Shown one piece after another: positions 1 through 64,000 of a stretch of DNA of 64,000 nucleotides. The stretch's first letter is position 1. Each line of letters opens with the position of its first letter. The notes beneath the pieces were generated by a model that was not told where the DNA came from, made no database searches, and saw nothing but the letters and a program-made list of their open reading frames with translations. Origin of the DNA: Rhodanobacter sp. Soil772 (GTDB lineage: Bacteria > Pseudomonadota > Gammaproteobacteria > Xanthomonadales > Rhodanobacteraceae). The DNA lies in assembly GCF_001428385.1 (NCBI RefSeq), contig NZ_LMSK01000002.1, positions 340,704-404,703 on the forward strand. Reading direction: 5' to 3'. The translations under genes and the position numbers were made by a program.

Positions 1-763
1 CCGCGCGCATGCGCTTGAGGCTGAGGTGCTGGGTCAGCAATTCCTCGAACGCCAGCCGCTGCTGCGCCGGGTGCTGGCCCAGCATGAGCTGGCCCAGATG
101 CGCGTCCGGCGGCGGCCGATGCACGTACAGCAGCGCGTCACGCAGTGAAGTGAGGCCGTGCCGGGCGCACAGCTCGGGCGGGATCAGCTCCAGTTGCGCG
201 GCCGGCGGCAGCAGCGCCAGCGCCTTGCCGATCACTCCGGCCAGCCGTTTCGGACCCAGTCCCTCGGTGGTCGGATAGACCGGACTGAGCAACTCGTCGA
301 CCGTGGCCGCCGCTTCCCCGCTCAGACGCTGGTAGTTCGGGTGCACCATCTCCAGGCCCTGCGCGCCATGGCGCACTTCGCCGTAGCAGAGCAGTCGCGT
401 CCCCGGCAGCAACTGCTCGGCCTGCGCCCGGTTGAAGTGGAAGAAGCGCAGCAACAGAGTCTGTCGGCTGGCGTCGCCGATCGCCACTTTCAATTGCGGC
501 CGATAGCGAAAGCCGCGCTCGACCGCCTCGACCACGCCTTCGACCTGTGCCCGCTCGCCTACCCGCAGGTCGGCGATCGCGGTGATCCGGGTCTTGTCCT
601 CGTAGCGCAGCGGCAGATGGAACCACAGATCCTGCACCCGCTCCAGCCCGAGCCGAGCCAGCGACGCGACCAGCGCCGGGCCGACGCCCGGCAGTGCACC
701 GACAGGCGTGATGCCCGGGTCAGTACCGATAGCGGGAGCAGGACGGACGATGCGGGTGGCCAT
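1..763 (-). CDS. recG: ATP-dependent DNA helicase RecG, N-terminal part
   Basis: RecG remodels stalled replication forks and Holliday junctions in the cytoplasm. The window holds about 254 N-terminal codons, starting at the ATG whose complement is at 761-763 (MATRIVRPAP). The region after the start has the helix-hairpin signature GALPGVGPALVASLARLG and then the DLWFHLPLRYEDKT segment leading into the OB-fold wedge domain, as in RecG proteins. The helicase motor domains lie outside the window, so the gene is cut by the window edge and not damaged. It follows ridA and spoT on the same strand, the usual order in Xanthomonadales. Identity is inferred from the wedge-domain text only. Confidence 0.9.
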   Translation of the reverse strand, partial: MATRIVRPAPAIGTDPGITPVGALPGVGPALVASLARLGLERVQDLWFHLPLRYEDKTRITAIADLRVGERAQVEGVVEAVERGFRYRPQLKVAIGDASRQTLLLRFFHFNRAQAEQLLPGTRLLCYGEVRHGAQGLEMVHPNYQRLSGEAAATVDELLSPVYPTTEGLGPKRLAGVIGKALALLPPAAQLELIPPELCARHGLTSLRDALLYVHRPPPDAHLGQLMLGQHPAQQRLAFEELLTQHLSLKRMRA

Positions 764-821
764 GACCTGCAAGCCTAACCGAGCACCGTCTCTTGTCGTA
801 AGCCTGACGCCGACGCCGGTT

Positions 822-840
822 GTCGGCGCGGGGCGCCGAC
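822..840. repeat. Short perfect hairpin between ridA and recG
   Basis: GTCGGCGC (822-829), a GGG loop, then GCGCCGAC (833-840) form a perfect 8 bp stem just after the ridA stop. There is no T-run on either side, so it is not a classical terminator. It may stabilise the ridA mRNA end or attenuate read-through into recG. Confidence 0.4.
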
Positions 841-845
841 GCGAC

Positions 846-1229
846 TCAGTCCAGCACCATCACCGCGTCAACTTCGACCTGCGCCGCCTTCGGCAGGCCG
901 GAGACTTCAATGGTGGAGCGCGCCGGGTACGGCTGCTGGAAGTATTCGGCCATCACCGCGTTGACCGCGGCGAAATTCGCCAGGTCGGTGACGTAGATGC
1001 CGACGCGCACGATCTGCGCCAGCGAGCCACCGGCCGCTGCGGCCACCGCGGTGAGATTGTCGAACACCCGCCGCGTCTGCGCGGTGATGTCGCCATCGAC
1101 CAGCGCGCCCGTGGCCGGGTCGAGCGGAATCTGCCCAGAGAAGTACACGGTGTTGCCGGCACGCACAGCCTGCGAATACGGGCCGATCGCGGCCGGTGCC
1201 TGCTCGGTGGAGATGATGCTGCGGGACAT
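846..1229 (-). CDS. ridA: RidA family reactive intermediate/imine deaminase
   Basis: A 127-residue protein of the YjgF/YER057c/UK114 family. Members hydrolyse reactive enamine/imine intermediates such as 2-aminoacrylate, protecting PLP enzymes. The start ATG (complement 1227-1229) gives [20 protein letters not shown], the standard N-terminus. Hallmarks are AIGPYSQAV near residue 14, [10 protein letters not shown], and the C-terminal segment [20 protein letters not shown], whose Arg normally binds the substrate carboxylate. Length is typical. It lies between spoT and recG on the same strand, separated from spoT by a heptamer repeat. Upstream ATGs would add an unconserved tail, so they were not used. 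Confidence 0.93.
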
Positions 1230-1242
1230 GGATGGCCTCGTT

Positions 1243-1335
1243 GGGATTCGGGATTCGGGAAGATTACCGTGTCGCGACTCCCGTGCACACATTCCGGCGC
1301 GTCGAGACCCCGCACGAATCCTCAATCCCGAATCA
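1243..1335. repeat. Heptamer repeat pair (GGGATTC) between spoT and ridA
   Basis: GGGATTCGGGATTCGGGA at 1243-1260 is answered in inverse orientation by AATCCTCAATCCCGAATCA ending at 1335, which overlaps the spoT stop codon. The two arms bracket about 55 bp. The same heptamer family recurs at 11026, 30935-31028 and 39088 in this window. Confidence 0.7.
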
Positions 1336-3498
1336 CAAAGGATAGCGGTAGGCCCCGCTGACCACGCCGGTGCGGCGCACGCGGCGGATCACGTCGGCCA
1401 GGTGCTTGCGGCTCTTCACTTCCATCGCGAACAGCAAGGTCGCGGCGGCGGCATCGCGCTCGACGTATTCCACGTTCTCGATGTTCGAGTCGGCGGCGGC
1501 GATCGCGGCGGCCACGGTGGCCAGCACGCCGGGGCGGTTGATCACTTCGATGCGCAGCTCGGCGCGGTAGTCGCCCTGCACGTCGCGATCCCATTCGATC
1601 GCCACGCAACGCTCGGGCGACTTGCGCAGCTCGGCGACGTTCGGGCACTCCTCGCGATGCACCACGATGCCCTTGCCCGAGGACAGGTAACCGATGATGT
1701 CGTCGCCCGGCAGCGGATGGCAGCAGTTGGCGAAGCTGAGCACGCCGCGCTCGGCGCCGGTGATGCGGATCTTCTCGTGCGCATGCGCCGACACCTGCGG
1801 CTTGCCCGCCTTCTTGCCGCGCGAGGCCAGCAGTTGGCTGGCGACCACGTCGGGCATGCGGTTGCCCAGCGCGATGTCGGACAGCAGTTCCTCCAGCCGC
1901 TTCAGCTTGGAGGTTTCCAGGAAGCGGTCCAGCACCGCCGGCGGAATGCCGTCCAGGCTGCTGCCCTGCGCGTCCAGCGCGCGGTCGAGCATGCGGTGGC
2001 CGAAGTCGACCGCGTCCTCGTGCTGCAGGTGTTTCAGGTACTGGCGGATCGCGGTGCGCGCCTTGCCGGTGACCACCACTTCCAGCCAGGCCGGGTTCGG
2101 CACCGCCGACGGCGCGGTGATGATCTCCACCAGTTGGCCCGACTCCAGCTTGGCGCGCAGCGGCAACAGCTTCTTGTCGACCCGCGCGGCCACCGCATGG
2201 TCGCCCACGTCGGTGTGCACGGCGTAGGCGAAGTCCAGCGCGGTGGCGTTGCGCGGCAGCGACAGGATGTCGCCGCGCGGGGTGAACAGGTAGACCTCGT
2301 CGGGGAACAGGTCGATCTTGACGTTTTCGATGAACTCCGACGACGACACCGTGCTCGCCGAGCTGTCGACCAGCGACGACAGCCACTCGCGCGCCCGTGC
2401 CTGCGCGCTGTTGGCCGGGCCCGAATCGGTCTTGTAGGCCCAGTGCGCGGCGACGCCGCGTTCGGCCACCGAGTCCATCTCGGCGGTGCGGATCTGCACC
2501 TCGATCGGCGCACCGAACGGGCCCAGCAGCACGGTGTGCAGCGACTGGTAGCCGTTCGCCTTGGGAATCGCGATGAAATCCTTGAAGCGCCGATCGACCG
2601 GCTTGTACAGCGCGTGCACCACGCCGAGCGCCATGTAGCAGCTCATCGCGCTGTCGACGACCACGCGGAAGCCGTACACGTCCATCAGCTGGGCGAAGCT
2701 CTTGTGATCGCCGCGCATCTTCGAATAGATGCTCCACGGCGACTTGATCCGCCCGACCACGCGGGCCGGCAGGTGGTCGGCGGTCAGTCGCGCGGACAGC
2801 GCCGCCTCGATCTTGCCCATCGCCTCGCGCCGGTTGCCCAGCGCGGCGCGGATGCGCTCGCTGATCACCCGGTAGCGGTCCGGGTACAGCGTGCGGAAGC
2901 CCAGGTCCTGCAGCTCCGCCTTGAACTTGTTCATGCCCAGGCGCTGCGCGATCGGCGCGTAGATCTCCAGCGTCTCGCGCGCGATGCGGCGGCGCGAGGG
3001 CGCATCCTTGGCGCCGAGCGTGCGCATGTTGTGCAGGCGGTCGGCCAGTTTGATCAGGATCACGCGGATGTCGCGCGCCATCGCCAGCAGCATCTTGCGG
3101 AAACTTTCCGCGTCGGCTTCCTGGCGGCTGCCGAAGCGCATCTTGTCCAGCTTGGTGACGCCGTCGACCAGCTCGGCCACCACCTCGCCGAACTCGGCGG
3201 CCAGAATCTCGCGGCTGAGCTCGGTGTCTTCCAGGGTATCGTGCAGGATCGCCGCGATGATCGTCTCGGCATCCAGGCCCAGCTCGGCCAGGATGCCGGC
3301 CACCGCCACCGGATGGGTGATGTACGGTTCGCCGCTCTTGCGCTCCTGCCCGGCATGCGCCTGCGCGCCGATCTGGAACGCGCGCAGCACGCGTTCGACC
3401 TGCGCCTCGGGCAGGTAGGCAATGCGTTCTTTCAGTGCCAGCACATATGGCGGCAGCGCGGACAGGTCGACCGTGGCGGGATGGGTGGCCGCAGTCAT
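1333..3498 (-). CDS. spoT: Bifunctional (p)ppGpp synthetase/hydrolase SpoT
   Basis: A RelA/SpoT homologue of 721 residues that makes and degrades the stringent-response alarmones (p)ppGpp. The start at [10 protein letters not shown] (complement 3496-3498) gives the usual family length; an upstream ATG at 3600 would add an unlikely Pro/Arg-rich tail. Domains in order are the N-terminal HD hydrolase ([10 protein letters not shown] at about 60-70, HD pair H86-D87 in ILHDTLEDT), the synthetase (about 250-370, with [12 protein letters not shown] and GYQSLHT), TGS (about 400-470) and a C-terminal ACT domain. Both active sites look intact, so the enzyme should be bifunctional. It follows rpoZ on the same strand, as in E. 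coli. Confidence 0.96.
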
Positions 3499-3624
3499 TG
3501 GTGCCGGCGCCTGGTCAGGCGCCCACCTCGCGACAGGAACTGACAATGGCTGCCGGGCGCATGCAGGCCATCGCACCGGACGCACCGGTGCGACGGGCAT
3601 GCCTGCTACAGCAGCCGCCGTCCA

Positions 3625-3915
3625 TCAGTCGTCGCCGCCCTTGGACAGGTCGTCGTCGACCTCGGCTGCGGCCCACTCCAGCGCCTCGCGCTCGGCGCGC
3701 TCGCGCTCGGCCTTGTCGATCTGGTCGATCGTGGCCTGGTCGATGCGGCGGGCGGCGATCTCGCGCAGCGCCAGCACGGTCGGCTTGTCATGATCGGGAT
3801 TGACGGCCGGCTCGGCGCCCTTCTCCAGCTGGCGCGCGCGCTTGGTCGCCATCAACACCAGTTCGAAACGGTTGTCGACCACCTCAAGGCAGTCTTCCAC
3901 GGTAATGCGTGCCAT
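3625..3915 (-). CDS. rpoZ: RNA polymerase omega subunit
   Basis: A 96-residue omega subunit that helps assemble and stabilise RNA polymerase. [20 protein letters not shown] is the canonical N-terminus, followed by [13 protein letters not shown] and [13 protein letters not shown]. An AAGGA Shine-Dalgarno lies just upstream of the start. An AT-rich stretch farther up contains TATAAG on the minus strand (complement of 3940-3945), a plausible -10 element. In most relatives gmk lies directly upstream of rpoZ; here the mla genes come between them (gmk is at 8634-9257), so rpoZ has its own promoter region back to back with mlaA. Confidence 0.96.
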
Positions 3916-4112
3916 GCGAAATCCTTAGGGAATAAATGACTTATATGGTCTGACAGTGTAGCCAGCGGGTGCTTTGCTGGCAATGCGCGCGACGCGTATC
4001 ATGGCGGGCTGGCCACGGACCGGCGCGCTTTCCATGGAAGCGGGCTGAAAGCCGTGCAAGATATAAAACCAGACAGTACACTTACTGCCTCCCGACGCGA
4101 ACCCCCGCACCG

Positions 4113-4943
4113 ATGCCCTCACCGCTTCGATTTCCCTTGTTGAGCCGCTGGTTGCCCGTGCTTGCGATCGTGTTGCTGGCCGGCTGCACCATCGCCAAGC
4201 CGCGCACCGACGACCCGCTGGAGAAGTACAACCGCGGCGCGTACAAATTCAACGACGCGATGGACAAGGCGGTGATCCGCCCGGTCGCGCTGGGTTACCG
4301 CAAGGTGACCAACCCGCCGGTACGCCGCTCGTTCAGCGACTTCTTCACCAATATCCGCATGCCGGTGACGGTCGCCAACGATCTGCTGCAGGCGCGCCCG
4401 AAGCAGGCACTGCAAAGCACCGGCCGCTTCCTGGTGAACCTGACCCTGGGCATCGGCGGCTTCTTCGACCCGGCCAGCCAGCTCGGCCTGCCGCTGGAAG
4501 ACAACGACTTCGGCGTCACCCTGGCGCGCTGGGGCGCGCCGGAAGGTGACTACCTGATGCTGCCGTTCCTGGGCCCGAGCACCGTGCGCGACATCTGGCA
4601 GCGGCCGGTGGACAGCTACTTCTTCGATCCGCTGACCCTGTTCGCCAACAACCACCACTACAACGGCCTGCAGTACATGCCGCAGATGATGTACCTGGTG
4701 ACGATCCGCTCGCGCGCGATCGACGCGGAAGGCTTCCTGCAGTCCGCCTACGATCCCTACGTGTTCATCCGCGACGCGTACCGCCAGCAGCGCCTGTACA
4801 AGATCTACGATGGCAACCCGCCGGTCGAGATCATCCAGCAGATGCAGGGCCTGGACGAGCAGAACTTCGACCCCGAGGAACTGCTGGACCAGCAGCACCA
4901 GTGGGAAAACAAGCACCCGGACAAGACGACCCGGCAACCATAA
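4113..4943 (+). CDS. mlaA: MlaA (VacJ) outer-membrane phospholipid-removing lipoprotein
   Basis: MlaA sits in the outer membrane and removes mislocalised phospholipids from its outer leaflet, passing them to periplasmic MlaC. The start at MPSPLRFPLLSRW gives a lipoprotein signal with lipobox LLAGC at about residues 20-24. The MlaA/VacJ signatures follow: DDPLEKYNRGAYKFNDAMDK, a VANDLLQ segment, GIGGFFDPAS, WGAPEGDYLMLPFLGPSTVRD and SRAIDAEGFLQ. The protein is 276 residues with an acidic C-terminal tail. It converges on mlaFEDCB, so all six Mla components are adjacent; in E. coli mlaA lies elsewhere. Confidence 0.95.
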   Translation: MPSPLRFPLLSRWLPVLAIVLLAGCTIAKPRTDDPLEKYNRGAYKFNDAMDKAVIRPVALGYRKVTNPPVRRSFSDFFTNIRMPVTVANDLLQARPKQALQSTGRFLVNLTLGIGGFFDPASQLGLPLEDNDFGVTLARWGAPEGDYLMLPFLGPSTVRDIWQRPVDSYFFDPLTLFANNHHYNGLQYMPQMMYLVTIRSRAIDAEGFLQSAYDPYVFIRDAYRQQRLYKIYDGNPPVEIIQQMQGLDEQNFDPEELLDQQHQWENKHPDKTTRQP

Positions 4944-4960
4944 GCGGGGACCGAACCGAC

Positions 4961-4992
4961 ACGAAGAAGGGGCCGCAAGGCCCCTTCTTCGT
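4961..4992. terminator. Bidirectional terminator between mlaA and mlaB
   Basis: ACGAAGAAGGGGCC (4961-4974), a GCAA tetraloop of GNRA type, then GGCCCCTTCTTCGT (4979-4992) form a perfect 14 bp stem. A/T-rich flanks on both sides fit a shared terminator for the converging mlaA and mlaFEDCB transcripts. Confidence 0.85.
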
Positions 4993-5011
4993 TGCCGCGT
5001 TCCGCAGGCGA

Positions 5012-5320
5012 TCAAGCGATCAGGCGATCGACCTCGCACACCTGCGCCAGCGCCTGCATGCCGGCCGGCATGTGCACGACCTGCAACGCCCGTCCGCGCC
5101 GGGCAGCTTCGGCCGCAACCGCCAGCACGCAGGCGAGCCCGGCGCTGTCGCTGTGGCGCACGCCGGCCAGATCAAGATGCGACACGGAGCCGCCGGCCAG
5201 TGCGGACTGGATCGCCTGCAACGCCGCCGCCGCGGTGTCGAAGCTCAGCTCGCCGCGCACGCCCAAGGTACCGGGCGTGCCGGTGTCCAGCTGGAAACCC
5301 TGTGCGGCCGCATCCGTCAC
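5012..5320 (-). CDS. mlaB: MlaB STAS-domain protein of the Mla ABC transporter
   Basis: A 102-residue single STAS-domain protein. MlaB binds the ATPase MlaF at the cytoplasmic face and is needed for stability and activity of the MlaFEDB complex. The STAS signature DLAGVRHSDSAGLACVL is at about 51-67, followed by EAARRGRALQVVHMP. Its ATG overlaps the mlaC stop by four bases (ATGA), so the two are translationally coupled. It is the last gene of the operon and ends at the shared hairpin. STAS proteins are divergent, but context makes the assignment firm. Confidence 0.9.
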   Translation of the reverse strand: MTDAAAQGFQLDTGTPGTLGVRGELSFDTAAAALQAIQSALAGGSVSHLDLAGVRHSDSAGLACVLAVAAEAARRGRALQVVHMPAGMQALAQVCEVDRLIA

Positions 5321-5991
5321 GGCTTGTCCTTGTTGTCCTTGGCCATCGTCTCCAGCGCCTTGGAGCCCTGGGTCTCGAGGTTGGTGATCAACTGGTCGAT
5401 GCCGACCTTGCGGATTTCCGCGTCCACCTGGTTGCGGTAGTTGGTGACATAGGAAATGCCCTCGATGATCACGTCGTAGGCCTTCCAGTCGCCGCTGCGG
5501 CCCTTGCGGAACGCATAGTCGATCGACACCAGCTTGCCGTCGTCCAGCACCACCTGGGTGCGCACGACGGTACGCTTGTCGTTGAGGTCGCCCTTGAACG
5601 GCAACACCTTGACCCGGCCGCGGGTGTAGTTGAGCAGGCCCTCGGCGTAACGATGCGTGATCGAGTTGTAGAACGCCCGTGCGAAGCGCTCGCGCTGCGC
5701 CGGGGTGGCTTCGCGGGCATGCTGGCCGAGCACCAGGATCGAGGCGTAGTCGATGTCGAAGTGCGGCAGGAACACCTCGTCGATGACGCTGATCAGCTTT
5801 TCCTGGTTCTTCTTCAGTTCGTCGCGATGCCCTTCGATCGCCGTGGCCAGCTGATCGGCGATGGTCTGCACGACCGCTACCGGAGCCTGCTGGGCGGCGG
5901 CCGGGGCAGCAGCATCCGCCTGGGCGAACGCCGGAACGGCGATGACGGTGCCAAACGCGATGGCGGTGGCAAGAGCCAGTCTGCGCAACAT
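5317..5991 (-). CDS. mlaC: MlaC periplasmic phospholipid shuttle
   Basis: MlaC carries phospholipid across the periplasm between MlaA and MlaFEDB. The 224-residue precursor has a Sec signal peptide (MLRRLALATAIAFGTVIAVP, cleavage after AFA at about 21-23). The Tol-Tol/MlaC domain follows with LISVIDEVFLPHFDIDYAS, FARAFYNSITHRYAEGLLNY and a C-terminal WKAYDVIIEGISYVTNYRNQ. It starts 50 bp after the mlaD stop and overlaps mlaB by four bases. The mature C-terminus is Lys/Asp-rich. Confidence 0.94.
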   Translation of the reverse strand: MLRRLALATAIAFGTVIAVPAFAQADAAAPAAAQQAPVAVVQTIADQLATAIEGHRDELKKNQEKLISVIDEVFLPHFDIDYASILVLGQHAREATPAQRERFARAFYNSITHRYAEGLLNYTRGRVKVLPFKGDLNDKRTVVRTQVVLDDGKLVSIDYAFRKGRSGDWKAYDVIIEGISYVTNYRNQVDAEIRKVGIDQLITNLETQGSKALETMAKDNKDKP

Positions 5992-6041
5992 GGGTAACTC
6001 CTTCAGCAGAACCGGCTCAGCGAGCCGGTGGGGATAGCGGG

Positions 6042-6893
6042 CTATTTGCTGCCGTTGCCGGCATCTTTCTTGTCACTGGGCGAACCGTTGACCAGGAACT
6101 TGCCGATCAGGTCCTCCAGCTGCATCGCGGACTGGGTCAGGATCATCTCGTCGCCGTCCTTGAGCGAGTCGGGCGAACCGCCCGGCTGGATCGCAACATA
6201 CTGGCTGCCGATCAAACCGCTGGTGAACACCGCGGCGGCCGAATCGTCGGGAATCGCGTCGTAGCGCTTGTCGATCGACAGCACGACCTCGGCGTTCAGC
6301 TTGACCGGGTCGGCATGCACCGACTGCACGCTGCCGATCACCACGCCAGCCATCTTCACCGGCGCACCGGCCGAAAGCGTGCCGACATTGGTGAAGCCCG
6401 CCCTCACCGTATAGCTGCCGCCGACATTGTCGACCACGCCGCCGGCGCCGAAGAACTTGCCCAGCATCTCTTCCAGCGGCTCGGTCGACTTGGTCCGTGC
6501 CAGCGTGCCAGCGGCCGCCACGAACTGCTTCGAGGTGCCGTACTGGATGCCCACGTACTGGTCGCCGAGCAGGCCGCTGGTGAAGATGGTCGCCACCGAA
6601 TCCTGCGGGATGCGGTCGTAGTTCTTGTCGATCGACAGCTTCACGTCGGCCACGTCGTGGCCCGACTTCAACGTGATCGACTGCACCTGGCCGACGCGCA
6701 CGCCGGCGATCTTCACCGGCGCGCGCTCCTTCAGCTGGCCGATGTTGGTGAATTGCGCCTCGACGGTGTAGCTGTCGCCCTGGTGCACGTTCGCCACCGA
6801 ACTGGTCTGGGTGGCCAGGTAGGCCAGCGCGGCGAAGCCCAGCACGATGAACAGGCCGGTGCCGACGGCATACGAACTTCTCGGTTGGCTCAC
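6042..6893 (-). CDS. mlaD: MlaD with two tandem MCE domains
   Basis: MlaD is the inner-membrane-anchored periplasmic subunit that binds phospholipid and forms the hexameric MCE ring over MlaE. There is one N-terminal transmembrane helix (about 9-29). What follows is unusual: two MCE repeats, about residues 41-150 and 159-270. They share SYTV, APVK, LSIDK and FTSGL, with about 48 of 81 core positions identical by hand alignment, and each ends in a similar helix (EEMLGKFFGAGG and EDLIGKFLVNG). E. coli MlaD has one MCE domain in 183 residues; this protein has 283. Position between mlaE and mlaC keeps the MlaD assignment secure. A two-tier ring is my inference. Confidence 0.93.
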   Translation of the reverse strand: MSQPRSSYAVGTGLFIVLGFAALAYLATQTSSVANVHQGDSYTVEAQFTNIGQLKERAPVKIAGVRVGQVQSITLKSGHDVADVKLSIDKNYDRIPQDSVATIFTSGLLGDQYVGIQYGTSKQFVAAAGTLARTKSTEPLEEMLGKFFGAGGVVDNVGGSYTVRAGFTNVGTLSAGAPVKMAGVVIGSVQSVHADPVKLNAEVVLSIDKRYDAIPDDSAAAVFTSGLIGSQYVAIQPGGSPDSLKDGDEMILTQSAMQLEDLIGKFLVNGSPSDKKDAGNGSK

Positions 6894-6927
6894 GGCAGAA
6901 TCCTCGGAAAACGATAGGTCATGGCAG

Positions 6928-7704
6928 TCACATCAGGAAGGCGGTGAGGACAAAGTCCAGCGCCAGGATCGCGATCGACGAGGCGACCACGGTACGGGTG
7001 GTGGCATAGGCCACGCCTTCGCTGGTCGGCGGCGTGGTGAAGCCCTGGAACACCGCGATCAGCGAGACCACCGCGCCGAACGCCAGGCTCTTCAGCAGCA
7101 CGCCGTTGACGATATCGGTACGCACGTCGACCACCGCGGTCATGTTCGACCAGAACGTGCCGTTGTCGATGCCCAGCCAGGTCACCCCGACCAGATGCCC
7201 GCCGAACACCGCCATCGCGCAGAACACGCAGCACAGCAGCGGCATCGCGATCAGCCCGGCCAGGAAGCGCGGCGTGGCGACGTAGGCGATCGGGTCGACC
7301 GCCATCATCTCCATCGCGTCGATCTGGTCGGTCGCGCGCATCAGTCCGATCTCGGCGGTGATCGAGGTGCCGGCGCGCCCGGCGAACAGCAGCGCGGTCA
7401 CCACCGGCCCCAGCTCGCGGTACACCGACAATGCCACCACCATGCCGCTGGCCGAGGTGCCGCCGAAGATCGACAGCACGTGGTACAGCTGCAGCATCAG
7501 CACCATGCCCACGAACAGGCCGCAGACCATGATGATGGTCAGGCTCATCGCGCCGACGAACCACAGCTGGCGGATCGTCTCGCGCACGTAGCGGAAGCTG
7601 CGCGGAACCGCCGCCAGCAGGGTCAGCAGGAACAGGCCGCAGGCGCCGATCTGCGCCAGCGACTGGCTCACCACGTTGCTGCGTTGCGGCTCGCGCACGT
7701 TCAT
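6928..7704 (-). CDS. mlaE: MlaE permease of the phospholipid ABC transporter
   Basis: A 258-residue integral membrane permease (MlaE/YrbE family, five or so transmembrane helices). It forms the transmembrane core of MlaFEDB and moves phospholipid between the inner membrane and MlaD. The start at MNVREPQRSN (complement 7702-7704) overlaps the mlaF stop as ATGA. Conserved text includes FVGMVLMLQLYHVLSIFG, RELGPVVTALLFAGRAGTS, AEIGLMRATDQIDAMEMMAV and the C-terminal TSEGVAYATTRTVV. It is followed after 34 bp by mlaD. Confidence 0.95.
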   Translation of the reverse strand: MNVREPQRSNVVSQSLAQIGACGLFLLTLLAAVPRSFRYVRETIRQLWFVGAMSLTIIMVCGLFVGMVLMLQLYHVLSIFGGTSASGMVVALSVYRELGPVVTALLFAGRAGTSITAEIGLMRATDQIDAMEMMAVDPIAYVATPRFLAGLIAMPLLCCVFCAMAVFGGHLVGVTWLGIDNGTFWSNMTAVVDVRTDIVNGVLLKSLAFGAVVSLIAVFQGFTTPPTSEGVAYATTRTVVASSIAILALDFVLTAFLM

Positions 7705-8537
7705 TTCGCCGCTCCGGCAAAGCCCAATGCCTGCGCCAGATCGCCGGCCGGATACTGGAACGGCACCGGGCCGTCCGCTTCGCCGCCGAAGAACTGCCGC
7801 GTCCACGCCGAGCCGTCGTTCGCGATGGTCTTCGGGTCGCCCTGCGCCACCACCTTGCCGTTGGCGATCAGGAATACATGGTCGGCGACCCGCTGCACGG
7901 CGGCCAGCTCGTGCGCCACCAGCACGCTGGTGATGCCGAGCGTCTGGTTGAGCGTGCGGATCAGTTTCAGCACCTGGTTCAGCGCCACCGGGTCGAGCCC
8001 CACGAACGGCTCGTCGTACAGGATCAGCATCGGGTCGAACACGATCGCCCGCGCCAGCGCAACGCGACGCGCCATGCCGCCGGACAGTTCGTTCGGAGTC
8101 AGCCGCGCGGCGCCACGCAAGCCCACCGCCTGCAGCTTCAGCAGCACCAGGTCGCGGATCAGCACCTCGGGCAACTTCGTGTGCTGGCGCAGCGGAAACG
8201 CCACGTTCTCGAACACGTCGAAGTCGGTCAGCAGGGCCGAGTTCTGGAACAGGTAGCCGATCCCCTCGCGCATCTTGTACAGCTGCTCGCGCGACAGCTC
8301 GGCCACGTTCTCGCCATTGACACGGATCTCGCCGGCGTCGGCACGCATCTGTCCGGTGATGTGCTTGAGCAAGGTGGTCTTGCCGGTGCCGCTGGGGCCC
8401 ATGATCGCGGTGATCTTGCCGCGCGGGATGTCCAGATCCAGCGCGTTGAAGATGGTCTTGCCGTTGAGTACCGTGGTCAGGCCACGGATCTTGACCAAGG
8501 TGGTGTCGTCAGATGGCGGGCGCACGGGCTGGGTCAT
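7701..8537 (-). CDS. mlaF: MlaF ATPase of the phospholipid ABC transporter
   Basis: The cytoplasmic ATPase that powers MlaFEDB. The 278-residue reading from MTQPVRPPSD (complement 8535-8537) has Walker A GPSGTGKTT, signature LSGGM, Walker B LILYDEPFVGLDP and the switch His in VLVAHELAAV. An upstream in-frame extension to 8594 lacks family similarity, so it was not used. It is the first gene of mlaFEDCB, overlapping mlaE by four bases. The promoter should lie in 8538-8633, next to a REP-like hairpin. Confidence 0.95.
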   Translation of the reverse strand: MTQPVRPPSDDTTLVKIRGLTTVLNGKTIFNALDLDIPRGKITAIMGPSGTGKTTLLKHITGQMRADAGEIRVNGENVAELSREQLYKMREGIGYLFQNSALLTDFDVFENVAFPLRQHTKLPEVLIRDLVLLKLQAVGLRGAARLTPNELSGGMARRVALARAIVFDPMLILYDEPFVGLDPVALNQVLKLIRTLNQTLGITSVLVAHELAAVQRVADHVFLIANGKVVAQGDPKTIANDGSAWTRQFFGGEADGPVPFQYPAGDLAQALGFAGAAK

Positions 8538-8610
8538 GGAAACGTCGGCCACACAAAGATGTACAAGGTAATGGAACCGCACCGGCAACGCCACGCAACA
8601 GGCACTTTCC

Positions 8611-8642
8611 TGCAGGAGCCCGCCAGCGGGCTCCTACGAGGC
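8611..8642. repeat. REP-like palindrome at the gmk 3' end
   Basis: AGGAGCCCGC (8614-8623), CA, then GCGGGCTCCT (8626-8635) form a perfect 10 bp inverted repeat. Read on the minus strand the unit starts GTAGGAGC, the same head as the palindrome at 35175. It overlaps the gmk stop codon (TAG, 8634-8636) and could serve as the gmk terminator. Confidence 0.65.
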
Positions 8643-9257
8643 CAGCAACTCGTCGATCAGCGCCTCGTGCCGTTGCCATTGCAGCGCGCTGCGCAGGCGC
8701 ACCGCCCGCACGATCGCCTGCAACTCGGCCAGCGCCTCGTCGAACACGTCGTTGACCAGGATGTAGTCGAACTCGTGCGCGTGGGCGATCTCGCCGCGCG
8801 AATTGCGCAGCCGGCGCTCGATCACCTCTGCGCTGTCCGAACCACGACCGCGCAGGCGCCGCTCGAGTTCCGCCCGCGACGGCGGCAGGATGAACACGCT
8901 GACGCAATCGGGCTTGCTGCGGCGGATCTGCTCGGCGCCCTGCCAGTCGATCTCCAGCAGCACGTCGCGGCCCTGCGCCAGCAGTTCCTGCACGGCGGTG
9001 CGCGAGGTGCCGTACAGGTTGCCGTGCACTTCGGCATGTTCCAGAAAGATGCCCTCGGCGATCTCGCGCTCGAACTCGGCGCGTTCGACGAAGTAGTAAT
9101 GCCGCCCGTACGTTTCGCCCGGCCGCGGCGGCCGCGTGGTGTGCGACACCGACAGCGAGATCGCGCTTTCGCGCTCGAGCAGCGCGTTGACCAGGGTGGA
9201 CTTGCCGGCGCCGGAGGGCGCGGCGACCACGAACAGCGTGCCCGCTTCAATCGACAT
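8634..9257 (-). CDS. gmk: Guanylate kinase
   Basis: Phosphorylates GMP to GDP with ATP, an essential step of guanine nucleotide supply. At 207 residues it has the P-loop APSGAGKST (about 13-21), the GMP-binding segment VSHTTRPPRPGE and GRHYYFV, VHGNLYGTS, and LLEIDWQGAEQIR. All expected elements are present. In relatives gmk runs straight into rpoZ-spoT; here rpoZ is 4.7 kb downstream, beyond the mla genes. Confidence 0.96.
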   Translation of the reverse strand: MSIEAGTLFVVAAPSGAGKSTLVNALLERESAISLSVSHTTRPPRPGETYGRHYYFVERAEFEREIAEGIFLEHAEVHGNLYGTSRTAVQELLAQGRDVLLEIDWQGAEQIRRSKPDCVSVFILPPSRAELERRLRGRGSDSAEVIERRLRNSRGEIAHAHEFDYILVNDVFDEALAELQAIVRAVRLRSALQWQRHEALIDELLAS

Positions 9258-9277
9258 AAAGATGCGAAGCTCGTTTG

Positions 9278-9314
9278 CCCCCTCTCCCTACCGGGAGAGG
9301 GTTGGGGTGAGGGG
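9278..9314. repeat. Dispersed G-rich repeat (GGGAGAGGGTTGGGGTGAGGG type)
   Basis: CCCTCTCCC is followed by GGGAGAGGG with a TACC loop (9 bp stem), then TTGGGGTGAGGGG. This repeat sits between yicC and gmk. A diverged relative is embedded in coding sequence at 51063-51122. Confidence 0.65.
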
Positions 9315-9341
9315 CCACGGCTGGCGCGGAACGTATCGTCT

Positions 9342-10205
9342 TCATTCGATGTTCTGCACCTGTTCGCGCATCTGCTCGATCAGTACCTTCAGCTCGACTG
9401 CGGCATTGGTGCTGCGCGCGTCGACCGATTTCGAGCCCAGCGTGTTCGCCTCGCGGTTGAATTCCTGCATCAGGAAATCCAGCCGGCGCCCGACCGGCTC
9501 GGCCAGGCCCAGCACGCGGCGCGTCTCGCCGATGTGCGTGCTGAGCCGGTCGAGTTCCTCGTCGACGTCGGTGCGGGTGATCTGCAGCACCAGCTCCTGT
9601 TCCAGCCGGCCCGGTTCGACCGGCTGCTTCAGGTCGGCCAGCCGCGTTTCCAGCCGGGTGCGCAGCGCGGCGCGGATCTCCGGCATCCAGCCGCGCACGT
9701 CGGCGACCACGCGTTCGATCGCGTCCAGCTTGTCGCGCAGGATCCCACCCAGCGTCTCGCCCTCGCGCTCGCGGGTGGCGGTGAGTGCGTCCAGCGCGCG
9801 ATCGAGCACCTCGAACAGCGCGGCCTGCTGCGCTTCCGGGTCGGTTTCGGCCTGCTGCATCACGCCGGGGAAGCGCAGCAGCTCGGTGAGTTCCACACGC
9901 AGGCCGGGGAAGCGCGAGGTCAACCCCAGATGCAGATCGGCCAGTTGCGTCAGCAGCGTCTCGTTGACCTGCAGCGACGCGCTGCGCGCCTCGCCGCCAC
10001 GCAGGCGCACGGTGAGATCCAGCTTGCCGCGCGACAACTTCGCCGCCACCCGCTCGCGCAGCTGCGACTCGAACGCGCGCAGCTCATCGGGCAGGCGCGG
10101 GCTCAACTCCAGATAACGATGGTTGACCGTGCGCAGCTCGCAGCTGAGCGTGCCCGCGGGGCCGGTGGCTTCGGCGCTGGCATAGGCCGTCATGCTGCGG
10201 ATCAT
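9342..10205 (-). CDS. yicC: YicC family protein (RNase-adaptor type)
   Basis: A 287-residue YicC/YloC family protein; E. coli YicC has been linked to RNA turnover. The start [12 protein letters not shown] (complement 10203-10205) matches the family N-terminus. Other family text includes [20 protein letters not shown], the [12 protein letters not shown] strand, RFPGVMQQ, and the C-terminal HIGETRRVL and [19 protein letters not shown]. It is transcribed toward gmk and divergently from rph; the yicC-gmk neighbourhood is common in proteobacteria. Confidence 0.93.
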
Positions 10206-10297
10206 GCGGAGGTATCCGGACGTGGGGAAAGAGCGCAATGGTAAACTCTCCCGTCCCGCCTTGCCCAATCCGGCCAAGCGCCCCCAGGACCTGCCCC

Positions 10298-11026
10298 ATG
10301 AATTCCGTCACCCGCCCCAGCGGCCGCGCCAGCGACCAGCTGCGCACCGTCAGCATCGAACGCCACTACACCCGCCACGCCGAAGGCTCGGTGCTGGTGA
10401 GCTTCGGCGACACCCGCGTACTGTGCACCGCCAGCATCGAGGACCGCGCCCCGGCCTGGCTGCGCGGCAAGGGCGAGGGCTGGATCACCGCCGAATACGG
10501 CATGCTGCCGCGCGCCACCAACACCCGCATGCAGCGCGAGGCCGCGCGCGGCGGCCAGGGCGGGCGCACCATGGAGATCCAGCGGCTGATCGGCCGTTCC
10601 CTGCGCGCCTGCGTCAACCGCCAGGCGCTGGGCGAGCGCGTGATCACGCTGGACTGCGACGTGCTGCAGGCCGACGGCGGCACCCGCACCGCGGCGATCA
10701 CCGGCGCCTACGTGGCCCTGGTCGACGCGGTGAACCTGCTGATGAAGCGCGAGAACCTCAAGCGCAACCCGATCGTCGGCGCAGTCGCCGCGGTATCGGT
10801 CGGCATCTACCAGGGCGTGCCGGTGCTCGATCTGGATTACATCGAGGACTCCGGCTGCGATACCGACATGAACGTGGTGATGAACGACGGCGGCGGTTTC
10901 ATCGAGGTGCAGGGCACCGCCGAAGGCCACGCGTTCCGCCGCGACGAAATGGATGCGCTGCTGGCGCTGGCCGAGAAAGGCATCGGCGAACTGGTCGCGG
11001 CGCAACGCGCGGCGCTGGCGCTGTAA
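10298..11026 (+). CDS. rph: Ribonuclease PH
   Basis: A 242-residue phosphorolytic 3'-5' exoribonuclease that trims tRNA precursors. It starts [20 protein letters not shown] with family text [67 protein letters not shown] and [18 protein letters not shown]. Full length, with no frameshift of the kind known in E. coli K-12. It is divergent from yicC; GGTAAACT near 10241-10247 is a possible -10. The stop runs into a heptamer repeat that separates it from rdgB. Confidence 0.96.
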
Positions 11027-11057
11027 ATCGGGAATCGGGAATCGGGAATCGGGAATC
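11026..11057. repeat. Direct heptamer array (AATCGGG x4.6)
   Basis: AATCGGG is repeated head to tail from 11026 to 11057, filling nearly all of the rph-rdgB gap and beginning in the last base of the rph stop codon. It belongs to the same heptamer family as the sites at 1243, 30935 and 39088. Confidence 0.85.
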
Positions 11058-11062
11058 GACAG

Positions 11063-11668
11063 ATGATGCAACGGGTGGTACTGGCCAGCAGCAACCGCGG
11101 CAAGCTCGCGGAGTTCAACGCGTTGCTCGCCGACAGCGGATTCGAGGTGGTTGCGCAATCGAGTCTGGGCATCGCGGACGCCGAGGAAACCGGCCTCAGC
11201 TTCGTCGAGAACGCCTTGCTCAAGGCGCGCCACGCCGCCCGCGCCAGCGGCCTGCCCGCGCTGGCCGACGACTCCGGCCTGTGCGTGGCGCACCTGCGCG
11301 GCGCCCCCGGCCTGTATTCGGCGCGCTATGCCGGCGGTCACGGCGACAGCGCGGCGAACAACGCGAAGTTGCTGCACACGCTGGACGGCGTGCCGGTAGC
11401 GCAGCGCGACGCGTTCTTCATCTGCGCGCTGGCGTTGCTGCAGGACGCCGACGACCCGGCCCCGCTGGTCGCCGAAGGCCGCTGGCACGGCCGCGTGCTC
11501 GACGCGCCGCGTGGCGAGAAGGGTTTCGGCTACGACCCACTGTTCCTGCCGCACGGCCAGGCGCTTAGTGCCGCCGAACTCGAACCGGCGCTGAAGAACC
11601 GCCTCAGCCACCGCGGCCAGGCGCTGGCCCTGCTGCACGAACGGTTGCGCGAACTGCGCCGCGCATGA
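11063..11668 (+). CDS. rdgB: dITP/XTP pyrophosphatase RdgB (HAM1 family)
   Basis: Hydrolyses non-canonical purine triphosphates (dITP, XTP) to keep them out of DNA. The 201-residue protein has the N-terminal nucleotide-binding segment [13 protein letters not shown], then [38 protein letters not shown] and GFGYDPLF near the C-terminus, followed by [12 protein letters not shown]. The start is MM; the second Met is equally possible. The stop overlaps the hemW ATG (ATGA), a common rph-rdgB-hemW arrangement. Confidence 0.95.
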
Positions 11669-12846
11669 GCCTGATCGCGCCACCGCTGTCGCTGTACATC
11701 CACATGCCGTGGTGCGTGAAGAAGTGCCCGTACTGCGACTTCAATTCGCACGGCCTGCGCAGCGAGCCGCCGCCGTACGCCGACTACATCGACCACCTGC
11801 TGGCCGACCTCGACGCCGACCGCGCGGACTTCGCCGCGGCGCTCGAAAGCCACCCGGGAATCAGCCGGCCGGTCATCAGTGTGTTCTTCGGTGGCGGCAC
11901 ACCCAGCCTGTTCGCGCCGGAACTGATCGCGCGCCTGCTCGACGGCGTGCGCGAGCGCCTGCCGCTGCAAGCCGATGCCGAGATCACCCTGGAAACCAAT
12001 CCCGGCACGGTCGAGCACGGCCGCTTCGACGGCTACCTGGCAGCCGGCGTCAACCGCATTTCCTTCGGCGTGCAGAGCTTCGACGACGACAAGCTGAAGC
12101 GGCTCGGCCGCATCCACTCGGCGAACGAAGCGGAAGCCGCGGTGAAGTCGGCGCAGGATGCCGGCTACAGCAACATCAACCTGGACCTGATGTACGCCCT
12201 GCCGCAGCAAACCCTGGACGGCGCACTGGCCGACGTCGAACGCGCGGTCGCGTTGGCGCCCACGCACATCTCGCACTACCAGCTCACGCTGGAGCCGAAC
12301 ACCGCGTTCGCCGCCAACCCGCCGCCGCTGCCGGACGACGACCACGCCTGGGCGATGCAGGAGGCCTGCGAGGCGCGTCTCGCCGCCGCCGGCTACGGCC
12401 AGTACGAAATTTCCGCCTATGCGCAGCCCGGCCGGCGCTGCGCACATAACCTCAACTACTGGCAGTTCGGCGACTATCTCGGCATCGGCGCCGGCGCGCA
12501 CGGCAAGCTCAGCGACGCCGCCAGCGGTCAGGTGCACCGGCGCTGGAAAACCCGCGGTCCGCGCGCTTACCTCGAAGCCAACGGCGGCCCCGCGCGGATC
12601 GGCGGCGACAACGTGGTCGGCGCCCACGAACTGCCGTTCGAGTACATGTTGAACGCGCTGCGCCTGATCGACGGCGTGCCGATGGCGGCCTTCGCCGAAC
12701 GCACCGGGCTGCCACCGGAACGCCTTGCCGCTGTACTGGCGACGGCGCGGCAGCGCGGTTGGCTGCGCGACGACCCGCAACGGCTGCATACCACCGCGCT
12801 GGGCCAGCGATTCCTTAACGACGTGATCGGCCTTTTTCTCGACTGA
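11665..12846 (+). CDS. hemW: Radical SAM heme chaperone HemW
   Basis: A 393-residue radical SAM protein of the HemW clade (formerly called oxygen-independent coproporphyrinogen oxidase-like), which binds heme and helps insert it into respiratory enzymes. C17, C21 and C24 in [11 protein letters not shown] form the CxxxCxxC cluster site. Then come [56 protein letters not shown] and a C-terminal HemW-specific domain. It is translationally coupled to rdgB. The cydPABX genes downstream encode a heme-rich oxidase, but no direct link is shown. Confidence 0.93.
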
Positions 12847-12936
12847 AAACGGCCATCCCGGCGCCAAGCACCCGGATGGCATAGCCGCGGCAACCGGCAT
12901 AGACTTGCCGCTCCGGGGGAATTCACAGGTTCATGC

Positions 12937-15264
12937 ATGGATGTCGGACACGATCGACGTCACTCGTCTGCGTCGCCCCAGGGCGGCCGCATCGGCAGCA
13001 CGCGCTGGCCCGCGCGCGCGCAACGCCTGCTGGAATCCAGCTACACGCTGTGCGTGGAAGGGCTGCAGGAACCCCTGCGTCGCTGCCTGGGTGAATTCGA
13101 GAAACAGCTTTTCGCGCTGGCCGAGCGCGCGCACCACTCCGGCGAACAGCAGGATTGTTTCGCCAGCCGGCAACGCGTGCTGCAGGGCCGCAGCGCCTTC
13201 GCGCAACAGTTCATGGAACGTCTCGGCAGCGCGCTCAACGAAATCGACAGCGCCACGACCGGACCGGCCACGGCTGCCACCGACGTAAAGCCGTGGCAAT
13301 CGCTGGAGCTGGTCGACCCCGGCGAGCAGGAAGTGTCGATGACGCTGGAGCAGTTGGGCGCCCGTGGCGAAGTGCGCCACAGCAACGTGCTGCACGAACT
13401 GGGCCATCGGCTGGCGGTGCTGGTCGGCGCACCGCCGCTGGAAGGCCAGGCACTGCCGCTGGGTCCGCACGTGTTGGCGCAGACATGCCGTGCGGCCAGC
13501 GCCGAACTCGAGCTGCCGCTGAAACACCAGCTGCTGCTGCTGCAACATTTCGACCAGTGGGTGATCCAGGCGCTGGCGCCGCTGTACGACACCATCAACG
13601 CCCGCCTGCAAGGCGACGGCATCCTGCCGCAGTTGCGCAGCATTCCGGTCCCGCGACACATCGGCAAACGGCCGCGTCCTGCCGCCAGCGGCTCCGAGCC
13701 GGCCAGCGAATCGGCGCCGGCGACCGGCAGCACCGCCACGACGCAAGGCGCCGGTTCCGGCACCAGCGGCTCCATCGAAGTACTGGAGTCCCTGCGCGAC
13801 CTGCTGGCGCGGCAGCGCGCCGGCCAGAGCGGCGGCGGCCAGCCTATCGGCCGCGCCGCCAGCGAGCCGGAACTGCAATCCGCGCTGGGCGCGCTGCAGC
13901 AGCACCTGGCCCAGGTCACCGACCAGGCCAGCCGCGAACTGCGCAGCGCCGCCCGCCTGCGCGAGGAATTGCTGGCCCAGCTCAACTCCGGCAAGCCCAG
14001 CGACGCGCCACGCACCCAGCTCAGCGACGAGCAGGGCGACACGGTGGAACTGGTCGTGCGATTGTTCGAGCAGCTTGGCCAGCAGCTGCAGCATGGCGGC
14101 AACGCCAGCAACCTGCTCAGCGACCTGCAACTGCCGGTGCTGCGCATGGCGGTAGCCGACCACGGCTTCTTCGAGAAACGCGAACACCCGGCGCGCCGGC
14201 TGCTGGACACGGTGACCGCGGCGGCGAACGACTGGCTCGACGGCAGCGACGACGAGAGCAACCGGCCGCTGGCGACCAAGCTCGAGCAACTGGTCAACCG
14301 CGCCAGTCAGGAACCACCCAGCGCCGGCCTGTACACCACGCTGCTGGCCGACATCGAACATCACCTGGCCTTGCTCACGCGCAAGGCGCAGGCGGCCGAG
14401 CGGCGCCACGTGGAAGCGGCGCAGGGACGCGAGCGGCTCGACCAGGCGCGCCATCGCGCCAGCGAGCTGATGGCCGAACGTTTCATGCAATCGCCGCCGC
14501 GCGGCCTGCTGCGCACCCTGCTCGACCGCGCCTGGTCCGACGTGCTGGCGCTGACCCTGCTGCGGCATGGCGAGGACAGCGAACCGTTCCGTGCGCAACT
14601 GGCGATCACCGACCAGTTGCTCGGCCGCCTGCCGGTGGACGATCGCCTGCAACTGCAGGTGGAAGTGGAATCCGGCCTGCAGCAGATCGGCATGCACGCC
14701 GAAGAAGCGGTGCAGGTGGCGCAGCGGCTGCTCGGCGCGGGCAAGCCCGACCCCGGCGTGGAACTGCCCAGCGCCACCGATCTCGCGCTGCGCCTGAAGC
14801 AGCACCAGCGCCTGGGCAAACAGCAGTCCAGTCATGAGCCTGCCGCAAGTCAGTCACCGACAACGGCAGTTGCACCGACCACGGCGACGGCGTCGGCGCC
14901 CGCGCCTGCGCCTGCAGCAGCGGCGGTCGACCCACGCGCGCGGCGCATCGAGCAGCACCTGCGCGAGCTGCCGTTCGGCAGCTGGTTCGAGTTCATCGAT
15001 CCGGGCACCGGGCAGATCGCCCGGCGCAAGCTGGCCTGGTATTCGCCGATGTCCGGGCGCTGCCTGCTGGTCAGCCGACGCGGCCAGCGCGGCGAGGAAA
15101 TGACCCTGGCACAACTCGCCCAGGAAGTGGCCAACGGCCACGTGTGCGAAGTGCCGGCGCAGGCGGAGGGTCTGCTTGACCGTGCCTGGCGCAGCCTCAC
15201 CGGCAGCCTGCGCCAGCCGGCCGAACCGCACCGTTCCACCCCGCCGGAGGCTGCCCGCCGATGA
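12937..15264 (+). CDS. DUF1631 family protein
   Basis: A large (775-residue) soluble protein of the DUF1631 family, function unknown. There is no signal peptide or membrane segment. It is rich in Gln/Arg/Leu helices, with a low-complexity linker at about 245-280. The C-terminal part (about 670-735) has the text LPFGSWFEFIDPGTGQIARR followed by LAWYSPMSGRCLLVSRRG, a small beta-rich module typical of the family's end. The stop overlaps the ATG of a PilZ gene, implying co-translation and perhaps a joint role in c-di-GMP signalling. That role is inference. Confidence 0.85.
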   Translation: MDVGHDRRHSSASPQGGRIGSTRWPARAQRLLESSYTLCVEGLQEPLRRCLGEFEKQLFALAERAHHSGEQQDCFASRQRVLQGRSAFAQQFMERLGSALNEIDSATTGPATAATDVKPWQSLELVDPGEQEVSMTLEQLGARGEVRHSNVLHELGHRLAVLVGAPPLEGQALPLGPHVLAQTCRAASAELELPLKHQLLLLQHFDQWVIQALAPLYDTINARLQGDGILPQLRSIPVPRHIGKRPRPAASGSEPASESAPATGSTATTQGAGSGTSGSIEVLESLRDLLARQRAGQSGGGQPIGRAASEPELQSALGALQQHLAQVTDQASRELRSAARLREELLAQLNSGKPSDAPRTQLSDEQGDTVELVVRLFEQLGQQLQHGGNASNLLSDLQLPVLRMAVADHGFFEKREHPARRLLDTVTAAANDWLDGSDDESNRPLATKLEQLVNRASQEPPSAGLYTTLLADIEHHLALLTRKAQAAERRHVEAAQGRERLDQARHRASELMAERFMQSPPRGLLRTLLDRAWSDVLALTLLRHGEDSEPFRAQLAITDQLLGRLPVDDRLQLQVEVESGLQQIGMHAEEAVQVAQRLLGAGKPDPGVELPSATDLALRLKQHQRLGKQQSSHEPAASQSPTTAVAPTTATASAPAPAPAAAAVDPRARRIEQHLRELPFGSWFEFIDPGTGQIARRKLAWYSPMSGRCLLVSRRGQRGEEMTLAQLAQEVANGHVCEVPAQAEGLLDRAWRSLTGSLRQPAEPHRSTPPEAARR

Positions 15265-15608
15265 GCACCAGCAACCAGCGCCGCGCCGAACGCAAGCGCG
15301 CATCCGCCAACGCCATCGTCACCGACGTGATCAGCGGCCTGCCGATCGGCCACCTGGGCAACCTGTCCAGCACCGGCATGCTGCTGATCAGCGCGCAAGC
15401 GCCGCGCAGCGAGGCGTTGTACCAGGTCAGCATGATCCTGCCCGGCGCGGGCCGGCTGCTGGCCCAGTCGCAGCCGATCGAGGTCGGCATCCAGGAACAG
15501 TGGCACGAGTCCGCCGCCAGTTCGGGACAGATCTGGGCCGGTTACCGCATCGTGGCGATCACCGACGCCGATGCCGCCCGGATCGAGGGCTGGCTGGCGC
15601 AGGACTGA
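15261..15608 (+). CDS. PilZ domain protein
   Basis: A 115-residue single-domain PilZ protein, likely a cytoplasmic c-di-GMP receptor. The N-terminal RRAERKR supplies an RxxxR-like arginine patch. LGNLSSTGMLL at about 30-40 matches the N/DxSxxG motif, so ligand binding is plausible. The ATG overlaps the stop of the upstream DUF1631 gene, suggesting the two act together. The target is unknown; PilZ proteins in this order regulate motility, type IV pili and exopolysaccharide. Confidence 0.82.
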   Translation: MSTSNQRRAERKRASANAIVTDVISGLPIGHLGNLSSTGMLLISAQAPRSEALYQVSMILPGAGRLLAQSQPIEVGIQEQWHESAASSGQIWAGYRIVAITDADAARIEGWLAQD

Positions 15609-15785
15609 CGCCAGCCGGCAGGCGTTTCACTGGCGATCGCGGCACACGCGCGTCATCATGCACGTCTGCTTTCCCTTCCCCCAGTTCACCACGGGCTGTA
15701 CCGGCCCTGCGCGCAAGCAACTACCGGCCATCGCGGCACGCGCAGACCACCCGGCAGCAGGGCAGCCCGCCGCCGAGGAGTCACC

Positions 15786-17102
15786 ATGCACGACCAGCTC
15801 GCCTCGCTGTACCCGCACCACCTGGCCACCGTGCGCGAACGCGCCGACAAGGCCCTTGCGCTGGGCGGTTTCGACCATCTGCTGGTTGCTGCCGGCACGC
15901 CGCTGCGCAAGTTCCTCGACGACCAGGACTACCCGTTCGTGGTCAGCCCGCAGTTCAAGCACTGGCTGCCGCTGGCCGGCGCGCCGGGCAGCTGGATCGC
16001 GTACACCCCGGGGGCGAAGCCGAAGCTGGTGTTCGTGCAGCCGCGCGACTACTGGCACGTGGTGCCGGAAGCGCCGCACGGCTACTGGGTCGAGCACTTC
16101 GACATCGTCATCGTGCGCAGCGCAGCGGAAGCCATCGCGCAACTGCCGGCCGGCAAGCGTGCGGTGATCGCACCGGCCTGCCCTGGCATCGACGGCGTGG
16201 AAATCGACAACCCGCAGCAGGTACTCGACTACCTGCACTGGCACCGTTCGTACAAGACCCCGTACGAACTGGCGCTGATGCGCGAGGCCAGCCGCATCGG
16301 CACGCGCGCGCATCGCGCCGCCGAGAACGCGTTCCGCGCCGGCGAAAGCGAGTTCGGCATCCACATGGCCTACCTCGCCGCCGCACGCCAGATCGACGCC
16401 GAACTGCCGTACGCCAGCATCGTGGCGCTCAACGAACACGGCGCGGTGCTGCACTACACGCACTTCGACCGCACGCCACCGGAACGCAGCCGCTCGTTCC
16501 TGATCGACGCCGGCGCCAGCGCTGCCGGTTACGCCAGCGACATCACGCGCACCCACGCAGCGCCCGACGCGTGGGAGTTCCAGGCATTGATCGACAGCGT
16601 CGATGCCGCGCAGCAGGGCTTCGTCGCCAGGGTGCGCGCCGGGCAGAGCTACCCCGAGCTGCACATCCACGCCCACCACGTGCTGGCCGGCGTGCTGCGC
16701 GAGCACGGCTTCTTCCGCATGAGCGCGGAGAGCGCGGTCGAGTCCGGCGTCAGCAGCGCGTTCTTCCCGCACGGCCTCGGCCACCCGATCGGCCTGCAGG
16801 TGCACGACGTCGCCGGTTTCCAGCAGAACGAAGGCGGCGGCACGATCGCGCGTCCGGACGGCCATCCGTATCTGCGCATGACCCGCGCGCTGGAACCGGG
16901 CATGGTGGTGACCATCGAACCCGGCCTGTACTTCATCGACATGCTGCTGGCCGAACTGCGCGACAAGCCGTTCGCCGGCGACATCGACTGGACCCGTATC
17001 GACCACTTCCGCCAGTACGGCGGCATCCGTATCGAGGACGACGTGGTGTGCACCGACGGCGCGCCGGAAAACCTCACCCGCGATGCGTTCGCGCTGAGCT
17101 AA
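15786..17102 (+). CDS. pepQ: Xaa-Pro dipeptidase PepQ
   Basis: A cytoplasmic M24B metallopeptidase that hydrolyses dipeptides with C-terminal proline. The 438-residue protein is preceded by GAGGAG six bases before the ATG. The five metal ligands are all visible: two Asp in FLIDAGASAAGYASDITRTH, His in HGLGHPIGLQVHD, Glu in VTIEPGLYFID and Glu in RIEDDVV. Length matches E. coli PepQ (443). It ends next to the large palindromic element. A related M24B enzyme, PepP, is at 21.1 kb. Confidence 0.94.
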   Translation: MHDQLASLYPHHLATVRERADKALALGGFDHLLVAAGTPLRKFLDDQDYPFVVSPQFKHWLPLAGAPGSWIAYTPGAKPKLVFVQPRDYWHVVPEAPHGYWVEHFDIVIVRSAAEAIAQLPAGKRAVIAPACPGIDGVEIDNPQQVLDYLHWHRSYKTPYELALMREASRIGTRAHRAAENAFRAGESEFGIHMAYLAAARQIDAELPYASIVALNEHGAVLHYTHFDRTPPERSRSFLIDAGASAAGYASDITRTHAAPDAWEFQALIDSVDAAQQGFVARVRAGQSYPELHIHAHHVLAGVLREHGFFRMSAESAVESGVSSAFFPHGLGHPIGLQVHDVAGFQQNEGGGTIARPDGHPYLRMTRALEPGMVVTIEPGLYFIDMLLAELRDKPFAGDIDWTRIDHFRQYGGIRIEDDVVCTDGAPENLTRDAFALS

Positions 17103-17104
17103 GC

Positions 17105-17835
17105 CGCCGCACCAATTCTTCGCTTCTTCATTGTTCCAGAGCTAAGGAGCTTTCGTCCTCCTTCGGAGGGCGAGTCCCTTTCTCTCGCTTGCCCGAGACA
17201 AAGGAACCAAAGAGAGGGGCACCCCGCTTGGCGCTTGCCGGGCCTCCTGCCCGGCAAGTCCGTGAGCCGGGGCCGGGCTTTTCGACCGGACTCCTGTCCG
17301 GGCGAAAAGGCATCGACATCCCTGTCGATGCTCGCTGCGCGGCCTATCGACCCCGACTCACCGCCGCGCAAGGGACCCCGGGTAGAGCAGCGGGCCATCG
17401 TGGCCCGCACTCGGTGATAAAGCGCAGAAGCGAAGCAGGGCAACAGCCGGAGCAAGGCATCGCTCTGCCGTTGCTCTGTTTTTGATCGGCTCTTTTGAAG
17501 AGTACAGGCCACGATGGACCGCTGCTTTACCGGGGCCCCTCTGAAGCGGCGGGCGGGTGGAGGAAAAGCCCGCAGGGTGGCCGGCAGGGATGCCGGCCAG
17601 TTTGGCGTCAGCACAGGATGTGCTGTCGACAAACCCCGTAACCCGACCGCGAACTTTCCGGGCATGGCGAGGGCATGGATGCCCGAGTTGAGGCAACGCA
17701 GGAGCGGTTGCCCGATGCCCGGAAAGCGCGTAAGCGGGGTGGCCTTCTCTTTGGGTTACTTTTCTCTTGGCCACACAAGAGAAAAGTGACTCGGTCGCCG
17801 AAGGCGATCGACCGCTCTGCACTTGAGCTCAACGC
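17105..17835. repeat. Large non-coding quasi-palindrome built of hairpins
   Basis: About 700 bp whose two halves are imperfect reverse complements. The outer arms (about 17130-17232 and 17735-17830) share GCGGGGTG...CTCTTTGG. The inner arms (17375-17405 and 17507-17538) share AGCAGCGG and CCATCGTGGCC. Between them are many perfect hairpins with short A/T/C loops: 17234-17258 (10 bp), 17279-17308, 17310-17331 (9 bp), 17390-17408 (8 bp), 17578-17599 (9 bp), 17609-17625 (7 bp), 17654-17665 with 17715-17726 (12 bp), and 17758-17787 (12 bp). Open frames exist on both strands but are Arg/Pro/Ser-rich and change with every hairpin, so I read it as non-coding. No transposase is present. Confidence 0.75.
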
Positions 17836-18019
17836 ACACGAAAGGAATTGGGGTTTCCTTCTGCGAGGGAGCAAAACGTTCCTCTCCATCGAAGCCAAGC
17901 AGAGCCGTCATAGCCATTTTCGACATGGAGCCACCGAAGCGCCGCTGCGACATTCGTCCACACCGCGCCCACATCCGCGCGGCGTATGCTGACGGGCAGG
18001 CAATGCACGGATTCGTCGC
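17836..18019. other. Region upstream of cydPABX
   Basis: This stretch must carry the cyd promoter and leader if the operon is not read from pepQ. I see no convincing -35/-10 pair, FNR/ArcA-type site or coding sequence. Confidence 0.3.
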
Positions 18020-18244
18020 ATGTCCCGTTCCGCGGTACCCAACGCTCCACCCGAGAGCTTCAGCGCACCGCGACGGCCGCTGCGGCGGCTGACGCTTGAA
18101 CTGTTCGGCATCGTCGCCCTGAAGATCGCGGCACTTACGTTGATATGGTGGGTGGTGTTCGTGCCGCAGCCGAAGCCCGACGTCAGCGCGGATGCGATCG
18201 CGCAGCGGTTGGCTCCCACCGCCCACGCGCCGCCGGAAGCCTAG
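18020..18244 (+). CDS. cydP: CydP-like putative small subunit of cytochrome bd oxidase
   Basis: A 74-residue protein with one central transmembrane helix (about 26-48, ELFGIVALKIAALTLIWWVV) and short Pro/Ala-rich tails. Small proteins of this type encoded just before cydA in proteobacteria are called CydP and are thought to be accessory subunits of the bd oxidase. The assignment rests on position (two bases before the cydA ATG), size and the LKIAALTLIW helix; no catalytic motif is expected. Confidence 0.75.
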   Translation: MSRSAVPNAPPESFSAPRRPLRRLTLELFGIVALKIAALTLIWWVVFVPQPKPDVSADAIAQRLAPTAHAPPEA

Positions 18245-18246
18245 CC

Positions 18247-19818
18247 ATGATCCTGATCGACACCGATGTCGTCACGCTGTCGCGCCTGCAGTTCGCGCTG
18301 ACGGCGCTATACCACTTCCTGTTCGTGCCGTTGACGCTGGGGCTGGTGTGGATGCTCGCCATCATGGAAAGCGTCTACGTGATGACCGGGCGCGAGGTGT
18401 GGAAGCGCATGGTGCAGTTCTGGGGCGTGCTGTTCGGCATCAACTTCGCGATGGGCGTGGCCACCGGCGTGACGATGGAGTTCCAGTTCGGGATGAACTG
18501 GGCGTACTACTCGCACTACGTCGGCGACATCTTCGGCGCGCCACTGGCGATCGAGGGGCTGATGGCGTTCTTCCTCGAAGCCACCTTGATCGGCGTGTTC
18601 TTCATGGGCTGGGAGCGCATCTCGCGGGTCAAGCACCTGCTGGTGACCTGGTTCCTGGCGCTGGGCACCAGCCTGTCGGCGCTGTGGATCCTGATCGCGA
18701 ATGCGTGGATGCAGCATCCGGTCGACTCCGAGTTCAATCCGGCGACGATGCGCATGGAAGTGACCTCGTTCTCCGAGGTGTTCTTCAACCCGGTGGCGCA
18801 GGAGAAATTCGTGCACACGGTGAGCGCCGGCTATGTGCTGGGTGCGATGTTCGTGCTGTCGATCAGCGCGTGGTACCTGCTGCGCGGGCGCAACGTGGAT
18901 TTCGCCAAACGCTCGATGACGGTGGCGGCAAGCTTCGGGCTGGCGGCGGCGTTGTCGGTGGTGGTGCTCGGCGACGCCTCCGGCTATACCGTGTCGCTCA
19001 ATCAGAAGATGAAGATGGCGGCGATCGAGGCGATGTGGCACACCGAGCCGGCGCCGGCCGCGTTCACCCTGTTCGGCCTGCCTGACGTGCAGCAGCGCAC
19101 GACGCATTACGCGGTGAAGATTCCGTGGGTGATGGGCCTGATCGGCACTCACTCGATCGATCAGACGATGCCCGGCATCGCGGAACTGGTGGATGCCGCC
19201 AAGGGCCGCATCGGCAATGGCATCCAGGCGTATGACGCGATGCTGATGCTGCGCCAGGACAAGGACAACGCGCAGGCCAAGGCCACGCTGGCCGCACACG
19301 ACAAGGATCTGGGCTATGCGCTGCTGCTGAAGAAATACGTCGACGATCCGCGCCAGGCCACCCCGGCGGACATCCAGAGAGCCGCCGACAGCACGATCCC
19401 GAACGTGCCGGTGCTGTTCTGGGCGTTCCGCATCATGGTCGGCTGCGGCTTCTATTTCATCGCCCTGTTCGCGTTCTCGTTCTGGAAGGCCAGCACGCGC
19501 ACGCTGGACAGCCAGCGCTGGTATCTGCGCCTGGCGCTGTGGAGTCTGCCGCTGCCGTGGGTCGCGATCGAACTGGGTTGGATCGTCGCCGAGTACGGCC
19601 GCCAGCCGTGGGCGATCGAGGGCGTGCTGCCGACTGCGCTGGGCGTGTCGTCGGTGAGCGCCGGCCAGGTGCTGACGTCGCTCGGCGGCTTCGTGTTTTT
19701 CTATACCGCGCTGGCGATCGTCGACGTGTTCCTGATGCTGAAGTTCGTGCGCAAGGGGCCGGACGGGCTGGGCATCTGGCCGCCGGCGATCGCCGCCACT
19801 CCATCCGGCCAGCACTGA
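18247..19818 (+). CDS. cydA: Cytochrome bd ubiquinol oxidase subunit I
   Basis: The heme-bearing subunit (b558, b595, d) of the high-affinity quinol oxidase, in the inner membrane. Of 523 residues, close to E. coli CydA (522). [20 protein letters not shown] holds the first heme ligand (His23 here). [15 protein letters not shown] carries the second axial His region, [14 protein letters not shown] the quinol-binding loop, and [11 protein letters not shown] the Met ligand of heme b558. The long Q-loop form is indicated by length. It is tightly linked to cydP (2 bp) and cydB (10 bp). Confidence 0.97.
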
Positions 19819-19828
19819 GGACAGCGCC

Positions 19829-20959
19829 ATGTTCGACTACGCCACGCTGCGGGTGATCTGGTGGGCCTTGCTCGGCACGCTGCTGATCGGCTTCGCGATC
19901 ATGGACGGCTTCGACTTTGGCGTCGCCGGCCTGTTGAAAGTGCTGGGCCGCGACAACGAGGAACGCAAGGTGCTGCTGGAAGGCATCGAACCGACCTGGG
20001 AGGGCAACCAGGTGTGGTTCATCCTGGCCGGCGGCGCCACGTTCGCGGCGTGGCCGATGCTTTACGCGGTGTCGTTTTCCGGCATGTACTTCGCCATCGC
20101 GCTGGTGCTGCTGGCGCTGATCCTGCGCCCGGTCGGTTTCAACTTCCGCGGCAAGATCCACGACCCGCGCTGGGCCTCGCTGTGGGACTGGGTGCTCACC
20201 GGCTCCGGGCTGACGGTAATGCTGGTGGCAGGCATCGCGTTCGGCAACCTGTTCCTCGGCCTGCCGTTCCGCTTCGACGACGACTTGCGCATGAACTGGC
20301 ACGGCGGCTTCCTCGACCTGCTGCATCCCTTCGCCCTGCTGTGCGGGCTGGTCTCGCTCGGCATGCTGCTGGCGCACGGTGCCTGCTTCGCCGCGCTGAA
20401 GGCCGACCATGCCATCGCGGTGCGCGCGGTGGCGATCGCGCGCTGGACGACCCTGACATTTGCCGCGCTGTACGTGCTGGCCGGCGTGTGGCTGGCCTAC
20501 GGCATTCCCGGCTACGCGATCGCCGGCCCGGTGCTGACCGAGGGCGTTTCCAATCCGCTGTACAAGCAGGTCGCGATCGGCGGCAGCTGGTTCGCCGGCT
20601 ACCTGCAATACCCGTGGTTCTGGGCCGCGCCGCTGCTGGCGCTGGCCGCGGCGGTCGGCGTGCAGGTGTTGATCGGCCGGCGCAGCACGGCCGGCTTCAT
20701 CGCCAGCAGCGTGATGGTCGGCAGCACGATCGCCTCGGCCGGCTTCGCGCTGTTCCCGTTCCTGCTGCCGTCCAGTCTCGACCCGCGTTCCAGCCTCACC
20801 GTGTGGGACGCCTCGTCGAGTCGCGGCACGCTGCAGCTGATGCTGTTGGTAACCCTCGTGCTGCTGCCGATCGTCATCCTCTACACCGGTTGGGTATACC
20901 GGGTGATGCGCGGACGGGTCACGCTGGAGCAGGTGCGCAAGGCGCACGGCGGTTATTGA
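19829..20959 (+). CDS. cydB: Cytochrome bd ubiquinol oxidase subunit II
   Basis: The structural partner of CydA: 376 residues with eight or more transmembrane helices. The N-terminus [20 protein letters not shown] runs into [12 protein letters not shown], whose acidic residues are conserved. [17 protein letters not shown] and [14 protein letters not shown] are further family signatures, and the end [14 protein letters not shown] is typical. Together with CydA, CydX and CydP it forms the oxygen-scavenging terminal oxidase, expected to support growth at low oxygen. Confidence 0.97.
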
Positions 20960-20974
20960 AGGGAGTACGGACCG

Positions 20975-21115
20975 ATGTGGTATTTCTCATGGATCCTCGG
21001 GCTGGGCCTGGCCTGCGCCTTCGCGATCCTCAATGCAATGTGGTACGAAGTGCACGCCACCGACGAGGCGAACCGCCTGCGTGAAGACTCACTGCTGCCG
21101 GATGAGCTGAGCTAG
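20975..21115 (+). CDS. cydX: CydX small subunit of cytochrome bd oxidase
   Basis: A 46-residue single-helix protein starting MWYFSWILGLGLACAFAILN, the hallmark CydX N-terminus, and continuing with MWYEVH. CydX stabilises the heme environment of CydAB. It starts 15 bp after the cydB stop with a GGGAG ribosome site. Its last four bases overlap the convergent pepP stop codon, so the two opposed genes end in each other. It is short enough to be missed by automatic annotation. Confidence 0.93.
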   Translation: MWYFSWILGLGLACAFAILNAMWYEVHATDEANRLREDSLLPDELS

Positions 21116-22452
21116 CGAGCCGCCAGCAACGCCTCGATCGCCTCGGCCTCTTTCGGCACGGCCGCAGTCAGCACCTCGTTGCCGTCGCGGGTCACCGCCA
21201 CGTCGTCCTCGATACGGATGCCGATGCCGCGCCAGCGCTCGGCCACCGAGCGGTCGTCCGGCGGCACGTATAGGCCCGGCTCCACCGTCAGCACCATGTC
21301 CGGTTCGAGCAGGCGCGATTCGCCGTCGACCCGGTAGTCGCCCACGTCGTGCACGTCCAGACCCAGCCAATGGCCGGTCTTGGCCGGAAAGTAGCGCTGA
21401 TAGCTGCCGTCGGCGACCGCCGTGTCGGCATCGCCCTTGAGCAGGCCAAGTTCGCACAGGCCTTCGGCCAGCACGCGTACCGCCGCCGTGTGCGCGGCGC
21501 CGAACGGCCGGCCCGGGCGCACCTCGTCGATCGCCGCCAGCTGCGCGGCCAGCACCACCTCATACAGCGCGCGCTGCTCGCGGCTGTAGCGGCCGTTGAC
21601 CGGGAACGTGCGGCTGATGTCGGACGCGTAGCAGTCCAGTTCGGCACCGGCGTCGATCAGCAGCAGCTCGCCGTCGCGCAACGTCGCGCGGTTGCTCTGG
21701 TAGTGCATCACGCAGGCATTCGCGCCGCCGGCGACGATCGGCGCGAACGCCGGCACCGCGCCGCGGCTGCGCACCACGCGCAGCAGTTCGGCTTCCACCT
21801 CGTACTCGTGGCGTCCCGGCACGGCGACCTGCATCGCGGCCAGGTGCGCGTCCACCGCGATCGCCGCGGACGCACGCATCAGCTTCAGCTCGGCGCGCGA
21901 CTTGTACAGGCGCAGATCGTGCAACAGATGGCCAAGCGCCACGAATTCCTTCGGCACCACGCCGCCGCCGCGCAACTGGCGCAGGCGGCGCATCCAGCCG
22001 AGCAGTTGCGCATCGAACTCCGGCTCGCGGCCGAAGTGGCAGTAGACCCGGCCGCGGCCCTCGATCATGCCGGGCAGGATGTCGTCGATGTCCTCGATCG
22101 GAAACGCGTCGTCCATGCCGTAGTCGGCCACCGCCCGTTCGGTGCCGATCGACTGGCCGTGCCAGCGCTCGCGCTCGGGGTCGTGCTCGCGGCAGAACAG
22201 CACCGCCTCGCCGTGCTTGCGCCCCGGCAACAGCGCCAGCACCGCGTCGGATTCGGGAAAGCCGGCCAGGTAATGGAAGTCCGAATCCTGCCGGTACGGC
22301 CACGCCGCATCGGCATTGCGCATGCGCTCGGGCGCCGCGGCGACCAGCAGCACCGCGTCTTCGCCGGCCATCTGCATCAGCTGACGCCGGCGCCGCGCGA
22401 ATTCGTCCGGGCCGATCGCCAGCGCGGCCAGTTTCGGGGCGCTCGGGATCAA
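21112..22452 (-). CDS. pepP: Xaa-Pro aminopeptidase PepP
   Basis: An M24B metallopeptidase that removes N-terminal residues preceding proline. The metal ligands are intact: two Asp in LLIDAGAELDCYASDISRTF, His in HWLGLDVHDVG, Glu in LTVEPGLYVP and Glu in IRIEDDVAVT. I place the start at TTG 22452, inside the ygfB stop (TTGA overlap). It gives 446 residues with the usual N-terminus IGPDEFARRRRQLMQM. No in-frame ATG lies in a better place, and farther upstream the frame is ygfB sequence. The ygfB-pepP order is conserved in gammaproteobacteria. Confidence 0.93.
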   Translation of the reverse strand: MIPSAPKLAALAIGPDEFARRRRQLMQMAGEDAVLLVAAAPERMRNADAAWPYRQDSDFHYLAGFPESDAVLALLPGRKHGEAVLFCREHDPERERWHGQSIGTERAVADYGMDDAFPIEDIDDILPGMIEGRGRVYCHFGREPEFDAQLLGWMRRLRQLRGGGVVPKEFVALGHLLHDLRLYKSRAELKLMRASAAIAVDAHLAAMQVAVPGRHEYEVEAELLRVVRSRGAVPAFAPIVAGGANACVMHYQSNRATLRDGELLLIDAGAELDCYASDISRTFPVNGRYSREQRALYEVVLAAQLAAIDEVRPGRPFGAAHTAAVRVLAEGLCELGLLKGDADTAVADGSYQRYFPAKTGHWLGLDVHDVGDYRVDGESRLLEPDMVLTVEPGLYVPPDDRSVAERWRGIGIRIEDDVAVTRDGNEVLTAAVPKEAEAIEALLAAR

Positions 22453-23012
22453 TGCACGGTGCCGCTGGCGGACGGGTCGGACGTGGCGCATTCGGTGTGC
22501 AGCAGCATTGCCGCGACGCGCACGAACTCCTGCACCTCGATCAGCGCGTCCTCGTCTTCGTCCTCGCTGCCGAAATCGAACGAGGACGCAGCGATCGTGC
22601 CGATATCGCGCAGCACTTCCTGCGCCTCGTCCGACAGCTGCGCATGCGCCGCGGTGCCGGCCAGGCCGAAGCCGCCCAGGAAGCCGCGGCACCAGTCGAC
22701 CATCGCCTCGGCGCGTTCTTCCAGCGGACGGTCGTCCTCCGGCAGCAGCGGCTCGAAACCCAGCTCGGGATCGGCCAGCTCGCTTTCGCTTTGCCGGGCC
22801 AGCCGGTCCAGCAAGGCCAGGTCGTCCGCGGAGGGATGGCCTGCTTCGCCGTCGAGCTGCAGCGCGGCCAGCACGGACGTGCCGCGCAGCGAGCCGCCGC
22901 CGGCCAGGTAGCCGCACAGCGAGCCATGCAATTCGCTGGCCTCGGTGCCCAGGCGCAGGCGCATGATCAGCGCGTCGATATCGTCGTGGCCCACAAGTCC
23001 GGGTGCCGTCAT
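22449..23012 (-). CDS. ygfB: UPF0149 family protein YgfB
   Basis: A 187-residue acidic UPF0149 protein, starting with the ATG of MTAPGLVGHDDIDALI. Family text includes ELHGSLCGYLAGGG, a central EERAEAMVDWCRGFLGGFGL, and the acidic DFGSEDEDEDALIEVQEFVRV near the end. In Pseudomonas, YgfB has been tied to regulation of beta-lactamase expression and peptidoglycan recycling; whether that holds here is unknown. It is coupled to pepP and divergent from the coiled-coil/zapA genes. Confidence 0.9.
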   Translation of the reverse strand: MTAPGLVGHDDIDALIMRLRLGTEASELHGSLCGYLAGGGSLRGTSVLAALQLDGEAGHPSADDLALLDRLARQSESELADPELGFEPLLPEDDRPLEERAEAMVDWCRGFLGGFGLAGTAAHAQLSDEAQEVLRDIGTIAASSFDFGSEDEDEDALIEVQEFVRVAAMLLHTECATSDPSASGTVH

Positions 23013-23109
23013 GGTGAAGCTCCTGCCGGGAATGGCCGCCAGTTTAATGCAGCCGCCGGCTCCACCATCGCCCCGGCCGCCGACGAGCCGATTTCCGCCG
23101 GCGTCCTGC

Positions 23110-23115
23110 TATAGT
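23110..23115 (+). promoter_or_regulatory. Probable -10 element for the coiled-coil/zapA operon
   Basis: TATAGT ends eight bases before the ATG at 23123. The expected transcription start would be at or next to the start codon, and no Shine-Dalgarno is seen in the intervening TTTCGGGC, so the transcript may be leaderless. Confidence 0.5.
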
Positions 23116-23122
23116 TTCGGGC

Positions 23123-23362
23123 ATGAGTACGCCTGAGCCCATCCCGTCCGATCCGGTTCATCAAGAGTTGGCCGCCCTGGCCCAGCAGCTTGATCGGCTG
23201 CTCGATACGGTGCGCCGGCTCACCGAGGAAAACCGCAGCCTGCGCCAGAGCCAGGAGCAACTGTCCGGCGAGCGCGCGGGTTTGCTGGCGCGCAACGAGC
23301 AGGCCCGCAGCCGCGTCGAGGCGATGATCCAGCGGCTCAAATCGCTTGAAAGCAACGGCTGA
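23123..23362 (+). CDS. ZapB-like coiled-coil protein (TIGR02449 type)
   Basis: A 79-residue cytoplasmic protein, almost entirely coiled coil (about 13-75: heptads through LAALAQQLDRLLDTVRRLTE, ENRSLRQ, EAMIQRLKSLE). Proteins of this length upstream of zapA in Xanthomonadales and Pseudomonas belong to the TIGR02449 family. They resemble the division protein ZapB, so a role with ZapA at the Z ring is a reasonable inference. It is eight bases from zapA. Confidence 0.82.
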   Translation: MSTPEPIPSDPVHQELAALAQQLDRLLDTVRRLTEENRSLRQSQEQLSGERAGLLARNEQARSRVEAMIQRLKSLESNG

Positions 23363-23370
23363 TAGAAACC

Positions 23371-23679
23371 ATGTCCAGCAGTGAACCGGTCGCGCTGCGA
23401 CTGATCGACCGAGAATTCCTGATCGCCTGCGAGCCGGAGGAGCGCGACGGCCTGCTCGAAGCCGCCGGTTTTCTCGATCGCAAGATGCGCGAACTGCGCG
23501 CAAATGCGAAGGCGCCCAGTTTCGAGCGGCTGGCGGTACTCACCGCGATCAGCGTGACGCACGAGTTTCTCAGCCTGCGCAAGCAGCATGACAACCAGGA
23601 ACAGCGCCTCAGCGATGGCCTCGCCGCCCTGCGCAGCAAGCTTGATGCCGCACTTGAGGGCGAGCCGCTCAAGCGCTGA
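23371..23679 (+). CDS. zapA: Cell division protein ZapA
   Basis: A 102-residue FtsZ-associated protein that cross-links FtsZ protofilaments. The N-terminal globular part has VALRLIDREFLIACEPEERD, then a helix with LEAAGFLDRKMRELR and the LAVLTAISVTHEFL segment, ending in a coiled coil. The zapA - 6S RNA - ygfA order immediately downstream is a widely conserved arrangement and supports the call. Confidence 0.92.
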   Translation: MSSSEPVALRLIDREFLIACEPEERDGLLEAAGFLDRKMRELRANAKAPSFERLAVLTAISVTHEFLSLRKQHDNQEQRLSDGLAALRSKLDAALEGEPLKR

Positions 23680-23754
23680 TCGACCCCAACCGGATGAACG
23701 CCGGTCATCCGTCGGCAGTGGCACATTCCAGGGCAAGCGCCTAAAATCACCCAC

Positions 23755-23944
23755 GGCGTTTTCTGCGATGTGCGCCAGCACACTCTTACATTTGCCTTGT
23801 TCCTAAATACGGCCCCGGGTCGGCTTAACATCGGCTGTTGTGCATGTCCGCCACGTGCGGAAAGCCTTGAGGCCATGTAGCTCTCCCACCTGATCCATCG
23901 TGGATCAAGGTCGTTCGGTGGGCAGCGGCATCGCGGTTGACGCC
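23755..23944 (+). ncRNA. ssrS: 6S RNA
   Basis: The regulatory RNA that mimics an open promoter and binds the sigma-70 RNA polymerase. Evidence is the location between zapA and ygfA and a closing stem pairing GGCG...GCGATG (23755-23770) with CATCGC...CGCC (23929-23944). On the 3' side, TGATCCATCGTGGATCAAGG (23891-23910) forms the internal hairpin, and GTGGGCAGCGGCAT resembles the E. coli 3' strand. Length is about 190 nt. TAAAAT at 23742-23747 is a good -10. Ends are estimates from the stem. Confidence 0.85.
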
Positions 23945-23957
23945 ACTCATTCCCCCG

Positions 23958-23983
23958 CCCCGTTCGTCCCGTGACGAACGGGG
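23958..23983 (+). terminator. Strong hairpin after 6S RNA
   Basis: CCCCGTTCGTC (23958-23968), CCGT loop, GACGAACGGGG (23973-23983): a perfect 11 bp stem 13 bases after the 6S 3' end. It has no T-run, so it may be a processing or attenuation signal within an ssrS-ygfA transcript. It would bury a GTG at 23971, one candidate start of ygfA. Confidence 0.6.
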
Positions 23984-24009
23984 CGAACTACGACGGAGCT
24001 GCGCGAAAC

Positions 24010-24630
24010 GTGGACGCCCCCGCCCAACGACGCGAGCTTCGCCAACGTCTCGCCGAGCAACGCCGTGCGCTGTCGCCGGCCGGGCGCATCGCCGCCGCGC
24101 AAGGCCTGCGTCGCAGCCTCGAACAGTTGCCCGAATACTTCACCGACGCGCGCGTGGCCGGCTACTGGGCCAGCCACGGCGAGTTGCCGCTGAACCTGGT
24201 GATCCCACCGCTGGCCGGTCGCGGCCAGCAGTTCCTGCTGCCGGTGATCGGCCGGAACAAGCATCTGCGCTTCGCGCCCTGGCAGTCCGGCGACGCGGTG
24301 CAGCCGAATCGCTACGGCATCCCCGAGCCGGTCGCGCCGGGCGAACTGCTGGAGCCGTTCCAGCTCGACCTGGTGCTCGTGCCGCTGCTCGGCTTCGACC
24401 GCCGCGGCCATCGGCTCGGTCATGGCGGCGGCTACTACGACCGCAGCTTCGCCTTTCTCAACGAGCAGGTGCGTCCCACCGAACCGCTGCTGGTCGGCAT
24501 CGCCTACGATTTCCAGGAACTGGAAATCGTAAATAAGGAACCATGGGATGTCGCTCTGGATTTCATCGCCACCGATCGCGAACTGATCGACTGCACCACG
24601 TCTGACCCGGAACCGGAGACCGCTGCGTGA
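24010..24630 (+). CDS. ygfA: 5-formyltetrahydrofolate cyclo-ligase
   Basis: Converts 5-formyl-THF to 5,10-methenyl-THF using ATP. Family text is RRELRQRLAEQRRALS at the N-terminus, GYWASHGELPLNLVI, RYGIPEP, and DLVLVPLLGFDRRGHRLGHGGGYYDR, the nucleotide-binding signature. I take GTG 24010 (VDAPAQRREL), giving 206 residues; the earlier GTG at 23971 lies in the loop of a stable hairpin and adds unconserved residues. It follows 6S RNA, as in E. coli. Its stop overlaps the GTG of the EVE gene. Confidence 0.9.
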   Translation: MDAPAQRRELRQRLAEQRRALSPAGRIAAAQGLRRSLEQLPEYFTDARVAGYWASHGELPLNLVIPPLAGRGQQFLLPVIGRNKHLRFAPWQSGDAVQPNRYGIPEPVAPGELLEPFQLDLVLVPLLGFDRRGHRLGHGGGYYDRSFAFLNEQVRPTEPLLVGIAYDFQELEIVNKEPWDVALDFIATDRELIDCTTSDPEPETAA

Positions 24631-25079
24631 ACCACTGGCTGATGAAGTCCGAACCGGACGCGTTCTCGATCGACGACCTCAAACGCAGAAAGCAGGAAGC
24701 CTGGGACGGCGTGCGCAACTACCAGGCGCGCAATTTCATGCGCGACGGCATGCGCCCCGGCGACAAGGTATTTTTCTACCATTCCAACTGCGCCGTGCCG
24801 GGCATCGTCGGCATCGCCGAAGTGGTCACGGATGCGTATCCCGACCACAGCCAGTTCGACCCGAAGAGCAAGTACTTCGACCCGGGCAGCTCGCGCGACA
24901 ACCCGCGCTGGATGCTGGTCGACGTGAAGTTCGTCAAGAAACTCAAGCGCACAATCAGCCTGGACGAACTCAAGGGCCACGACGCGCTGATCGAGATGCC
25001 GCTGCTGCGCAAGGGCAACCGGCTGTCGGTGATGCCGGTCGACGCAACTCACTGGAAATACATTCTCGCGCTGGAATGA
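24627..25079 (+). CDS. EVE domain protein
   Basis: A 150-residue single EVE domain, a PUA-like fold thought to bind modified bases in RNA or DNA. The start is GTG overlapping the ygfA stop (GTGA). Recognisable text includes [65 protein letters not shown] and the end [12 protein letters not shown]. Conserved next to ygfA in many gammaproteobacteria; the exact ligand is not established. Confidence 0.9.
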
Positions 25080-25113
25080 GCGCGGCCCGACCACCCTCCA
25101 CCGGAATCCACCG

Positions 25114-25755
25114 ATGAGCAACGCAAACGAAAAACGCCAGGCTGGCGAGGCCGCGATCCGCTACGTCGAGGACGGCGCCATCGTCGGCGTCGGCACCGGC
25201 TCCACCGTGGCGTTCTTCATCGACGCGCTGGCCGACCTCAAGGATCGCATCCAGGGCGCGGTGTCCAGTTCGGAACAGTCCACCGCACAGCTGAAGCGGC
25301 TCGGCATTCCGGTGCTCGACCTCAACGCCGCCGGTCCGCTGACGATCTACATCGACGGCGCCGACGAGTGCGACCCGTACAAGCGCCTGATCAAGGGCGG
25401 CGGCGCCGCGCTGACCCGCGAGAAGATCGTAGCGGCGGCCAGCGAGAAGTTCGTCTGCATCATCGACTCCAGCAAGCGGGTCGAGCTGCTCGGCAAGTTC
25501 CCGGTGCCGATCGAGGTGATCCCGATGGCGCGCAGCCTGATCGGCCGCGAGATCGTCAAGCGCGGCGGCCAGCCGGTGTGGCGCGACGGTGTGGTCACCG
25601 ACAACGGCAACTGGATCATCGACGTGCACGGCTGGCAGATCGTCGACCCGGCCGCGCTGGAGAGCGAACTGAACCAGCTGCCCGGCATCGTCACCGTCGG
25701 CCTGTTCGCGCGGCGTCCGGCCGACGTGGTGCTGATCGGCGACAAGGAGATGTAG
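25114..25755 (+). CDS. rpiA: Ribose-5-phosphate isomerase A
   Basis: Interconverts ribose 5-phosphate and ribulose 5-phosphate in the pentose phosphate pathway. At 213 residues it has [16 protein letters not shown] (phosphate-binding), [21 protein letters not shown] with the catalytic Asp/Lys region, [17 protein letters not shown] and [10 protein letters not shown]. Length and motifs match RpiA exactly. It converges on the ClC gene; a strong hairpin separates them. Confidence 0.96.
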
Positions 25756-25764
25756 AACCCGGGC

Positions 25765-25797
25765 GCCGCGATGGCCGGCGCGTACGCCGGTCGCGGC
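25765..25797. terminator. Hairpin between convergent rpiA and ClC gene
   Basis: GCCGCGA (25765-25771) pairs with TCGCGGC (25791-25797). Inside, CCGGCG pairs with CGCCGG around a CGTA loop, with a TGG bulge on one side. It fits a shared transcription end for both genes, although a T-run is lacking. Confidence 0.6.
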
Positions 25798-25813
25798 CTC
25801 TCGCTCGCGCGGT

Positions 25814-27736
25814 CTACGCGACTGGTGTCGGCTTGTGCGACTTGCCGAGCTTGATGTGGCGGCCCGTGTGACGCGCCTCGCGCAGACGCCGCGCATGCGC
25901 GGTCAGGATGTCGCCGCGGGTGATGATGCCCACCAGCTTGTGCGGGTCGTCCTTGCTCACCACCACCAGCCGGCCCACGCTCTCGGCCACCATGTGGTCG
26001 GCCGCTTCGCGCAGCGAGTGGCCTTCGTTGACCGCGATCGGCGGCCGTGTCACCAGTTCGCCCAGGGTCAGCGTGTAATGCCATTGCGGGTCGAGCAGAC
26101 TGCGCCGGGTCAGCACGCCCCGGACGCGGCCGTGTTCATCCACCACCGGAAAGCCCTGGTGATGCGAGTGCGACGATTCCTCGTTCAGCCAGCGGCGCAC
26201 CTCGGCCAGCGCCTGGCTGGTCTTGAGCGTGGCCACGTCGCGCGAGCAGGCGTCGCCCACGCTGACCAGCTCCAGGTAGTCGGCTGCATACTCCGACGGC
26301 ACGCGCACGCCGCGCCGCGCGATCTTCTCGGTCATGATGGTGTTGCGCATGAACAGCGCCGAGATCAGGTAGGCCGCAGTGCAACCCCCCAGCAGCGGTA
26401 ACAGGCTCGCCGGCTGGCGCGTGGTCTCGAAGGCGAACACCACGGCGGTCAGCAGCGCCCGCGAGGAGCCGGCGAAGATGGCGGCCATGCCCACCAGCGC
26501 GGCGATGCGCGGATCGACGCCGAAGCCGGGCATCACCTGGTTGATGCCGATGCCGATGACCGCGCCGAGCGAGCCGCCGATCATGAACAGGGGTGCCAGC
26601 GTGCCGCCCGAGGTGCCGCTACCCAAGGCGATCACCCACGAGATGAATTTCAACGTGCCGAAGGTGAGCAGCATGGTGAGGCCGAAGTGGCCCTGCACCA
26701 GGGCGTCGATGTTGTCGTAGCCCACGCCCAGGGTGCGCGGCTCGATCCAGCCCACGAAGCCGGCCACCAGCGCCCCGATGACGGGCCACCACATCCAGTG
26801 GATCGGCAGCTTCTCGAACAGGTCCTCGACGCCGTACACCGCCCGGGTGACGCCGATCGAGGCGAAGCCGACCAGGCCGCCGATCAGCACGAAGCTGGCC
26901 AGGGCCCAGCCTCCCGGCTGCTGCACCTCCGGCATCGGAAAGACCGGCGCCGCGCCGTAGGTGGCGTAGCGCACGCCGACCGCCGTCACCGTGGCCAGCG
27001 CCACCGGAATCAGCGAGCGCGGACGCAGCTCGAACAGCAGCAGCTCCACCGCCAGCACCAGCGAAGCCATCGGCGCGCCGAACACGGCCGCCATGCCGGC
27101 CGCCGCACCGGCCGCCAGCAGCACCTTGCGTTCGTTCGCGGTGACGCGCAGCAGCTGGCCGATCAGCGAACCCATGGCGCCGCCGGTGGAAATGATCGGG
27201 CCTTCGGCGCCGAACGGGCCACCGGTGCCGATCGCGAACGCCGAGGACACCGGCTTGAGCCAGGTGATGCGGGCGGGGATGTTGGATTCGTTGGTGAGGA
27301 TCTGTTCCATCGCCTCGGGGATGCCATGCCCCTGGATCGCGCGCGAGCCCCAGCGCGCCATGATCCCGGCGAGCAGGCCGCCGATGGCGGGAACCAGGAT
27401 GACCCAGGCGCCCAGGTGATTGTTTGCCGGCGACAGCACGAACGAGCCGCTGCGCGCATGGGGGCCGATCACGTCCGATACCTGGCCGTAAAAGCACAGG
27501 TCGGTGATCAGGTTGATCATCAGCATCAGCAGCTGGGCGACATAGGCCGCCGCCACACCCAGGATCACCGCCAGCACACTGATCAGCACGATCCGGTGGG
27601 TGACCAGGGTGGACTTGCGCGGCATGCGCGCCGCGTCCAGCGACAAACCCAGCGCGGGGGCGACCGGCAGGGCGTCAGTGCTACCGATCGTGCGCACGTC
27701 GGCGTGCCCGACGGGATCGTCAGTGGTTGGCGTCAT
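25814..27736 (-). CDS. ClC-type chloride channel/transporter with CBS domains
   Basis: A 640-residue inner-membrane ClC protein with a C-terminal CBS pair. The start MTPTTDDPVG is preferred over one at 27865. Membrane-part motifs are GHGIPEAMEQ (the Ser-containing GSGIP segment of E. coli ClC has His here), GGPFGAEGPIIS with the gating Glu, and SGGTLAPLFMIGG near the second anion-binding loop. The CBS domains cover about 495-615 (QGFPVVDEHGRVRGVLTRRS and VVSKDDPHKLVGIITRGDIL). GHGxP is common in the CBS-containing bacterial clade. Transported ion and coupling cannot be told from sequence. Confidence 0.9.
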   Translation of the reverse strand: MTPTTDDPVGHADVRTIGSTDALPVAPALGLSLDAARMPRKSTLVTHRIVLISVLAVILGVAAAYVAQLLMLMINLITDLCFYGQVSDVIGPHARSGSFVLSPANNHLGAWVILVPAIGGLLAGIMARWGSRAIQGHGIPEAMEQILTNESNIPARITWLKPVSSAFAIGTGGPFGAEGPIISTGGAMGSLIGQLLRVTANERKVLLAAGAAAGMAAVFGAPMASLVLAVELLLFELRPRSLIPVALATVTAVGVRYATYGAAPVFPMPEVQQPGGWALASFVLIGGLVGFASIGVTRAVYGVEDLFEKLPIHWMWWPVIGALVAGFVGWIEPRTLGVGYDNIDALVQGHFGLTMLLTFGTLKFISWVIALGSGTSGGTLAPLFMIGGSLGAVIGIGINQVMPGFGVDPRIAALVGMAAIFAGSSRALLTAVVFAFETTRQPASLLPLLGGCTAAYLISALFMRNTIMTEKIARRGVRVPSEYAADYLELVSVGDACSRDVATLKTSQALAEVRRWLNEESSHSHHQGFPVVDEHGRVRGVLTRRSLLDPQWHYTLTLGELVTRPPIAVNEGHSLREAADHMVAESVGRLVVVSKDDPHKLVGIITRGDILTAHARRLREARHTGRHIKLGKSHKPTPVA

Positions 27737-27764
27737 CGAGGTTTCGCAACGAAGGAAAGCGGAA

Positions 27765-27770
27765 ATTTTA
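27765..27770 (-). promoter_or_regulatory. Possible -10 of the ClC gene
   Basis: On the minus strand TAAAAT lies 29 bases before the ATG at 27736. A poly-T tract upstream of it could act as an UP-like element. No clear -35 is seen. Confidence 0.35.
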
Positions 27771-27910
27771 CGCTGCTGCAGTGCGAAAAAAAAGGAAGAA
27801 GATCGCGCAACGACACGCAATTTCCTGCGATTTCGCGCATTTCCAGCGAACGTGGGCAACCCCATCGTCTAGCCGCCAGCGCGCGGCCAGACCCGGTACC
27901 GCCCACACGA

Positions 27911-27936
27911 AAATGCCCGCCGGAGGGCGGGCATTT
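27911..27936 (-). terminator. Rho-independent terminator after the rplM-rpsI-tRNA-Gln genes
   Basis: AAATGCCCGCC (27911-27921), GGAG loop, GGCGGGCATTT (27926-27936): a perfect 11 bp stem. Read on the minus strand it ends in ATTTTCG. It lies about 45 bases after the tRNA-Gln 3' end. Confidence 0.85.
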
Positions 27937-27979
27937 GGCCGGGTCGTCACGCATCGCTGCGTGCGTCGGCATCTGGATT

Positions 27980-28054
27980 TGGCAGCCCCGGATGGATTCG
28001 AACCACCGAATGCCTGAGTCAGAGTCAGGTGCCTTACCGCTTGGCGACGGGGCT
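27980..28054 (-). tRNA. tRNA-Gln (anticodon CTG)
   Basis: 75 nt including an encoded CCA. The acceptor stem AGCCCCG pairs with CGGGGCT. The D-arm text is GCCAAGCGGTAAGGC. The anticodon arm CCTGA-CTCTGAC-TCAGG places CTG at 34-36. The T-loop is TTCGAAT within GGTGG/CCATC, and the discriminator is G. It follows rpsI by 12 bases on the same strand and probably shares its transcript. Confidence 0.95.
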
Positions 28055-28066
28055 AGGGTGCTTAGT

Positions 28067-28459
28067 TTAGCGCTTGGAGAACTGGGTGGCGCGACGAGCC
28101 TTGTGCAGACCGACCTTCTTGCGCTCGACCTCGCGGGCATCGCGGGTCACGAAACCGGCCTTGCGCAGCGGCGACTTCAAGCTCTCGTCGTACTCGATCA
28201 GCGCGCGGGCGATGCCCAGGCGGATCGCGCCGGCCTGACCGGTGATGCCGCCACCGGCAACCGTCACCTTGATGTCGAACTTGCCGGTGTTCTCGGTCAG
28301 CTCGAGCGGCTGGCGCACGATCATGCACGAGGTCTCGCGGCCGAAAAATGCCTCGAGCGACTTGCCGTTGACCACGATTTCGCCCTTGCCCTTGCGCAGG
28401 AACACGCGGGCGGCGGAGGTCTTGCGGCGGCCGGTGCCGTAATTCTGCTGGATTGCCAT
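28067..28459 (-). CDS. rpsI: 30S ribosomal protein S9
   Basis: A 130-residue S9 protein. The start [20 protein letters not shown] is canonical. [33 protein letters not shown] and the basic C-terminus ending FSKR, which reaches the ribosomal P site, are present. It lies 10 bp after rplM, the standard L13-S9 operon. Confidence 0.98.
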
Positions 28460-28469
28460 GGTCATTTCC

Positions 28470-28898
28470 TTAGATCTCCAGCGCCTGCGGCTGCTGTGCG
28501 GTATGCGGATGCTCGGCACCGCCGTAGACCTTGAGCTTGCGATACATCTCGCGGCCCAGCGGGTTCTTCGGCAGCATGCCCTTGACGGCGATCTCGATCA
28601 CGCGCTCCGGGTAGGTCGCCAGCAGGTCCTTCAGACTGGTGGTCTTCAGGTTGCCGACGTAGCCGGTGAAGCGGTGGTACTTCTTGTCGTCCAGCTTGGC
28701 ACCGGTGACGTGCACCTTCTGCGCGTTGATCACCACGATATAATCGCCGGTGTCGCAGTGCGGGGTGTATTCCGGCTTGTGCTTGCCGCGCAGACGACGG
28801 GCGATTTCGGTCGACAGGCGACCGAGCGTCTTGTTCGTGGCATCGACCACAAACCAGTCGCGCTTGACGTTGTCGGCATTGGCGCTAAACGTTTTCAT
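28470..28898 (-). CDS. rplM: 50S ribosomal protein L13
   Basis: A 142-residue L13 protein starting [20 protein letters not shown], with [29 protein letters not shown], the [20 protein letters not shown] segment and the [11 protein letters not shown] motif. First gene of the rplM-rpsI operon, which is read in the minus direction from the 28899-29043 intergenic region. Confidence 0.98.
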
Positions 28899-28975
28899 TT
28901 CAGAATACCTGTCTGCCGCCGTGAGGCGGTACGCATGATTCGAGAAAGCATGCTTCGGTGGAACAAAGGCGCGAG

Positions 28976-28981
28976 ATGATA
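28976..28981 (-). promoter_or_regulatory. Probable -10 of the rplM-rpsI operon
   Basis: Minus-strand TATCAT lies about 78 bases upstream of the rplM ATG, leaving a leader long enough for L13-type autoregulation as in E. coli. Assignment is by resemblance only. Confidence 0.4.
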
Positions 28982-29043
28982 GCGGAGCCGTCATCCACGG
29001 CGCAAGCCCACCGACCGGCGAGCTGTGAGCTGGCAATGATAGC

Positions 29044-30279
29044 ATGACCACCATGCTGCTTGAAAAGTCCCCCCCGCACGCGCACGCGGGCCGCATCGCC
29101 GCGCTGGCCGACCAATGCGTGCAGTGCGGGCTGTGCCTGCCGGTCTGTCCCACCTATGCGCTGGACCGCAACGAAGCGGAATCGCCGCGCGGGCGCATCG
29201 CGATCGCCTCCGCGCTGGCCCGCGGGCTGGCCGACCCCACCGCCGAGCTGCGTGCACACCTGGACCACTGCCTGGGCTGCCTGAACTGCGAAACGGTGTG
29301 CCCGGCGCAGGTGCAGTACGGCGAACTGCTGATGGAAACCCGCGCCTTGCTGGGGCCGTCGCCGCAGCGACCGCGATGGCTGCTGGAACTCGTCAAACGG
29401 CCAGCGCTGCTGCGCTTCCTTCGCCGGCTGGGCGGCTGGCTCGCGCTGTCGCGCTGGAAAGGCCCGCTGGCACGGCGCCTGCCTGCCGCTTCCCCGTGGC
29501 GCGCCGCCCTGCTCAACCTGCCGTCCACGCTCCCGGCTGCCCGCGTCCGGACTCGTCATGCAGTTCGTGGACAACCCCACCTGGCACTGTTCCCCGGCTG
29601 CGTGGCCAGCATCGACGACGCCGAGGCGCAGCAGGCGGCGATCACCCTGCTGCAGGCGGCAGGTTTCGCGGTCAGCGTGCTGCCCGCGTTCTGCTGCGGC
29701 GCGATGGACCTGCACGGCGGCGCCGTGGAAACCGCCGAACATGCCGCGCAGCGCGTGCGTCAGGCCTGGGACGCCAGCGGCGCCAGCCAGCTGGTTGCGG
29801 TGACGCCCGGCTGCATTGGCACGCTGCGCCGCGCCTTGCCGGGGGTGAACGTGCTCGATCCGCTGGAACTGCTGGCGGCTCACGCCGAGGTGCTGCACTT
29901 CCGCCCGCTGGCACGACGGGTGGCTTTGCATCTGCCGTGCACCCAGGTCAACGTGGCACGCAGCGACGACGCCTTGTTGAAGTTATTGCGCCAGGTGTCC
30001 GGACTCGAGGTGCTGCCGTTGCCACGGCTACCGCATTGCTGCGGCGCGGCCGGCAGCCACCTGCTGGAATTCCCCGCGCGCGCCGCGCAACTGCGCGACG
30101 ATACGCTGCGGCAAGCCGCCACCCTGGATCCGCAGCTGCTGTTGTCGTCCAATATCGGCTGTCGTTTGCACTTGGCCGCCGGCATCGACGCGCAGGGCCT
30201 GCCCTGGCCGACCCGACACCCGCTGACCTTGCTGGCCCAACAACTCGAACAGCCCCCTTCGAATCAGGAAAGCCCATGA
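29044..30279 (+). CDS. GlcF-like (Fe-S)-binding oxidoreductase subunit
   Basis: A 411-residue protein like glycolate oxidase Fe-S subunit GlcF. The N-terminal half has two 4Fe-4S motifs, [14 protein letters not shown] and [14 protein letters not shown]. The C-terminal half has two CCG domains, [11 protein letters not shown] and [12 protein letters not shown]. No glcD/glcE flavoprotein genes are beside it, so the substrate is unknown; GlcF-like proteins work with FAD-linked 2-hydroxyacid dehydrogenases. The stop overlaps the coq7 ATG, so the pair is co-translated, hinting at a link to the quinone pool. Confidence 0.82.
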
Positions 30280-30917
30280 CCGTGCGCACGCTGAGCCCCC
30301 TCGACCGCCTGCTGGCCGGCTGCGAACGCGCGCTGGAGGCGATCGCCGGTTCGCCGCAGGCGCATCGGCCCTCACCCGCCGTCGGCATCGCCGAGACGGA
30401 TCTGGACGACGCCGAGCGCCGCCACGCCGCCGGACTGATGCGGATCAACCACACCGGCGAGGTCTGCGCGCAGGCACTGTACTTCGGCCAGGCCGCGCTG
30501 GCGCGCAACGCCGACAACCGCCAGCACTTGCTGCACGCCGCGGTCGAGGAGACCGACCACCTGGCCTGGTGCGCCGAACGCCTGCAGCAGCTGGATAGCC
30601 GCCCGAGCCTGCTCAATCCGCTGTGGTACGCCGGCAGCTACGCGATCGGCGCGGCCGCCGCGCTGGCCGGCGATCCGCTCAGCCTCGGCTTCGTGGTCGA
30701 GACCGAACGCCAAGTGGAAGCCCACCTCGCCGAGCACCTGGAAAAGCTGCCGGCGCAGGACCAGCGCTCGCGCGCCGTGCTGACCCAGATGCAGTCGGAC
30801 GAGATCCGCCACGCGCAGGCCGCGCAGCAACGCGGCGGCATCGAATTGCCGTTCCCGCTGCCGCAGCTGATGCACGCCAGCTCGATGCTGATGAAGACGG
30901 TGGCCTATCGCTGGTGA
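30276..30917 (+). CDS. coq7: Demethoxyubiquinone hydroxylase Coq7
   Basis: A di-iron monooxygenase that hydroxylates demethoxyubiquinone in ubiquinone synthesis, at the inner membrane. The 213 residues hold the ferritin-like metal ligands: Glu in [17 protein letters not shown], EExxH-type [10 protein letters not shown], Glu in [13 protein letters not shown], and QSDEIRHA near the end. It is the Coq7 form and not the UbiF flavoprotein. It overlaps the upstream Fe-S gene and ends at a heptamer-repeat hairpin. Confidence 0.94.
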
Positions 30918-30934
30918 GCTGCGCTCACCAGCGA

Positions 30935-31028
30935 CGGGATTCGGGATTGGGGATTCGGGATTCGAGAGAAGCCGATACGCCGCAACGTCGCGGCTTTTTC
31001 GAATCCCGAATCCCGTCATCCCGAATCC
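30935..31028. repeat. Heptamer repeat cluster with perfect 16 bp inverted pair
   Basis: GGGATTCGGGATTCGA (30950-30965) is perfectly inverted as TCGAATCCCGAATCCC (30999-31014), with further GGGATTC-type copies outside on both sides. Enclosed is AAGCCG...CGGCTTTTT (about 30969-30999), which looks like a terminator for coq7. The block separates convergent coq7 and speD. Confidence 0.8.
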
Positions 31029-31031
31029 CGG

Positions 31032-31817
31032 CTACATCAGGTTGCGGCCGTGGAACAGTTCCTCGATCTCGCGGCGCAGCAGCGACTCGATGCGCTGGCG
31101 CTCCTTGAACGAGAGGTCGTCGGCATGCGACTCGAACAGGTAGGTGTCGAGGTCGAAGTCCTTGATGTGCATCTTCGTGTGGAACATGTTTTCCTGGTAC
31201 ACGTTGACGTCGAACATCTCGTACTTCTGGCGGATGTGCTTGGCCAGGTAGTCCTGCACCGAATTGATCTTGTGGTCGATGAAGTGCTTCTTGCCCTTCA
31301 CGTCGCGGGTGAAGCCGCGCACGCGGTAGTCGCACACCACGATATCCGACTCGAAGCTGTCGATCAGGTAGTTCAACGCCTTCAGCGGCGAGATCACGCC
31401 GCAGGTGGCCACGTCGATGTCCGCACGGAAGGTGGCGATGCCGTTGTGCGGATGCGTTTCCGGATAGGTATGGACGGTGATGTGGCTCTTGTCCATGTGC
31501 GCGACCACCGCGCCGGCGATCGAATCGCGGCCGAGCTTCTCCACCACCGGCTCCTCGGAGATCAGCATGGTCACCGAGGCGCCCTGCGGGTCGTAGTCCT
31601 GGCGCGCGATGTTGAGGATGTTCGCGCCGATGATCTCGGCCACGTCGGTGAGGATCTGGGTCAGGCGGTCGGCGTCGTACTGCTCATCGATATACTCGAT
31701 GTAGCGCCGGCGCTGGTCCTCGGACACCGCGTAGCAGATGTCGTAGATGTTGAAGCTCAACGCCTTGGTCAGGTTGTTGAAACCCTGCAGGCGCAGACGG
31801 GGAAGTGGTTTGACCAC
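31032..31817 (-). CDS. speD: S-adenosylmethionine decarboxylase proenzyme
   Basis: Makes decarboxylated SAM, the aminopropyl donor for spermidine. The proenzyme cleaves itself at a Ser to create a pyruvoyl cofactor; [11 protein letters not shown] near 110-120 is the cleavage and active-site region. It is the long (261-residue) proteobacterial form with [20 protein letters not shown] at the N-terminus. The start is GTG 31817 ([10 protein letters not shown]) with GGAGAG upstream. No speE is adjacent. The leader can fold (see 31870-31924). Confidence 0.94.
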
Positions 31818-31869
31818 GGGCGGCTCTCCATGACCGGGTGTTCGGCCAGCAGTAGAGGCGGGTTAGCGA

Positions 31870-31924
31870 CAAGGGTCCCCGCGGTATGGTGTGAAGCGCA
31901 GGCGCACAGCCTGCACGACCCTTG
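31870..31924 (-). promoter_or_regulatory. Structured leader upstream of speD
   Basis: CAAGGGTC (31870-31877) pairs with GACCCTTG (31917-31924). Nested inside, GCAGGC (31898-31903) pairs with GCCTGC (31909-31914) around GCACA. The structure lies 53 bases ahead of the speD start on its strand. I do not recognise it as a known riboswitch class. Confidence 0.45.
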
Positions 31925-32105
31925 TGAACCGCATGTGGCAACCTTGCCGCATCCGGAAGACCGCGGAGTATGCGGCAAAAGGAAAAGAAATTGAACCTGC
32001 GGCAAGCGCTCAGGTTTGCCATAATGCCAAGCTTGCAAGGATGGTTCAGCGACGCGCATGGCGCGTGGCAACGACTGCCGCTGTAATGACAACCATCTGT
32101 AGGGG

Positions 32106-32807
32106 ATGATCGTGGCGCAACTCAAATACCAGCTCCAACAGGCTTTTGAACGCTCGCAGGCTCCGCTCGGCTTCGCACCCGACCCGGCCGCGATGGAACG
32201 TTTCCTGGCGCTGTGCCACCGCCGGCGCTACCCGGGCAAGACCGCGATCATCCGACCCGGCGACCCGGCCAACACCTTGTATTACGTGGTCGAGGGCTCG
32301 CTGGCGGTATGCACCGAAGACGAGCAGGGGCGCGAACTGATTCTTGCCTACATCAGCCGCGGCCAGTTCATCGGCGAGATGGGCCTGTTCGTGGAGCAGG
32401 CCCAGCGCGAGTCGATGGTGCGCACGCGCACCCCGTGCGAGATGGCCGAGGTCAGCTACGAGCGCCTGTTCCAGCTGATGGAAGGTCCGCTGCGCGAGGA
32501 ATGCCCGAAGATCCTGTTCGCGATCGGCTCGCAGCTGACCAACCGTCTGCTGCGCACCTCGCGCCAGGTCAGCCGGATGGCCTTCATGGACGTCACCAAC
32601 CGCATCTCGCGCACCCTGCTCGACCTGTGCCAGGAGCCGGATTCGATGACCCACCCGGACGGCACCCAGATCCGCATCTCGCGCCAGGAAGTGAGCCGCA
32701 TCGTCGGCTGCTCGCGCGAGATGGTCGGCCGCGTGCTCAAGCAGCTGGAGGAGCAGCGCATGATCGACGTCTCCGGCAAGACCATCGTGGTGCGCGGTAC
32801 GCGCTGA
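32106..32807 (+). CDS. clp: CRP/FNR family regulator Clp
   Basis: A 233-residue CRP-like activator. In Xanthomonas the orthologue Clp controls virulence and extracellular enzymes and is inhibited by c-di-GMP. The cyclic-nucleotide-binding fold runs about 25-130 (RRRYPGKTAIIRPGDPA, YYVVEGSLAV, GQFIGEMGLFVE). A long dimerisation helix and the winged HTH follow (ISRQEVSRIVGCSREMVGR). ATG 32106 directly follows an AGGGG tract; GTG 32112, six bases later, is better spaced and may be the true start. Ligand specificity (cAMP or c-di-GMP) cannot be settled by eye. Confidence 0.92.
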   Translation: MIVAQLKYQLQQAFERSQAPLGFAPDPAAMERFLALCHRRRYPGKTAIIRPGDPANTLYYVVEGSLAVCTEDEQGRELILAYISRGQFIGEMGLFVEQAQRESMVRTRTPCEMAEVSYERLFQLMEGPLREECPKILFAIGSQLTNRLLRTSRQVSRMAFMDVTNRISRTLLDLCQEPDSMTHPDGTQIRISRQEVSRIVGCSREMVGRVLKQLEEQRMIDVSGKTIVVRGTR

Positions 32808-32899
32808 TCCCGCGCGGGATTCACCCGTCGGCCATCTGAACCGGTTTTTTCACGAAGACCGGTCTAGGGTGGCTTCCGCCATCGTTTGCGAGACAACGC

Positions 32900-33643
32900 T
32901 TGGATTACGGACAGTTCTTCATCTTTGTCGGTGTCGGCTTGCTCGCCCAACTGGTCGATGGCGCGCTGGGCATGGCCTACGGGCTGGTCTCCAACTCGAT
33001 CCTGCTGGCGCTGGGCCTGCCGCCGGCGGTGGCCAGCGCCACCGTGCACACCGCCGAAGTGTTCACCACCGGCGTTTCCGGCGCAGCGCACGCCTGGTTC
33101 GGCAACGTGCGCTGGAAACTGTTCTGGCAACTGGCCATTCCCGGTGCGATCGGCGGCATCCTCGGCGCAACCTTCCTGGCCAGCGTGCCGGGCGAGGCGA
33201 TCCGTCCCTGGGTCAATGCCTACCTGCTGATCCTCGGCACGATGGTGCTGTTGCGCGCCTTCGGCAAGCGGCTGACCCGCCACCGGGTACAGCACAGCGG
33301 CGTGCTGGGCTTCTTCGCCGGCCTGCTCGACGCGATCGGCGGCGGCGGCTGGGGCCCGCTGGCCACCAGCACCCTGATCGCACGCGGCGGCGGTGTGCGC
33401 AGCACGATCGGCTCAGTCAACGCCGCCGAATTCGTGGTGACGGTCTGCACCTCCGCCACCCTGGTCTGGCATGTCGGCGTCGGCCACTGGCCGATCGTGC
33501 TCGGCCTGCTCACCGGCGGCGTGATCGCCGCGCCGTTCGCCGCCTGGCTGGTGCGCCACCTGCCCGAGCAGGCCGTGATGGCCGCGGTGGGCAGCCTGAT
33601 CGTGCTGATCAGCCTGGGTCAGCTGGTGCAGACGCTGCTGTAG
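32900..33643 (+). CDS. TSUP (TauE/SafE) family membrane permease
   Basis: A 247-residue membrane protein of the sulfite exporter TauE/SafE family, with about eight helices. The start is TTG 32900, giving MDYGQFFIFVGVGLLAQLVD. Two internal halves carry the family signatures AQLVDGALGMAYGLVSNSIL and GFFAGLLDAIGGGGWGPLAT. The substrate is unknown; sulfite or other sulfur anions are typical. No sulfur genes are adjacent. Confidence 0.87.
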   Translation: MDYGQFFIFVGVGLLAQLVDGALGMAYGLVSNSILLALGLPPAVASATVHTAEVFTTGVSGAAHAWFGNVRWKLFWQLAIPGAIGGILGATFLASVPGEAIRPWVNAYLLILGTMVLLRAFGKRLTRHRVQHSGVLGFFAGLLDAIGGGGWGPLATSTLIARGGGVRSTIGSVNAAEFVVTVCTSATLVWHVGVGHWPIVLGLLTGGVIAAPFAAWLVRHLPEQAVMAAVGSLIVLISLGQLVQTLL

Positions 33644-33665
33644 ACACCTCTGTTTTCGATTGCGC

Positions 33666-34358
33666 TCAGAACCACTCGACGCGAGTGACTGCGCGGCCCA
33701 GCGCCTTCTCGACCTTCTTGCACAGCGTGGGCGTGCCGTTGACCAGCACCGCCTCGGCGGCCAGCTTCAGCATCGCCGCGTCATACATCGAATCGCCGTA
33801 CGCCACCTGCCACGCGCTGAGTCCATGCCGGGCCAGCGACTGCACCTTGCGCCGGCCCACGTTGTGCCACCGCGGCCGCATGCCGAGCCAGCCGGGGCGC
33901 AACTGCGAGGCCAGCACCTCCAGGTGGGTCAGCCCCAGTTGCTGCAGGATCCCGCTGACCAGGGTGTGCTCGCAGCCGGTCACCACGATCACCCGGTCGC
34001 CCTGCGCCTGGTGCCGACGCAACGCGTGCAGGCCGTCGCGGCAGAACTGCTTCGGCCGCCGCGCCAGGGTGGCGGCGAATGCGTTCGCGGCAACCTGGTA
34101 ACCCTGCTCGCCCAGCCCCAGCAGCGCGATGCGCACCAGCAGGCGCATCGGCAGGCGGCGCGAGACTGGCAGCAGCAACAGCAGCAGCGGCGTGCTCAGC
34201 AGGGCCAGCAGGCAGCGCCACCACGAGCGGCGGTAGCGCTCGCGCATGAACAGGTAGAACGAATCGCCGCGGATCAGTACGCCGTCGAAATCGAACAGCA
34301 CCACGCGCGGCAATGCCGCGTCCGCGCCCGCTGGCGCCACCGCTTCGCGTTCCGGCAT
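33666..34358 (-). CDS. HAD-superfamily hydrolase (PSP-like)
   Basis: A 230-residue HAD phosphatase of the phosphoserine-phosphatase-like subfamily. Motif I is VVLFDFDGVLI (residues about 19-29), motif II is VIVVTGC, and motif III/IV is VAYGDSMYDAAML. A hydrophobic segment (LLALLSTPLLLLLLP) in the cap suggests membrane contact. The start is ATG 34358; GTG 34367 overlapping the trpC stop is an alternative. It is probably in the trp transcript, but the substrate is unknown. Confidence 0.82.
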   Translation of the reverse strand: MPEREAVAPAGADAALPRVVLFDFDGVLIRGDSFYLFMRERYRRSWWRCLLALLSTPLLLLLLPVSRRLPMRLLVRIALLGLGEQGYQVAANAFAATLARRPKQFCRDGLHALRRHQAQGDRVIVVTGCEHTLVSGILQQLGLTHLEVLASQLRPGWLGMRPRWHNVGRRKVQSLARHGLSAWQVAYGDSMYDAAMLKLAAEAVLVNGTPTLCKKVEKALGRAVTRVEWF

Positions 34359-34363
34359 CACCG

Positions 34364-35158
34364 TCACGGGATCGAGAACAACCGTCGCAACTCGGTGCCC
34401 GGGTCCTCGGCGCGCATGAACGCCTCGCCGACCAGGAACGCCTGGATGCCGCCCGCGCGCAGGCGCGCCACGTCTTCCGGCGTATGGATGCCGGATTCGG
34501 CCACCAGAATGCGGTCGTACTCGATCAACCCCTGCAGCGTCAGCGAGGTCTCCAGCGAGGTCTCGAAGTTGCGCAGGTTGCGGTTGTTCACGCCGATCAG
34601 CGGCACCGGCAGCGCCATCGCGCGCTCCAGTTCCTCCTCGTCGTGCACCTCGCACAGCACGTCCAGGTCGAGCTCCGCCGCCAGCAGCGACAGCTGCAGC
34701 AGCACGTCGTCGTCCAGCGCCGAGACGATCAGCAGCACGCAGTCGGCGCCGATCGCGCGCGCCTCGTACACCTGGTACGCGTCGATGATGAAGTCCTTGC
34801 GCAGCACCGGCAGCGAGCACGCTTCGCGCGCCTGCTGCAGGAACGCCTCGCTGCCCTGGAAGAAGTCGCTGTCGGTCAGTACCGACAGGCAGGCCGCGCC
34901 GGCGGCCGCGTAGCTCTTCGCGATCGCGGCCGGGTCGAAATTCGTGCGGATCAGCCCCTTGCTCGGGCTGGCCTTCTTCACCTCGGCGATCACCGCCGGC
35001 AGGCCGGCGTCGATCTTCGCCTCGATCGCCGCAGCGAAACCGCGGGTGCCGGGCAGGTCCGCGATGCGCGCGATCAGCTCGGCTTCCGGCAGCCGGGCCC
35101 GGCGTTCGGCGACCTCTTCCGCCTTGCGGGCAAGAATGCGATTGAGGATGTCAGTCAT
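34364..35158 (-). CDS. trpC: Indole-3-glycerol phosphate synthase
   Basis: Closes the indole ring in tryptophan synthesis (CdRP to indole-3-glycerol phosphate). The 264-residue TIM barrel has [15 protein letters not shown] with the catalytic Lys, [47 protein letters not shown] and the phosphate-binding [16 protein letters not shown] and FLVGEAFM. It is monofunctional, with no fused TrpF. It follows trpD, with an 88 bp gap that contains a REP-like palindrome. Confidence 0.97.
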
Positions 35159-35174
35159 GGCATCTCACTGGTGG

Positions 35175-35198
35175 TGTAGGAGCGCATCCGATGCGCGA
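35175..35198 (+). repeat. REP-like palindrome between trpD and trpC
   Basis: TGTAGGAGCGCATCCGATGCGCGA: GCGCAT (35182-35187) pairs with ATGCGC (35191-35196) across CCG. The GTAGGAGC head is shared with the palindrome at 8611-8642. Such REPs are common in this order and may affect trpC expression. Confidence 0.75.
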
Positions 35199-35246
35199 CA
35201 AGGCACCGGTACACCGGCTGCAGCAGCTTCGCGCACCATGTACGCC

Positions 35247-36305
35247 CTACTGCGAATTGGCAAGCCGTCGCGTGGCCGCCACGAAGACCTGCATTTTCGC
35301 ATGCGCGGCGCCGCTGGCAATCGCGGCACGGGCCAGCTCGATGCCGGCGCCGATCGATCCGGCCAGATCGGCCGTATACAGCGCCGCACCGGCGTTCAGG
35401 CAGACGATGTCGTGCGCCACGCCGGGGCGCCCCTGCAGCACCTCCAGCAGCATCGTCTTCGACTCGTCCGCATTTTCCACGCGCAGGTTGCGACTGGACG
35501 CCATCGCCAGGCCGAAATCCTCCGGCTCCACCTCGTACTCGCGCACCACGCCATCGCGCAGTTCACCGACCAGGGTCGCCGCGCCCAGCGAAATCTCGTC
35601 CAGCCCGTCGCGGCCCCACACCACCAGCGCATGTCGCGCGCCGAGCTGCTGCAACGCGCGCACCTGGATGCCGACCAGATCGGGATGGAACACGCCCATC
35701 AGGATGTTCGGCGCACCGGCCGGGTTGGTCAGCGGGCCGAGGATGTTGAACAGCGTGCGCACGCCCATTTCCTTGCGCACCGGCGCCACCACCTTCATCG
35801 CCGGATGGTGATTCGGCGCGAACATGAAGCCGATGTCGGTCTCGGCCATGCACGCGGCCACCTGCGCCGGCGACAGCTCGATCGCCGCGCCCAGCGCCTC
35901 CAGCACATCGGCGCTGCCGGACTTCGACGACACGCTGCGCCCGCCGTGCTTGGCGATGCACGCGCCAGCCGCCGCCGCCACGAACATCGCCGTGGTGGAG
36001 ATGTTGAAGCTGGACGAACCATCGCCGCCGGTGCCCACGATGTCGACGAAGTGGTTGTGCGGCGGCGCGTCCACCTTCGCCGACAGCTCGCGCATCACCC
36101 GCGCCGCGCCGGTGATCTCGCCCACGGTTTCCTTCTTCACGCGCAGGCCGGTGACGATCGCCGCGGTCATCAGCGGGCTCACCTCGCCGTTCATGATCTG
36201 GCGCATCAGCGCGATCATCTCGTCGTGGAAGATCTCGCGATGCTCGATCGTGCGCTGCAGGGCTTCCTGTGGCGTGATGGTGATCGCGCGTGCGTGGCCG
36301 TTCAT
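35247..36305 (-). CDS. trpD: Anthranilate phosphoribosyltransferase
   Basis: Transfers phosphoribose from PRPP to anthranilate. The 352 residues include the PRPP-binding [67 protein letters not shown] and the DEISLG loop. The ATG overlaps the trpG stop (ATGA). It is separate from TrpG, unlike the fused enterobacterial TrpGD. Confidence 0.97.
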
Positions 36306-36898
36306 GCCGCCGCCTTCAGCGGCTGTCCGAGGAAATTGCGCAACAGGTCGTGGCCGTGCTGGGTCAGGATCGATTCGGGATGGAACTGCACGCCCTCGAC
36401 CGCCAGCGTCTTGTGGCGCAGGCCCATGATCTCGTCGATCGAGCCGTCCGGGTTTTCCGTCCACGCGGTGACTTCCAGGCAATCGGGCAGCGACGACTGC
36501 TCCACCACCAGCGAGTGGTAGCGCGTGGCCTCGAACGGATTCGGCAAGCCGGCAAACACGCCCTGCCCGCGATGGATCACCGGTGAGGTCTTGCCGTGCA
36601 TGATCTGCCGGGCACGGATCACTTTGCCGCCGAACACCTGGCCGATCGCCTGGTGGCCCAGACATACGCCGAACACCGGGATCTCGCCGGCCAGCTCGCG
36701 CAGCACGTCCAGCGATACGCCCGAATCATCCGGCGTGCCCGGCCCCGGCGAAATCATGATGTGCGAGGGCTTGAGCGCGCGGATGCCGGCCACATCCAGC
36801 GCATCGTTGCGCACCACCTTGACCGCCTGCCCCAACTCGCCCAGATACTGCACGAGGTTGTAGGTGAAGCTGTCGTAGTTGTCGATCATCAGGAGCAT
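36302..36898 (-). CDS. trpG: Anthranilate synthase glutamine amidotransferase subunit
   Basis: Supplies ammonia from glutamine to anthranilate synthase TrpE and may also serve PabB. The 198-residue class I amidotransferase starts [20 protein letters not shown]. The catalytic Cys is in [12 protein letters not shown], with PGTPDDSG and the His/Glu pair in [12 protein letters not shown]. TrpE is not in the window. First gene of trpGDC. Confidence 0.96.
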
Positions 36899-36934
36899 GG
36901 CGCGCCTTGCGGGACATGGCGGCGCAGCGCGCCG

Positions 36935-36956
36935 GGCACGGCATTATAGCCGTGCC
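36935..36956 (-). promoter_or_regulatory. Promoter -10 inside a palindrome upstream of trpGDC
   Basis: GGCACGGC (36935-36942) and GCCGTGCC (36949-36956) flank ATTATA, which reads TATAAT, a perfect -10, on the minus strand. It lies 45 bases upstream of the trpG ATG. No good -35 is seen, so an activator or a repressor binding the palindrome is possible. Confidence 0.5.
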
Positions 36957-37005
36957 GTCCATCTCGGTTCCGCTGCCCGCGCCAGTCGCGACTGGCGGTC
37001 CGCGC

Positions 37006-38241
37006 TCAGGCGGTATCGCGCCGCGACTGCCGCGCCACCACGCTGGTGGCGGTGAGGTCGCCGGTGACGTTACCCAGCGTGGCCAGCGCGTCGGGAATGG
37101 TGTCGACCGCCAGCATCAGGCCCAGCGGGCTGAGCGGCAGGCCCATCGCCTGCGCCACCGGCAGGTTGGTGGCGATGAAGGTGACCTGGCCCGGCAGGCC
37201 GACCGAGCCCAGGCTGATCACCACCGCGAGCAGCGCGCCGGCGAGCAGCTGCGCGGTGCCGAGATCGATGCCGTAGGCCCAAGCGATGAACACCGCCGAG
37301 GTCACGTATTGCACCGGGCTGGTCAGGCGGAACAGGCTCACCGCCATCGGCAGCACCAGCGCCGCGACCTGTTTGGGATAACCGAGCCGACGGTCGGCGC
37401 TCTCCAGCATCGCCGGCAGCGAGGCCAGCGACGACTGCGTGCTGATCGCCACCACCTGCGCCGGCACTAGCGCCAGCGCGAAACGGCGCAGCCGCTCGCC
37501 GCCGAAGATCACCGCCAGCGGCAGCATCATCACGGTGACCGCCAGGTACAGCAGGCACTCGACCAGCACGTACACGCCGAGCGCGCTGAGCATGCCCAGG
37601 CCCGAGCGCGCGCACACGGAAAGGATCAGCGCGAACACGCCCAGCGGCGCAATCCACAATACCCAGCGCACGATCACGATCATCGCGTCGGCGATCGCCT
37701 GGAAGAATTCCATCAGCAGCGCGCGCCGCGCCGGCGCGATCCGGGTCAGCGCGAAACCGAGGAACAGTGCGAACACCACCAGCGGCAGCATCGCGCTCTG
37801 CGCCGCGGCCATGATCGCGTTATTCGGCACGATCGCCACCAGCGTGTCGATCCAGTTCGGCGCCGCCTGCGCGGCTGCGGGCACGCTGGCGTGATCGAGC
37901 GCGGCGACCAGCGCCGGATTGTGCGGGAACAGCGAGAACACCAGCGGTGCGGCCAGCGCCGCGAACAGCGCGCCGCCGGTCAGCACCACGATGAACACCA
38001 CGATCGCGCGTCGCGCGATGCGGCCCGAGGCGGCCGCGTCGGTGGCGGTGTTCACGCCCACCACCACCAGCGCCAGCACCAGCGGCACCACGGTCATCTG
38101 CAGCGCGTTGAGCCACAGCTTGCCGACCGGCTGCGCCACGTTCGCCACCTGCAACGCCACGGTTTCGTTCCAGCCGGCCAGCAGCAGGCCGATCAGCGCG
38201 CCGGCGGCCAGCCCGGTCAGGACCCGGGTGGTCGCACTCAC
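37006..38241 (-). CDS. Dicarboxylate/amino acid:cation symporter (DAACS family)
   Basis: A 411-residue inner-membrane symporter of the GltP/DctA family, importing glutamate, aspartate or C4-dicarboxylates with H+ or Na+. The start is GTG 38241 (VSATTRVLTGLAAG) overlapping the upstream stop as GTGA. Family text includes LQMTVVPLVLALVVVGV, the hairpin ISTQSSLASLPAML (Ser-rich HP1), and GLPGQVTFIATNLPVAQAMG (HP2-like) with VDTIPDALATLGNVTGDL. It ends the minus-strand arm of the murein-peptide cluster and could take up released glutamate; that role is inferred. Confidence 0.88.
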   Translation of the reverse strand: MSATTRVLTGLAAGALIGLLLAGWNETVALQVANVAQPVGKLWLNALQMTVVPLVLALVVVGVNTATDAAASGRIARRAIVVFIVVLTGGALFAALAAPLVFSLFPHNPALVAALDHASVPAAAQAAPNWIDTLVAIVPNNAIMAAAQSAMLPLVVFALFLGFALTRIAPARRALLMEFFQAIADAMIVIVRWVLWIAPLGVFALILSVCARSGLGMLSALGVYVLVECLLYLAVTVMMLPLAVIFGGERLRRFALALVPAQVVAISTQSSLASLPAMLESADRRLGYPKQVAALVLPMAVSLFRLTSPVQYVTSAVFIAWAYGIDLGTAQLLAGALLAVVISLGSVGLPGQVTFIATNLPVAQAMGLPLSPLGLMLAVDTIPDALATLGNVTGDLTATSVVARQSRRDTA

Positions 38242-39017
38242 CGCGCGGCATCCGTGGCGGCCAGCACCGGCAGTTGCCAGTCGGCACGCAGCCGCTCGTA
38301 CTCGGCCTGCGGCAGCAGCACGAAGACCGGGTGCTGCTGCGGCTTCAGCCAGGCCAGCAGCGATTGCATCACCGCCGGCGTCATCGCGGTGCAACCGGCG
38401 GTGGCGTCGCTGGGCGACTTCCACAGATGCGCGAAAATGCAGCTGCCGCCCTGTGGCGCCGCCTGCGCGTTGTGCTCGATCACGAAGCCGAGCCGGTAGC
38501 GCTGGTCGCCGTTCGCATGCAGGTCGCGCCGCATCGGCTCGGTGGAACCCTTCACCGCATCGGCGCCGACCACGTTGGCGTCGACGATGCGGTTGTACTG
38601 CGCCGTGCCGCTGACATCCATGCAGTAATCGGTGGCGGTGAGCGCGCGGTACGGCAGCGCGGTGGCCGCGTGGGCGGCGTAGCCGAACGCCTCGCCGATG
38701 CGGAATACGCCGGCCGGGCTGCGGTTGTCGCCCTCGCGCTTGAGCGGCCCGTCATGCTGCGGCGCGTTCAGGCCCAGCCCCCAACCGGCGCCGTTCTTGC
38801 CGATGGTCACCGGCGTGGCGGCGCGCACTTCATGCCAACCGTCGCCGTCGCGCGCGAACGTGCGCAGGGTGCCATGGTTCGCGTTCCAGCCGGCGGTGGT
38901 GACCAGCACCAGCTGGCGGGCGTCGTGCCAGGGCGTGGTCGCGGCGCCGGCATGCGCGGCTCCGGCAAGCGTGATGGCAAACGTCAGCAGGGCAAGGGTG
39001 CGGCGGCGAACAGTCAT
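38238..39017 (-). CDS. Exported YkuD (L,D-transpeptidase-like) domain protein
   Basis: A 259-residue protein with a Sec signal (MTVRRRTLALLTFAITLAGA, cleavage near AHA). The YkuD-type catalytic segment GGSCIFAHLWKSPSDATAGC ends in C209, the nucleophile. This branch is usually annotated as an L,D-transpeptidase or L,D-carboxypeptidase acting on murein stem peptides. Activity is not proven; the long WGLGLNAPQHDGPLKREGDN section is typical of the branch. Its stop overlaps the symporter start. Confidence 0.8.
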   Translation of the reverse strand: MTVRRRTLALLTFAITLAGAAHAGAATTPWHDARQLVLVTTAGWNANHGTLRTFARDGDGWHEVRAATPVTIGKNGAGWGLGLNAPQHDGPLKREGDNRSPAGVFRIGEAFGYAAHAATALPYRALTATDYCMDVSGTAQYNRIVDANVVGADAVKGSTEPMRRDLHANGDQRYRLGFVIEHNAQAAPQGGSCIFAHLWKSPSDATAGCTAMTPAVMQSLLAWLKPQQHPVFVLLPQAEYERLRADWQLPVLAATDAAR

Positions 39018-39087
39018 CGGCTTTCCATCCAGTAGTTGAGCATCACGCAACAAGTGTGGGAGTCGGCCAGGGGTGTTGCTCTTGCCT

Positions 39088-39103
39088 CGATTCCCGATTC
39101 CCG
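39088..39103. repeat. Heptamer repeat at the regulator 3' end
   Basis: CGATTCCCGATTCCCG, two units of the AATCCCG-type heptamer, immediately before the regulator stop codon at 39107-39109. Confidence 0.6.
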
Positions 39104-39106
39104 TGG

Positions 39107-39964
39107 TTACGGCTCCAGCATCAGCTGGATGCGGTCGAGGTTGGCCAGCAGTTGCGCGTGGCGATCGTCGTGGCCTTCGCACAACTGCACGAACACGCCG
39201 TCGAGCAGGTGCTGCAGCGCCGACTGGTACAGCAGCGGCTGGATGTACGGCAATTCGTCGTGCGCCGACACCACCAGGGAGAGATCGGCCAGCGTGCGCA
39301 GCGGGTTCGCGGTGTGCCGCGTCACCGTGATCACCTGGCCGCGACGCTCGCGGAAGTAGCGGGCAATCTTGCACAGCGCCGGATGGTTGCCGTGCTCGGA
39401 GAACACCAGCAGCACGTCGCCGGCGCTGGCTGCGGAGACGTTCGCGGTCATCCGCGCGGTGTCGAAATTGTGCACGGTGAGGATGCCCAGCAGCGACAGC
39501 TTCAGCGCGAAGCCGCGCGCGTGGATGTCGTCCTCGCCCAGCCCGATGATGAACACCTTGCCGGCACGGCCGGCCTGCTCGATCGCGTCGGCCACGGCCT
39601 GCAGGGTTTCCGGCAGATTGATCAGCCGGGTCGCCTCCTCGGCCTCGGACTTGCGCCGCCACAGGTTGCCGGCGGACGAGCCGCCACCTTCGCCGCCGCT
39701 CGCCGCCGCGACCTGCGGCGTGTCGCCGTTGTCGGCGCGCGCGATCGCCTCGCCGACCGAATACTTCAGGTCCGGATAGCCCTTGAAGCCCAGCTTCTGG
39801 GTGAACTTGACCACGCTGGACTGGCTGATCCCCAGCGCATTGGCCAGTTGCTGCGAAGAGTAGTCGCGCAGCAGCTGCGCGTTCTCCAGGATGAAGTCGG
39901 CGATGCGCCGCTCCACTGCCGACATCTGGTCGCGTTCCGAACGGATTTTGACCAGCGGCGACAT
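39107..39964 (-). CDS. MurR/RpiR family transcriptional regulator
   Basis: A 285-residue regulator with an N-terminal RpiR-type HTH (ADFILENAQLLRDYSSQQLA, then LGISQSSVVKFTQKLGFKGY) and a C-terminal SIS sugar-phosphate-binding domain (about 125-255: FIIGLGEDDIHARGFALKL). In E. coli, MurR of this family senses MurNAc-6-phosphate. The gene is coupled to the dipeptide epimerase (ATGA) inside a murein-peptide cluster, so I infer that it controls this locus and senses a murein breakdown product. A Gly/Ser-rich linker joins the domains. Confidence 0.88.
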   Translation of the reverse strand: MSPLVKIRSERDQMSAVERRIADFILENAQLLRDYSSQQLANALGISQSSVVKFTQKLGFKGYPDLKYSVGEAIARADNGDTPQVAAASGGEGGGSSAGNLWRRKSEAEEATRLINLPETLQAVADAIEQAGRAGKVFIIGLGEDDIHARGFALKLSLLGILTVHNFDTARMTANVSAASAGDVLLVFSEHGNHPALCKIARYFRERRGQVITVTRHTANPLRTLADLSLVVSAHDELPYIQPLLYQSALQHLLDGVFVQLCEGHDDRHAQLLANLDRIQLMLEP

Positions 39965-41061
39965 CAGGCTTCGATCCTCTCCAATCCGCGGATCTCGCGG
40001 ATGCCCAGGCCTGGTGCATCCGTCACCGAGATTTCCGACTCGTTGAAGATTACCCCACCGTCGACCGGATTGAACTGGCACAGCGACGGGCCGTCCAGGT
40101 CGATCTTGGTGATCACGTTGGACTTCGCCACCGCCACGTGCACCGCGGCGGCCACGCTGATGCTGGTTTCCAGCATGCAGCCGATCATGCACTCGATGCC
40201 GTGCATGCCGGCGATGTCGGCGATGCGGATCGCGTTGGAGATGCCGCCGGTCTTCATCAGCTTGATGTTGATGATGTCGGCCGCGCGCAGGCGGATCAGC
40301 TCGATCACCTCCATCGGGCCGAACACGCTCTCGTCGGCCATCACCGGGGTGTGCACGCGCTCGGTGACGTAGCGCATGCCGGCCAGGTCACGCGCCTTCA
40401 CCGGCTGCTCGATCAGCTCCAGCTTGATGCCGGCGTCCTCCAGCGTCTGCAGCGCGTACACCGCCTGCTTGGCGGTCCAGCCCTGGTTCGCGTCCAGCCG
40501 CAGCAGCGCACGCCCTTCCACCGCCGCGTAGATCGCCTTGACCCGCTCGATGTCGACGCCGATGTCCTTGCCCACCTTGATCTTCAGCGATTCGAAGCCG
40601 CGTTCCACCGCGGAGACCGAGTCGGCCACCATCTTGTCGATGTAGTCGACGCTGATGGTGATGTCGGTGGTGATCACCGGGTCGCCGCCGCCGAGCAGCT
40701 TGTACAGCGGCGCGCTGTAGAGCTGGCCCCACAAGTCGTATACCGCGATCTCCACCGCCGCCTTGGCGCTGGTGTTCTTCTCCATCGAAGACTGGATCAG
40801 CTGAGTGAGGTGGTTGAGGTCGGCGATGTCCTGGCCGATCAGCCGCGGCGAGATGTAGTGGCGGATCGCGTCGATGATCGAGCCGTGGGTGTCGCCGGTG
40901 ATCACCGCGGTGGCCGGCGCCTCGCCGTAACCGACCTGGCCCGAGTCGGTGTGCACCATCACCACGATGTCCTCGACCAGGTTGACCGTGCGCAGCGCCG
41001 TCTTGAACGGGGTCTTCAGCGGCACCCGCAGCATGCCGAACTGGATGTCGGTGATTTTCAT
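39964..41061 (-). CDS. Dipeptide epimerase (L-Ala-D/L-Glu type)
   Basis: An enolase-superfamily enzyme of 365 residues. It has the catalytic lysines K160 and K162 (LKIKVGK) and K267 (INIKLMKTGG), metal ligands D190, E218 and D243, and the DxD pair D321/D323 (KIDLDGP) that marks dipeptide epimerases, whose Asp residues bind the substrate N-terminus. It should convert L-Ala-D-Glu from murein to L-Ala-L-Glu in the cytoplasm. The start is ATG 41061 (MKITDIQFGM). NlpC/P60 and permease neighbours support the murein-peptide role. Confidence 0.92.
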   Translation of the reverse strand: MKITDIQFGMLRVPLKTPFKTALRTVNLVEDIVVMVHTDSGQVGYGEAPATAVITGDTHGSIIDAIRHYISPRLIGQDIADLNHLTQLIQSSMEKNTSAKAAVEIAVYDLWGQLYSAPLYKLLGGGDPVITTDITISVDYIDKMVADSVSAVERGFESLKIKVGKDIGVDIERVKAIYAAVEGRALLRLDANQGWTAKQAVYALQTLEDAGIKLELIEQPVKARDLAGMRYVTERVHTPVMADESVFGPMEVIELIRLRAADIINIKLMKTGGISNAIRIADIAGMHGIECMIGCMLETSISVAAAVHVAVAKSNVITKIDLDGPSLCQFNPVDGGVIFNESEISVTDAPGLGIREIRGLERIEA

Positions 41062-41112
41062 GGGCAAGCCTTCATGGAATCTGTGTCCTTTTTCTTTTTG
41101 GTGCAGGCGCGC

Positions 41113-42516
41113 TCAGTGGCGGATGCGCACGATGCTGGTCATGCGGTCGACAAAGGTCTGCTTGTCGTTGAACAGCAGCGGCAGCAGCGGGGTTACCGAC
41201 ACCGCGTTGAGCTTGATCCGCGCCTTGCTGCCGTCGGCCTTGCGGTAACTCATGCCGCCGACGTCGTGGATCACGTACGGCTGGCCGTGCAACTGGCCGA
41301 TCACCATCATCACGTGGCCGGGGATGTAGACCAGGTCGCCCACCTGCAATTCGTGCGCGGCCTTGAGGCGCTCCTCGCGGCTATCCTTCGCGGTGAACGC
41401 GCGGTGTTCCAGCGCCGGGCTGATCGCCTGCTTGCTGGTGTTGCGCGGCATCTGCACGCCCATGCTGCGGTACACGTCGGAAACGAAACCGCTGCAGTCG
41501 CGGCCGTCGTAGGCGTGGCCCCAGCCATAGCGCTCGCCGAGGAACTTGAACGCCTGGCCGATGAGGTTGGCGCGGGTCAGCGGCAGGTAGTCGGCGGCGG
41601 TGTCGGTGTTCTTCTGCAGCAGCGCCGGGGTGAACGCCAGCGAGCCGTCGGCCTGGCGCAGCGGCAGTTCGATCACGTGCGCGGCGTACGGCGTCTGGCC
41701 GTTGACCGGCTGATCCGGCGGCAGCTTCGTCAGCAGCGGCACGCGCGTGCCCATGTCCAGCTGCAATTGCGATACCGCCGGCTGCTCGCGGGTGAACACG
41801 GTGCGCTCGACGGCGCCGGTGATCACCCGGTACGGGGTCTTGTCGGCGTAGCCGAACACCTGCGCGGCGCTGCCTTCGGCCACGTTCTCTTTCTCGGTCC
41901 AGGCGGCGTAGCGCGGACTGACCACGAACAGCCACTGGCCGTCGGCACTGGCGTGCACGATCGCCACCGGCGTGCCGGGGAACTCGGCCGTTTCCTGGAA
42001 GCGGTCGATGTCGGTGTCGCCCTTTTCGCTGAACACGCGCAGCGTGGTGGGGAACGTGCGCAGCGCAGCGCGGCGCACCACCAGGCCGTAGCGTGTCTTC
42101 TGCTGCGCGGGAATCGCATCGAGCGCGAGGTTGCCGACCACGGCATCCAGCGTGGCGGCCGGCACCGGCTGGCCGTCGACGTCGAACAGCGGGCGATTCG
42201 GCCGCTCGGACAGCGCCTCGATCCAGCCGGCGACCTGCTCGCGGCTCAGGGCTTTCGGCAACGCGTGCAGGTCGTGCATCGACGGATCGACCTGCAGCAG
42301 CTTCGCGTTCTGCGCCTCGATCGCGGCGCGGTCGAGGATCACCCGATCGGGCTGCGCCTGCAGGCCGATCCAGAACGCGGGCGTGAGCTGCGCCTCGCCG
42401 ACGCCGAGCACGCCGGACGGCGGCACGGTCAACGCATCGTTCGCCTCGCGCGCCTGCAGCGGTGCGCCGGCGAAGGCGAGCGCAAGCACGGTGACAGCAA
42501 GCAGGGGAAGTCGCAT
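41113..42516 (-). CDS. Exported SH3/NlpC-P60 endopeptidase
   Basis: A 467-residue exported C40 peptidase (signal MRLPLLAVTVLALAFAGAPL, cleavage after QA). The middle has SH3b-like domains (about 145-290); the C-terminal NlpC/P60 domain has catalytic C341 (GRDCSGFVSDVYRSMG), H401 (GHVMMVIG) and the His of VIHDVGG. Relatives such as YkfC cut gamma-D-Glu-mDAP bonds when L-Ala is free, producing L-Ala-D-Glu, the substrate of the adjacent epimerase. Periplasmic location is inferred from the signal. Confidence 0.9.
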   Translation of the reverse strand: MRLPLLAVTVLALAFAGAPLQAREANDALTVPPSGVLGVGEAQLTPAFWIGLQAQPDRVILDRAAIEAQNAKLLQVDPSMHDLHALPKALSREQVAGWIEALSERPNRPLFDVDGQPVPAATLDAVVGNLALDAIPAQQKTRYGLVVRRAALRTFPTTLRVFSEKGDTDIDRFQETAEFPGTPVAIVHASADGQWLFVVSPRYAAWTEKENVAEGSAAQVFGYADKTPYRVITGAVERTVFTREQPAVSQLQLDMGTRVPLLTKLPPDQPVNGQTPYAAHVIELPLRQADGSLAFTPALLQKNTDTAADYLPLTRANLIGQAFKFLGERYGWGHAYDGRDCSGFVSDVYRSMGVQMPRNTSKQAISPALEHRAFTAKDSREERLKAAHELQVGDLVYIPGHVMMVIGQLHGQPYVIHDVGGMSYRKADGSKARIKLNAVSVTPLLPLLFNDKQTFVDRMTSIVRIRH

Positions 42517-42542
42517 CGTCTTGGTCCTTTCTTGAAACCGCA

Positions 42543-43694
42543 TCAGGTGGCCGCCAGCGTGGACAGGATCGTCGCCACCAGCAGGCCGAAGCCGGTGCCC
42601 AGGATGTAGCCGAGCAGCGCCAGCAGGATACCGACCGGCACCAGTGCAGCCGAATAGCTGGCCGCCAGGATCGGCGTGGCCGCCACGCCGCCAATATGCG
42701 CCAGCGAGGAGATCCCGCACAGGTACAGGTCGAAGCGGAAAAGTTTGGCGCAGCCGACCAGCAGCACCGCGTGGATCGCGATGATGGTGACGCCGCACAG
42801 CAGGTACAGCGGCGCCGCGGCGATGCCCTGGAAGTTGCTCTGCGAAGCCAGCACCGCCACCACGCTGATCAGCATCGCGCTGGAAATCGTGCTGGCGCCG
42901 GGGAACTCCGCCAGCGGCGTGTGCGCCACCACCAAGCCGAAGCCGGTGGCCAGCAGGATCGTCCAGGTGGTCGCGCTGATCATGCCGGAAACCGGCAGCC
43001 AGCCGGCCAGCCAACCCGACAGCGCCGCCACCGCCAGCGCCATGCCCAGCCACAGCAGCACGCTGTCGTAGGTGGTCGGCGCCTTGGCTTTCACCGGCGC
43101 CAGCGGGATGTCGCCGCTGGACTTCGCCCGGGTCCAGCGGTTGAACGCCGGCGCCAGCCGCGCCACCGAGAACAGCACCACCACCCACATCGAGTAACCC
43201 AGCGCATCGGTCAGCAACGACATCGCCAGGTACGTGTCGGACATGCCGATCGCCTGCTTCACCGCGATCATGTTCGCGGTGCCGCCGACCCAGCTGCCGG
43301 AGAGCGCGGCCAGCGGCTGCCAGTCGTTGCCGGGCAGCCAGTGGCGATAGACCAGGTAGGTGCCGATGAAGGCCACGAACAGGCTCAGCGAGGTGCAGGC
43401 GAATACGCCCAGCACGCGCGGGCCGAGCCGCCAGATCGCGCGCAGGTCGCAGTTGATCATCAGCAGGAACAGCAGGGCCGGCACCATGTGCGAGACCAGC
43501 ATCGACTGCGCCGCCCTGATTTCCGCGTTGACCTGCCACAGCCCGGAAACCGCCAGCGCGGTGACCAGCAGGTAGGTCAGCACGATCGGCGGCAGCACCG
43601 AAAACACCTTCCAGCCGAAGCGGCGTTCCACCGCCGGAAACAAACCGGCGACCAGCAACATCAGCGCCAGGTAGGGCCAGACCGTGTGGATCAC
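42543..43694 (-). CDS. DUF819 family membrane protein (putative permease)
   Basis: A 383-residue membrane protein with about ten or more helices, of the DUF819/YjcL family. Recognisable text: MVPALLFLLMINCDLRAIWR, ALSGSWVGGTANMIAVKQAI and SSLAHIGGVAATPILAASYS, two conserved Gly/Ala-rich loops. Function is not established for the family. As first gene of the arm with the endopeptidase and epimerase, it is a good candidate for the importer of L-Ala-D-Glu or related murein peptides; this is inference. Confidence 0.85.
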   Translation of the reverse strand: MIHTVWPYLALMLLVAGLFPAVERRFGWKVFSVLPPIVLTYLLVTALAVSGLWQVNAEIRAAQSMLVSHMVPALLFLLMINCDLRAIWRLGPRVLGVFACTSLSLFVAFIGTYLVYRHWLPGNDWQPLAALSGSWVGGTANMIAVKQAIGMSDTYLAMSLLTDALGYSMWVVVLFSVARLAPAFNRWTRAKSSGDIPLAPVKAKAPTTYDSVLLWLGMALAVAALSGWLAGWLPVSGMISATTWTILLATGFGLVVAHTPLAEFPGASTISSAMLISVVAVLASQSNFQGIAAAPLYLLCGVTIIAIHAVLLVGCAKLFRFDLYLCGISSLAHIGGVAATPILAASYSAALVPVGILLALLGYILGTGFGLLVATILSTLAAT

Positions 43695-43860
43695 ATGTAT
43701 CCCCTCGTGGATCGTTCGCGGGCATTCGCAGGCTGGCTGGTTTCCACCATCAAGGAATAGCTGATTCTTATCGACTTCGATTGAAGCATAAATTATTGAC
43801 CGGCATTTGCAAGCGTGTTACACAGCGGTTTCAGGGGAATCGTTGCGGGGACGTTTGTCG
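43695..43860. promoter_or_regulatory. Divergent regulatory region of the murein-peptide cluster
   Basis: This 166 bp gap drives both arms. Around 43761-43800 it is markedly AT-rich for this genome and holds TAAATTAT (43789-43796), a possible -10, and the small palindrome CTTC-GATT-GAAG (43775-43786), a candidate operator for the RpiR-type regulator. I could not confirm a second copy of this site. Confidence 0.4.
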
Positions 43861-45399
43861 ATGGATACGTTGCTACCTGTCGCACCCAAAGTACGCCGCC
43901 ATGCACGCGGCTTGCGCGTCGTCGCGTCCCTGCTCGCCCTGCTGCTCGCCGCACCGTTTGCCTTCGCCGGCAACGGCACCGACGGCAAGGCGGTCACCCC
44001 CATCATCGCCCAGATCGACGCCGGCCACTTCAAGGCGGCCGACGCGGCGATCACCGGCGCGCTGGCGCAGCCCGACCTGTCCGCCGACACGCGCGACGCG
44101 CTCGCCTTCCAGCGTGAGCGCATGCGCCGCATCCTGCTCGACTTCACCCTGAGCGCCGACGACGTCAAGGCGCGCGTGCGCAAGCAGATCCCCGACCTCA
44201 GCGACGCCGAGTTCGCCAAGTGGAACGCGGCCGGCTTGTTCGAACACCAGGTCATCGACGGCCGCACGCTGTACTTCAAGCGCTCGCCCGGCAACCTGTT
44301 CCGGCTCAGCCCCGAAGCGGTGGCGCGGCGCGCCGTGCAGACGCCGATCGGCGACGGCCCGATGGAATCGCTGAACGACCACCAGCGCGCGATCTACAAG
44401 ACCGCGTTGGCCGAACACCGCAGCAGCGTGCTGCCGCGCCGCCTGCGCATGACGCAAACGCTGACCGTCGCCGCCGACGCGGTGCCTGCCGGCGAGACCG
44501 TGCGTGCGTGGATCCCGTACCCGCGCGCGGTGCCGGGCCAGCAGGAAGACATCCGCTACGTCGCCAGCGTGCCGGCGAAACACCGGATCGCGCCCGAGTC
44601 GGCCATGCAGCGCACGGTATACCTGGAAAAACCCGCGATGGCCGGCCAGAAAACGGTGTTCTCGGTCACCTACGAGCTGACCCTGTTCGCGCAGTACCAC
44701 GCGATCGACCCAGCCAAGGTGCAGCCGGAAACCATCACGCCGGCACTGGCGCCGTTCGTGGCCGAGCGCGCGCCGCACATCGTGTTCACCGACGCAATGC
44801 GCAAGTTCTCGCACGACGTGGTCGGCGACGAGAAGAACCCCTATCGCATCGCGCAGAAACTGTTCGCCGCGGTCGACAAAATTCCGTGGGCCGGTGCGCG
44901 CGAGTACTCCACCATTTCCAACATCAGCGACTACGCGCTGCACGCCGGCCACGCCGACTGCGGCCAGCAGACCCTGCTGCTGATGACCCTGCTGCGCCTC
45001 AACGGCATCCCCACGCGCTGGCAATCGGGCATGGTGTACTTCGACAACGGCAGCGACGACGGCAGCCGCTACAGCAACATCCACGACTGGGGCTACCTGT
45101 ACCTGGCGCCGTACGGCTGGGTGCCGATGGACGTCACCACCGGCCGCCTGCACCCGGCGCCGGGCGACGACAAGTCGCTGGAGTGGTTCTACCTCGGCGG
45201 GCTCGACAACTACCGCATCGCGTTCAACGACGACTTCGGGCGTCGCTTCCAGCCGTCCAAACGGCATTTCCGTTCCGACGACGTGGACTCGCAACGCGGC
45301 GAGGCCGAATGGCGCGGCGGCAACCTCTACTTCGACCAACTGGACTACGACTTCGACTGGCAGGTCCTGCCAGCGGCGCACGGACGCAGCGGCAAATAA
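43861..45399 (+). CDS. Exported transglutaminase-like protease homologue
   Basis: A 512-residue protein with a Sec signal (about 18-36, cleavage after AFA). The C-terminal transglutaminase-like domain has a full triad: C367 (HADCGQQTLLL), H408 (NIHDWGYLYL) and D424 (VPMDVTTG). Such domains in bacteria are mostly cysteine peptidases or amidases. The N-terminal half is helical, followed by a beta region typical of this family. First gene of the plus-strand arm, 58 bp before the TonB receptor. I infer action on a murein-derived or other peptide. Confidence 0.82.
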   Translation: MDTLLPVAPKVRRHARGLRVVASLLALLLAAPFAFAGNGTDGKAVTPIIAQIDAGHFKAADAAITGALAQPDLSADTRDALAFQRERMRRILLDFTLSADDVKARVRKQIPDLSDAEFAKWNAAGLFEHQVIDGRTLYFKRSPGNLFRLSPEAVARRAVQTPIGDGPMESLNDHQRAIYKTALAEHRSSVLPRRLRMTQTLTVAADAVPAGETVRAWIPYPRAVPGQQEDIRYVASVPAKHRIAPESAMQRTVYLEKPAMAGQKTVFSVTYELTLFAQYHAIDPAKVQPETITPALAPFVAERAPHIVFTDAMRKFSHDVVGDEKNPYRIAQKLFAAVDKIPWAGAREYSTISNISDYALHAGHADCGQQTLLLMTLLRLNGIPTRWQSGMVYFDNGSDDGSRYSNIHDWGYLYLAPYGWVPMDVTTGRLHPAPGDDKSLEWFYLGGLDNYRIAFNDDFGRRFQPSKRHFRSDDVDSQRGEAEWRGGNLYFDQLDYDFDWQVLPAAHGRSGK

Positions 45400-45426
45400 C
45401 CAACCGGCAGCTTTTCATAAACATGG

Positions 45427-45443
45427 CATCGACGGCGTCGATG
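45427..45443 (+). promoter_or_regulatory. Hairpin ahead of the TonB receptor ribosome site
   Basis: CATCGAC (45427-45433), GGC, GTCGATG (45437-45443): a perfect 7 bp stem just before a GGGAGA/GGGG ribosome site and the ATG at 45458. It may tune relative expression of the two cistrons. Confidence 0.4.
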
Positions 45444-45457
45444 AGGGAGATGGGGAA

Positions 45458-48457
45458 ATGAGCAACACCCGGACATTGCGCAGGACCGTACTCTGCATGG
45501 CGCTCGGCCTTGGCCTGGCATCACTGGCGGTACCGGCGGCATTCGCAGGTAACAATGACGGTTCGGTGGTGGGCCATGCCCAGCCCGGAGCGGTGATTAC
45601 CGCCGTGAATCCGGCGACCGGTCTGACCCGCACCATCACCGCCGACCAGCGCGGCAACTACCGCTTCCCGTTCCTGCCGGTAGGCGATTACACCCTCAGC
45701 GCCAGCAAGGATGGCCAGCCGCTGGGCCAGCCGCACACCGTCACCGTCAGCCTGGGCAACGCCACCACGCTGGATCTGGCCGCCACGCCGAACGCCACCG
45801 AGCTGTCGACCATCCACGTCGTCGGCACCGGCCTGCCGGTGATCGACGTCACCTCGACCGAATCGGCCACCAACGTTTCCCGCGCGGAACTGGTGCGCCT
45901 GCCGGTCGACCAGAACGTCACTTCGGTCGCCCTGCTGGCGCCGGGTGTGGTCAAGGGCAACGCTGCCTTCGGCGGTATCTCCTTCGGCGGTTCGTCGATC
46001 GCGGAGAACGCGTTCTACGTCAACGGCCTCAACGTGACCGACTTCTACAACCGCAACGGCTTCTCCGAAGCGCCGTTCGCGTTCTACGACCAGTTTCAGG
46101 TCAAGACCGGCGGCTACTCGGTCGAGTTCGGCCGCACCACCGGCGGCGTGGTCAACGCGGTGGCGCGCTCCGGCACGAATGAGTTGAAGGGCGGCGTGGA
46201 GATCACCCTGGAGCCGGGCAACTGGCACTCACGGGCCGACGACCAGTACGACGCCGACGGCCATCGCTACCTCACCGCCAGTCGCGACCAGGGCTCGCTG
46301 GTGAAGACGAACGTCTGGGCATCCGGCCCGATCGTCAAGGACAAGCTGTTCATGTTCGCCATGTACGAAGCCCGTGGCAGCAGCCCGAGGAACACCAACA
46401 ACGCCGGTACCACGCTGACTTCCAACAATGCGGACACCGGCTTCTGGGGTACCACGATCGACTGGAACATCACCGACAGCAACGTGCTGCAATTGATGGC
46501 GTTCTCCGACAAGAACAAGAACACCGGCGACGTCTACAGCTACGACTTCGACACCAACACCATCGGCACCAAGACCAACAAGGTTTTCACCGATACCGGT
46601 GGCAAGGACTGGGCACTGACCTGGACCAGCTACCTCACCAACGACCTGTCGATGAAGCTGATGTACGGCCGCAACGAGCGCGAGGCATTCACTCGCTCGC
46701 AGCTGGATCTCAACTGCAACTACGTGTCCGCAAACAATGCGTTCCTGCAGATCCACAACCCGGGCGTGCAGCTGGGTTGTACCAGCAGCTCGACCGTGTA
46801 CGAGCGCAATGACATCCGCAAGCAGGCGCGTGCCGACTTCGAGTGGACGCTGGGCGACCACCTGCTGCGCTTCGGCTACGACCACGAGAACGACACCTCC
46901 GACTACAACCGCCACTACGCCGGGCCGGGCGCGTACTACTACAACCTGTATGCCGCCAGCGCCGGCTCCACCATCTCCAACGGCGGCGTGGTGCCGGCCG
47001 GCTACGACGCCTACATCCGCGCGCGTCGCTACGAAATCTCCGGCACGTTCACCACCAAGAACGCCGCCTACTACATCGAGGACAACTGGCAGGTCACGCC
47101 CAACCTGGTGCTCAACGCCGGCGTGCGCAACGACAGCTTCGACAACCAGGATGCCGCGGGCAAAAGCTACATCAAGATGAGCCGCCAGATCGCGCCACGG
47201 CTGGGTTTCTCCTGGGACGTGAAGGGCGACGGCAGCACCAAGATCTTCGGCAACCTCGGCCGTTATTTCCTGCCGGTGGCCAACGTGATCAACATCAAGC
47301 AGGCCGGCGGCCTGCTCGACGAGCGCACCTATTACGCGTTCGATGGCTGGGACTACCAGACCCTCAACGGTGTGCAATACGCCATCCCGAAACTCGGGCC
47401 GCAGATCGGTGCGGTCGACAATTCGCAGGGTGACGGCACGGTGGGCGACCTGCGTTCGGAAGTCGACCACGACATGGACCCCGTCTACCAGGACGAGGCG
47501 ATCCTGGGCTTCCAGCAGCTGATCAGTTCGCAGTGGTCGTGGGGCGCCAGCGCCACCTACCGGCGCCTGCACAACGCGATCGACGACATGGAGATCAGCG
47601 CCACCGCGCAGTGCGGTGAAAACGGCTACATCGGCTGGGTGATGGCCAACCCGGGCAAGAAAGTCACGGTATGGGGCGACACCAACTGCGACGGCACCGC
47701 CGACGGCTATCTCACCGTCGACACGTCGAAGGAAGGCTGGGCGATGTACGACGCGGACGGCAACTACCTGGGCCAGCGCGGCTGGGTGAAGCCCAAGCGC
47801 ACCTACGCCGCCGTCGAGCTGCAGCTGAACCGCGCGTGGGACGAGAAGTGGTCGATGAATGCCTCGTACACGATGTCGTGGAACCGCGGCAACGCCGAAG
47901 GCCCGGTCAACTCGGACACTGATTTCGACGATACCGGCCGCACCGAGAACTTCGACGACCCTTGGGTCAACCTGGGCGGCGATGGCTACCTGCCGAACGA
48001 CCGCCGTCACCAGTTCAAGTTGCGCGGCAACTATGCACTCACCCCGCACTGGCAACTTGGCGCCGACATGAACGTGGCCTCCGGCGGGCCGATCACCGGC
48101 TTCGGCGTGGGCAACCCCTACGACGCCACCAACTACCACAGCTATTTCATCTGCGTGCAGAACTGCGATGCGCCGGCGTCCGAGGATCGCGTCTACGAGC
48201 GTTCGCCGCGCGGCAAGTACGGCCGCATGCCGTGGACTTTCACGCTCAACGCCGGCCTCAGCTACATCCAGCCGTTCGATGGCGGCGAATTCCGCGTGAA
48301 GCTGGCCGTCTACAACCTGCTCAACCAGAAGCACACCACGGCGGTGGACCAGGATCTGCAGACGTCCATCTCCAATTCCACCAGCGACACGTTCCGCCAA
48401 CCGCTGGGCTTCCAGTCGCCGCGGTTCACCCAGCTGACCATGTCCATCAACTTCTGA
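45458..48457 (+). CDS. Oar-like TonB-dependent receptor with carboxypeptidase-regulatory domain
   Basis: A 999-residue outer-membrane receptor. The signal peptide ends near PAAFAG. An N-terminal CarboxypepD_reg-like domain (about 33-110: PGAVITAVNPATGLTRTITA, GNYRFPFLPVGDYTL) precedes the plug (ELSTIHVVG, NGLNVTDFYNR, YSVEFGRTTGGVVNAV). The beta barrel ends in SPRFTQLTMSINF with a terminal Phe. Receptors of this Oar-like type often take up peptides or other large substrates. Here it sits with murein-peptide enzymes, so uptake of muropeptides or peptides is likely but unproven. A terminator follows. Confidence 0.9.
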   Translation: MSNTRTLRRTVLCMALGLGLASLAVPAAFAGNNDGSVVGHAQPGAVITAVNPATGLTRTITADQRGNYRFPFLPVGDYTLSASKDGQPLGQPHTVTVSLGNATTLDLAATPNATELSTIHVVGTGLPVIDVTSTESATNVSRAELVRLPVDQNVTSVALLAPGVVKGNAAFGGISFGGSSIAENAFYVNGLNVTDFYNRNGFSEAPFAFYDQFQVKTGGYSVEFGRTTGGVVNAVARSGTNELKGGVEITLEPGNWHSRADDQYDADGHRYLTASRDQGSLVKTNVWASGPIVKDKLFMFAMYEARGSSPRNTNNAGTTLTSNNADTGFWGTTIDWNITDSNVLQLMAFSDKNKNTGDVYSYDFDTNTIGTKTNKVFTDTGGKDWALTWTSYLTNDLSMKLMYGRNEREAFTRSQLDLNCNYVSANNAFLQIHNPGVQLGCTSSSTVYERNDIRKQARADFEWTLGDHLLRFGYDHENDTSDYNRHYAGPGAYYYNLYAASAGSTISNGGVVPAGYDAYIRARRYEISGTFTTKNAAYYIEDNWQVTPNLVLNAGVRNDSFDNQDAAGKSYIKMSRQIAPRLGFSWDVKGDGSTKIFGNLGRYFLPVANVINIKQAGGLLDERTYYAFDGWDYQTLNGVQYAIPKLGPQIGAVDNSQGDGTVGDLRSEVDHDMDPVYQDEAILGFQQLISSQWSWGASATYRRLHNAIDDMEISATAQCGENGYIGWVMANPGKKVTVWGDTNCDGTADGYLTVDTSKEGWAMYDADGNYLGQRGWVKPKRTYAAVELQLNRAWDEKWSMNASYTMSWNRGNAEGPVNSDTDFDDTGRTENFDDPWVNLGGDGYLPNDRRHQFKLRGNYALTPHWQLGADMNVASGGPITGFGVGNPYDATNYHSYFICVQNCDAPASEDRVYERSPRGKYGRMPWTFTLNAGLSYIQPFDGGEFRVKLAVYNLLNQKHTTAVDQDLQTSISNSTSDTFRQPLGFQSPRFTQLTMSINF

Positions 48458-48472
48458 TCGTCCTCCCCGATC

Positions 48473-48505
48473 GCGGCCCGCCCGAGTGGCGGGCCGCTCT
48501 TTTTT
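48473..48505 (+). terminator. Rho-independent terminator after the TonB receptor
   Basis: GCGGCCCGCC (48473-48482), CGAGT loop, GGCGGGCCGC (48488-48497), then TCTTTTTT. A textbook terminator that separates the first two genes of the plus arm from the six downstream. Confidence 0.93.
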
Positions 48506-48540
48506 CCGGTACCACCGCACCAACTACTGATAACGAGCCC

Positions 48541-49845
48541 ATGTCCACGCAGATGACGAGCCGCCCCGCAGCGCAGGAAACCGCCCGGGAAACGGATAGT
48601 GCCCATGGCATGTTCGACGGCGTCGACCTGCGGCAACTGGCCGAACACATTCCCACCCCATTCCATGCCTATTCCGCCAGCGCGATCAGGCAGCGCATCG
48701 ACGAGCTGCAGGCCGCATTGGCCGGCCTCGATGCCACCATCTGCTTCGCGGTCAAGGCCAACCCGAACCTCGCCATCCTGCAGCTGATGGCCAGCGCCGG
48801 CGTCGGCGCCGACATCGTCTCGGTCGGCGAACTGCGCCGCGCCCTCAACGCCGGCATGCCGGCCGAGCGCATCGTGTTCTCCGGCGTCGGCAAGAGCGCC
48901 GATGAAATCGCCGGCGCGCTGAACGTCGGCATCATGCGCTTCAACGTCGAATCGCTGGACGAGCTGCACACCCTGCAGCGCGTGGCCCGCGCGCAGCAGG
49001 TGACCGCGCGCGCCGCCGTGCGTATCAACCCCGACGTGGACGCGCACACCCACGCGAAGATCTCCACCGGCAAGTCGGAGAACAAGTTCGGCGTCAGCAT
49101 CGACGAGGCGCGCCGCTGGTTCGCCGAACGCAGCCAACTCACCCACGTACAACTCGACGGCCTGCACGTGCACATCGGCTCGCAGATCCTCAGCGTCGAA
49201 CCGTTCCGCCTCGCGCTGCAGCGGGTCGCCGCGTTCTGGCGCGAACTCGAGCAGGCCGGCCATCCGATCCACAGCATCGACGTCGGCGGCGGGCTGGGCG
49301 TGTGCTATCGCGCTGGCGTGGATCAGCCGGTGGCCGCAGCCGACTACGTCGGCGTGATCCGCGAGGCGCTGGCCGACTACCGCGGCAAGCTGCTGCTGGA
49401 GCCGGGCCGCTACCTGGTCGCCGAGGCGGGCGTGCTGCTGACCCGGGTGATCCGCGTCAAGCCCGGTATCGAACGCACCTTCCTGGTGCTGGACGCGGCG
49501 ATGAACGACCTGCAGCGGCCCAGCCTGTACGACGCCTGGCACGACATCGTGCCGGTAGCGGACGAGCTGCGCCCGATGACCACCTACGACATCGTCGGTC
49601 CGGTCTGCGAGACCGGCGACACCTTCGCCCGCGCACGCGAACTGCCCGAATGCGCGGCCGGCGACCTGTTGCTGATCAAGGCCACCGGCGCGTACGGTAC
49701 GTCGATGGCCTCCACCTACAACTCGCGGCCGCTCGCCGCCGAGGTACTGCTGCAGCGGGGCCGCTACGCCGTGGTGCGGCGGCGCCAGCACTTCGAGGAA
49801 ATGATCGCCGGCGAACAGCCGGCCCGGAACTGGGAAACGCCATGA
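48541..49845 (+). CDS. lysA: Diaminopimelate decarboxylase
   Basis: A fold-type III PLP enzyme of 434 residues that converts meso-diaminopimelate to L-lysine. K72 in FAVKANPN binds PLP. HVHIGSQI, SIDVGGGLGV, LLEPGRYLVAEAG and the CETGD motif at C356 (PVCETGDTFAR), with YGTSMASTYNSRP, mark DAP decarboxylase over ornithine or arginine types. To my knowledge biosynthetic LysA in Xanthomonas is fused to aspartokinase; this stand-alone copy lies in a murein-degradation operon. A catabolic role, using mDAP freed from murein peptides, is my inference. It overlaps the next gene by four bases. Confidence 0.88.
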   Translation: MSTQMTSRPAAQETARETDSAHGMFDGVDLRQLAEHIPTPFHAYSASAIRQRIDELQAALAGLDATICFAVKANPNLAILQLMASAGVGADIVSVGELRRALNAGMPAERIVFSGVGKSADEIAGALNVGIMRFNVESLDELHTLQRVARAQQVTARAAVRINPDVDAHTHAKISTGKSENKFGVSIDEARRWFAERSQLTHVQLDGLHVHIGSQILSVEPFRLALQRVAAFWRELEQAGHPIHSIDVGGGLGVCYRAGVDQPVAAADYVGVIREALADYRGKLLLEPGRYLVAEAGVLLTRVIRVKPGIERTFLVLDAAMNDLQRPSLYDAWHDIVPVADELRPMTTYDIVGPVCETGDTFARARELPECAAGDLLLIKATGAYGTSMASTYNSRPLAAEVLLQRGRYAVVRRRQHFEEMIAGEQPARNWETP

Positions 49846-51053
49846 ACACGACTGCCCGCCTTGCCCTCCTCGCCGCCTTGAGCTTCGCCGGCACGCTGCC
49901 CGCGCAAGCGCAGCAGGACCCACCAGTCACCATCGACACCCACGTCGACATCCCCTTCAACTACATGGGCGAGCCGCGCTTCGACGTCGGACACGACACC
50001 CGCCTGCTGGTCGACCTGGGCAAGATGGAACATGGCGGCCTGAACGCGGCGTTCTTCGTGGTCTGGGTGCCGCAGCACAAGCTCGACGCCGCCGGCTACG
50101 CCAAGGCGGTGAAACAGGCCAGCCAGAAATACGACGGCATCGGCCGCATGCTGATGATGTATCCCGACCGCATCCGCCTGGCCACCACGCCCGAACAACT
50201 GATGGCCAACCGCAAGGCCGGCCTGCTCTCGGCCACGATCGAGATCGAGAACGCCTACTCGCTCGGCCACGACATCCGCCGCCTCGACGCCGCGTTCGAT
50301 CGCGGCGCGCGCTCGGTCGGCCTGGTCCACGTCGGCAACAACGACTTGTGCACCAGCTCGCTGCCCGATACCGAGCATGGCGAGCCGGCGATGAACAGCG
50401 CCGGCGACACCGGCATGAGCGACTTCGGCCGCGCCGTGGTGAAGCGCGCCAACCAGCTCGGCATGCTGGTCGACATCTCGCACGCCTCGGACAACTGCGT
50501 GCGCGACGCGCTCAAGGCGTCCAGCACGCCGCTCATCGCCTCGCACTCCGGCGCCCGCGCCGTACTCGACCACCCGCGCAACCTGCCCGACGACCTGCTG
50601 CGCGCGATCGCTGCCAAAGGCGGCGTGATCGACGCCGTCGCCTACAAGGAATTCCTGAAGAAGGATCCGGGCCGCGAAGCCGCAGAAAAGAAACTGCAGA
50701 ACGCCATCGCCAAACAGGCCGGCGAGAAGGAATACGACAGCGACAGCGACGACTACCGGCCCGCGATGGAAGCGGGCATGGCCGAGATCCAGAAGAAGTA
50801 TCCGCTGGCCACGCTGGACGACTACGTGAAGCAGATCCGCCACATGGTGAAGGTCGCCGGCATCGACCACGTCGGCCTCGCCTCCGACTTCGACGGCGGC
50901 GGCGGCATCACCGGCTGGAAGGACGCCAGCGAAACCCGCAACGTCACCGCCGCCCTGCGCAAGGCCGGTTTCAGCGACGCCGACATCGCCAAGCTGTGGG
51001 GCGGCAACCTGCTGCGCGTGTGGGGCGAGGTCGAGCGCCATGCGCAGCACTGA
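49842..51053 (+). CDS. Exported M19 (renal-type) dipeptidase
   Basis: A zinc dipeptidase of the membrane dipeptidase family with a Sec signal (MNTTARLALLAALSFAGTLP, cleavage after AQA). Metal ligands are H34 and D36 (IDTHVDIPFN), a Glu in ATIEIENAYSL, and His in DISHASDNC and ASHSGARAV; HVGLASDFDGG follows. M19 enzymes accept L-X or D-X dipeptides, including some with a C-terminal D-residue, so it could process stem-peptide fragments in the periplasm. 403 residues, translationally coupled to lysA. Confidence 0.9.
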   Translation: MNTTARLALLAALSFAGTLPAQAQQDPPVTIDTHVDIPFNYMGEPRFDVGHDTRLLVDLGKMEHGGLNAAFFVVWVPQHKLDAAGYAKAVKQASQKYDGIGRMLMMYPDRIRLATTPEQLMANRKAGLLSATIEIENAYSLGHDIRRLDAAFDRGARSVGLVHVGNNDLCTSSLPDTEHGEPAMNSAGDTGMSDFGRAVVKRANQLGMLVDISHASDNCVRDALKASSTPLIASHSGARAVLDHPRNLPDDLLRAIAAKGGVIDAVAYKEFLKKDPGREAAEKKLQNAIAKQAGEKEYDSDSDDYRPAMEAGMAEIQKKYPLATLDDYVKQIRHMVKVAGIDHVGLASDFDGGGGITGWKDASETRNVTAALRKAGFSDADIAKLWGGNLLRVWGEVERHAQH

Positions 51054-51057
51054 CGCC

Positions 51058-52659
51058 ATGCTCCCTCCCCTGCGACCGAAGGAAGTCCCTGTGGGGCAAC
51101 GCAGGGGAGGGTTGGGGTGGGGTGCTCTTGCGCTCCTGCTCCTGCTCGTCGCCCCGGTCGCCACCGCCCAAACTGCCAACCCCGCGTACGACAAGATCGT
51201 CGACGCCACCATCGCCCGCTATCACCTGCCCGGCATCGCCGTGGGCGTGATCGAGAACGGCCAGGTCGTCTACACCCGCACAGCCGGCGAAACCATCGCC
51301 GGATCAGGCGAGAAGATCACCCCGCGAACCCTGTTCAAGATCGCCTCCAACAGCAAGGCGATGACCACCGCCCTGCTCGGCCGGCTGGTCGACCAGGGCA
51401 AGCTGCGCTGGGACGATCCGGTGACGAAGTACCTGCCGCAGTTCCGCATGAACGACCCGTGGGTCACCGCCAACATGCGCGTGGCCGACCTGCTCACCCA
51501 CTCCAGCAGCCTGCCCGAAGGCGGCGGCGACCTGATGCTGTGGCCGGAGCCGAACGCGTTCACCCGCGCCGACATCATCCACGGCCTCGCCTTCATCAAG
51601 CCCGGCTACAGCTTCCGCTCGCAGTACCAGTACGACAACCTGCTCTACGTGGTCGCCGGCGAAGTCGCCGCCGCCGCGGGCGGCGCGCCGTACGAGACAC
51701 TGATGCGACGCGAAGTGTTCGAGCCGCTGCACCTGGATCGTTGCCAGGTCGGCGCGTGGAACCGCGACACGGTGGGCGACGTGGCCACGCCGCATCGCCG
51801 CGACGGCGGCCGCAACGTGCCGATCCCCGAGGCCACGGCCATCCCAGCAATCACCTCCGCGCCGGCCGGCGGCATCCGCTGCGACCTCACCGACATGCTG
51901 AGCTGGGCACGCAACTGGCTGGTGCCGACCCACGCGCAGTTGCAGTGGCTGTCGCCGGTACAGCGCGACGTGCTGCAGGCGCCGCACATGCTGATCCCGG
52001 TTTCCAAACAGCGCCGTGCGTGGGACAACACGCACGTGATGGCCTACGGCTACGGCTGGCGCATGGCCGACGTCGACGGCGAATGGAGCGTGTGGCACAC
52101 CGGCACGCTGAACGGCATGTACTCGATGCTGGCGCTGCTGCCGGACCGCAAGAGCGGCTTCGTGTTCATGATCAACGGCGAGGCGGACGACGCGCGCACC
52201 GTGCTCGGCGAGGTGCTGATGAAGCACTTCACCGCGCCCGGCGACAGCCGCGACGTGCGCTGGTACGCCGACGCGCTGGAGCAGCAGGCGAAGCAGCGAC
52301 CGGCCGCTTCGAGTGCACCGGATACCTCGGCGCAGCGACCGGCCAGCACCGCCGAACTGGCGCGCTGGAGCGGGCAGTATCGCGACCCGTGGTTCGGCGA
52401 CATCACCCTGTGCCCGCGCGATGGAAAGATGCATTTCGCCGCCGCGAAATCGCCGACGCTGGCCGGCACGGTGATGCGCCTGGGCGACCGCTACCTGGTG
52501 CACTGGGACGACGGCGAGCTGGATGCGTGGCTGGATTTCCACGCGGCCACCGGCGACCAGCCGATTACCCTGCGCATGGCCAAGCTCGACCCGCTGGGCG
52601 ATTTCAGCTCCGACTACGAAGACCTGGATTTCCAGCGCATCGGGACCTGCCACCCATGA
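51058..52659 (+). CDS. Exported serine hydrolase (beta-lactamase/class C PBP fold)
   Basis: A DD-peptidase/beta-lactamase-fold serine hydrolase. SxxK is S97-N-S-K100, YDN follows in QYQYDNLLYVV, and the third motif is WHTGTLNG. A C-terminal DUF3471-like domain lies at about 425-530. The start is uncertain: ATG 51058 gives 533 residues and no ribosome site; GTG 51091, five bases after AAGGAAG, gives MGQRRGGLGWGALALLLLLV, a clean signal peptide, and 522 residues. A dispersed repeat (51063-51122) makes up this N-terminal coding stretch. Probable substrate: D-amino-acid peptides of murein. Confidence 0.85.
   Translation: MLPPLRPKEVPVGQRRGGLGWGALALLLLLVAPVATAQTANPAYDKIVDATIARYHLPGIAVGVIENGQVVYTRTAGETIAGSGEKITPRTLFKIASNSKAMTTALLGRLVDQGKLRWDDPVTKYLPQFRMNDPWVTANMRVADLLTHSSSLPEGGGDLMLWPEPNAFTRADIIHGLAFIKPGYSFRSQYQYDNLLYVVAGEVAAAAGGAPYETLMRREVFEPLHLDRCQVGAWNRDTVGDVATPHRRDGGRNVPIPEATAIPAITSAPAGGIRCDLTDMLSWARNWLVPTHAQLQWLSPVQRDVLQAPHMLIPVSKQRRAWDNTHVMAYGYGWRMADVDGEWSVWHTGTLNGMYSMLALLPDRKSGFVFMINGEADDARTVLGEVLMKHFTAPGDSRDVRWYADALEQQAKQRPAASSAPDTSAQRPASTAELARWSGQYRDPWFGDITLCPRDGKMHFAAAKSPTLAGTVMRLGDRYLVHWDDGELDAWLDFHAATGDQPITLRMAKLDPLGDFSSDYEDLDFQRIGTCHP
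51063..51122 (+). repeat. Dispersed G-rich repeat inside a signal-peptide coding region
   Basis: CCCTCCCCTGCG (51063-51074) is perfectly inverted as CGCAGGGGAGGG (51100-51111), followed by TTGGGGTGGGG. It is a diverged copy of the repeat at 9278-9314. It lies within or at the very start of the serine hydrolase gene. Confidence 0.7.
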
Positions 52660-53411
52660 ACAACCCCATCACTACCACCGGCAAGCGGGCTCCGGCGAAA
52701 GCCGGATATCTGCTTGCGTTTGGCTTGCTCGCCACCGTCGGCGGAATCGCCCACGCGGATCAACCACCCGATCTTTCGCCCGCCAGGACCGCCGCCGAAG
52801 CCAACCTGGTCGACATCCGCACGCTGGTGCCGGACATCGCCGAGGACATCAAGTACGCCGGCAGCGACAATTTCATGGGCACGCCGGCGGATGGCTATGA
52901 CGCGTCGAAATGCCTGCTGCTGCGCCCGGTCGCCGAAGCGCTGGCGAAGGTCGAGCACGAGCTGCGCGCGCAGCACCGGCGCCTGAAGATCTGGGACTGC
53001 TACCGCCCCGCCCGCGCGGTGGCGCACTTCGTGCGCTGGGCGCACGACCTCGCTGACCAGCGCACCAAGGCGCAGCACTACCCCAGGCTGGACAAGTCGA
53101 CCCTGTTGAACGGCTACATCGCGGAAAGCTCGGGCCACAGCCGCGGCGCCACCATCGACCTCACCCTGCAGCAATGCGCCGCCGACGGCAGCCATTGCCA
53201 GCCGCTGGACATGGGCACGGATTTCGACTTCTTCGACGTGCACGCGCATACCGACACGCCCGACGTCACCGCGCAGCAACACGCGAACCGCCAGTTGCTG
53301 CGCGACGCGATGCAACGCGAAGGCTTCCGCAACTATCCGATGGAATGGTGGCACTACACCCTCACGCCGGAACCGACGCCGCACACGATCTACGACGTGC
53401 CGGTGCAATGA
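52656..53411 (+). CDS. Exported D-Ala-D-Ala dipeptidase (VanX/DdpX family)
   Basis: A 251-residue zinc dipeptidase that splits D-Ala-D-Ala. The family motif SSGHSRGATIDLT gives Zn ligands H161 and D168; E230 and H233 (MEWWHYT) complete the site, and R117 (DCYRPARA) is the substrate-stabilising Arg. A signal peptide (about 14-34, cleavage after AHA) predicts a periplasmic enzyme, unlike cytoplasmic VanX of resistance clusters. No VanH, VanA or VanRS genes are near, so a nutritional role on murein-derived D-Ala-D-Ala is more likely than glycopeptide resistance. Confidence 0.92.
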   Translation: MNNPITTTGKRAPAKAGYLLAFGLLATVGGIAHADQPPDLSPARTAAEANLVDIRTLVPDIAEDIKYAGSDNFMGTPADGYDASKCLLLRPVAEALAKVEHELRAQHRRLKIWDCYRPARAVAHFVRWAHDLADQRTKAQHYPRLDKSTLLNGYIAESSGHSRGATIDLTLQQCAADGSHCQPLDMGTDFDFFDVHAHTDTPDVTAQQHANRQLLRDAMQREGFRNYPMEWWHYTLTPEPTPHTIYDVPVQ

Positions 53412-53439
53412 CCGCACCACGAACAGGGGGAATTCCGCC

Positions 53440-54489
53440 ATGTCAAAACTGCTTGCTGGTCTCGCACTGACCTTGCTGCTCGGCGGCTGCGCCTCCGGCA
53501 CCAAGCCGGTCGACCCGACCGACGCACTGATGCAGCGCTACACCGGCGACGTTCCCGGCGCCTCGCTGCTGGTGCTCAAGGACGGCAAGCCGATCGTCCG
53601 CCGCAGCTACGGCCTGGCCAATCTCGAGGACGAAGACAAGGCCACGCCGGCCACCAACTACCGGCTCGCCTCGGTGACCAAGCAGTTCACCGCCGCCGCG
53701 ATCCTGCTGCTGGCCGAAGGCGGGCGCCTCAACCTGGACGATCCGGTGCGCCGCTGGCTGCCTTCGCTGCCGGAGACGACGACCACGGTCACGCTGCGCC
53801 AGCTGCTCACGCATACCGGCGGCCTGGTCGACTACGAGGACCTGATTCCGCCCGGCACCACCGAACAAGTCAGCGACAACGACGTGCTGCGCCTGCTGTC
53901 CGCCACGCCGAAGACCTATTTCGCACCGGGCACGGCGTACCGCTACAGCAACTCGGGCTACGTGCTGCTCGGCCTGGTGGTGGAGCGCGCGTCCGGCATC
54001 AGCCTGCCGCTGTATCTGCAGCAGCGCATCTTCCAGCCGCTGCACATGGACCACACGGTGCTGTATGAGCGCGGCGGCCCCGACGTGGCGGATCGCGCCT
54101 ACGGCTACAGCGAGGAAAACGGCAGCTGGACGCGCACCGACCAGAGCGTCACCAGCGCCACCCGAGGCGACGGCGGCATCTATGCATCGGTCGACGACCT
54201 GGCGAAGTGGGACGCCGCGCTGTACGACAACCGCCTGCTCAGCGCCGCCTCGCGCAAGCTCGCCTTCAGCCCGCACGTGAAGGTCACCGGCGAGCCGTAC
54301 GAGACCAGCTACGGCTACGGCTGGCGCATCACCGGCGACACCGTGTGGCATTCCGGCGAGAGCATCGGCTTCCGCAACGTGATCGTGCGCTGGCCGAAAC
54401 AGCACCTCACCGTGATCCTGCTCAGCAACCGCAACGAGCCGGAGCCGTACCGCACCGCGCTGGCGATCGCCGCGCCGTACCTGCAGTGA
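53440..54489 (+). CDS. Lipoprotein serine hydrolase (beta-lactamase/class C PBP fold)
   Basis: A 349-residue lipoprotein (lipobox LLGGC, C17). SxxK is S78-V-T-K81 (LASVTKQFT), YSN is in YRYSNSGYVLL and the third motif is WHSGESIG. It is a paralogue of the serine hydrolase at 51058, without the DUF3471-like tail. Probable DD-carboxypeptidase/endopeptidase or D-aminopeptidase on murein peptides; which cannot be told. It starts 28 bp after the VanX-type gene with a GGGGGA ribosome site. Confidence 0.86.
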   Translation: MSKLLAGLALTLLLGGCASGTKPVDPTDALMQRYTGDVPGASLLVLKDGKPIVRRSYGLANLEDEDKATPATNYRLASVTKQFTAAAILLLAEGGRLNLDDPVRRWLPSLPETTTTVTLRQLLTHTGGLVDYEDLIPPGTTEQVSDNDVLRLLSATPKTYFAPGTAYRYSNSGYVLLGLVVERASGISLPLYLQQRIFQPLHMDHTVLYERGGPDVADRAYGYSEENGSWTRTDQSVTSATRGDGGIYASVDDLAKWDAALYDNRLLSAASRKLAFSPHVKVTGEPYETSYGYGWRITGDTVWHSGESIGFRNVIVRWPKQHLTVILLSNRNEPEPYRTALAIAAPYLQ

Positions 54490-54510
54490 TGGAGCGAGGA
54501 GCCGTCAGCG

Positions 54511-55284
54511 ATGCGTGATCCGTTTTCCCTGCCCCGCCTGCTGCGCCGCGTGGTCCCGCTGGCGCTGCTCGCGCTGCTCGCCGCCTGCGCACCGCTGCCG
54601 CCGCGCAATCCGCTGGCGACCTGGGTGCCATCGCCGAACCACGACATCCGCCGGCCGGTGCTGATCGTGCTGCACTACACCGACCAGCACTCGGTGCAGG
54701 AAAGCCTGGACACGCTGCGCACGAAGAACAGCGGCGGCCCGGTGAGCTCGCATTACCTGATCGGCGCGGACGGCCACATCTACCAGCTGGTGTCCGACCA
54801 GTTGCGCGCGTGGCATGGCGGCCCCGGACACTGGGGCACGATCACCGACATCAACTCCGCCTCGATCGGCATCGAGCTGGACAACGACGGCGCCACGCCG
54901 TTCGCGCAGCCGCAGATCGACAGCCTGTTGCGCCTGCTCGCCGACCTCACCGACCGCCTGCACATCCCGCGCACGCAGATCGTCGGCCACGAGGATTTCG
55001 CGCCCACGCGCAAGGACGACCCCGGCCCGCTGTTCCCGTGGCCGCAACTGGCTGCAGCCGGCTTCGGGCTGTGGCCACAAGGCGCGCTGATCGATCCACC
55101 CGCCGGCTTCGATCCGTGGATGGCGCTGGCCGTGGTCGGCTACCCGCTGGAAGACCGCGCCGCCGCCGTGCGCGCGTTCCACCACCACTTCCGCGGCATC
55201 GAGGGCGATGCGCTGGACGATGAGGACCTGCGCATCCTGTACAACCTTGCGCAACGGATCGAATCCGGCAGCGGCGGGGACTGA
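54511..55284 (+). CDS. Lipoprotein N-acetylmuramoyl-L-alanine amidase (AmiD-like)
   Basis: A 257-residue outer-membrane-type lipoprotein (lipobox LLAAC, C26) with an Amidase_2 domain. Zn ligands are H55 (IVLHYTDQHS), the His of IVGHEDFAP and the Asp of KDDPGPLFPW, plus the catalytic Glu in SIGIELDNDG. A C-terminal helical domain with FDPWMALAVVGYPLEDRAAA may bind peptidoglycan. It resembles E. coli AmiD, which frees stem peptides from MurNAc and anhydroMurNAc in the periplasm. Last gene of the arm; it would start the degradation pathway. Confidence 0.92.
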   Translation: MRDPFSLPRLLRRVVPLALLALLAACAPLPPRNPLATWVPSPNHDIRRPVLIVLHYTDQHSVQESLDTLRTKNSGGPVSSHYLIGADGHIYQLVSDQLRAWHGGPGHWGTITDINSASIGIELDNDGATPFAQPQIDSLLRLLADLTDRLHIPRTQIVGHEDFAPTRKDDPGPLFPWPQLAAAGFGLWPQGALIDPPAGFDPWMALAVVGYPLEDRAAAVRAFHHHFRGIEGDALDDEDLRILYNLAQRIESGSGGD

Positions 55285-55294
55285 ACCGCCCCCG

Positions 55295-58200
55295 CTACAC
55301 TTCCAGCCGGTCGTCCGGCCGCGCCACGATCGCGTACAGCGCCGGCATCAGGAAGATGCTGATCAGCAGGCGGGTGAACAGGCCGCTGACGATGACCAGC
55401 GCGAACGGACGCTGGGTGTCGGTGCCCACGCCGGTGGCCAATGCGGCCGGCAGCAGGCCGAGCGCCGCCACCAGTGCGGTCATCATGATCGGGCGCAAGC
55501 GCAGGATCGCGCCTTCGCGGATCGCCTCGGCCACGTCGACGCCGTTGCGGCGCAGTTCGTTGACGTAGGAGATGTACACCACGGCGGTCTGCACCGAAAC
55601 GCCGAACAGCGCCAGGAAACCGATCCCCGACGACACCGAGAACGGCGTGCCGGTCAGCCACAGCGCGATGATGCCGCCGGCCGGCGCCGACAGCACCACG
55701 CCGAGCACGGTGATGAAGGGAAACTTGAAGTTGCTGTACAGGGTGAACAGCAGCAGGAAGATCAGCCCCACCGTCAGCGGCACGATCAGGTTCAACTGCG
55801 CACGCGAAGCGGTGTATTCCTTGTATTCGCCGCCCCAGTCCAGCCGGTAGCCTTGCGCCAGCTTCACCTTCGCATCGACCTGCCCGATCGCATCTTCCAC
55901 CGCGCCGGCCAGGTCGCGCCCTTCCACCGAGAACTGCACGCCGATATAGCGCGAGTTGTCCTGCCGGTAGATGAAGGAGGCGCCGTTGGTCACCCGGATA
56001 TCGGCGAACTCCTTCAGCGGCAGTTGCTGGCCGCCCGGCGTGGCCACCAGGATGTTGCCGATTTCCTGCGGGTTGTCGCGGTACTGGTGATCCAGCCGCA
56101 CGACCAGGTCGAACTGCTTTTCGCCCTGGATCACTTCGGTCGCCACGTCGCCGCCAATCGCGGTCTGGATCAGGCCGTTGATGTCGTCCACGTTCAGGCC
56201 GTAGCGGGCGATCGCGGCACGATTGATCGTGATGCTGAGGCTGGGCTGGCCGAGCTCCTGCACCAGGGTCACGTCATGGATGCCGCGCACCTGTTCCAGC
56301 ACATGCTTGATCGCCTTGCCCTTCTGCTGCAGCGTGTTCAGATCCGCACCGAACACCTTCACCGCCAGCGCGCTCTTCAGCCCGGTCTCGGCCTCGTCCA
56401 CCGCGTCCTCGGCCGGCTGGGTGTAGTTGAAGGTGATGCCGGGAAAGACCTGCAGCTTCTTGTTGATCGCAGCGGTCAACTCGGCCTTGCTGCGGTACGC
56501 GCCGGTCCATTGCGAATACGGTTTCAGACCGACATAGAACTCGACATTGAAGAAGCCGGTCGAGTCGGTGCCGTCGTCGGGCCGGCCCAGCTCCGAAGCG
56601 ACCGTGGTGACCTCGGGGAACGTGCGCAGGATGTCGCGGATCTGCGGGGTGATCTTCGCCGATTCGTCGAACGAGATGGTGTACGGCATGGTCGCGCGCA
56701 CCCACAGCGCGCCTTCGTCCAGGTGCGGCATGAACTCCGCGCCGATGCGCGGAATCAGCAGCAGCGAAAGGCCCAGCAGCAGCGCCGACGCGATCGTGGT
56801 CGCCCACACGCGGGCCAGGCAGAAATCCAGGCCCTTGATGTAGACCGACTTGATCGCCTCGAACGCGCGGTTGCGGCGCTCGCGCACGCCCTTGCGCATG
56901 AACCACGAACACAGCACCGGCAACAGGGTCAGGGTGATTACCAGCGAGCCGATCAGCGCGAACACCATGGTGTCCGCCATCGGCTTGAACAGCGCGCCGG
57001 ACGGGCCGGACAGCACATAGATCGGCAGGAAGCTGACCACGATCACCGCGACGGCGTAGAACAACGGACGATCCACCTCGGCCGCCGCATCGCGAATGAT
57101 TTCCCGCACGCTGAATTCGGTGCCGGTGCGATCGGCGAGCTGGCGGTAGATGTTCTCCACCATCACCACCGCCGCATCGACCAGGATGCCGAAATCCACC
57201 GCGCCGATCGACAACAGGTTGGCCGACGCGCCCTGCAGATCCAGGCCGATGAAGGCGACCAGCAGCGACAGCGGAATGGTGACCGCGACGATCAGCCCGG
57301 CACGCACGTCATACAGGAAGAAGATCAGCACCACCACGACCAGCAACATGCCGCGCAGCAGGTTGTCCTTGACCACCTGGGTGGTCACCGCGACCAGATC
57401 GCTGCGGTCGTAGAACGGGTGGACCTTGATGTCCTTCGGCAGGATCTGCTCGTTGAGTTCCTTGGTCTTCGCCTCGACCCGCTGCAGCACGTCCTGGGTC
57501 TTCTCGCCGGTACGCAGCGAGATCACGCCCTCGACCGCGTCGTTCTGTTTCTCGTAGCCAAACTGGCCCAGCCGCGGCGCGATGCCGATCACCACGCGGC
57601 CCACGTCCTTGACCAGCACCGGGCTGCCGTCGTGCACCGCCAGCACCACGTCGCCGATGTCCTGCAGCGTCTTCAGCCGGCCGACGCCGCGCACGTAATA
57701 GAACTGCCCGCCCTGCGAGTAGAAGCCGCCGCCGGCGTTGCCGTTGTTGGCGGCCAGCGCGGCCTGCACCTGCTGCGCGGTGAGCCCGACCCCGGCGATC
57801 TTCGCCGGATCGAGCAGCACCTGGTACTGCATGCTGCCGCCACCAAAACCGGAGTCGTCGGCCACGCCAGCCACGGTACGGTACTGCGGCTCGACCACCC
57901 AGTCCTCGAACGTCTTCAGCTCCATCGGCGAGCGATCGGAGCTTTGCAGCACGTAGCGATAGATCAGCCCCGACGGCGACGACAGCGGCGATACCGACGG
58001 CTTCACGCCGTCGGGAAGATCGAGATCGCCGAGCCGGTTGAACACCTGCTGGCGCGCGAAATAGTTGTCGGTGCCGTTGTCGAACGTGAGCGTCACCACC
58101 GACAGGCCGTACAACGAAATCGAACGCGTGTTGTCGGTTTTCGGAATGCCGGTCATGCCCTGCTCGGCCGGCACCGTGATCAGCCGTTCCACTTCCTCGG

Positions 58201-58414
58201 CGGTGTGTCCGGGCCACTGCGTAACGATCTCGACGCTGGGCGGCGACAAGTCCGGGTAGGCGTCCACCGGCAGGCGGTGCAGCGCATGCACGCCGGCGCC
58301 GACCAGCACCAGCGCCAGCAGCGCAACCAGAAAGCGCTGCGCCAACGAGGCACCGACGATCCGGTTCATCAGCGACGCCGCGCGCGGCGGCATGGGCGGC
58401 AGATGGTCGCTCAT
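55295..58414 (-). CDS. Heavy-metal efflux RND pump (CzcA/CusA family)
   Basis: A 1039-residue inner-membrane RND transporter of the HME class. The metal-type TM4 signature VDFGILVDAAVVMVEN carries the proton-relay acidic residues. LPVDAYPDLSPPSVEIVTQW and FGVSVQTAVVYISYVNELRR are further HME signatures, with the usual duplicated twelve-helix plan and two periplasmic loops. The ATG overlaps the adaptor stop (ATGA). The exported metal (Co/Zn/Cd, Ni or Cu/Ag) cannot be fixed by eye. Confidence 0.93.
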   Translation of the reverse strand: MSDHLPPMPPRAASLMNRIVGASLAQRFLVALLALVLVGAGVHALHRLPVDAYPDLSPPSVEIVTQWPGHTAEEVERLITVPAEQGMTGIPKTDNTRSISLYGLSVVTLTFDNGTDNYFARQQVFNRLGDLDLPDGVKPSVSPLSSPSGLIYRYVLQSSDRSPMELKTFEDWVVEPQYRTVAGVADDSGFGGGSMQYQVLLDPAKIAGVGLTAQQVQAALAANNGNAGGGFYSQGGQFYYVRGVGRLKTLQDIGDVVLAVHDGSPVLVKDVGRVVIGIAPRLGQFGYEKQNDAVEGVISLRTGEKTQDVLQRVEAKTKELNEQILPKDIKVHPFYDRSDLVAVTTQVVKDNLLRGMLLVVVVLIFFLYDVRAGLIVAVTIPLSLLVAFIGLDLQGASANLLSIGAVDFGILVDAAVVMVENIYRQLADRTGTEFSVREIIRDAAAEVDRPLFYAVAVIVVSFLPIYVLSGPSGALFKPMADTMVFALIGSLVITLTLLPVLCSWFMRKGVRERRNRAFEAIKSVYIKGLDFCLARVWATTIASALLLGLSLLLIPRIGAEFMPHLDEGALWVRATMPYTISFDESAKITPQIRDILRTFPEVTTVASELGRPDDGTDSTGFFNVEFYVGLKPYSQWTGAYRSKAELTAAINKKLQVFPGITFNYTQPAEDAVDEAETGLKSALAVKVFGADLNTLQQKGKAIKHVLEQVRGIHDVTLVQELGQPSLSITINRAAIARYGLNVDDINGLIQTAIGGDVATEVIQGEKQFDLVVRLDHQYRDNPQEIGNILVATPGGQQLPLKEFADIRVTNGASFIYRQDNSRYIGVQFSVEGRDLAGAVEDAIGQVDAKVKLAQGYRLDWGGEYKEYTASRAQLNLIVPLTVGLIFLLLFTLYSNFKFPFITVLGVVLSAPAGGIIALWLTGTPFSVSSGIGFLALFGVSVQTAVVYISYVNELRRNGVDVAEAIREGAILRLRPIMMTALVAALGLLPAALATGVGTDTQRPFALVIVSGLFTRLLISIFLMPALYAIVARPDDRLEV

Positions 58415-59583
58415 TGGTTCTGCATGAACTGCACGAAGATGCCGCCGTCGACCACGATCCGGTCGCCGGGCTTGAGTCCGTCACTGACTTCGTACCGATC
58501 GCCGTTGCGCGGACCCAGCGTCACGTGTCGCCGCGCGAAGCTGCCGTCGTGCTGGACGACATACGCGAACGGCAGGTTCTCGTCGTCGCGCAGCATCGCC
58601 GACACCGGCATCAGCAGACCCTGGCCGGCCTGGCGCGACTGGATCCGCACGCGCACGTACATCTGCTTGCGCAGCACGTCGCCGGGGTTCGGCACCACGA
58701 TGCGCGCGGCAACCGCGCGGGTATCCGGGTTCACCACCGCGGCGATATTGTCCACCATACCCGGCAACTCGACGCCCGGCATGCCGCTGTCGACCTGCGC
58801 CGGGTCACCCACGCGAATCGTCGCCAGCTCGGCGGCCGACACCTGCGCCATCACCCACACTTTCGACAGATCCGCCACGGTGAAACACGGCGTGGTGCCC
58901 GCCTGCAGCAGTTGCCCCGGCGTGATCAGCTTTTCCACCACGGTGCCGGCGATCGGCGCACGAATGATGCCCTGCGCGCGCGCCACCGTGCGGCCCGCCT
59001 GGATCGCCTTGATCGTGCCGGCGTCGACATCCAGCGCCACCAGCGCCTGCAGCGCGGCATCCCGATCGGCCTCGGCGCCGGCGGCGTCGGTCTGCGCCTG
59101 CTCGGCCTCGCGCCGCGACACACCCTCGTGCTGCACCAGGTCCTTGTCCGCGTCGGCCAGCCGGCGTGCGTTCTGCGCGCCGATCAAAGCCTTGCGATAC
59201 GCGCTGATCGCGGCGGAGAAATCCGGCGAATCCACCAGCGCCAGCGGCTGCCCCTGATGCACCTTGTCGCCCGGCGCCACCAGCAACCGCGCCACCGGCC
59301 CGGAGAACGGCGCCAGCACGCTGGTCGCCTGGTCGTTGTCGAAATCCACCACGCCGGTGGTTTCGATCGCACGATGAAAACTGGCCGGTGTCAGCGTGAG
59401 CAGCTGGATGTGCTGGCGCTGCGCCGGGGTCAACGTCACGTTCTGCGGCGTGTCGGCAGCCGCTTGCTGCGGCTCCGCTTTCGAGGAACAGCCGGCCACG
59501 CCAAGCAGCGCGCTCAATGCGAGCACGAACGCCGCACGACGTCGCGGCACAAAGCGCGTTGCCGAAGATGGTCTACTTTTCAT
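58411..59583 (-). CDS. RND efflux periplasmic adaptor (CzcB-like)
   Basis: A 390-residue membrane-fusion protein, lipid-anchored by the lipobox GVAGC in its signal (residues about 28-32). Lipoyl halves are APFSGPVARLLVAPGDKVHQ and RAPIAGTVVEKLITPGQLLQ, separated by a helical hairpin; the barrel and membrane-proximal domains end in GLKPGDRIVVDGGIFV. The start is ATG 59583, overlapping the end of the outer-membrane gene by 11 bases. It links pump and outer-membrane channel. No His-rich metal-binding tail is visible. Confidence 0.9.
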   Translation of the reverse strand: MKSRPSSATRFVPRRRAAFVLALSALLGVAGCSSKAEPQQAAADTPQNVTLTPAQRQHIQLLTLTPASFHRAIETTGVVDFDNDQATSVLAPFSGPVARLLVAPGDKVHQGQPLALVDSPDFSAAISAYRKALIGAQNARRLADADKDLVQHEGVSRREAEQAQTDAAGAEADRDAALQALVALDVDAGTIKAIQAGRTVARAQGIIRAPIAGTVVEKLITPGQLLQAGTTPCFTVADLSKVWVMAQVSAAELATIRVGDPAQVDSGMPGVELPGMVDNIAAVVNPDTRAVAARIVVPNPGDVLRKQMYVRVRIQSRQAGQGLLMPVSAMLRDDENLPFAYVVQHDGSFARRHVTLGPRNGDRYEVSDGLKPGDRIVVDGGIFVQFMQNQ

Positions 59584-61108
59584 CGCTGTCCCGGTTTGCC
59601 TTGGCGTGATCCGAATCGGAGCGGTGCGGCGGCATCGGTGCGGCATCGGCTTGCGTGCCGTCCGCGTCATGCCACCAGCCGCCACCCAGCGCCTGGAACA
59701 GCGCTGCGGTGTCGGCGTAGCGGCTCGCTTGCGCCTGCACCAGGGCGATGCGCGCCTGCTGATAGCCCTGCTCTGCGCTGAGCAGCGACAGGTAGCCGGC
59801 ATAGCCGTCCTTGTACTGACGCTGCGACAGATCCAGGGTGACCTTCGCCGCATCCGCGGCGGTGGCAGCGGCCTGCAGTCCCTCCGCATCGTGCTGCAGC
59901 GCGGCCAGGGTGTCGGCCACGTTCTGGAACGCGGTCAGCACCGTGCTGCGATATTGCTCGCTTGCCTCGACATAGGCTGCCCTGGCGGCGCGCTCCTGAT
60001 GCCGCAGGCTGCCGCCCTGGAAGATCGGCGTGGCCAGATCCGCGCCCAGGCTCCAGAAACCCGTACCGGATTTGAACAGCTGATTGATCGCCAGCGCGGT
60101 GCTGCCCGCGTTCGCGGTCAATGAAATATTCGGCAGCCGATTGGCGATGGCCACGCCGACCTGCGCACTGGCCGCATGCATGTTCGCCTCGGCCTGGTGC
60201 ACGTCGGGGCGCTGCGCCACCAGCGCGGACGGCAGGCTCAGCGGAAGCTGCTGCGGCAAATGCAGGCTGGCAAGGTCGAACTCCTGCGCCGGCGCCTCGC
60301 CGGGAAAGCGGCCGGCCAGCACCGCCAGCAGATGGTCCTGCTGCGCGAGCTGGGTCAGCAGCGGCGGCAGCGCGGCCTTGACCTGGGCCAGCTGCGCTTC
60401 CTGCGCCGCCAGATCGAGCCGGCCGGCATAGCCCTTGTGCAACTGGTACTTGAGGATATCCACCATGTGGCTGTTGATCCCGACCAGCTCGCGGGTCGCC
60501 GCGACCTGCGCGCGCAACGAAGCCTGCTGCACCGCCGCGGCCACCACGTTGCTGCTCAACGTGATGCGGGTGGCGATCATCTGGAAGCGCACTGCCTGCT
60601 GCTGCGCCTGGAGCGACTCCACCGTGCGCCGGTTCAGGCCGAACACATCGGGCACATACGAGACGCTGACCTGCGGCGTGAACAGGTTGTACAAAAAGGC
60701 GTTGTTGCTGGGCACCGGGGCGAGCGCACCGGGCGGATCCTGCTCGCGGCTGGCCGACAGGCCGGCCGTGACGCTGGGGTAATACGCGCCGCGCCCGGCC
60801 TTCGTACTTTCCCTGGCCACTGCCAGCGCAGCCTGCGCTGCCTTGAGGTCGGGGTTGTGGGCCAGCGACTGTTCGATCAGCGCATTCAGCGCCGGCGAAT
60901 GAAACAGCGTCCACCAGTCGGCCGGAATATCGCCGCCGGAGACGAAGTGCTGGGCCTGTCCACCCGCGATGTTCGCGCTGCCGGTCGTGGTCGGCAGCGA
61001 ACCGGCGGTCAGGCTGCCGACGTCCGGTGCGGCCGGCTGGTGAAAATCCGGGCCCACCGCGCAACCGGCGATCGACAACGCGGCGACGGCTGCAAGCAGA
61101 TGCCGCAT
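59573..61108 (-). CDS. RND outer-membrane factor lipoprotein (NodT family)
   Basis: A 511-residue TolC-like outer-membrane lipoprotein (lipobox SIAGC near residues 12-16, then AVGPDFHQP, the NodT-family start). Two OEP repeats include WWTLFHSPALNALIEQSLAH, ALVAQRPDVHQAEANMHAAS, RLPNISLTANAGS and TAFQNVADTLAAL. The C-terminal tail has several His and Asp residues. It is the first gene of the three-gene efflux operon; its promoter should lie within 61109-61270. Confidence 0.92.
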   Translation of the reverse strand: MRHLLAAVAALSIAGCAVGPDFHQPAAPDVGSLTAGSLPTTTGSANIAGGQAQHFVSGGDIPADWWTLFHSPALNALIEQSLAHNPDLKAAQAALAVARESTKAGRGAYYPSVTAGLSASREQDPPGALAPVPSNNAFLYNLFTPQVSVSYVPDVFGLNRRTVESLQAQQQAVRFQMIATRITLSSNVVAAAVQQASLRAQVAATRELVGINSHMVDILKYQLHKGYAGRLDLAAQEAQLAQVKAALPPLLTQLAQQDHLLAVLAGRFPGEAPAQEFDLASLHLPQQLPLSLPSALVAQRPDVHQAEANMHAASAQVGVAIANRLPNISLTANAGSTALAINQLFKSGTGFWSLGADLATPIFQGGSLRHQERAARAAYVEASEQYRSTVLTAFQNVADTLAALQHDAEGLQAAATAADAAKVTLDLSQRQYKDGYAGYLSLLSAEQGYQQARIALVQAQASRYADTAALFQALGGGWWHDADGTQADAAPMPPHRSDSDHAKANRDSDEK

Positions 61109-61239
61109 TGATGACCCCGTCGCGCACGACACCGACGGCGCTCGCCGGGTCATCACAACCATCGGTTCGACGGTCTCTGCAAGCACTCGAACCCTGTGTT
61201 GTTCATGCGGACATGTCTTTGTGGAAAGGCTCGGGCCGC

Positions 61240-61255
61240 AACGATATAACGTAAC
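61240..61255 (-). promoter_or_regulatory. AT-rich motif upstream of the efflux operon
   Basis: AACGATATAACGTAAC (GTTACGTTATATCGTT on the minus strand) stands out from the GC-rich background 132 bases upstream of the efflux operon. It could be the -10 region or a metalloregulator site; it loosely recalls Zur-like GTTATnnTATAAC boxes. Neither is proven. Confidence 0.35.
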
Positions 61256-61281
61256 AAGCAGCAGCGAAACCCTGCAAGAAA

Positions 61282-61437
61282 TCACGTTTGTAGCGGGCAG
61301 ACCGCCGGTGCCGAATCGATCAGGGCGTCCCGGGCGCCATCCCCGCGAAAACGGGAATGGCGCATCCTGCCCGGGATAAACACCACGTGGTACAGGCGCT
61401 CCCACGGAGAGCGATTCAAGCTCTCGTACTCGCCCAT
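61282..61437 (-). pseudogene. Truncated IS200-like transposase remnant
   Basis: Read on the minus strand from ATG 61437, MGEYESLNRSPWERLYHVVF plus IPG matches the N-terminus of IS200-type (Y1) transposases, whose text runs WECKYHVVFIPKCRRK. After about 24 codons the similarity ends at a palindrome (61334-61363) and the frame stops at 61282. The HUH and catalytic Tyr motifs are absent, so it cannot be active. The 78 bp upstream, with GGGGAG before the ATG, look like the original IS end. It lies between the efflux operon and a TonB receptor. Confidence 0.75.
61334..61363. repeat. Palindrome interrupting the transposase remnant
   Basis: GCGCCATCCCCG (61334-61345), CGAAAA loop, CGGGAATGGCGC (61352-61363): a 12 bp stem with one mismatch. 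CATTCCCG/CGGGAATG-type palindromes are widespread intergenic repeats. It marks where transposase similarity is lost. Confidence 0.6.
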
Positions 61438-61521
61438 CGGCGGATTCTCCCCTCGTGTGCCTGGCGGCTCACGAGCCGGAGTTTTCCCGATGGACCAGAG
61501 CCGGGGGACTCCCATGCTGGT

Positions 61522-64000
61522 CTAGAACCGCAGGCTTGCTCCCAGATTGAAAGACCGGCCGTATCGGGAATAGCCCTGCGACAGCAGCGGGTTGCCGTTG
61601 ATGCTGTAGGTCTCCGCATCATCCAGCAGGTTCTGTCCCTGGAGGCTGACGCTGAACATGTCGTTGATTTTGTAAGTCACGTGCGCGGTCAACCAGGTGA
61701 TCGCGTCGGCCTGGGTGTTGTAGCCGGTACCGATCACGTTGACCGCCGTGACGAAGCCATCGGTGCGGACCGCGTTGGCGCCCAGCGACCATTTGCCCTT
61801 CTCGTACATCACGCCCAGCGAATAGGTCGCCGGGGCGATGCCTTCGAGCGGGCGCTCTTCGCCATTCACCCAGCTGCGCGACCAGTTGCGGGTGTACTGG
61901 GCATTCACGCCGAAACCGCTTTCCCAGAAGTGCTGCAGGCCGGCTTCGAGGCCTTTGACCTTGGCATAGTCGCCGTTGATCGGACGCGTGACGTTGAACA
62001 GGTAGCCCGGCACGCCGATGTCCTGGCCCGGCTCCCAGCTGGTGGTGATCTGGTTCTTGATGCGCTTGTAGAACACGGCCACGTTGGCGATGGAATGGTC
62101 GGCGAAGTACCACTCCAGCGACATGTCTCCCTGCGCCGCGCTGTACGGCTTCAGGTTCGCGTTGCCGCCGTAGACCTGGGTGAACTCGCCCCACGACACG
62201 CTCGCGGTGGTGTTGGTCGGCGCCAGTTGGTCGACCGGCGGGCGGGCCATGGTCTTGGCCGCACCCAGGCGCAATTGCAACTGGTCGGTGAAGTGCCAGG
62301 TGAAATTCCCCGAAGGCAGCAGGAAGGTGTAGTCGGCATCCTGGACGACCGGAGTCGGGGCAGCGTAGGTCGCCGTGTAGTTGAACGCGCCGTTCTTGGT
62401 GATGTTCAGGATCTTGGCGTCCCAGGCCTGGGCGCTGGTACTCGTCTTCACCAGCCGCACGCCGACGTCGCCGTCCCAGTGGTCGCCCGACAGGTCCGCC
62501 TGCACGTAGAAGGCGTTGGTCTTCTCGCGGACCCGATAGCTTTGCAGCGGGTTCCACTGCGGGCCGGCCAGGGCATAGTCGTACGCCGAGCCATCCGGAC
62601 GCAGGTGGCCGTTGTAGGCCTGCAGCCGGGCCAGGTAGTTGGGCACGTCGAAGGCGACGAAGCTGCGCGGGAAGCTGCTGTTCACGTCGTCCATGAAGTG
62701 CGGCAGGTGGAAGCTGTGCGAGATCACCCCGTCGCCGAGGTCGCTGACGTTGATGGCGTTGTCCCCGGAGTAGTAGTCGGCGCCACCGTTGAGCGTGTTG
62801 TTGATCAGGTCGCGCGACTTCCTGCGGTCGGTGCGGGTCACGCCGAAGCGCAGGCGGTCCACGCCCCAACTGCCGACGAACAGGTTGCCGGCTACGGTGC
62901 CACCGGTGATCTTGTCCTCGATGTTGTCGCCGCGCAGCTCCATGTAATGCGTGTTGAAGTCCGACTCGGTGAACTGGCCGTTGGCGAGGCCGTTGGCAAG
63001 GTCGCGGCCGTCGTCGAACTGCACGTCGACATTGGGCACCGCGTTCGGGCCCAGGGTGATGCGGGCGGTGTTGGGCTGGTTCATGCGCAGGACGGCGTAG
63101 GTGTCCTGGCCGCCGGAGTGGCGCTTCGAGGTGGAACGGTACAGGTCACCGGTCAGGGTCAGGTCGGGGGTGACCTCCCACTCGCCGTTGAGGCCGTAGA
63201 GGTCGGTGTCGACCACGCGGTATTCAGTCTGGTTCAGCAGCTCCGGATTGAGCCGCAATTCCGGATCCGGGTTGTTCATGGTGAAGCCGGTGACGATGCC
63301 GTTCTGCACGGTGATGTCGGACCAGCGGCCCGGCGAGAACAGCGGATAGTAGGATTGCTGATAGCCCACATGCGGCGAGTCGAGGCGGGTTTTCAGACCG
63401 TCCACCACGATGCGCACCTTGTCGCTCGGATGCCATTCGAACTTGCCGGAGAAGGCGCTGCGCTTCTTGTCCTCCATGATCGAGCCGACCCGGAACTGGC
63501 CCGGGGCGATCAGGCCGTATTCGTCCGGATCCAGCACGCCGTTGCCGTTGGGGTCGATGTTGCCGCCCCAGGCGTTGCCCCACCAGTTGGGGTCGTTGGG
63601 ATCCGGGTTGCGGGTCCAGCCGCCATCGTTGCCGGCGACGTCGGTGCGATCCTTGCGGTTGGCGTAGACCACGCCCAGCAACACGCCCATGGTGTCGTTG
63701 GCGAAGGTGTTGCTGTAGGTGGCAGAGAGCTTGCTTCCGTTGAGTTCGGACATCAGGTTGCGATCGCCTTCCAGGCGCACGATGCCGTGCTGGCCCTTCT
63801 GGTCGAACGGACTGGCCGAGCGCAGATTGACCAGGCCGCCGATGGCCCCTTCGGTCAGCGAGGCCTGGGCGCCTTTGATCACGTCGGCGCCACTGATCAC
63901 GTCGGCCGGCAATACGTCGAAGGCAAAGTCGCGGCCGGCGCCGTCGGTGGCCAGGATGCGTCCGTTGAAGGTGGTCAGCGTGAACTCCGGACCCAGGCCG
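61522..64000 (-). CDS. TonB-dependent receptor, C-terminal part
   Basis: About 826 codons of an outer-membrane receptor of the Xanthomonas/Caulobacter TonB type; the N-terminus lies beyond the window. The entering frame reads GPEFTLTTFNGRILATDGAG and then VLPADVISGADVIKGAQASL, the plug domain, followed by GAIGGLVNLRSASPFD. The barrel runs to SYSRYG-like text and ends LGASLRF with the usual terminal Phe. Such receptors often import oligosaccharides or metal chelates; nothing in view identifies the ligand. The stop lies 84 bp from the transposase-remnant start. Confidence 0.92.
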   Translation of the reverse strand, partial: GLGPEFTLTTFNGRILATDGAGRDFAFDVLPADVISGADVIKGAQASLTEGAIGGLVNLRSASPFDQKGQHGIVRLEGDRNLMSELNGSKLSATYSNTFANDTMGVLLGVVYANRKDRTDVAGNDGGWTRNPDPNDPNWWGNAWGGNIDPNGNGVLDPDEYGLIAPGQFRVGSIMEDKKRSAFSGKFEWHPSDKVRIVVDGLKTRLDSPHVGYQQSYYPLFSPGRWSDITVQNGIVTGFTMNNPDPELRLNPELLNQTEYRVVDTDLYGLNGEWEVTPDLTLTGDLYRSTSKRHSGGQDTYAVLRMNQPNTARITLGPNAVPNVDVQFDDGRDLANGLANGQFTESDFNTHYMELRGDNIEDKITGGTVAGNLFVGSWGVDRLRFGVTRTDRRKSRDLINNTLNGGADYYSGDNAINVSDLGDGVISHSFHLPHFMDDVNSSFPRSFVAFDVPNYLARLQAYNGHLRPDGSAYDYALAGPQWNPLQSYRVREKTNAFYVQADLSGDHWDGDVGVRLVKTSTSAQAWDAKILNITKNGAFNYTATYAAPTPVVQDADYTFLLPSGNFTWHFTDQLQLRLGAAKTMARPPVDQLAPTNTTASVSWGEFTQVYGGNANLKPYSAAQGDMSLEWYFADHSIANVAVFYKRIKNQITTSWEPGQDIGVPGYLFNVTRPINGDYAKVKGLEAGLQHFWESGFGVNAQYTRNWSRSWVNGEERPLEGIAPATYSLGVMYEKGKWSLGANAVRTDGFVTAVNVIGTGYNTQADAITWLTAHVTYKINDMFSVSLQGQNLLDDAETYSINGNPLLSQGYSRYGRSFNLGASLRF

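What the first reader, a model, noticed from the sequence alone, without database searches (positions are those of the whole stretch)
38238..55284. Two-armed locus for complete use of murein stem peptides
Seen: twelve or so genes in two divergent arms encode an AmiD-like amidase, NlpC/P60 endopeptidase, YkuD protein, two DD-peptidase-fold serine hydrolases, exported VanX-type dipeptidase, M19 dipeptidase, dipeptide epimerase, DAP decarboxylase, DUF819 permease, Oar-like TonB receptor, transglutaminase-like protein and a MurR/RpiR regulator. Known: each family has members acting on murein peptides. Inference: together they turn murein tripeptide to pentapeptide into Ala, Glu and Lys, with uptake and control in one locus. 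AmpG, Mpl and Opp of the E. coli route are absent here.
Basis: partly seen in the sequence, partly recalled or inferred. Interest (0 to 1): 0.85.

Follow-up and report, generated by a model that had tools for sequence, protein, structure and literature searches.

The report
Locus for eating cell-wall peptides
A bacterium of the Rhodanobacter kind carries a conserved set of fourteen genes, with its own regulator, that most likely breaks bacterial cell-wall peptides down to ordinary amino acids; it suggests a job for an uncharacterised transporter family and for a sugar-type regulator that no longer looks able to bind a sugar phosphate.

Summary
Of 80 named genomes sampled by DUF819 alone, 80 have NLPC, 76 EPI, 70 TGL, 70 RpiR within the stretch, but 19 the flanking trpG. 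Distant homologues sit in peptidoglycan islands with NamZ, MurQ or LD-carboxypeptidase.

New here: (1) Locus DUF819s form one clade, every row beside murein genes (21 of 24 sampled through EPI): the best candidate L-Ala-D-Glu permease. (2) A promoter palindrome goes with RpiR: 60 of 70 loci with it, 0 of 10 without. (3) In 108 of 108 scored locus RpiRs the phosphosugar loop is lost, though L052 keeps it; the signal is probably not MurNAc-6-P. (4) No glutamate racemase match, but MurL: EPI is the only D-Glu-to-L-Glu route I found. (5) LysA here is a second copy.

Corrections: AmpG and Mpl are elsewhere in the genome; NlpC/P60 lacks YkfC's defining aspartate. Activities, substrates and regulation are inferred.

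The parts
37006..38241 (-).
   Evidence: PF00375 266.9 bits; best NCBIfam relative GltP, 145.2 against cut-off 638; in 63 of 80 named loci
38238..39017 (-). YkuD: exported L,D-transpeptidase-fold protein (candidate L,D-carboxypeptidase/transpeptidase)
   Evidence: PF03734 27.1 bits, cut-off 23.4; Cys of GCT and His of AHLW 48 of 48 rows; start; signal peptide read by eye
39107..39964 (-). RpiR: HTH_6 + SIS regulator without the phosphosugar loop
   Evidence: PF01418 78.8 bits, PF01380 48.6 bits; loop analysis
39964..41061 (-). EPI: cytoplasmic L-Ala-D/L-Glu (dipeptide) epimerase
   Evidence: best PDB match 1jpm/1tkk, L-Ala-D/L-Glu epimerase, 348.2 bits over 1-354; Lys, Asp, Glu and DxD residues 60-61 of 61 rows
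41113..42516 (-). NLPC: exported SH3_6 + NlpC/P60 peptidase (gamma-D-Glu-mDAP endopeptidase type)
   Evidence: PF12913, PF00877; [quoted passage not shown] Cys342, His402, His418 in the numbering, 55 of 55 rows; start
42543..43694 (-). DUF819: clade-M permease, candidate importer of L-Ala-gamma-D-Glu
   Evidence: PF05684 251.9 bits; tree; 80 of 80 named loci sampled by it hold NLPC
43752..43769 (.). Operator candidate: AAGGAATAGCTGATTCTT palindrome in the divergent promoter
   Evidence: only genome hit of the 18-letter pattern at up to 1 mismatch; conserved with RpiR
43861..45399 (+). TGL: exported transglutaminase-like cysteine peptidase, substrate unknown, core member
   Evidence: PF01841; Cys, His, Asp 41 of 41 rows; 41 of 200 genomes of the order with a match of 45% identity or more
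45458..48457 (+). OAR: Oar-like TonB-dependent receptor, likely muropeptide/peptide uptake over the outer membrane
   Evidence: CarboxypepD_reg, Plug, barrel domains; in 67 of 80 named loci, in 65 right after TGL
48473..48497 (+). Intrinsic-terminator-like hairpin between OAR and LYSA
   Evidence: 10 G-C pairs and a T run; similar hairpin found after OAR in 61 of 101 loci by a crude script
48541..49845 (+). LYSA: monofunctional DAP decarboxylase, second copy in the genome
   Evidence: TIGR01048 over cut-off; the other copy is a LysC-LysA fusion elsewhere
49842..51053 (+). M19: exported membrane-dipeptidase family (L,D-dipeptidase type)
   Evidence: PF01244 297.6 bits; best PDB 2rag, 3b40 dipeptidases
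51058..52659 (+). SERH1: exported S12/beta-lactamase-fold serine hydrolase + DUF3471 (DD-peptidase type)
   Evidence: PF00144, PF11954; Ser and Lys of SxxK, YDN and HTG 41 of 41 rows
52656..53411 (+). VANX: exported M15 D-Ala-D-Ala dipeptidase type
   Evidence: PF01427; best PDB 1r44 D-alanyl-D-alanine dipeptidase, 151.2 bits; H, D, E, H 50 of 50 rows; start
53440..54489 (+). SERH2: lipoprotein S12 serine hydrolase (DD-peptidase type)
   Evidence: PF00144; PDB relatives Flp, alkaline D-peptidase, DD-carboxypeptidases; Ser, Lys, YSN, HSG 20 of 20 rows; lipobox LLGGC read by eye
54511..55284 (+). AMID: lipoprotein Amidase_2 (N-acetylmuramoyl-L-Ala amidase)
   Evidence: PF01510; best PDB AmpDh2, then AmiD 2bh7; lipobox LLAAC read by eye

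Best explanation
A dedicated catabolic and scavenging locus for peptidoglycan stem peptides, parallel to the AmpG recycling route. (2) In the periplasm AMID frees the peptide from MurNAc; SERH1 and SERH2 trim D-Ala; VANX splits D-Ala-D-Ala; NLPC cuts gamma-D-Glu from mDAP; M19 (or YkuD) splits mDAP-D-Ala; TGL does an unknown peptidase step. (3) The clade-M DUF819 protein carries L-Ala-gamma-D-Glu across the inner membrane; SDF takes up released amino acids. (4) Inside, EPI turns L-Ala-D-Glu into L-Ala-L-Glu, which a general dipeptidase splits; the extra LysA turns mDAP into lysine. (5) The RpiR protein binds one palindrome between the arms and controls both; having lost the phosphosugar loop, it probably senses a peptide or amino acid from the path. 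Rationale: this lineage makes D-Glu with MurL, reported as L-to-D only, and no racemase was found, so EPI is the only route back to L-Glu that I found.
For: Families and conserved active-site residues. Co-conservation: 63 of 200 genomes of the order (own included) hold an EPI orthologue at 49% identity or more; the 62 others were fetched and read. Independent sampling by DUF819, presence within the stretch: NLPC 80, EPI 76, TGL 70, RpiR 70, YkuD 68, OAR 67, SDF 63, SERH1 62 of 80, flanking trpG 19 of 80. EPI or DUF819 relatives in islands with NamZ, MurQ, SSF, LD-carboxypeptidase, AMID. Operator: 37 of 39 loci with RpiR against 0.37 expected from shuffles, 7 of 23 without; in the named set 60 of 70 against 0 of 10; one hit of the 18-letter form in the genome. 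In Lysobacter daejeonensis (L029/L195), where the right arm lies downstream of SDF, both arms keep a copy. Second LysA against a LysC-LysA fusion. No MurI match, MurL present; MurL one-way (PMC5808125 passages).
Against: No expression, growth or biochemical data. NLPC lacks the YkfC Asp256 (Asn in 52 of 55 rows). Many loci of family f2 lack DUF819, LYSA, M19 and SERH2, so these are not indispensable. The largest DUF819 clade (31 rows) is not near these families. No cytosolic L-Ala-L-Glu dipeptidase in the locus. M19, TGL, OAR and SDF specificities are not known. The operator is missing at 2 mismatches in 10 of 70 RpiR loci, and a second 2-mismatch site lies at 31181 of the window, outside the locus. 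The RpiR of L052, in an EPI locus, keeps Ser in the phosphate loop. Lack of MurI is nearly order-wide (3 of 200 over cut-off), so it does not explain which genomes have the locus.
Confidence: 0.75

Rival explanations
1. Own-wall remodelling or recycling: the enzymes serve turnover of the cell's own murein, not nutrition from outside.
For: AmiD, YkuD and DD-peptidase folds are also wall-remodelling families; recycling genes AmpG, AnmK and Mpl exist in the genome.
Against: The locus has a TonB-type receptor, a catabolic epimerase, a second LysA and its own regulator and candidate operator; many genomes of the order lack it (EPI orthologue in 63 of 200), so it is not housekeeping.
Confidence: 0.3
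2. General peptide or protein utilisation locus: Oar-like receptor, transglutaminase-like protease, M19 and S12 hydrolases digest varied peptides, and the epimerase handles other dipeptides.
For: Dipeptide epimerases vary in substrate (recalled); a canonical DUF819 pair lies next to a Dpp5-like dipeptidyl peptidase (L084), hinting at a wider dipeptide role.
Against: VanX type, AmiD type, SH3-NlpC/P60 and DAP decarboxylase are families of murein metabolism; distant homologues sit with NamZ, MurQ and LD-carboxypeptidase; EPI is closest to an L-Ala-D/L-Glu enzyme with its residues kept.
Confidence: 0.12
3. Antibiotic protection: VanX-type dipeptidase and beta-lactamase-fold hydrolases lower sensitivity to wall-active drugs.
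For: Fold matches to VanX and class C beta-lactamases.
Against: Scores are far below the NCBIfam cut-offs seen (class C 82.0 and 91.7 against 415; VanX 195.9 against 320); the proteins look exported, whereas VanX acts in the cytoplasm (recalled); no vanH or D-Ala-D-Lac ligase gene is among the genes I annotated between 35247 and 58414.
Confidence: 0.03
4. The order is kept only by slow rearrangement in related genomes; the genes do not work together.
For: Most loci come from two families; trpG and trpD flanks are kept in 19 and 18 of 80.
Against: Locus genes are kept far more often than the flanks; the DUF819-NLPC-EPI trio recurs in Steroidobacter, Povalibacter, Peristeroidobacter and a further family (L192, L194, L197, L091); rearranged loci still hold the genes together (L187, L195); operator and RpiR go together.
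Confidence: 0.03

Closest known systems
B. subtilis ykfABCD beside dpp (murein tripeptide use)
   Same: Epimerase (1jpm/1tkk, closest solved relative of EPI) and an NlpC/P60 gamma-D-Glu-diamino acid endopeptidase; same reaction order (PMC2954226 passages)
   Different: Here NlpC is exported and lacks Asp256; secondary permease instead of neighbouring ABC transporter genes; added amidase, DD-peptidases, VanX type, M19, LysA, TonB receptor, RpiR
E. coli MpaA-YcjG-PepD route and AmpG-Mpl recycling
   Same: Same chemistry from tripeptide to L-Ala + L-Glu (PMC2954226 introduction passages)
   Different: No MpaA or Opp (Opp uptake recalled) in the locus; cleavage probably periplasmic; AmpG and Mpl exist elsewhere in this genome
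MurNAc catabolic islands with NamZ and MurQ (L091, L107) or MurQ and LD-carboxypeptidase (L055)
   Same: Related EPI and NLPC (L091, L055), DUF819 (L091, L107), RpiR (L107), AMID (L055) occur there
   Different: The window has the peptide half only; no MurQ over cut-off in its genome; its RpiR lost the phosphosugar loop
MurR/NanR-type RpiR regulators
   Same: HTH_6 + SIS architecture
   Different: Phosphate-contact Ser/Thr mostly replaced by acidic residues and His/Gln/Leu (contacts from PMC12713135 passages)

Membership tests
L-Ala-D/L-Glu epimerase (enolase superfamily) | Lys, Asp, Glu catalytic set and the DxD that binds the dipeptide amino group (roles recalled) | tested here: met
   K160 61 and K162 60 of 61; D190, E218, D243, K267, D321 and D323 61 of 61 rows; aligned to 1jpm
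L-Ala-D/L-Glu epimerase NCBIfam equivalogs | Score over the curated cut-off (NF041118 500; NF011708 343) | tested here: not met
   251.9 and 111.4 bits
YkfC-type NlpC/P60 | Catalytic Cys/His/His | tested here: met
   55 of 55 rows
YkfC-type NlpC/P60 | Asp256, binding the free L-Ala amine | tested here: not met
   Position is Asn in 52 (window included) and Asp in 3 of 55 rows
YkfC-type NlpC/P60 | Tyr118 of the SH3b1 domain | not tested
   No alignment of the SH3 domain to YkfC was made
MurR/RpiR phosphosugar sensor | HTH_6 + SIS domains | tested here: met
MurR/RpiR phosphosugar sensor | Ser/Thr phosphate loop (SpNanR Ser135, Ser179, Ser181, Thr184; PMC12713135 passages) | tested here: not met
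   Of 108 scored rows: Ser179 equivalent Ser in 104; Ser181 position Ser in 0, Thr in 1; Thr184 position Ser/Thr in 0; GxG+2 position Asp in 108. L052, left out of that count, keeps Ser at the 181 and 184 positions
VanX D-Ala-D-Ala dipeptidase | Zinc ligands and catalytic Glu (H, D, EWWH) | tested here: met
   50 of 50 rows, aligned to 1r44
VanX D-Ala-D-Ala dipeptidase | NCBIfam equivalog cut-off NF033115 | tested here: not met
   195.9 against 320 bits
DAP decarboxylase LysA | TIGR01048 cut-off and PLP Lys | tested here: met
   469.9 bits over 297.9; Lys of FAVKANP 17 of 17 rows
AmiD/AmpDh2 amidase | Amidase_2 domain with its His/His/Asp zinc site, and lipoprotein signal | tested here: met
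   H55, H160 and D170 18 of 18 rows (roles recalled); lipobox by eye
DUF819 permease | PF05684 over the gathering score | tested here: met
   251.9 bits against 27; substrate not testable with these tools

The most novel reading that the evidence does not exclude
[quoted passage not shown] In a lineage without a recognisable glutamate racemase the dipeptide epimerase would be the obligatory way to regain L-Glu from its own or a neighbour's wall.
Probability: 0.45. Interest if true: 0.75.

Novelty: new variant of a known kind. Interest (0 to 1): 0.62.

Why it matters
It would give a Gram-negative, periplasm-first counterpart of the ykf pathway, a substrate for a DUF transporter family, a ligand class for RpiR regulators that have lost the phosphate loop, and a reason for a dipeptide epimerase in bacteria that make D-Glu by MurL. 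It makes testable whether Rhodanobacter-like Lysobacterales feed on the walls of other bacteria.

Tried and rejected
Considered and rejected: DUF819 in general as a murein permease. The phylum scan gave 33 of 348 genomes over cut-off; 36 stretches covering the over-cut-off places other than G000 and G022 were fetched (four weaker places dropped). Five of the 36 have another locus family in the stretch (L091, L102, L107, L112, L113), so the claim is limited to clade M and, weakly, to the divergent group L102, L112, L113, L071. My models found no family, DUF819 included, in L114. I tested whether lack of MurI goes with the locus: MurI over cut-off in 3 of 200, none with the EPI orthologue, against 63 of the other 197: not informative (one search gave p about 0.55, with 62 entered in place of 63). 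A tRNA-Glu call at 43126-43202 lies inside DUF819 and no Rfam family reached its gathering score there: rejected. The sigma-70 scan gave 1 promoter-like site against 1.4 expected, and terminator-like sites 14 against 10.3: no evidence as a whole. A hairpin after OAR is found by my script in 61 of 101 loci and not in 40, so the right arm may be two transcripts in some. Class-wide EPI search: 18 of 321 at E up to 1e-40, 14 of them at 30-36% identity, not followed. AMID and SERH2 counts are lower bounds because loci end at the flank. The G-set and the named set share genomes (L029 and L195 carry the same sites on contigs of one length), so the two counts are not independent. Structure prediction of TGL and DUF819 was never possible.
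Full report
What is there. The window lies at G000:C2:340704-404703 of a 3.57 Mb, 99.98% complete genome. The best TGL relatives that bear an organism name are Rhodanobacter proteins, and contigs of same-genus genomes match named Rhodanobacter records in length (82,082 and 918,039 bases). The naming of the genus is therefore an inference. The left arm, minus strand, reads DUF819, NLPC, EPI, RpiR, YkuD, SDF in the direction of transcription. The right arm, plus strand, reads TGL, OAR, LYSA, M19, SERH1, VANX, SERH2, AMID. All frames are open; families come. Export signals were read by eye: YkuD, NLPC, TGL, OAR, M19, SERH1 and VANX look like they have signal peptides, SERH2 and AMID have lipoboxes; I see none in EPI, RpiR and LYSA.

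Co-conservation. In 200 genomes of the order, 112 have an EPI-like match, of which 63 (the window's own included) are orthologues at 49% identity or more; TGL has 47 matches, 41 of them at 45% or more. I fetched the 62 other EPI orthologues plus 8 further stretches. The two-armed order recurs in most EPI loci of the window's family f1 and, with losses of DUF819, LYSA, M19 or SERH2, in family f2. Exceptions: several loci have EPI and NLPC without TGL (for example L049, L059-L066), L058 has EPI alone, two TGL places (L073, L074) stand alone and L072 keeps TGL, YkuD and SDF without EPI. To avoid sampling by EPI I scanned named genomes with the DUF819 alignment (best 80 of 401 kept, so the nearest ones). 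Presence anywhere in the stretch: NLPC 80, EPI 76, TGL 70, RpiR 70, YkuD 68, OAR 67, SDF 63, SERH1 62, VANX 55, LYSA 48, M19 46, SERH2 32, AMID 5 of 80 (the last ones cut by the flank), against trpG 19 and trpD 18 as flank controls. The list includes Rhodanobacter, Frateuria, Dyella, Luteibacter, Dokdonella, Lysobacter, Thermomonas, Steroidobacter and Povalibacter.

Murein context outside the main form. In family f8, L055 has EPI, NLPC, AMID and part of an Oar-type receptor with two LD-carboxypeptidases (S66), an SSF symporter, MurQ, a kinase of the BcrAD_BadFG family and two 'Gate' membrane proteins, and no DUF819. Clustering of unlabelled frames puts similar genes in six to eight loci; only L055 was scanned. 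In another family of the class, L091 has DUF819-NLPC-EPI-YkuD followed by SSF, a MurQ-like SIS protein and NamZ; L107 has DUF819, Ala racemase, SSF, MurQ, NamZ, M14 and RpiR. L091 and L107 were found through DUF819, not through EPI.

Transporter. A tree of 59 DUF819 rows gives a clade of 24 (96/88) with the window, the locus DUF819s and L052, L091, L107; every row is beside murein genes, but 21 of the 24 had been fetched through EPI. A second clade of 31 has no locus family in its stretches (L111 has a trpG); one pair of it (L084) lies next to a Dpp5-like dipeptidyl peptidase (451.3 bits, under the 900 cut-off). A small divergent group lies near EPI-like or M15 genes (L113, L112, L102, L071). 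The tree tool warned of long branches, so deep joins are unsure. In print, DUF819 has been modelled as a CPA/AT transporter fold (PMC8396727, passages), and an M15-DUF819 gene pair is mapped in Neisseria meningitidis (PMC12671195, passages). The search for 'DUF819' and 'transporter' gave 6 papers; I saw passages of these two and the listing of the rest, and no substrate.

Regulation. A palindrome near GGAATA-NN(N)-TATTCC lies in the divergent promoter. In the first set 37 of 39 loci with RpiR have it at up to 2 mismatches (0.37 expected from 60 shuffles each) and 7 of 23 without (two of these, L041 and L042, are cut by the contig end before RpiR would come). In the named set: 60 of 70 with RpiR, 0 of 10 without; about 3.6 per kb of divergent region against 0.014 per kb elsewhere (23 sites in 1.61 Mb). 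Seven of the 10 RpiR loci without a site are distant ones (DUF819 identity 56-58%); L127, L129 and L166 are not. In the window it is AAGGAATAGCTGATTCTT at 43752-43769, the only genome hit of that pattern at up to one mismatch, with none for the reversed control. At the looser setting the window has one more site, at 31181, outside the locus. In L029/L195 (Lysobacter daejeonensis), where the right arm lies downstream of SDF, a site precedes DUF819 and another precedes the frame that clusters with the TonB receptor of L048.

The RpiR has lost the phosphosugar site. In S. pneumoniae NanR the phosphate is held by Ser135, Ser179, the Leu180 backbone, Ser181 and Thr184, and the loop is said to be highly conserved (PMC12713135, passages). 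Aligned to solved RpiRs, the window reads GLGEDD and FSEHGNHP there. Of 109 rows (39 + 70, genomes shared between the sets; one row a gap), Asp145 and Glu190 are kept in 108, the Ser181 position is never Ser (Thr once), and the Thr184 position is His, Gln or Leu in 108; the Ser179 position is still Ser in 104. The MurQ/NamZ-linked L107 keeps GGS and SESGST. Against the rule, L052, an f8 EPI locus whose RpiR is only 34% identical, keeps SFSGQS. That the ligand is a peptide or amino acid is my inference.

Metabolic frame. The genome has AmpG beside AnmK, and Mpl, a LysC-LysA fusion (NF006515, 1209.3 bits over 802) followed by MurL (NF041275, 782.7 bits over 700) and a MurD-family ligase cut by the end of my stretch, no glutamate racemase match (controls ring in 10 of 14) and no MurQ over cut-off. 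MurL is reported to act L-to-D only (PMC5808125, passages). Hence LYSA here is a spare copy fit for mDAP salvage, and EPI the only D-Glu-to-L-Glu route I found. D-Glu aminotransferase and other routes were not searched. MurI over cut-off is rare in the whole order (3 of 200), so this is a trait of the lineage and not a marker of the locus.

Enzyme caveats. EPI is closest to the L-Ala-D/L-Glu epimerase 1jpm/1tkk with its residues kept but scores under the NCBIfam equivalog cut-offs. NLPC resembles 3m1u and has Asn where YkfC has Asp256, a residue described as essential for YkfC specificity (PMC2954226, passages); it may accept other murein peptides. TGL is a core gene with a Cys-His-Asp set in 41 of 41 rows and no meaningful solved relative by sequence. 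Its step is unknown.

Print. Searches in the held open library listed no description of this locus in Lysobacterales. The lists were capped (25 of 47, 6 of 6, 10 of 10, 10 of 30, 15 of 29, 12 of 75, 2 of 2, 15 of 466 and 12 of 20 papers), and most were seen as titles and abstract starts only.

Noticed in passing
L044, L048, L060, L062, L063 (genus g56 of family f2): In five g56 loci (and L059 for one of two genes), frames clustering with L048 proteins that carry X-Tfes_XVIPCD plus peptidoglycan-binding or VgrG3-like domains (type IV secretion effectors against bacteria, recalled) lie beside the murein-peptide genes (only L048 scanned): a possible 'kill and eat' coupling.
   Followed up: partly
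L055:1821-2974 and similar frames in seven further loci: Two 'Gate' membrane proteins stand next to LD-carboxypeptidase in EPI loci, most of which lack DUF819: a candidate alternative murein-peptide transporter.
   Followed up: partly
L010:3-1223 and frames in 11 further loci: A DAO-family FAD oxidoreductase (Pfam on L010 only) lies beyond SDF in ten loci and near YkuD in L027 and L066, perhaps for D-Ala; its NCBIfam hit is weak.
   Followed up: partly
43126-43202: ARAGORN calls a tRNA-Glu on the minus strand inside the DUF819 gene; no Rfam family reaches its gathering score, so probably false.
   Followed up: yes
48473-48497: Strong terminator-like hairpin after the TonB receptor gene, with similar ones in 61 of 101 loci: the right arm may be two transcripts.
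   Followed up: partly
L034:15968-17326 and frames in 12 further loci: A 2-oxoadipate dioxygenase/decarboxylase (HGLS; lysine catabolism recalled) gene lies near the locus in family f2 (only L034 scanned).
   Followed up: no
L084:6976-12209: Two canonical DUF819 genes in tandem beside a Dpp5-like dipeptidyl peptidase.
   Followed up: partly
G007, G018, G181 (family f8): A divergent Asp/Glu racemase homologue (42-50 bits to TIGR00067) lies about 5-7 kb from EPI.
   Followed up: no
31181-31194: A second, 2-mismatch match to the operator word outside the locus; its neighbours were not looked at.
   Followed up: no
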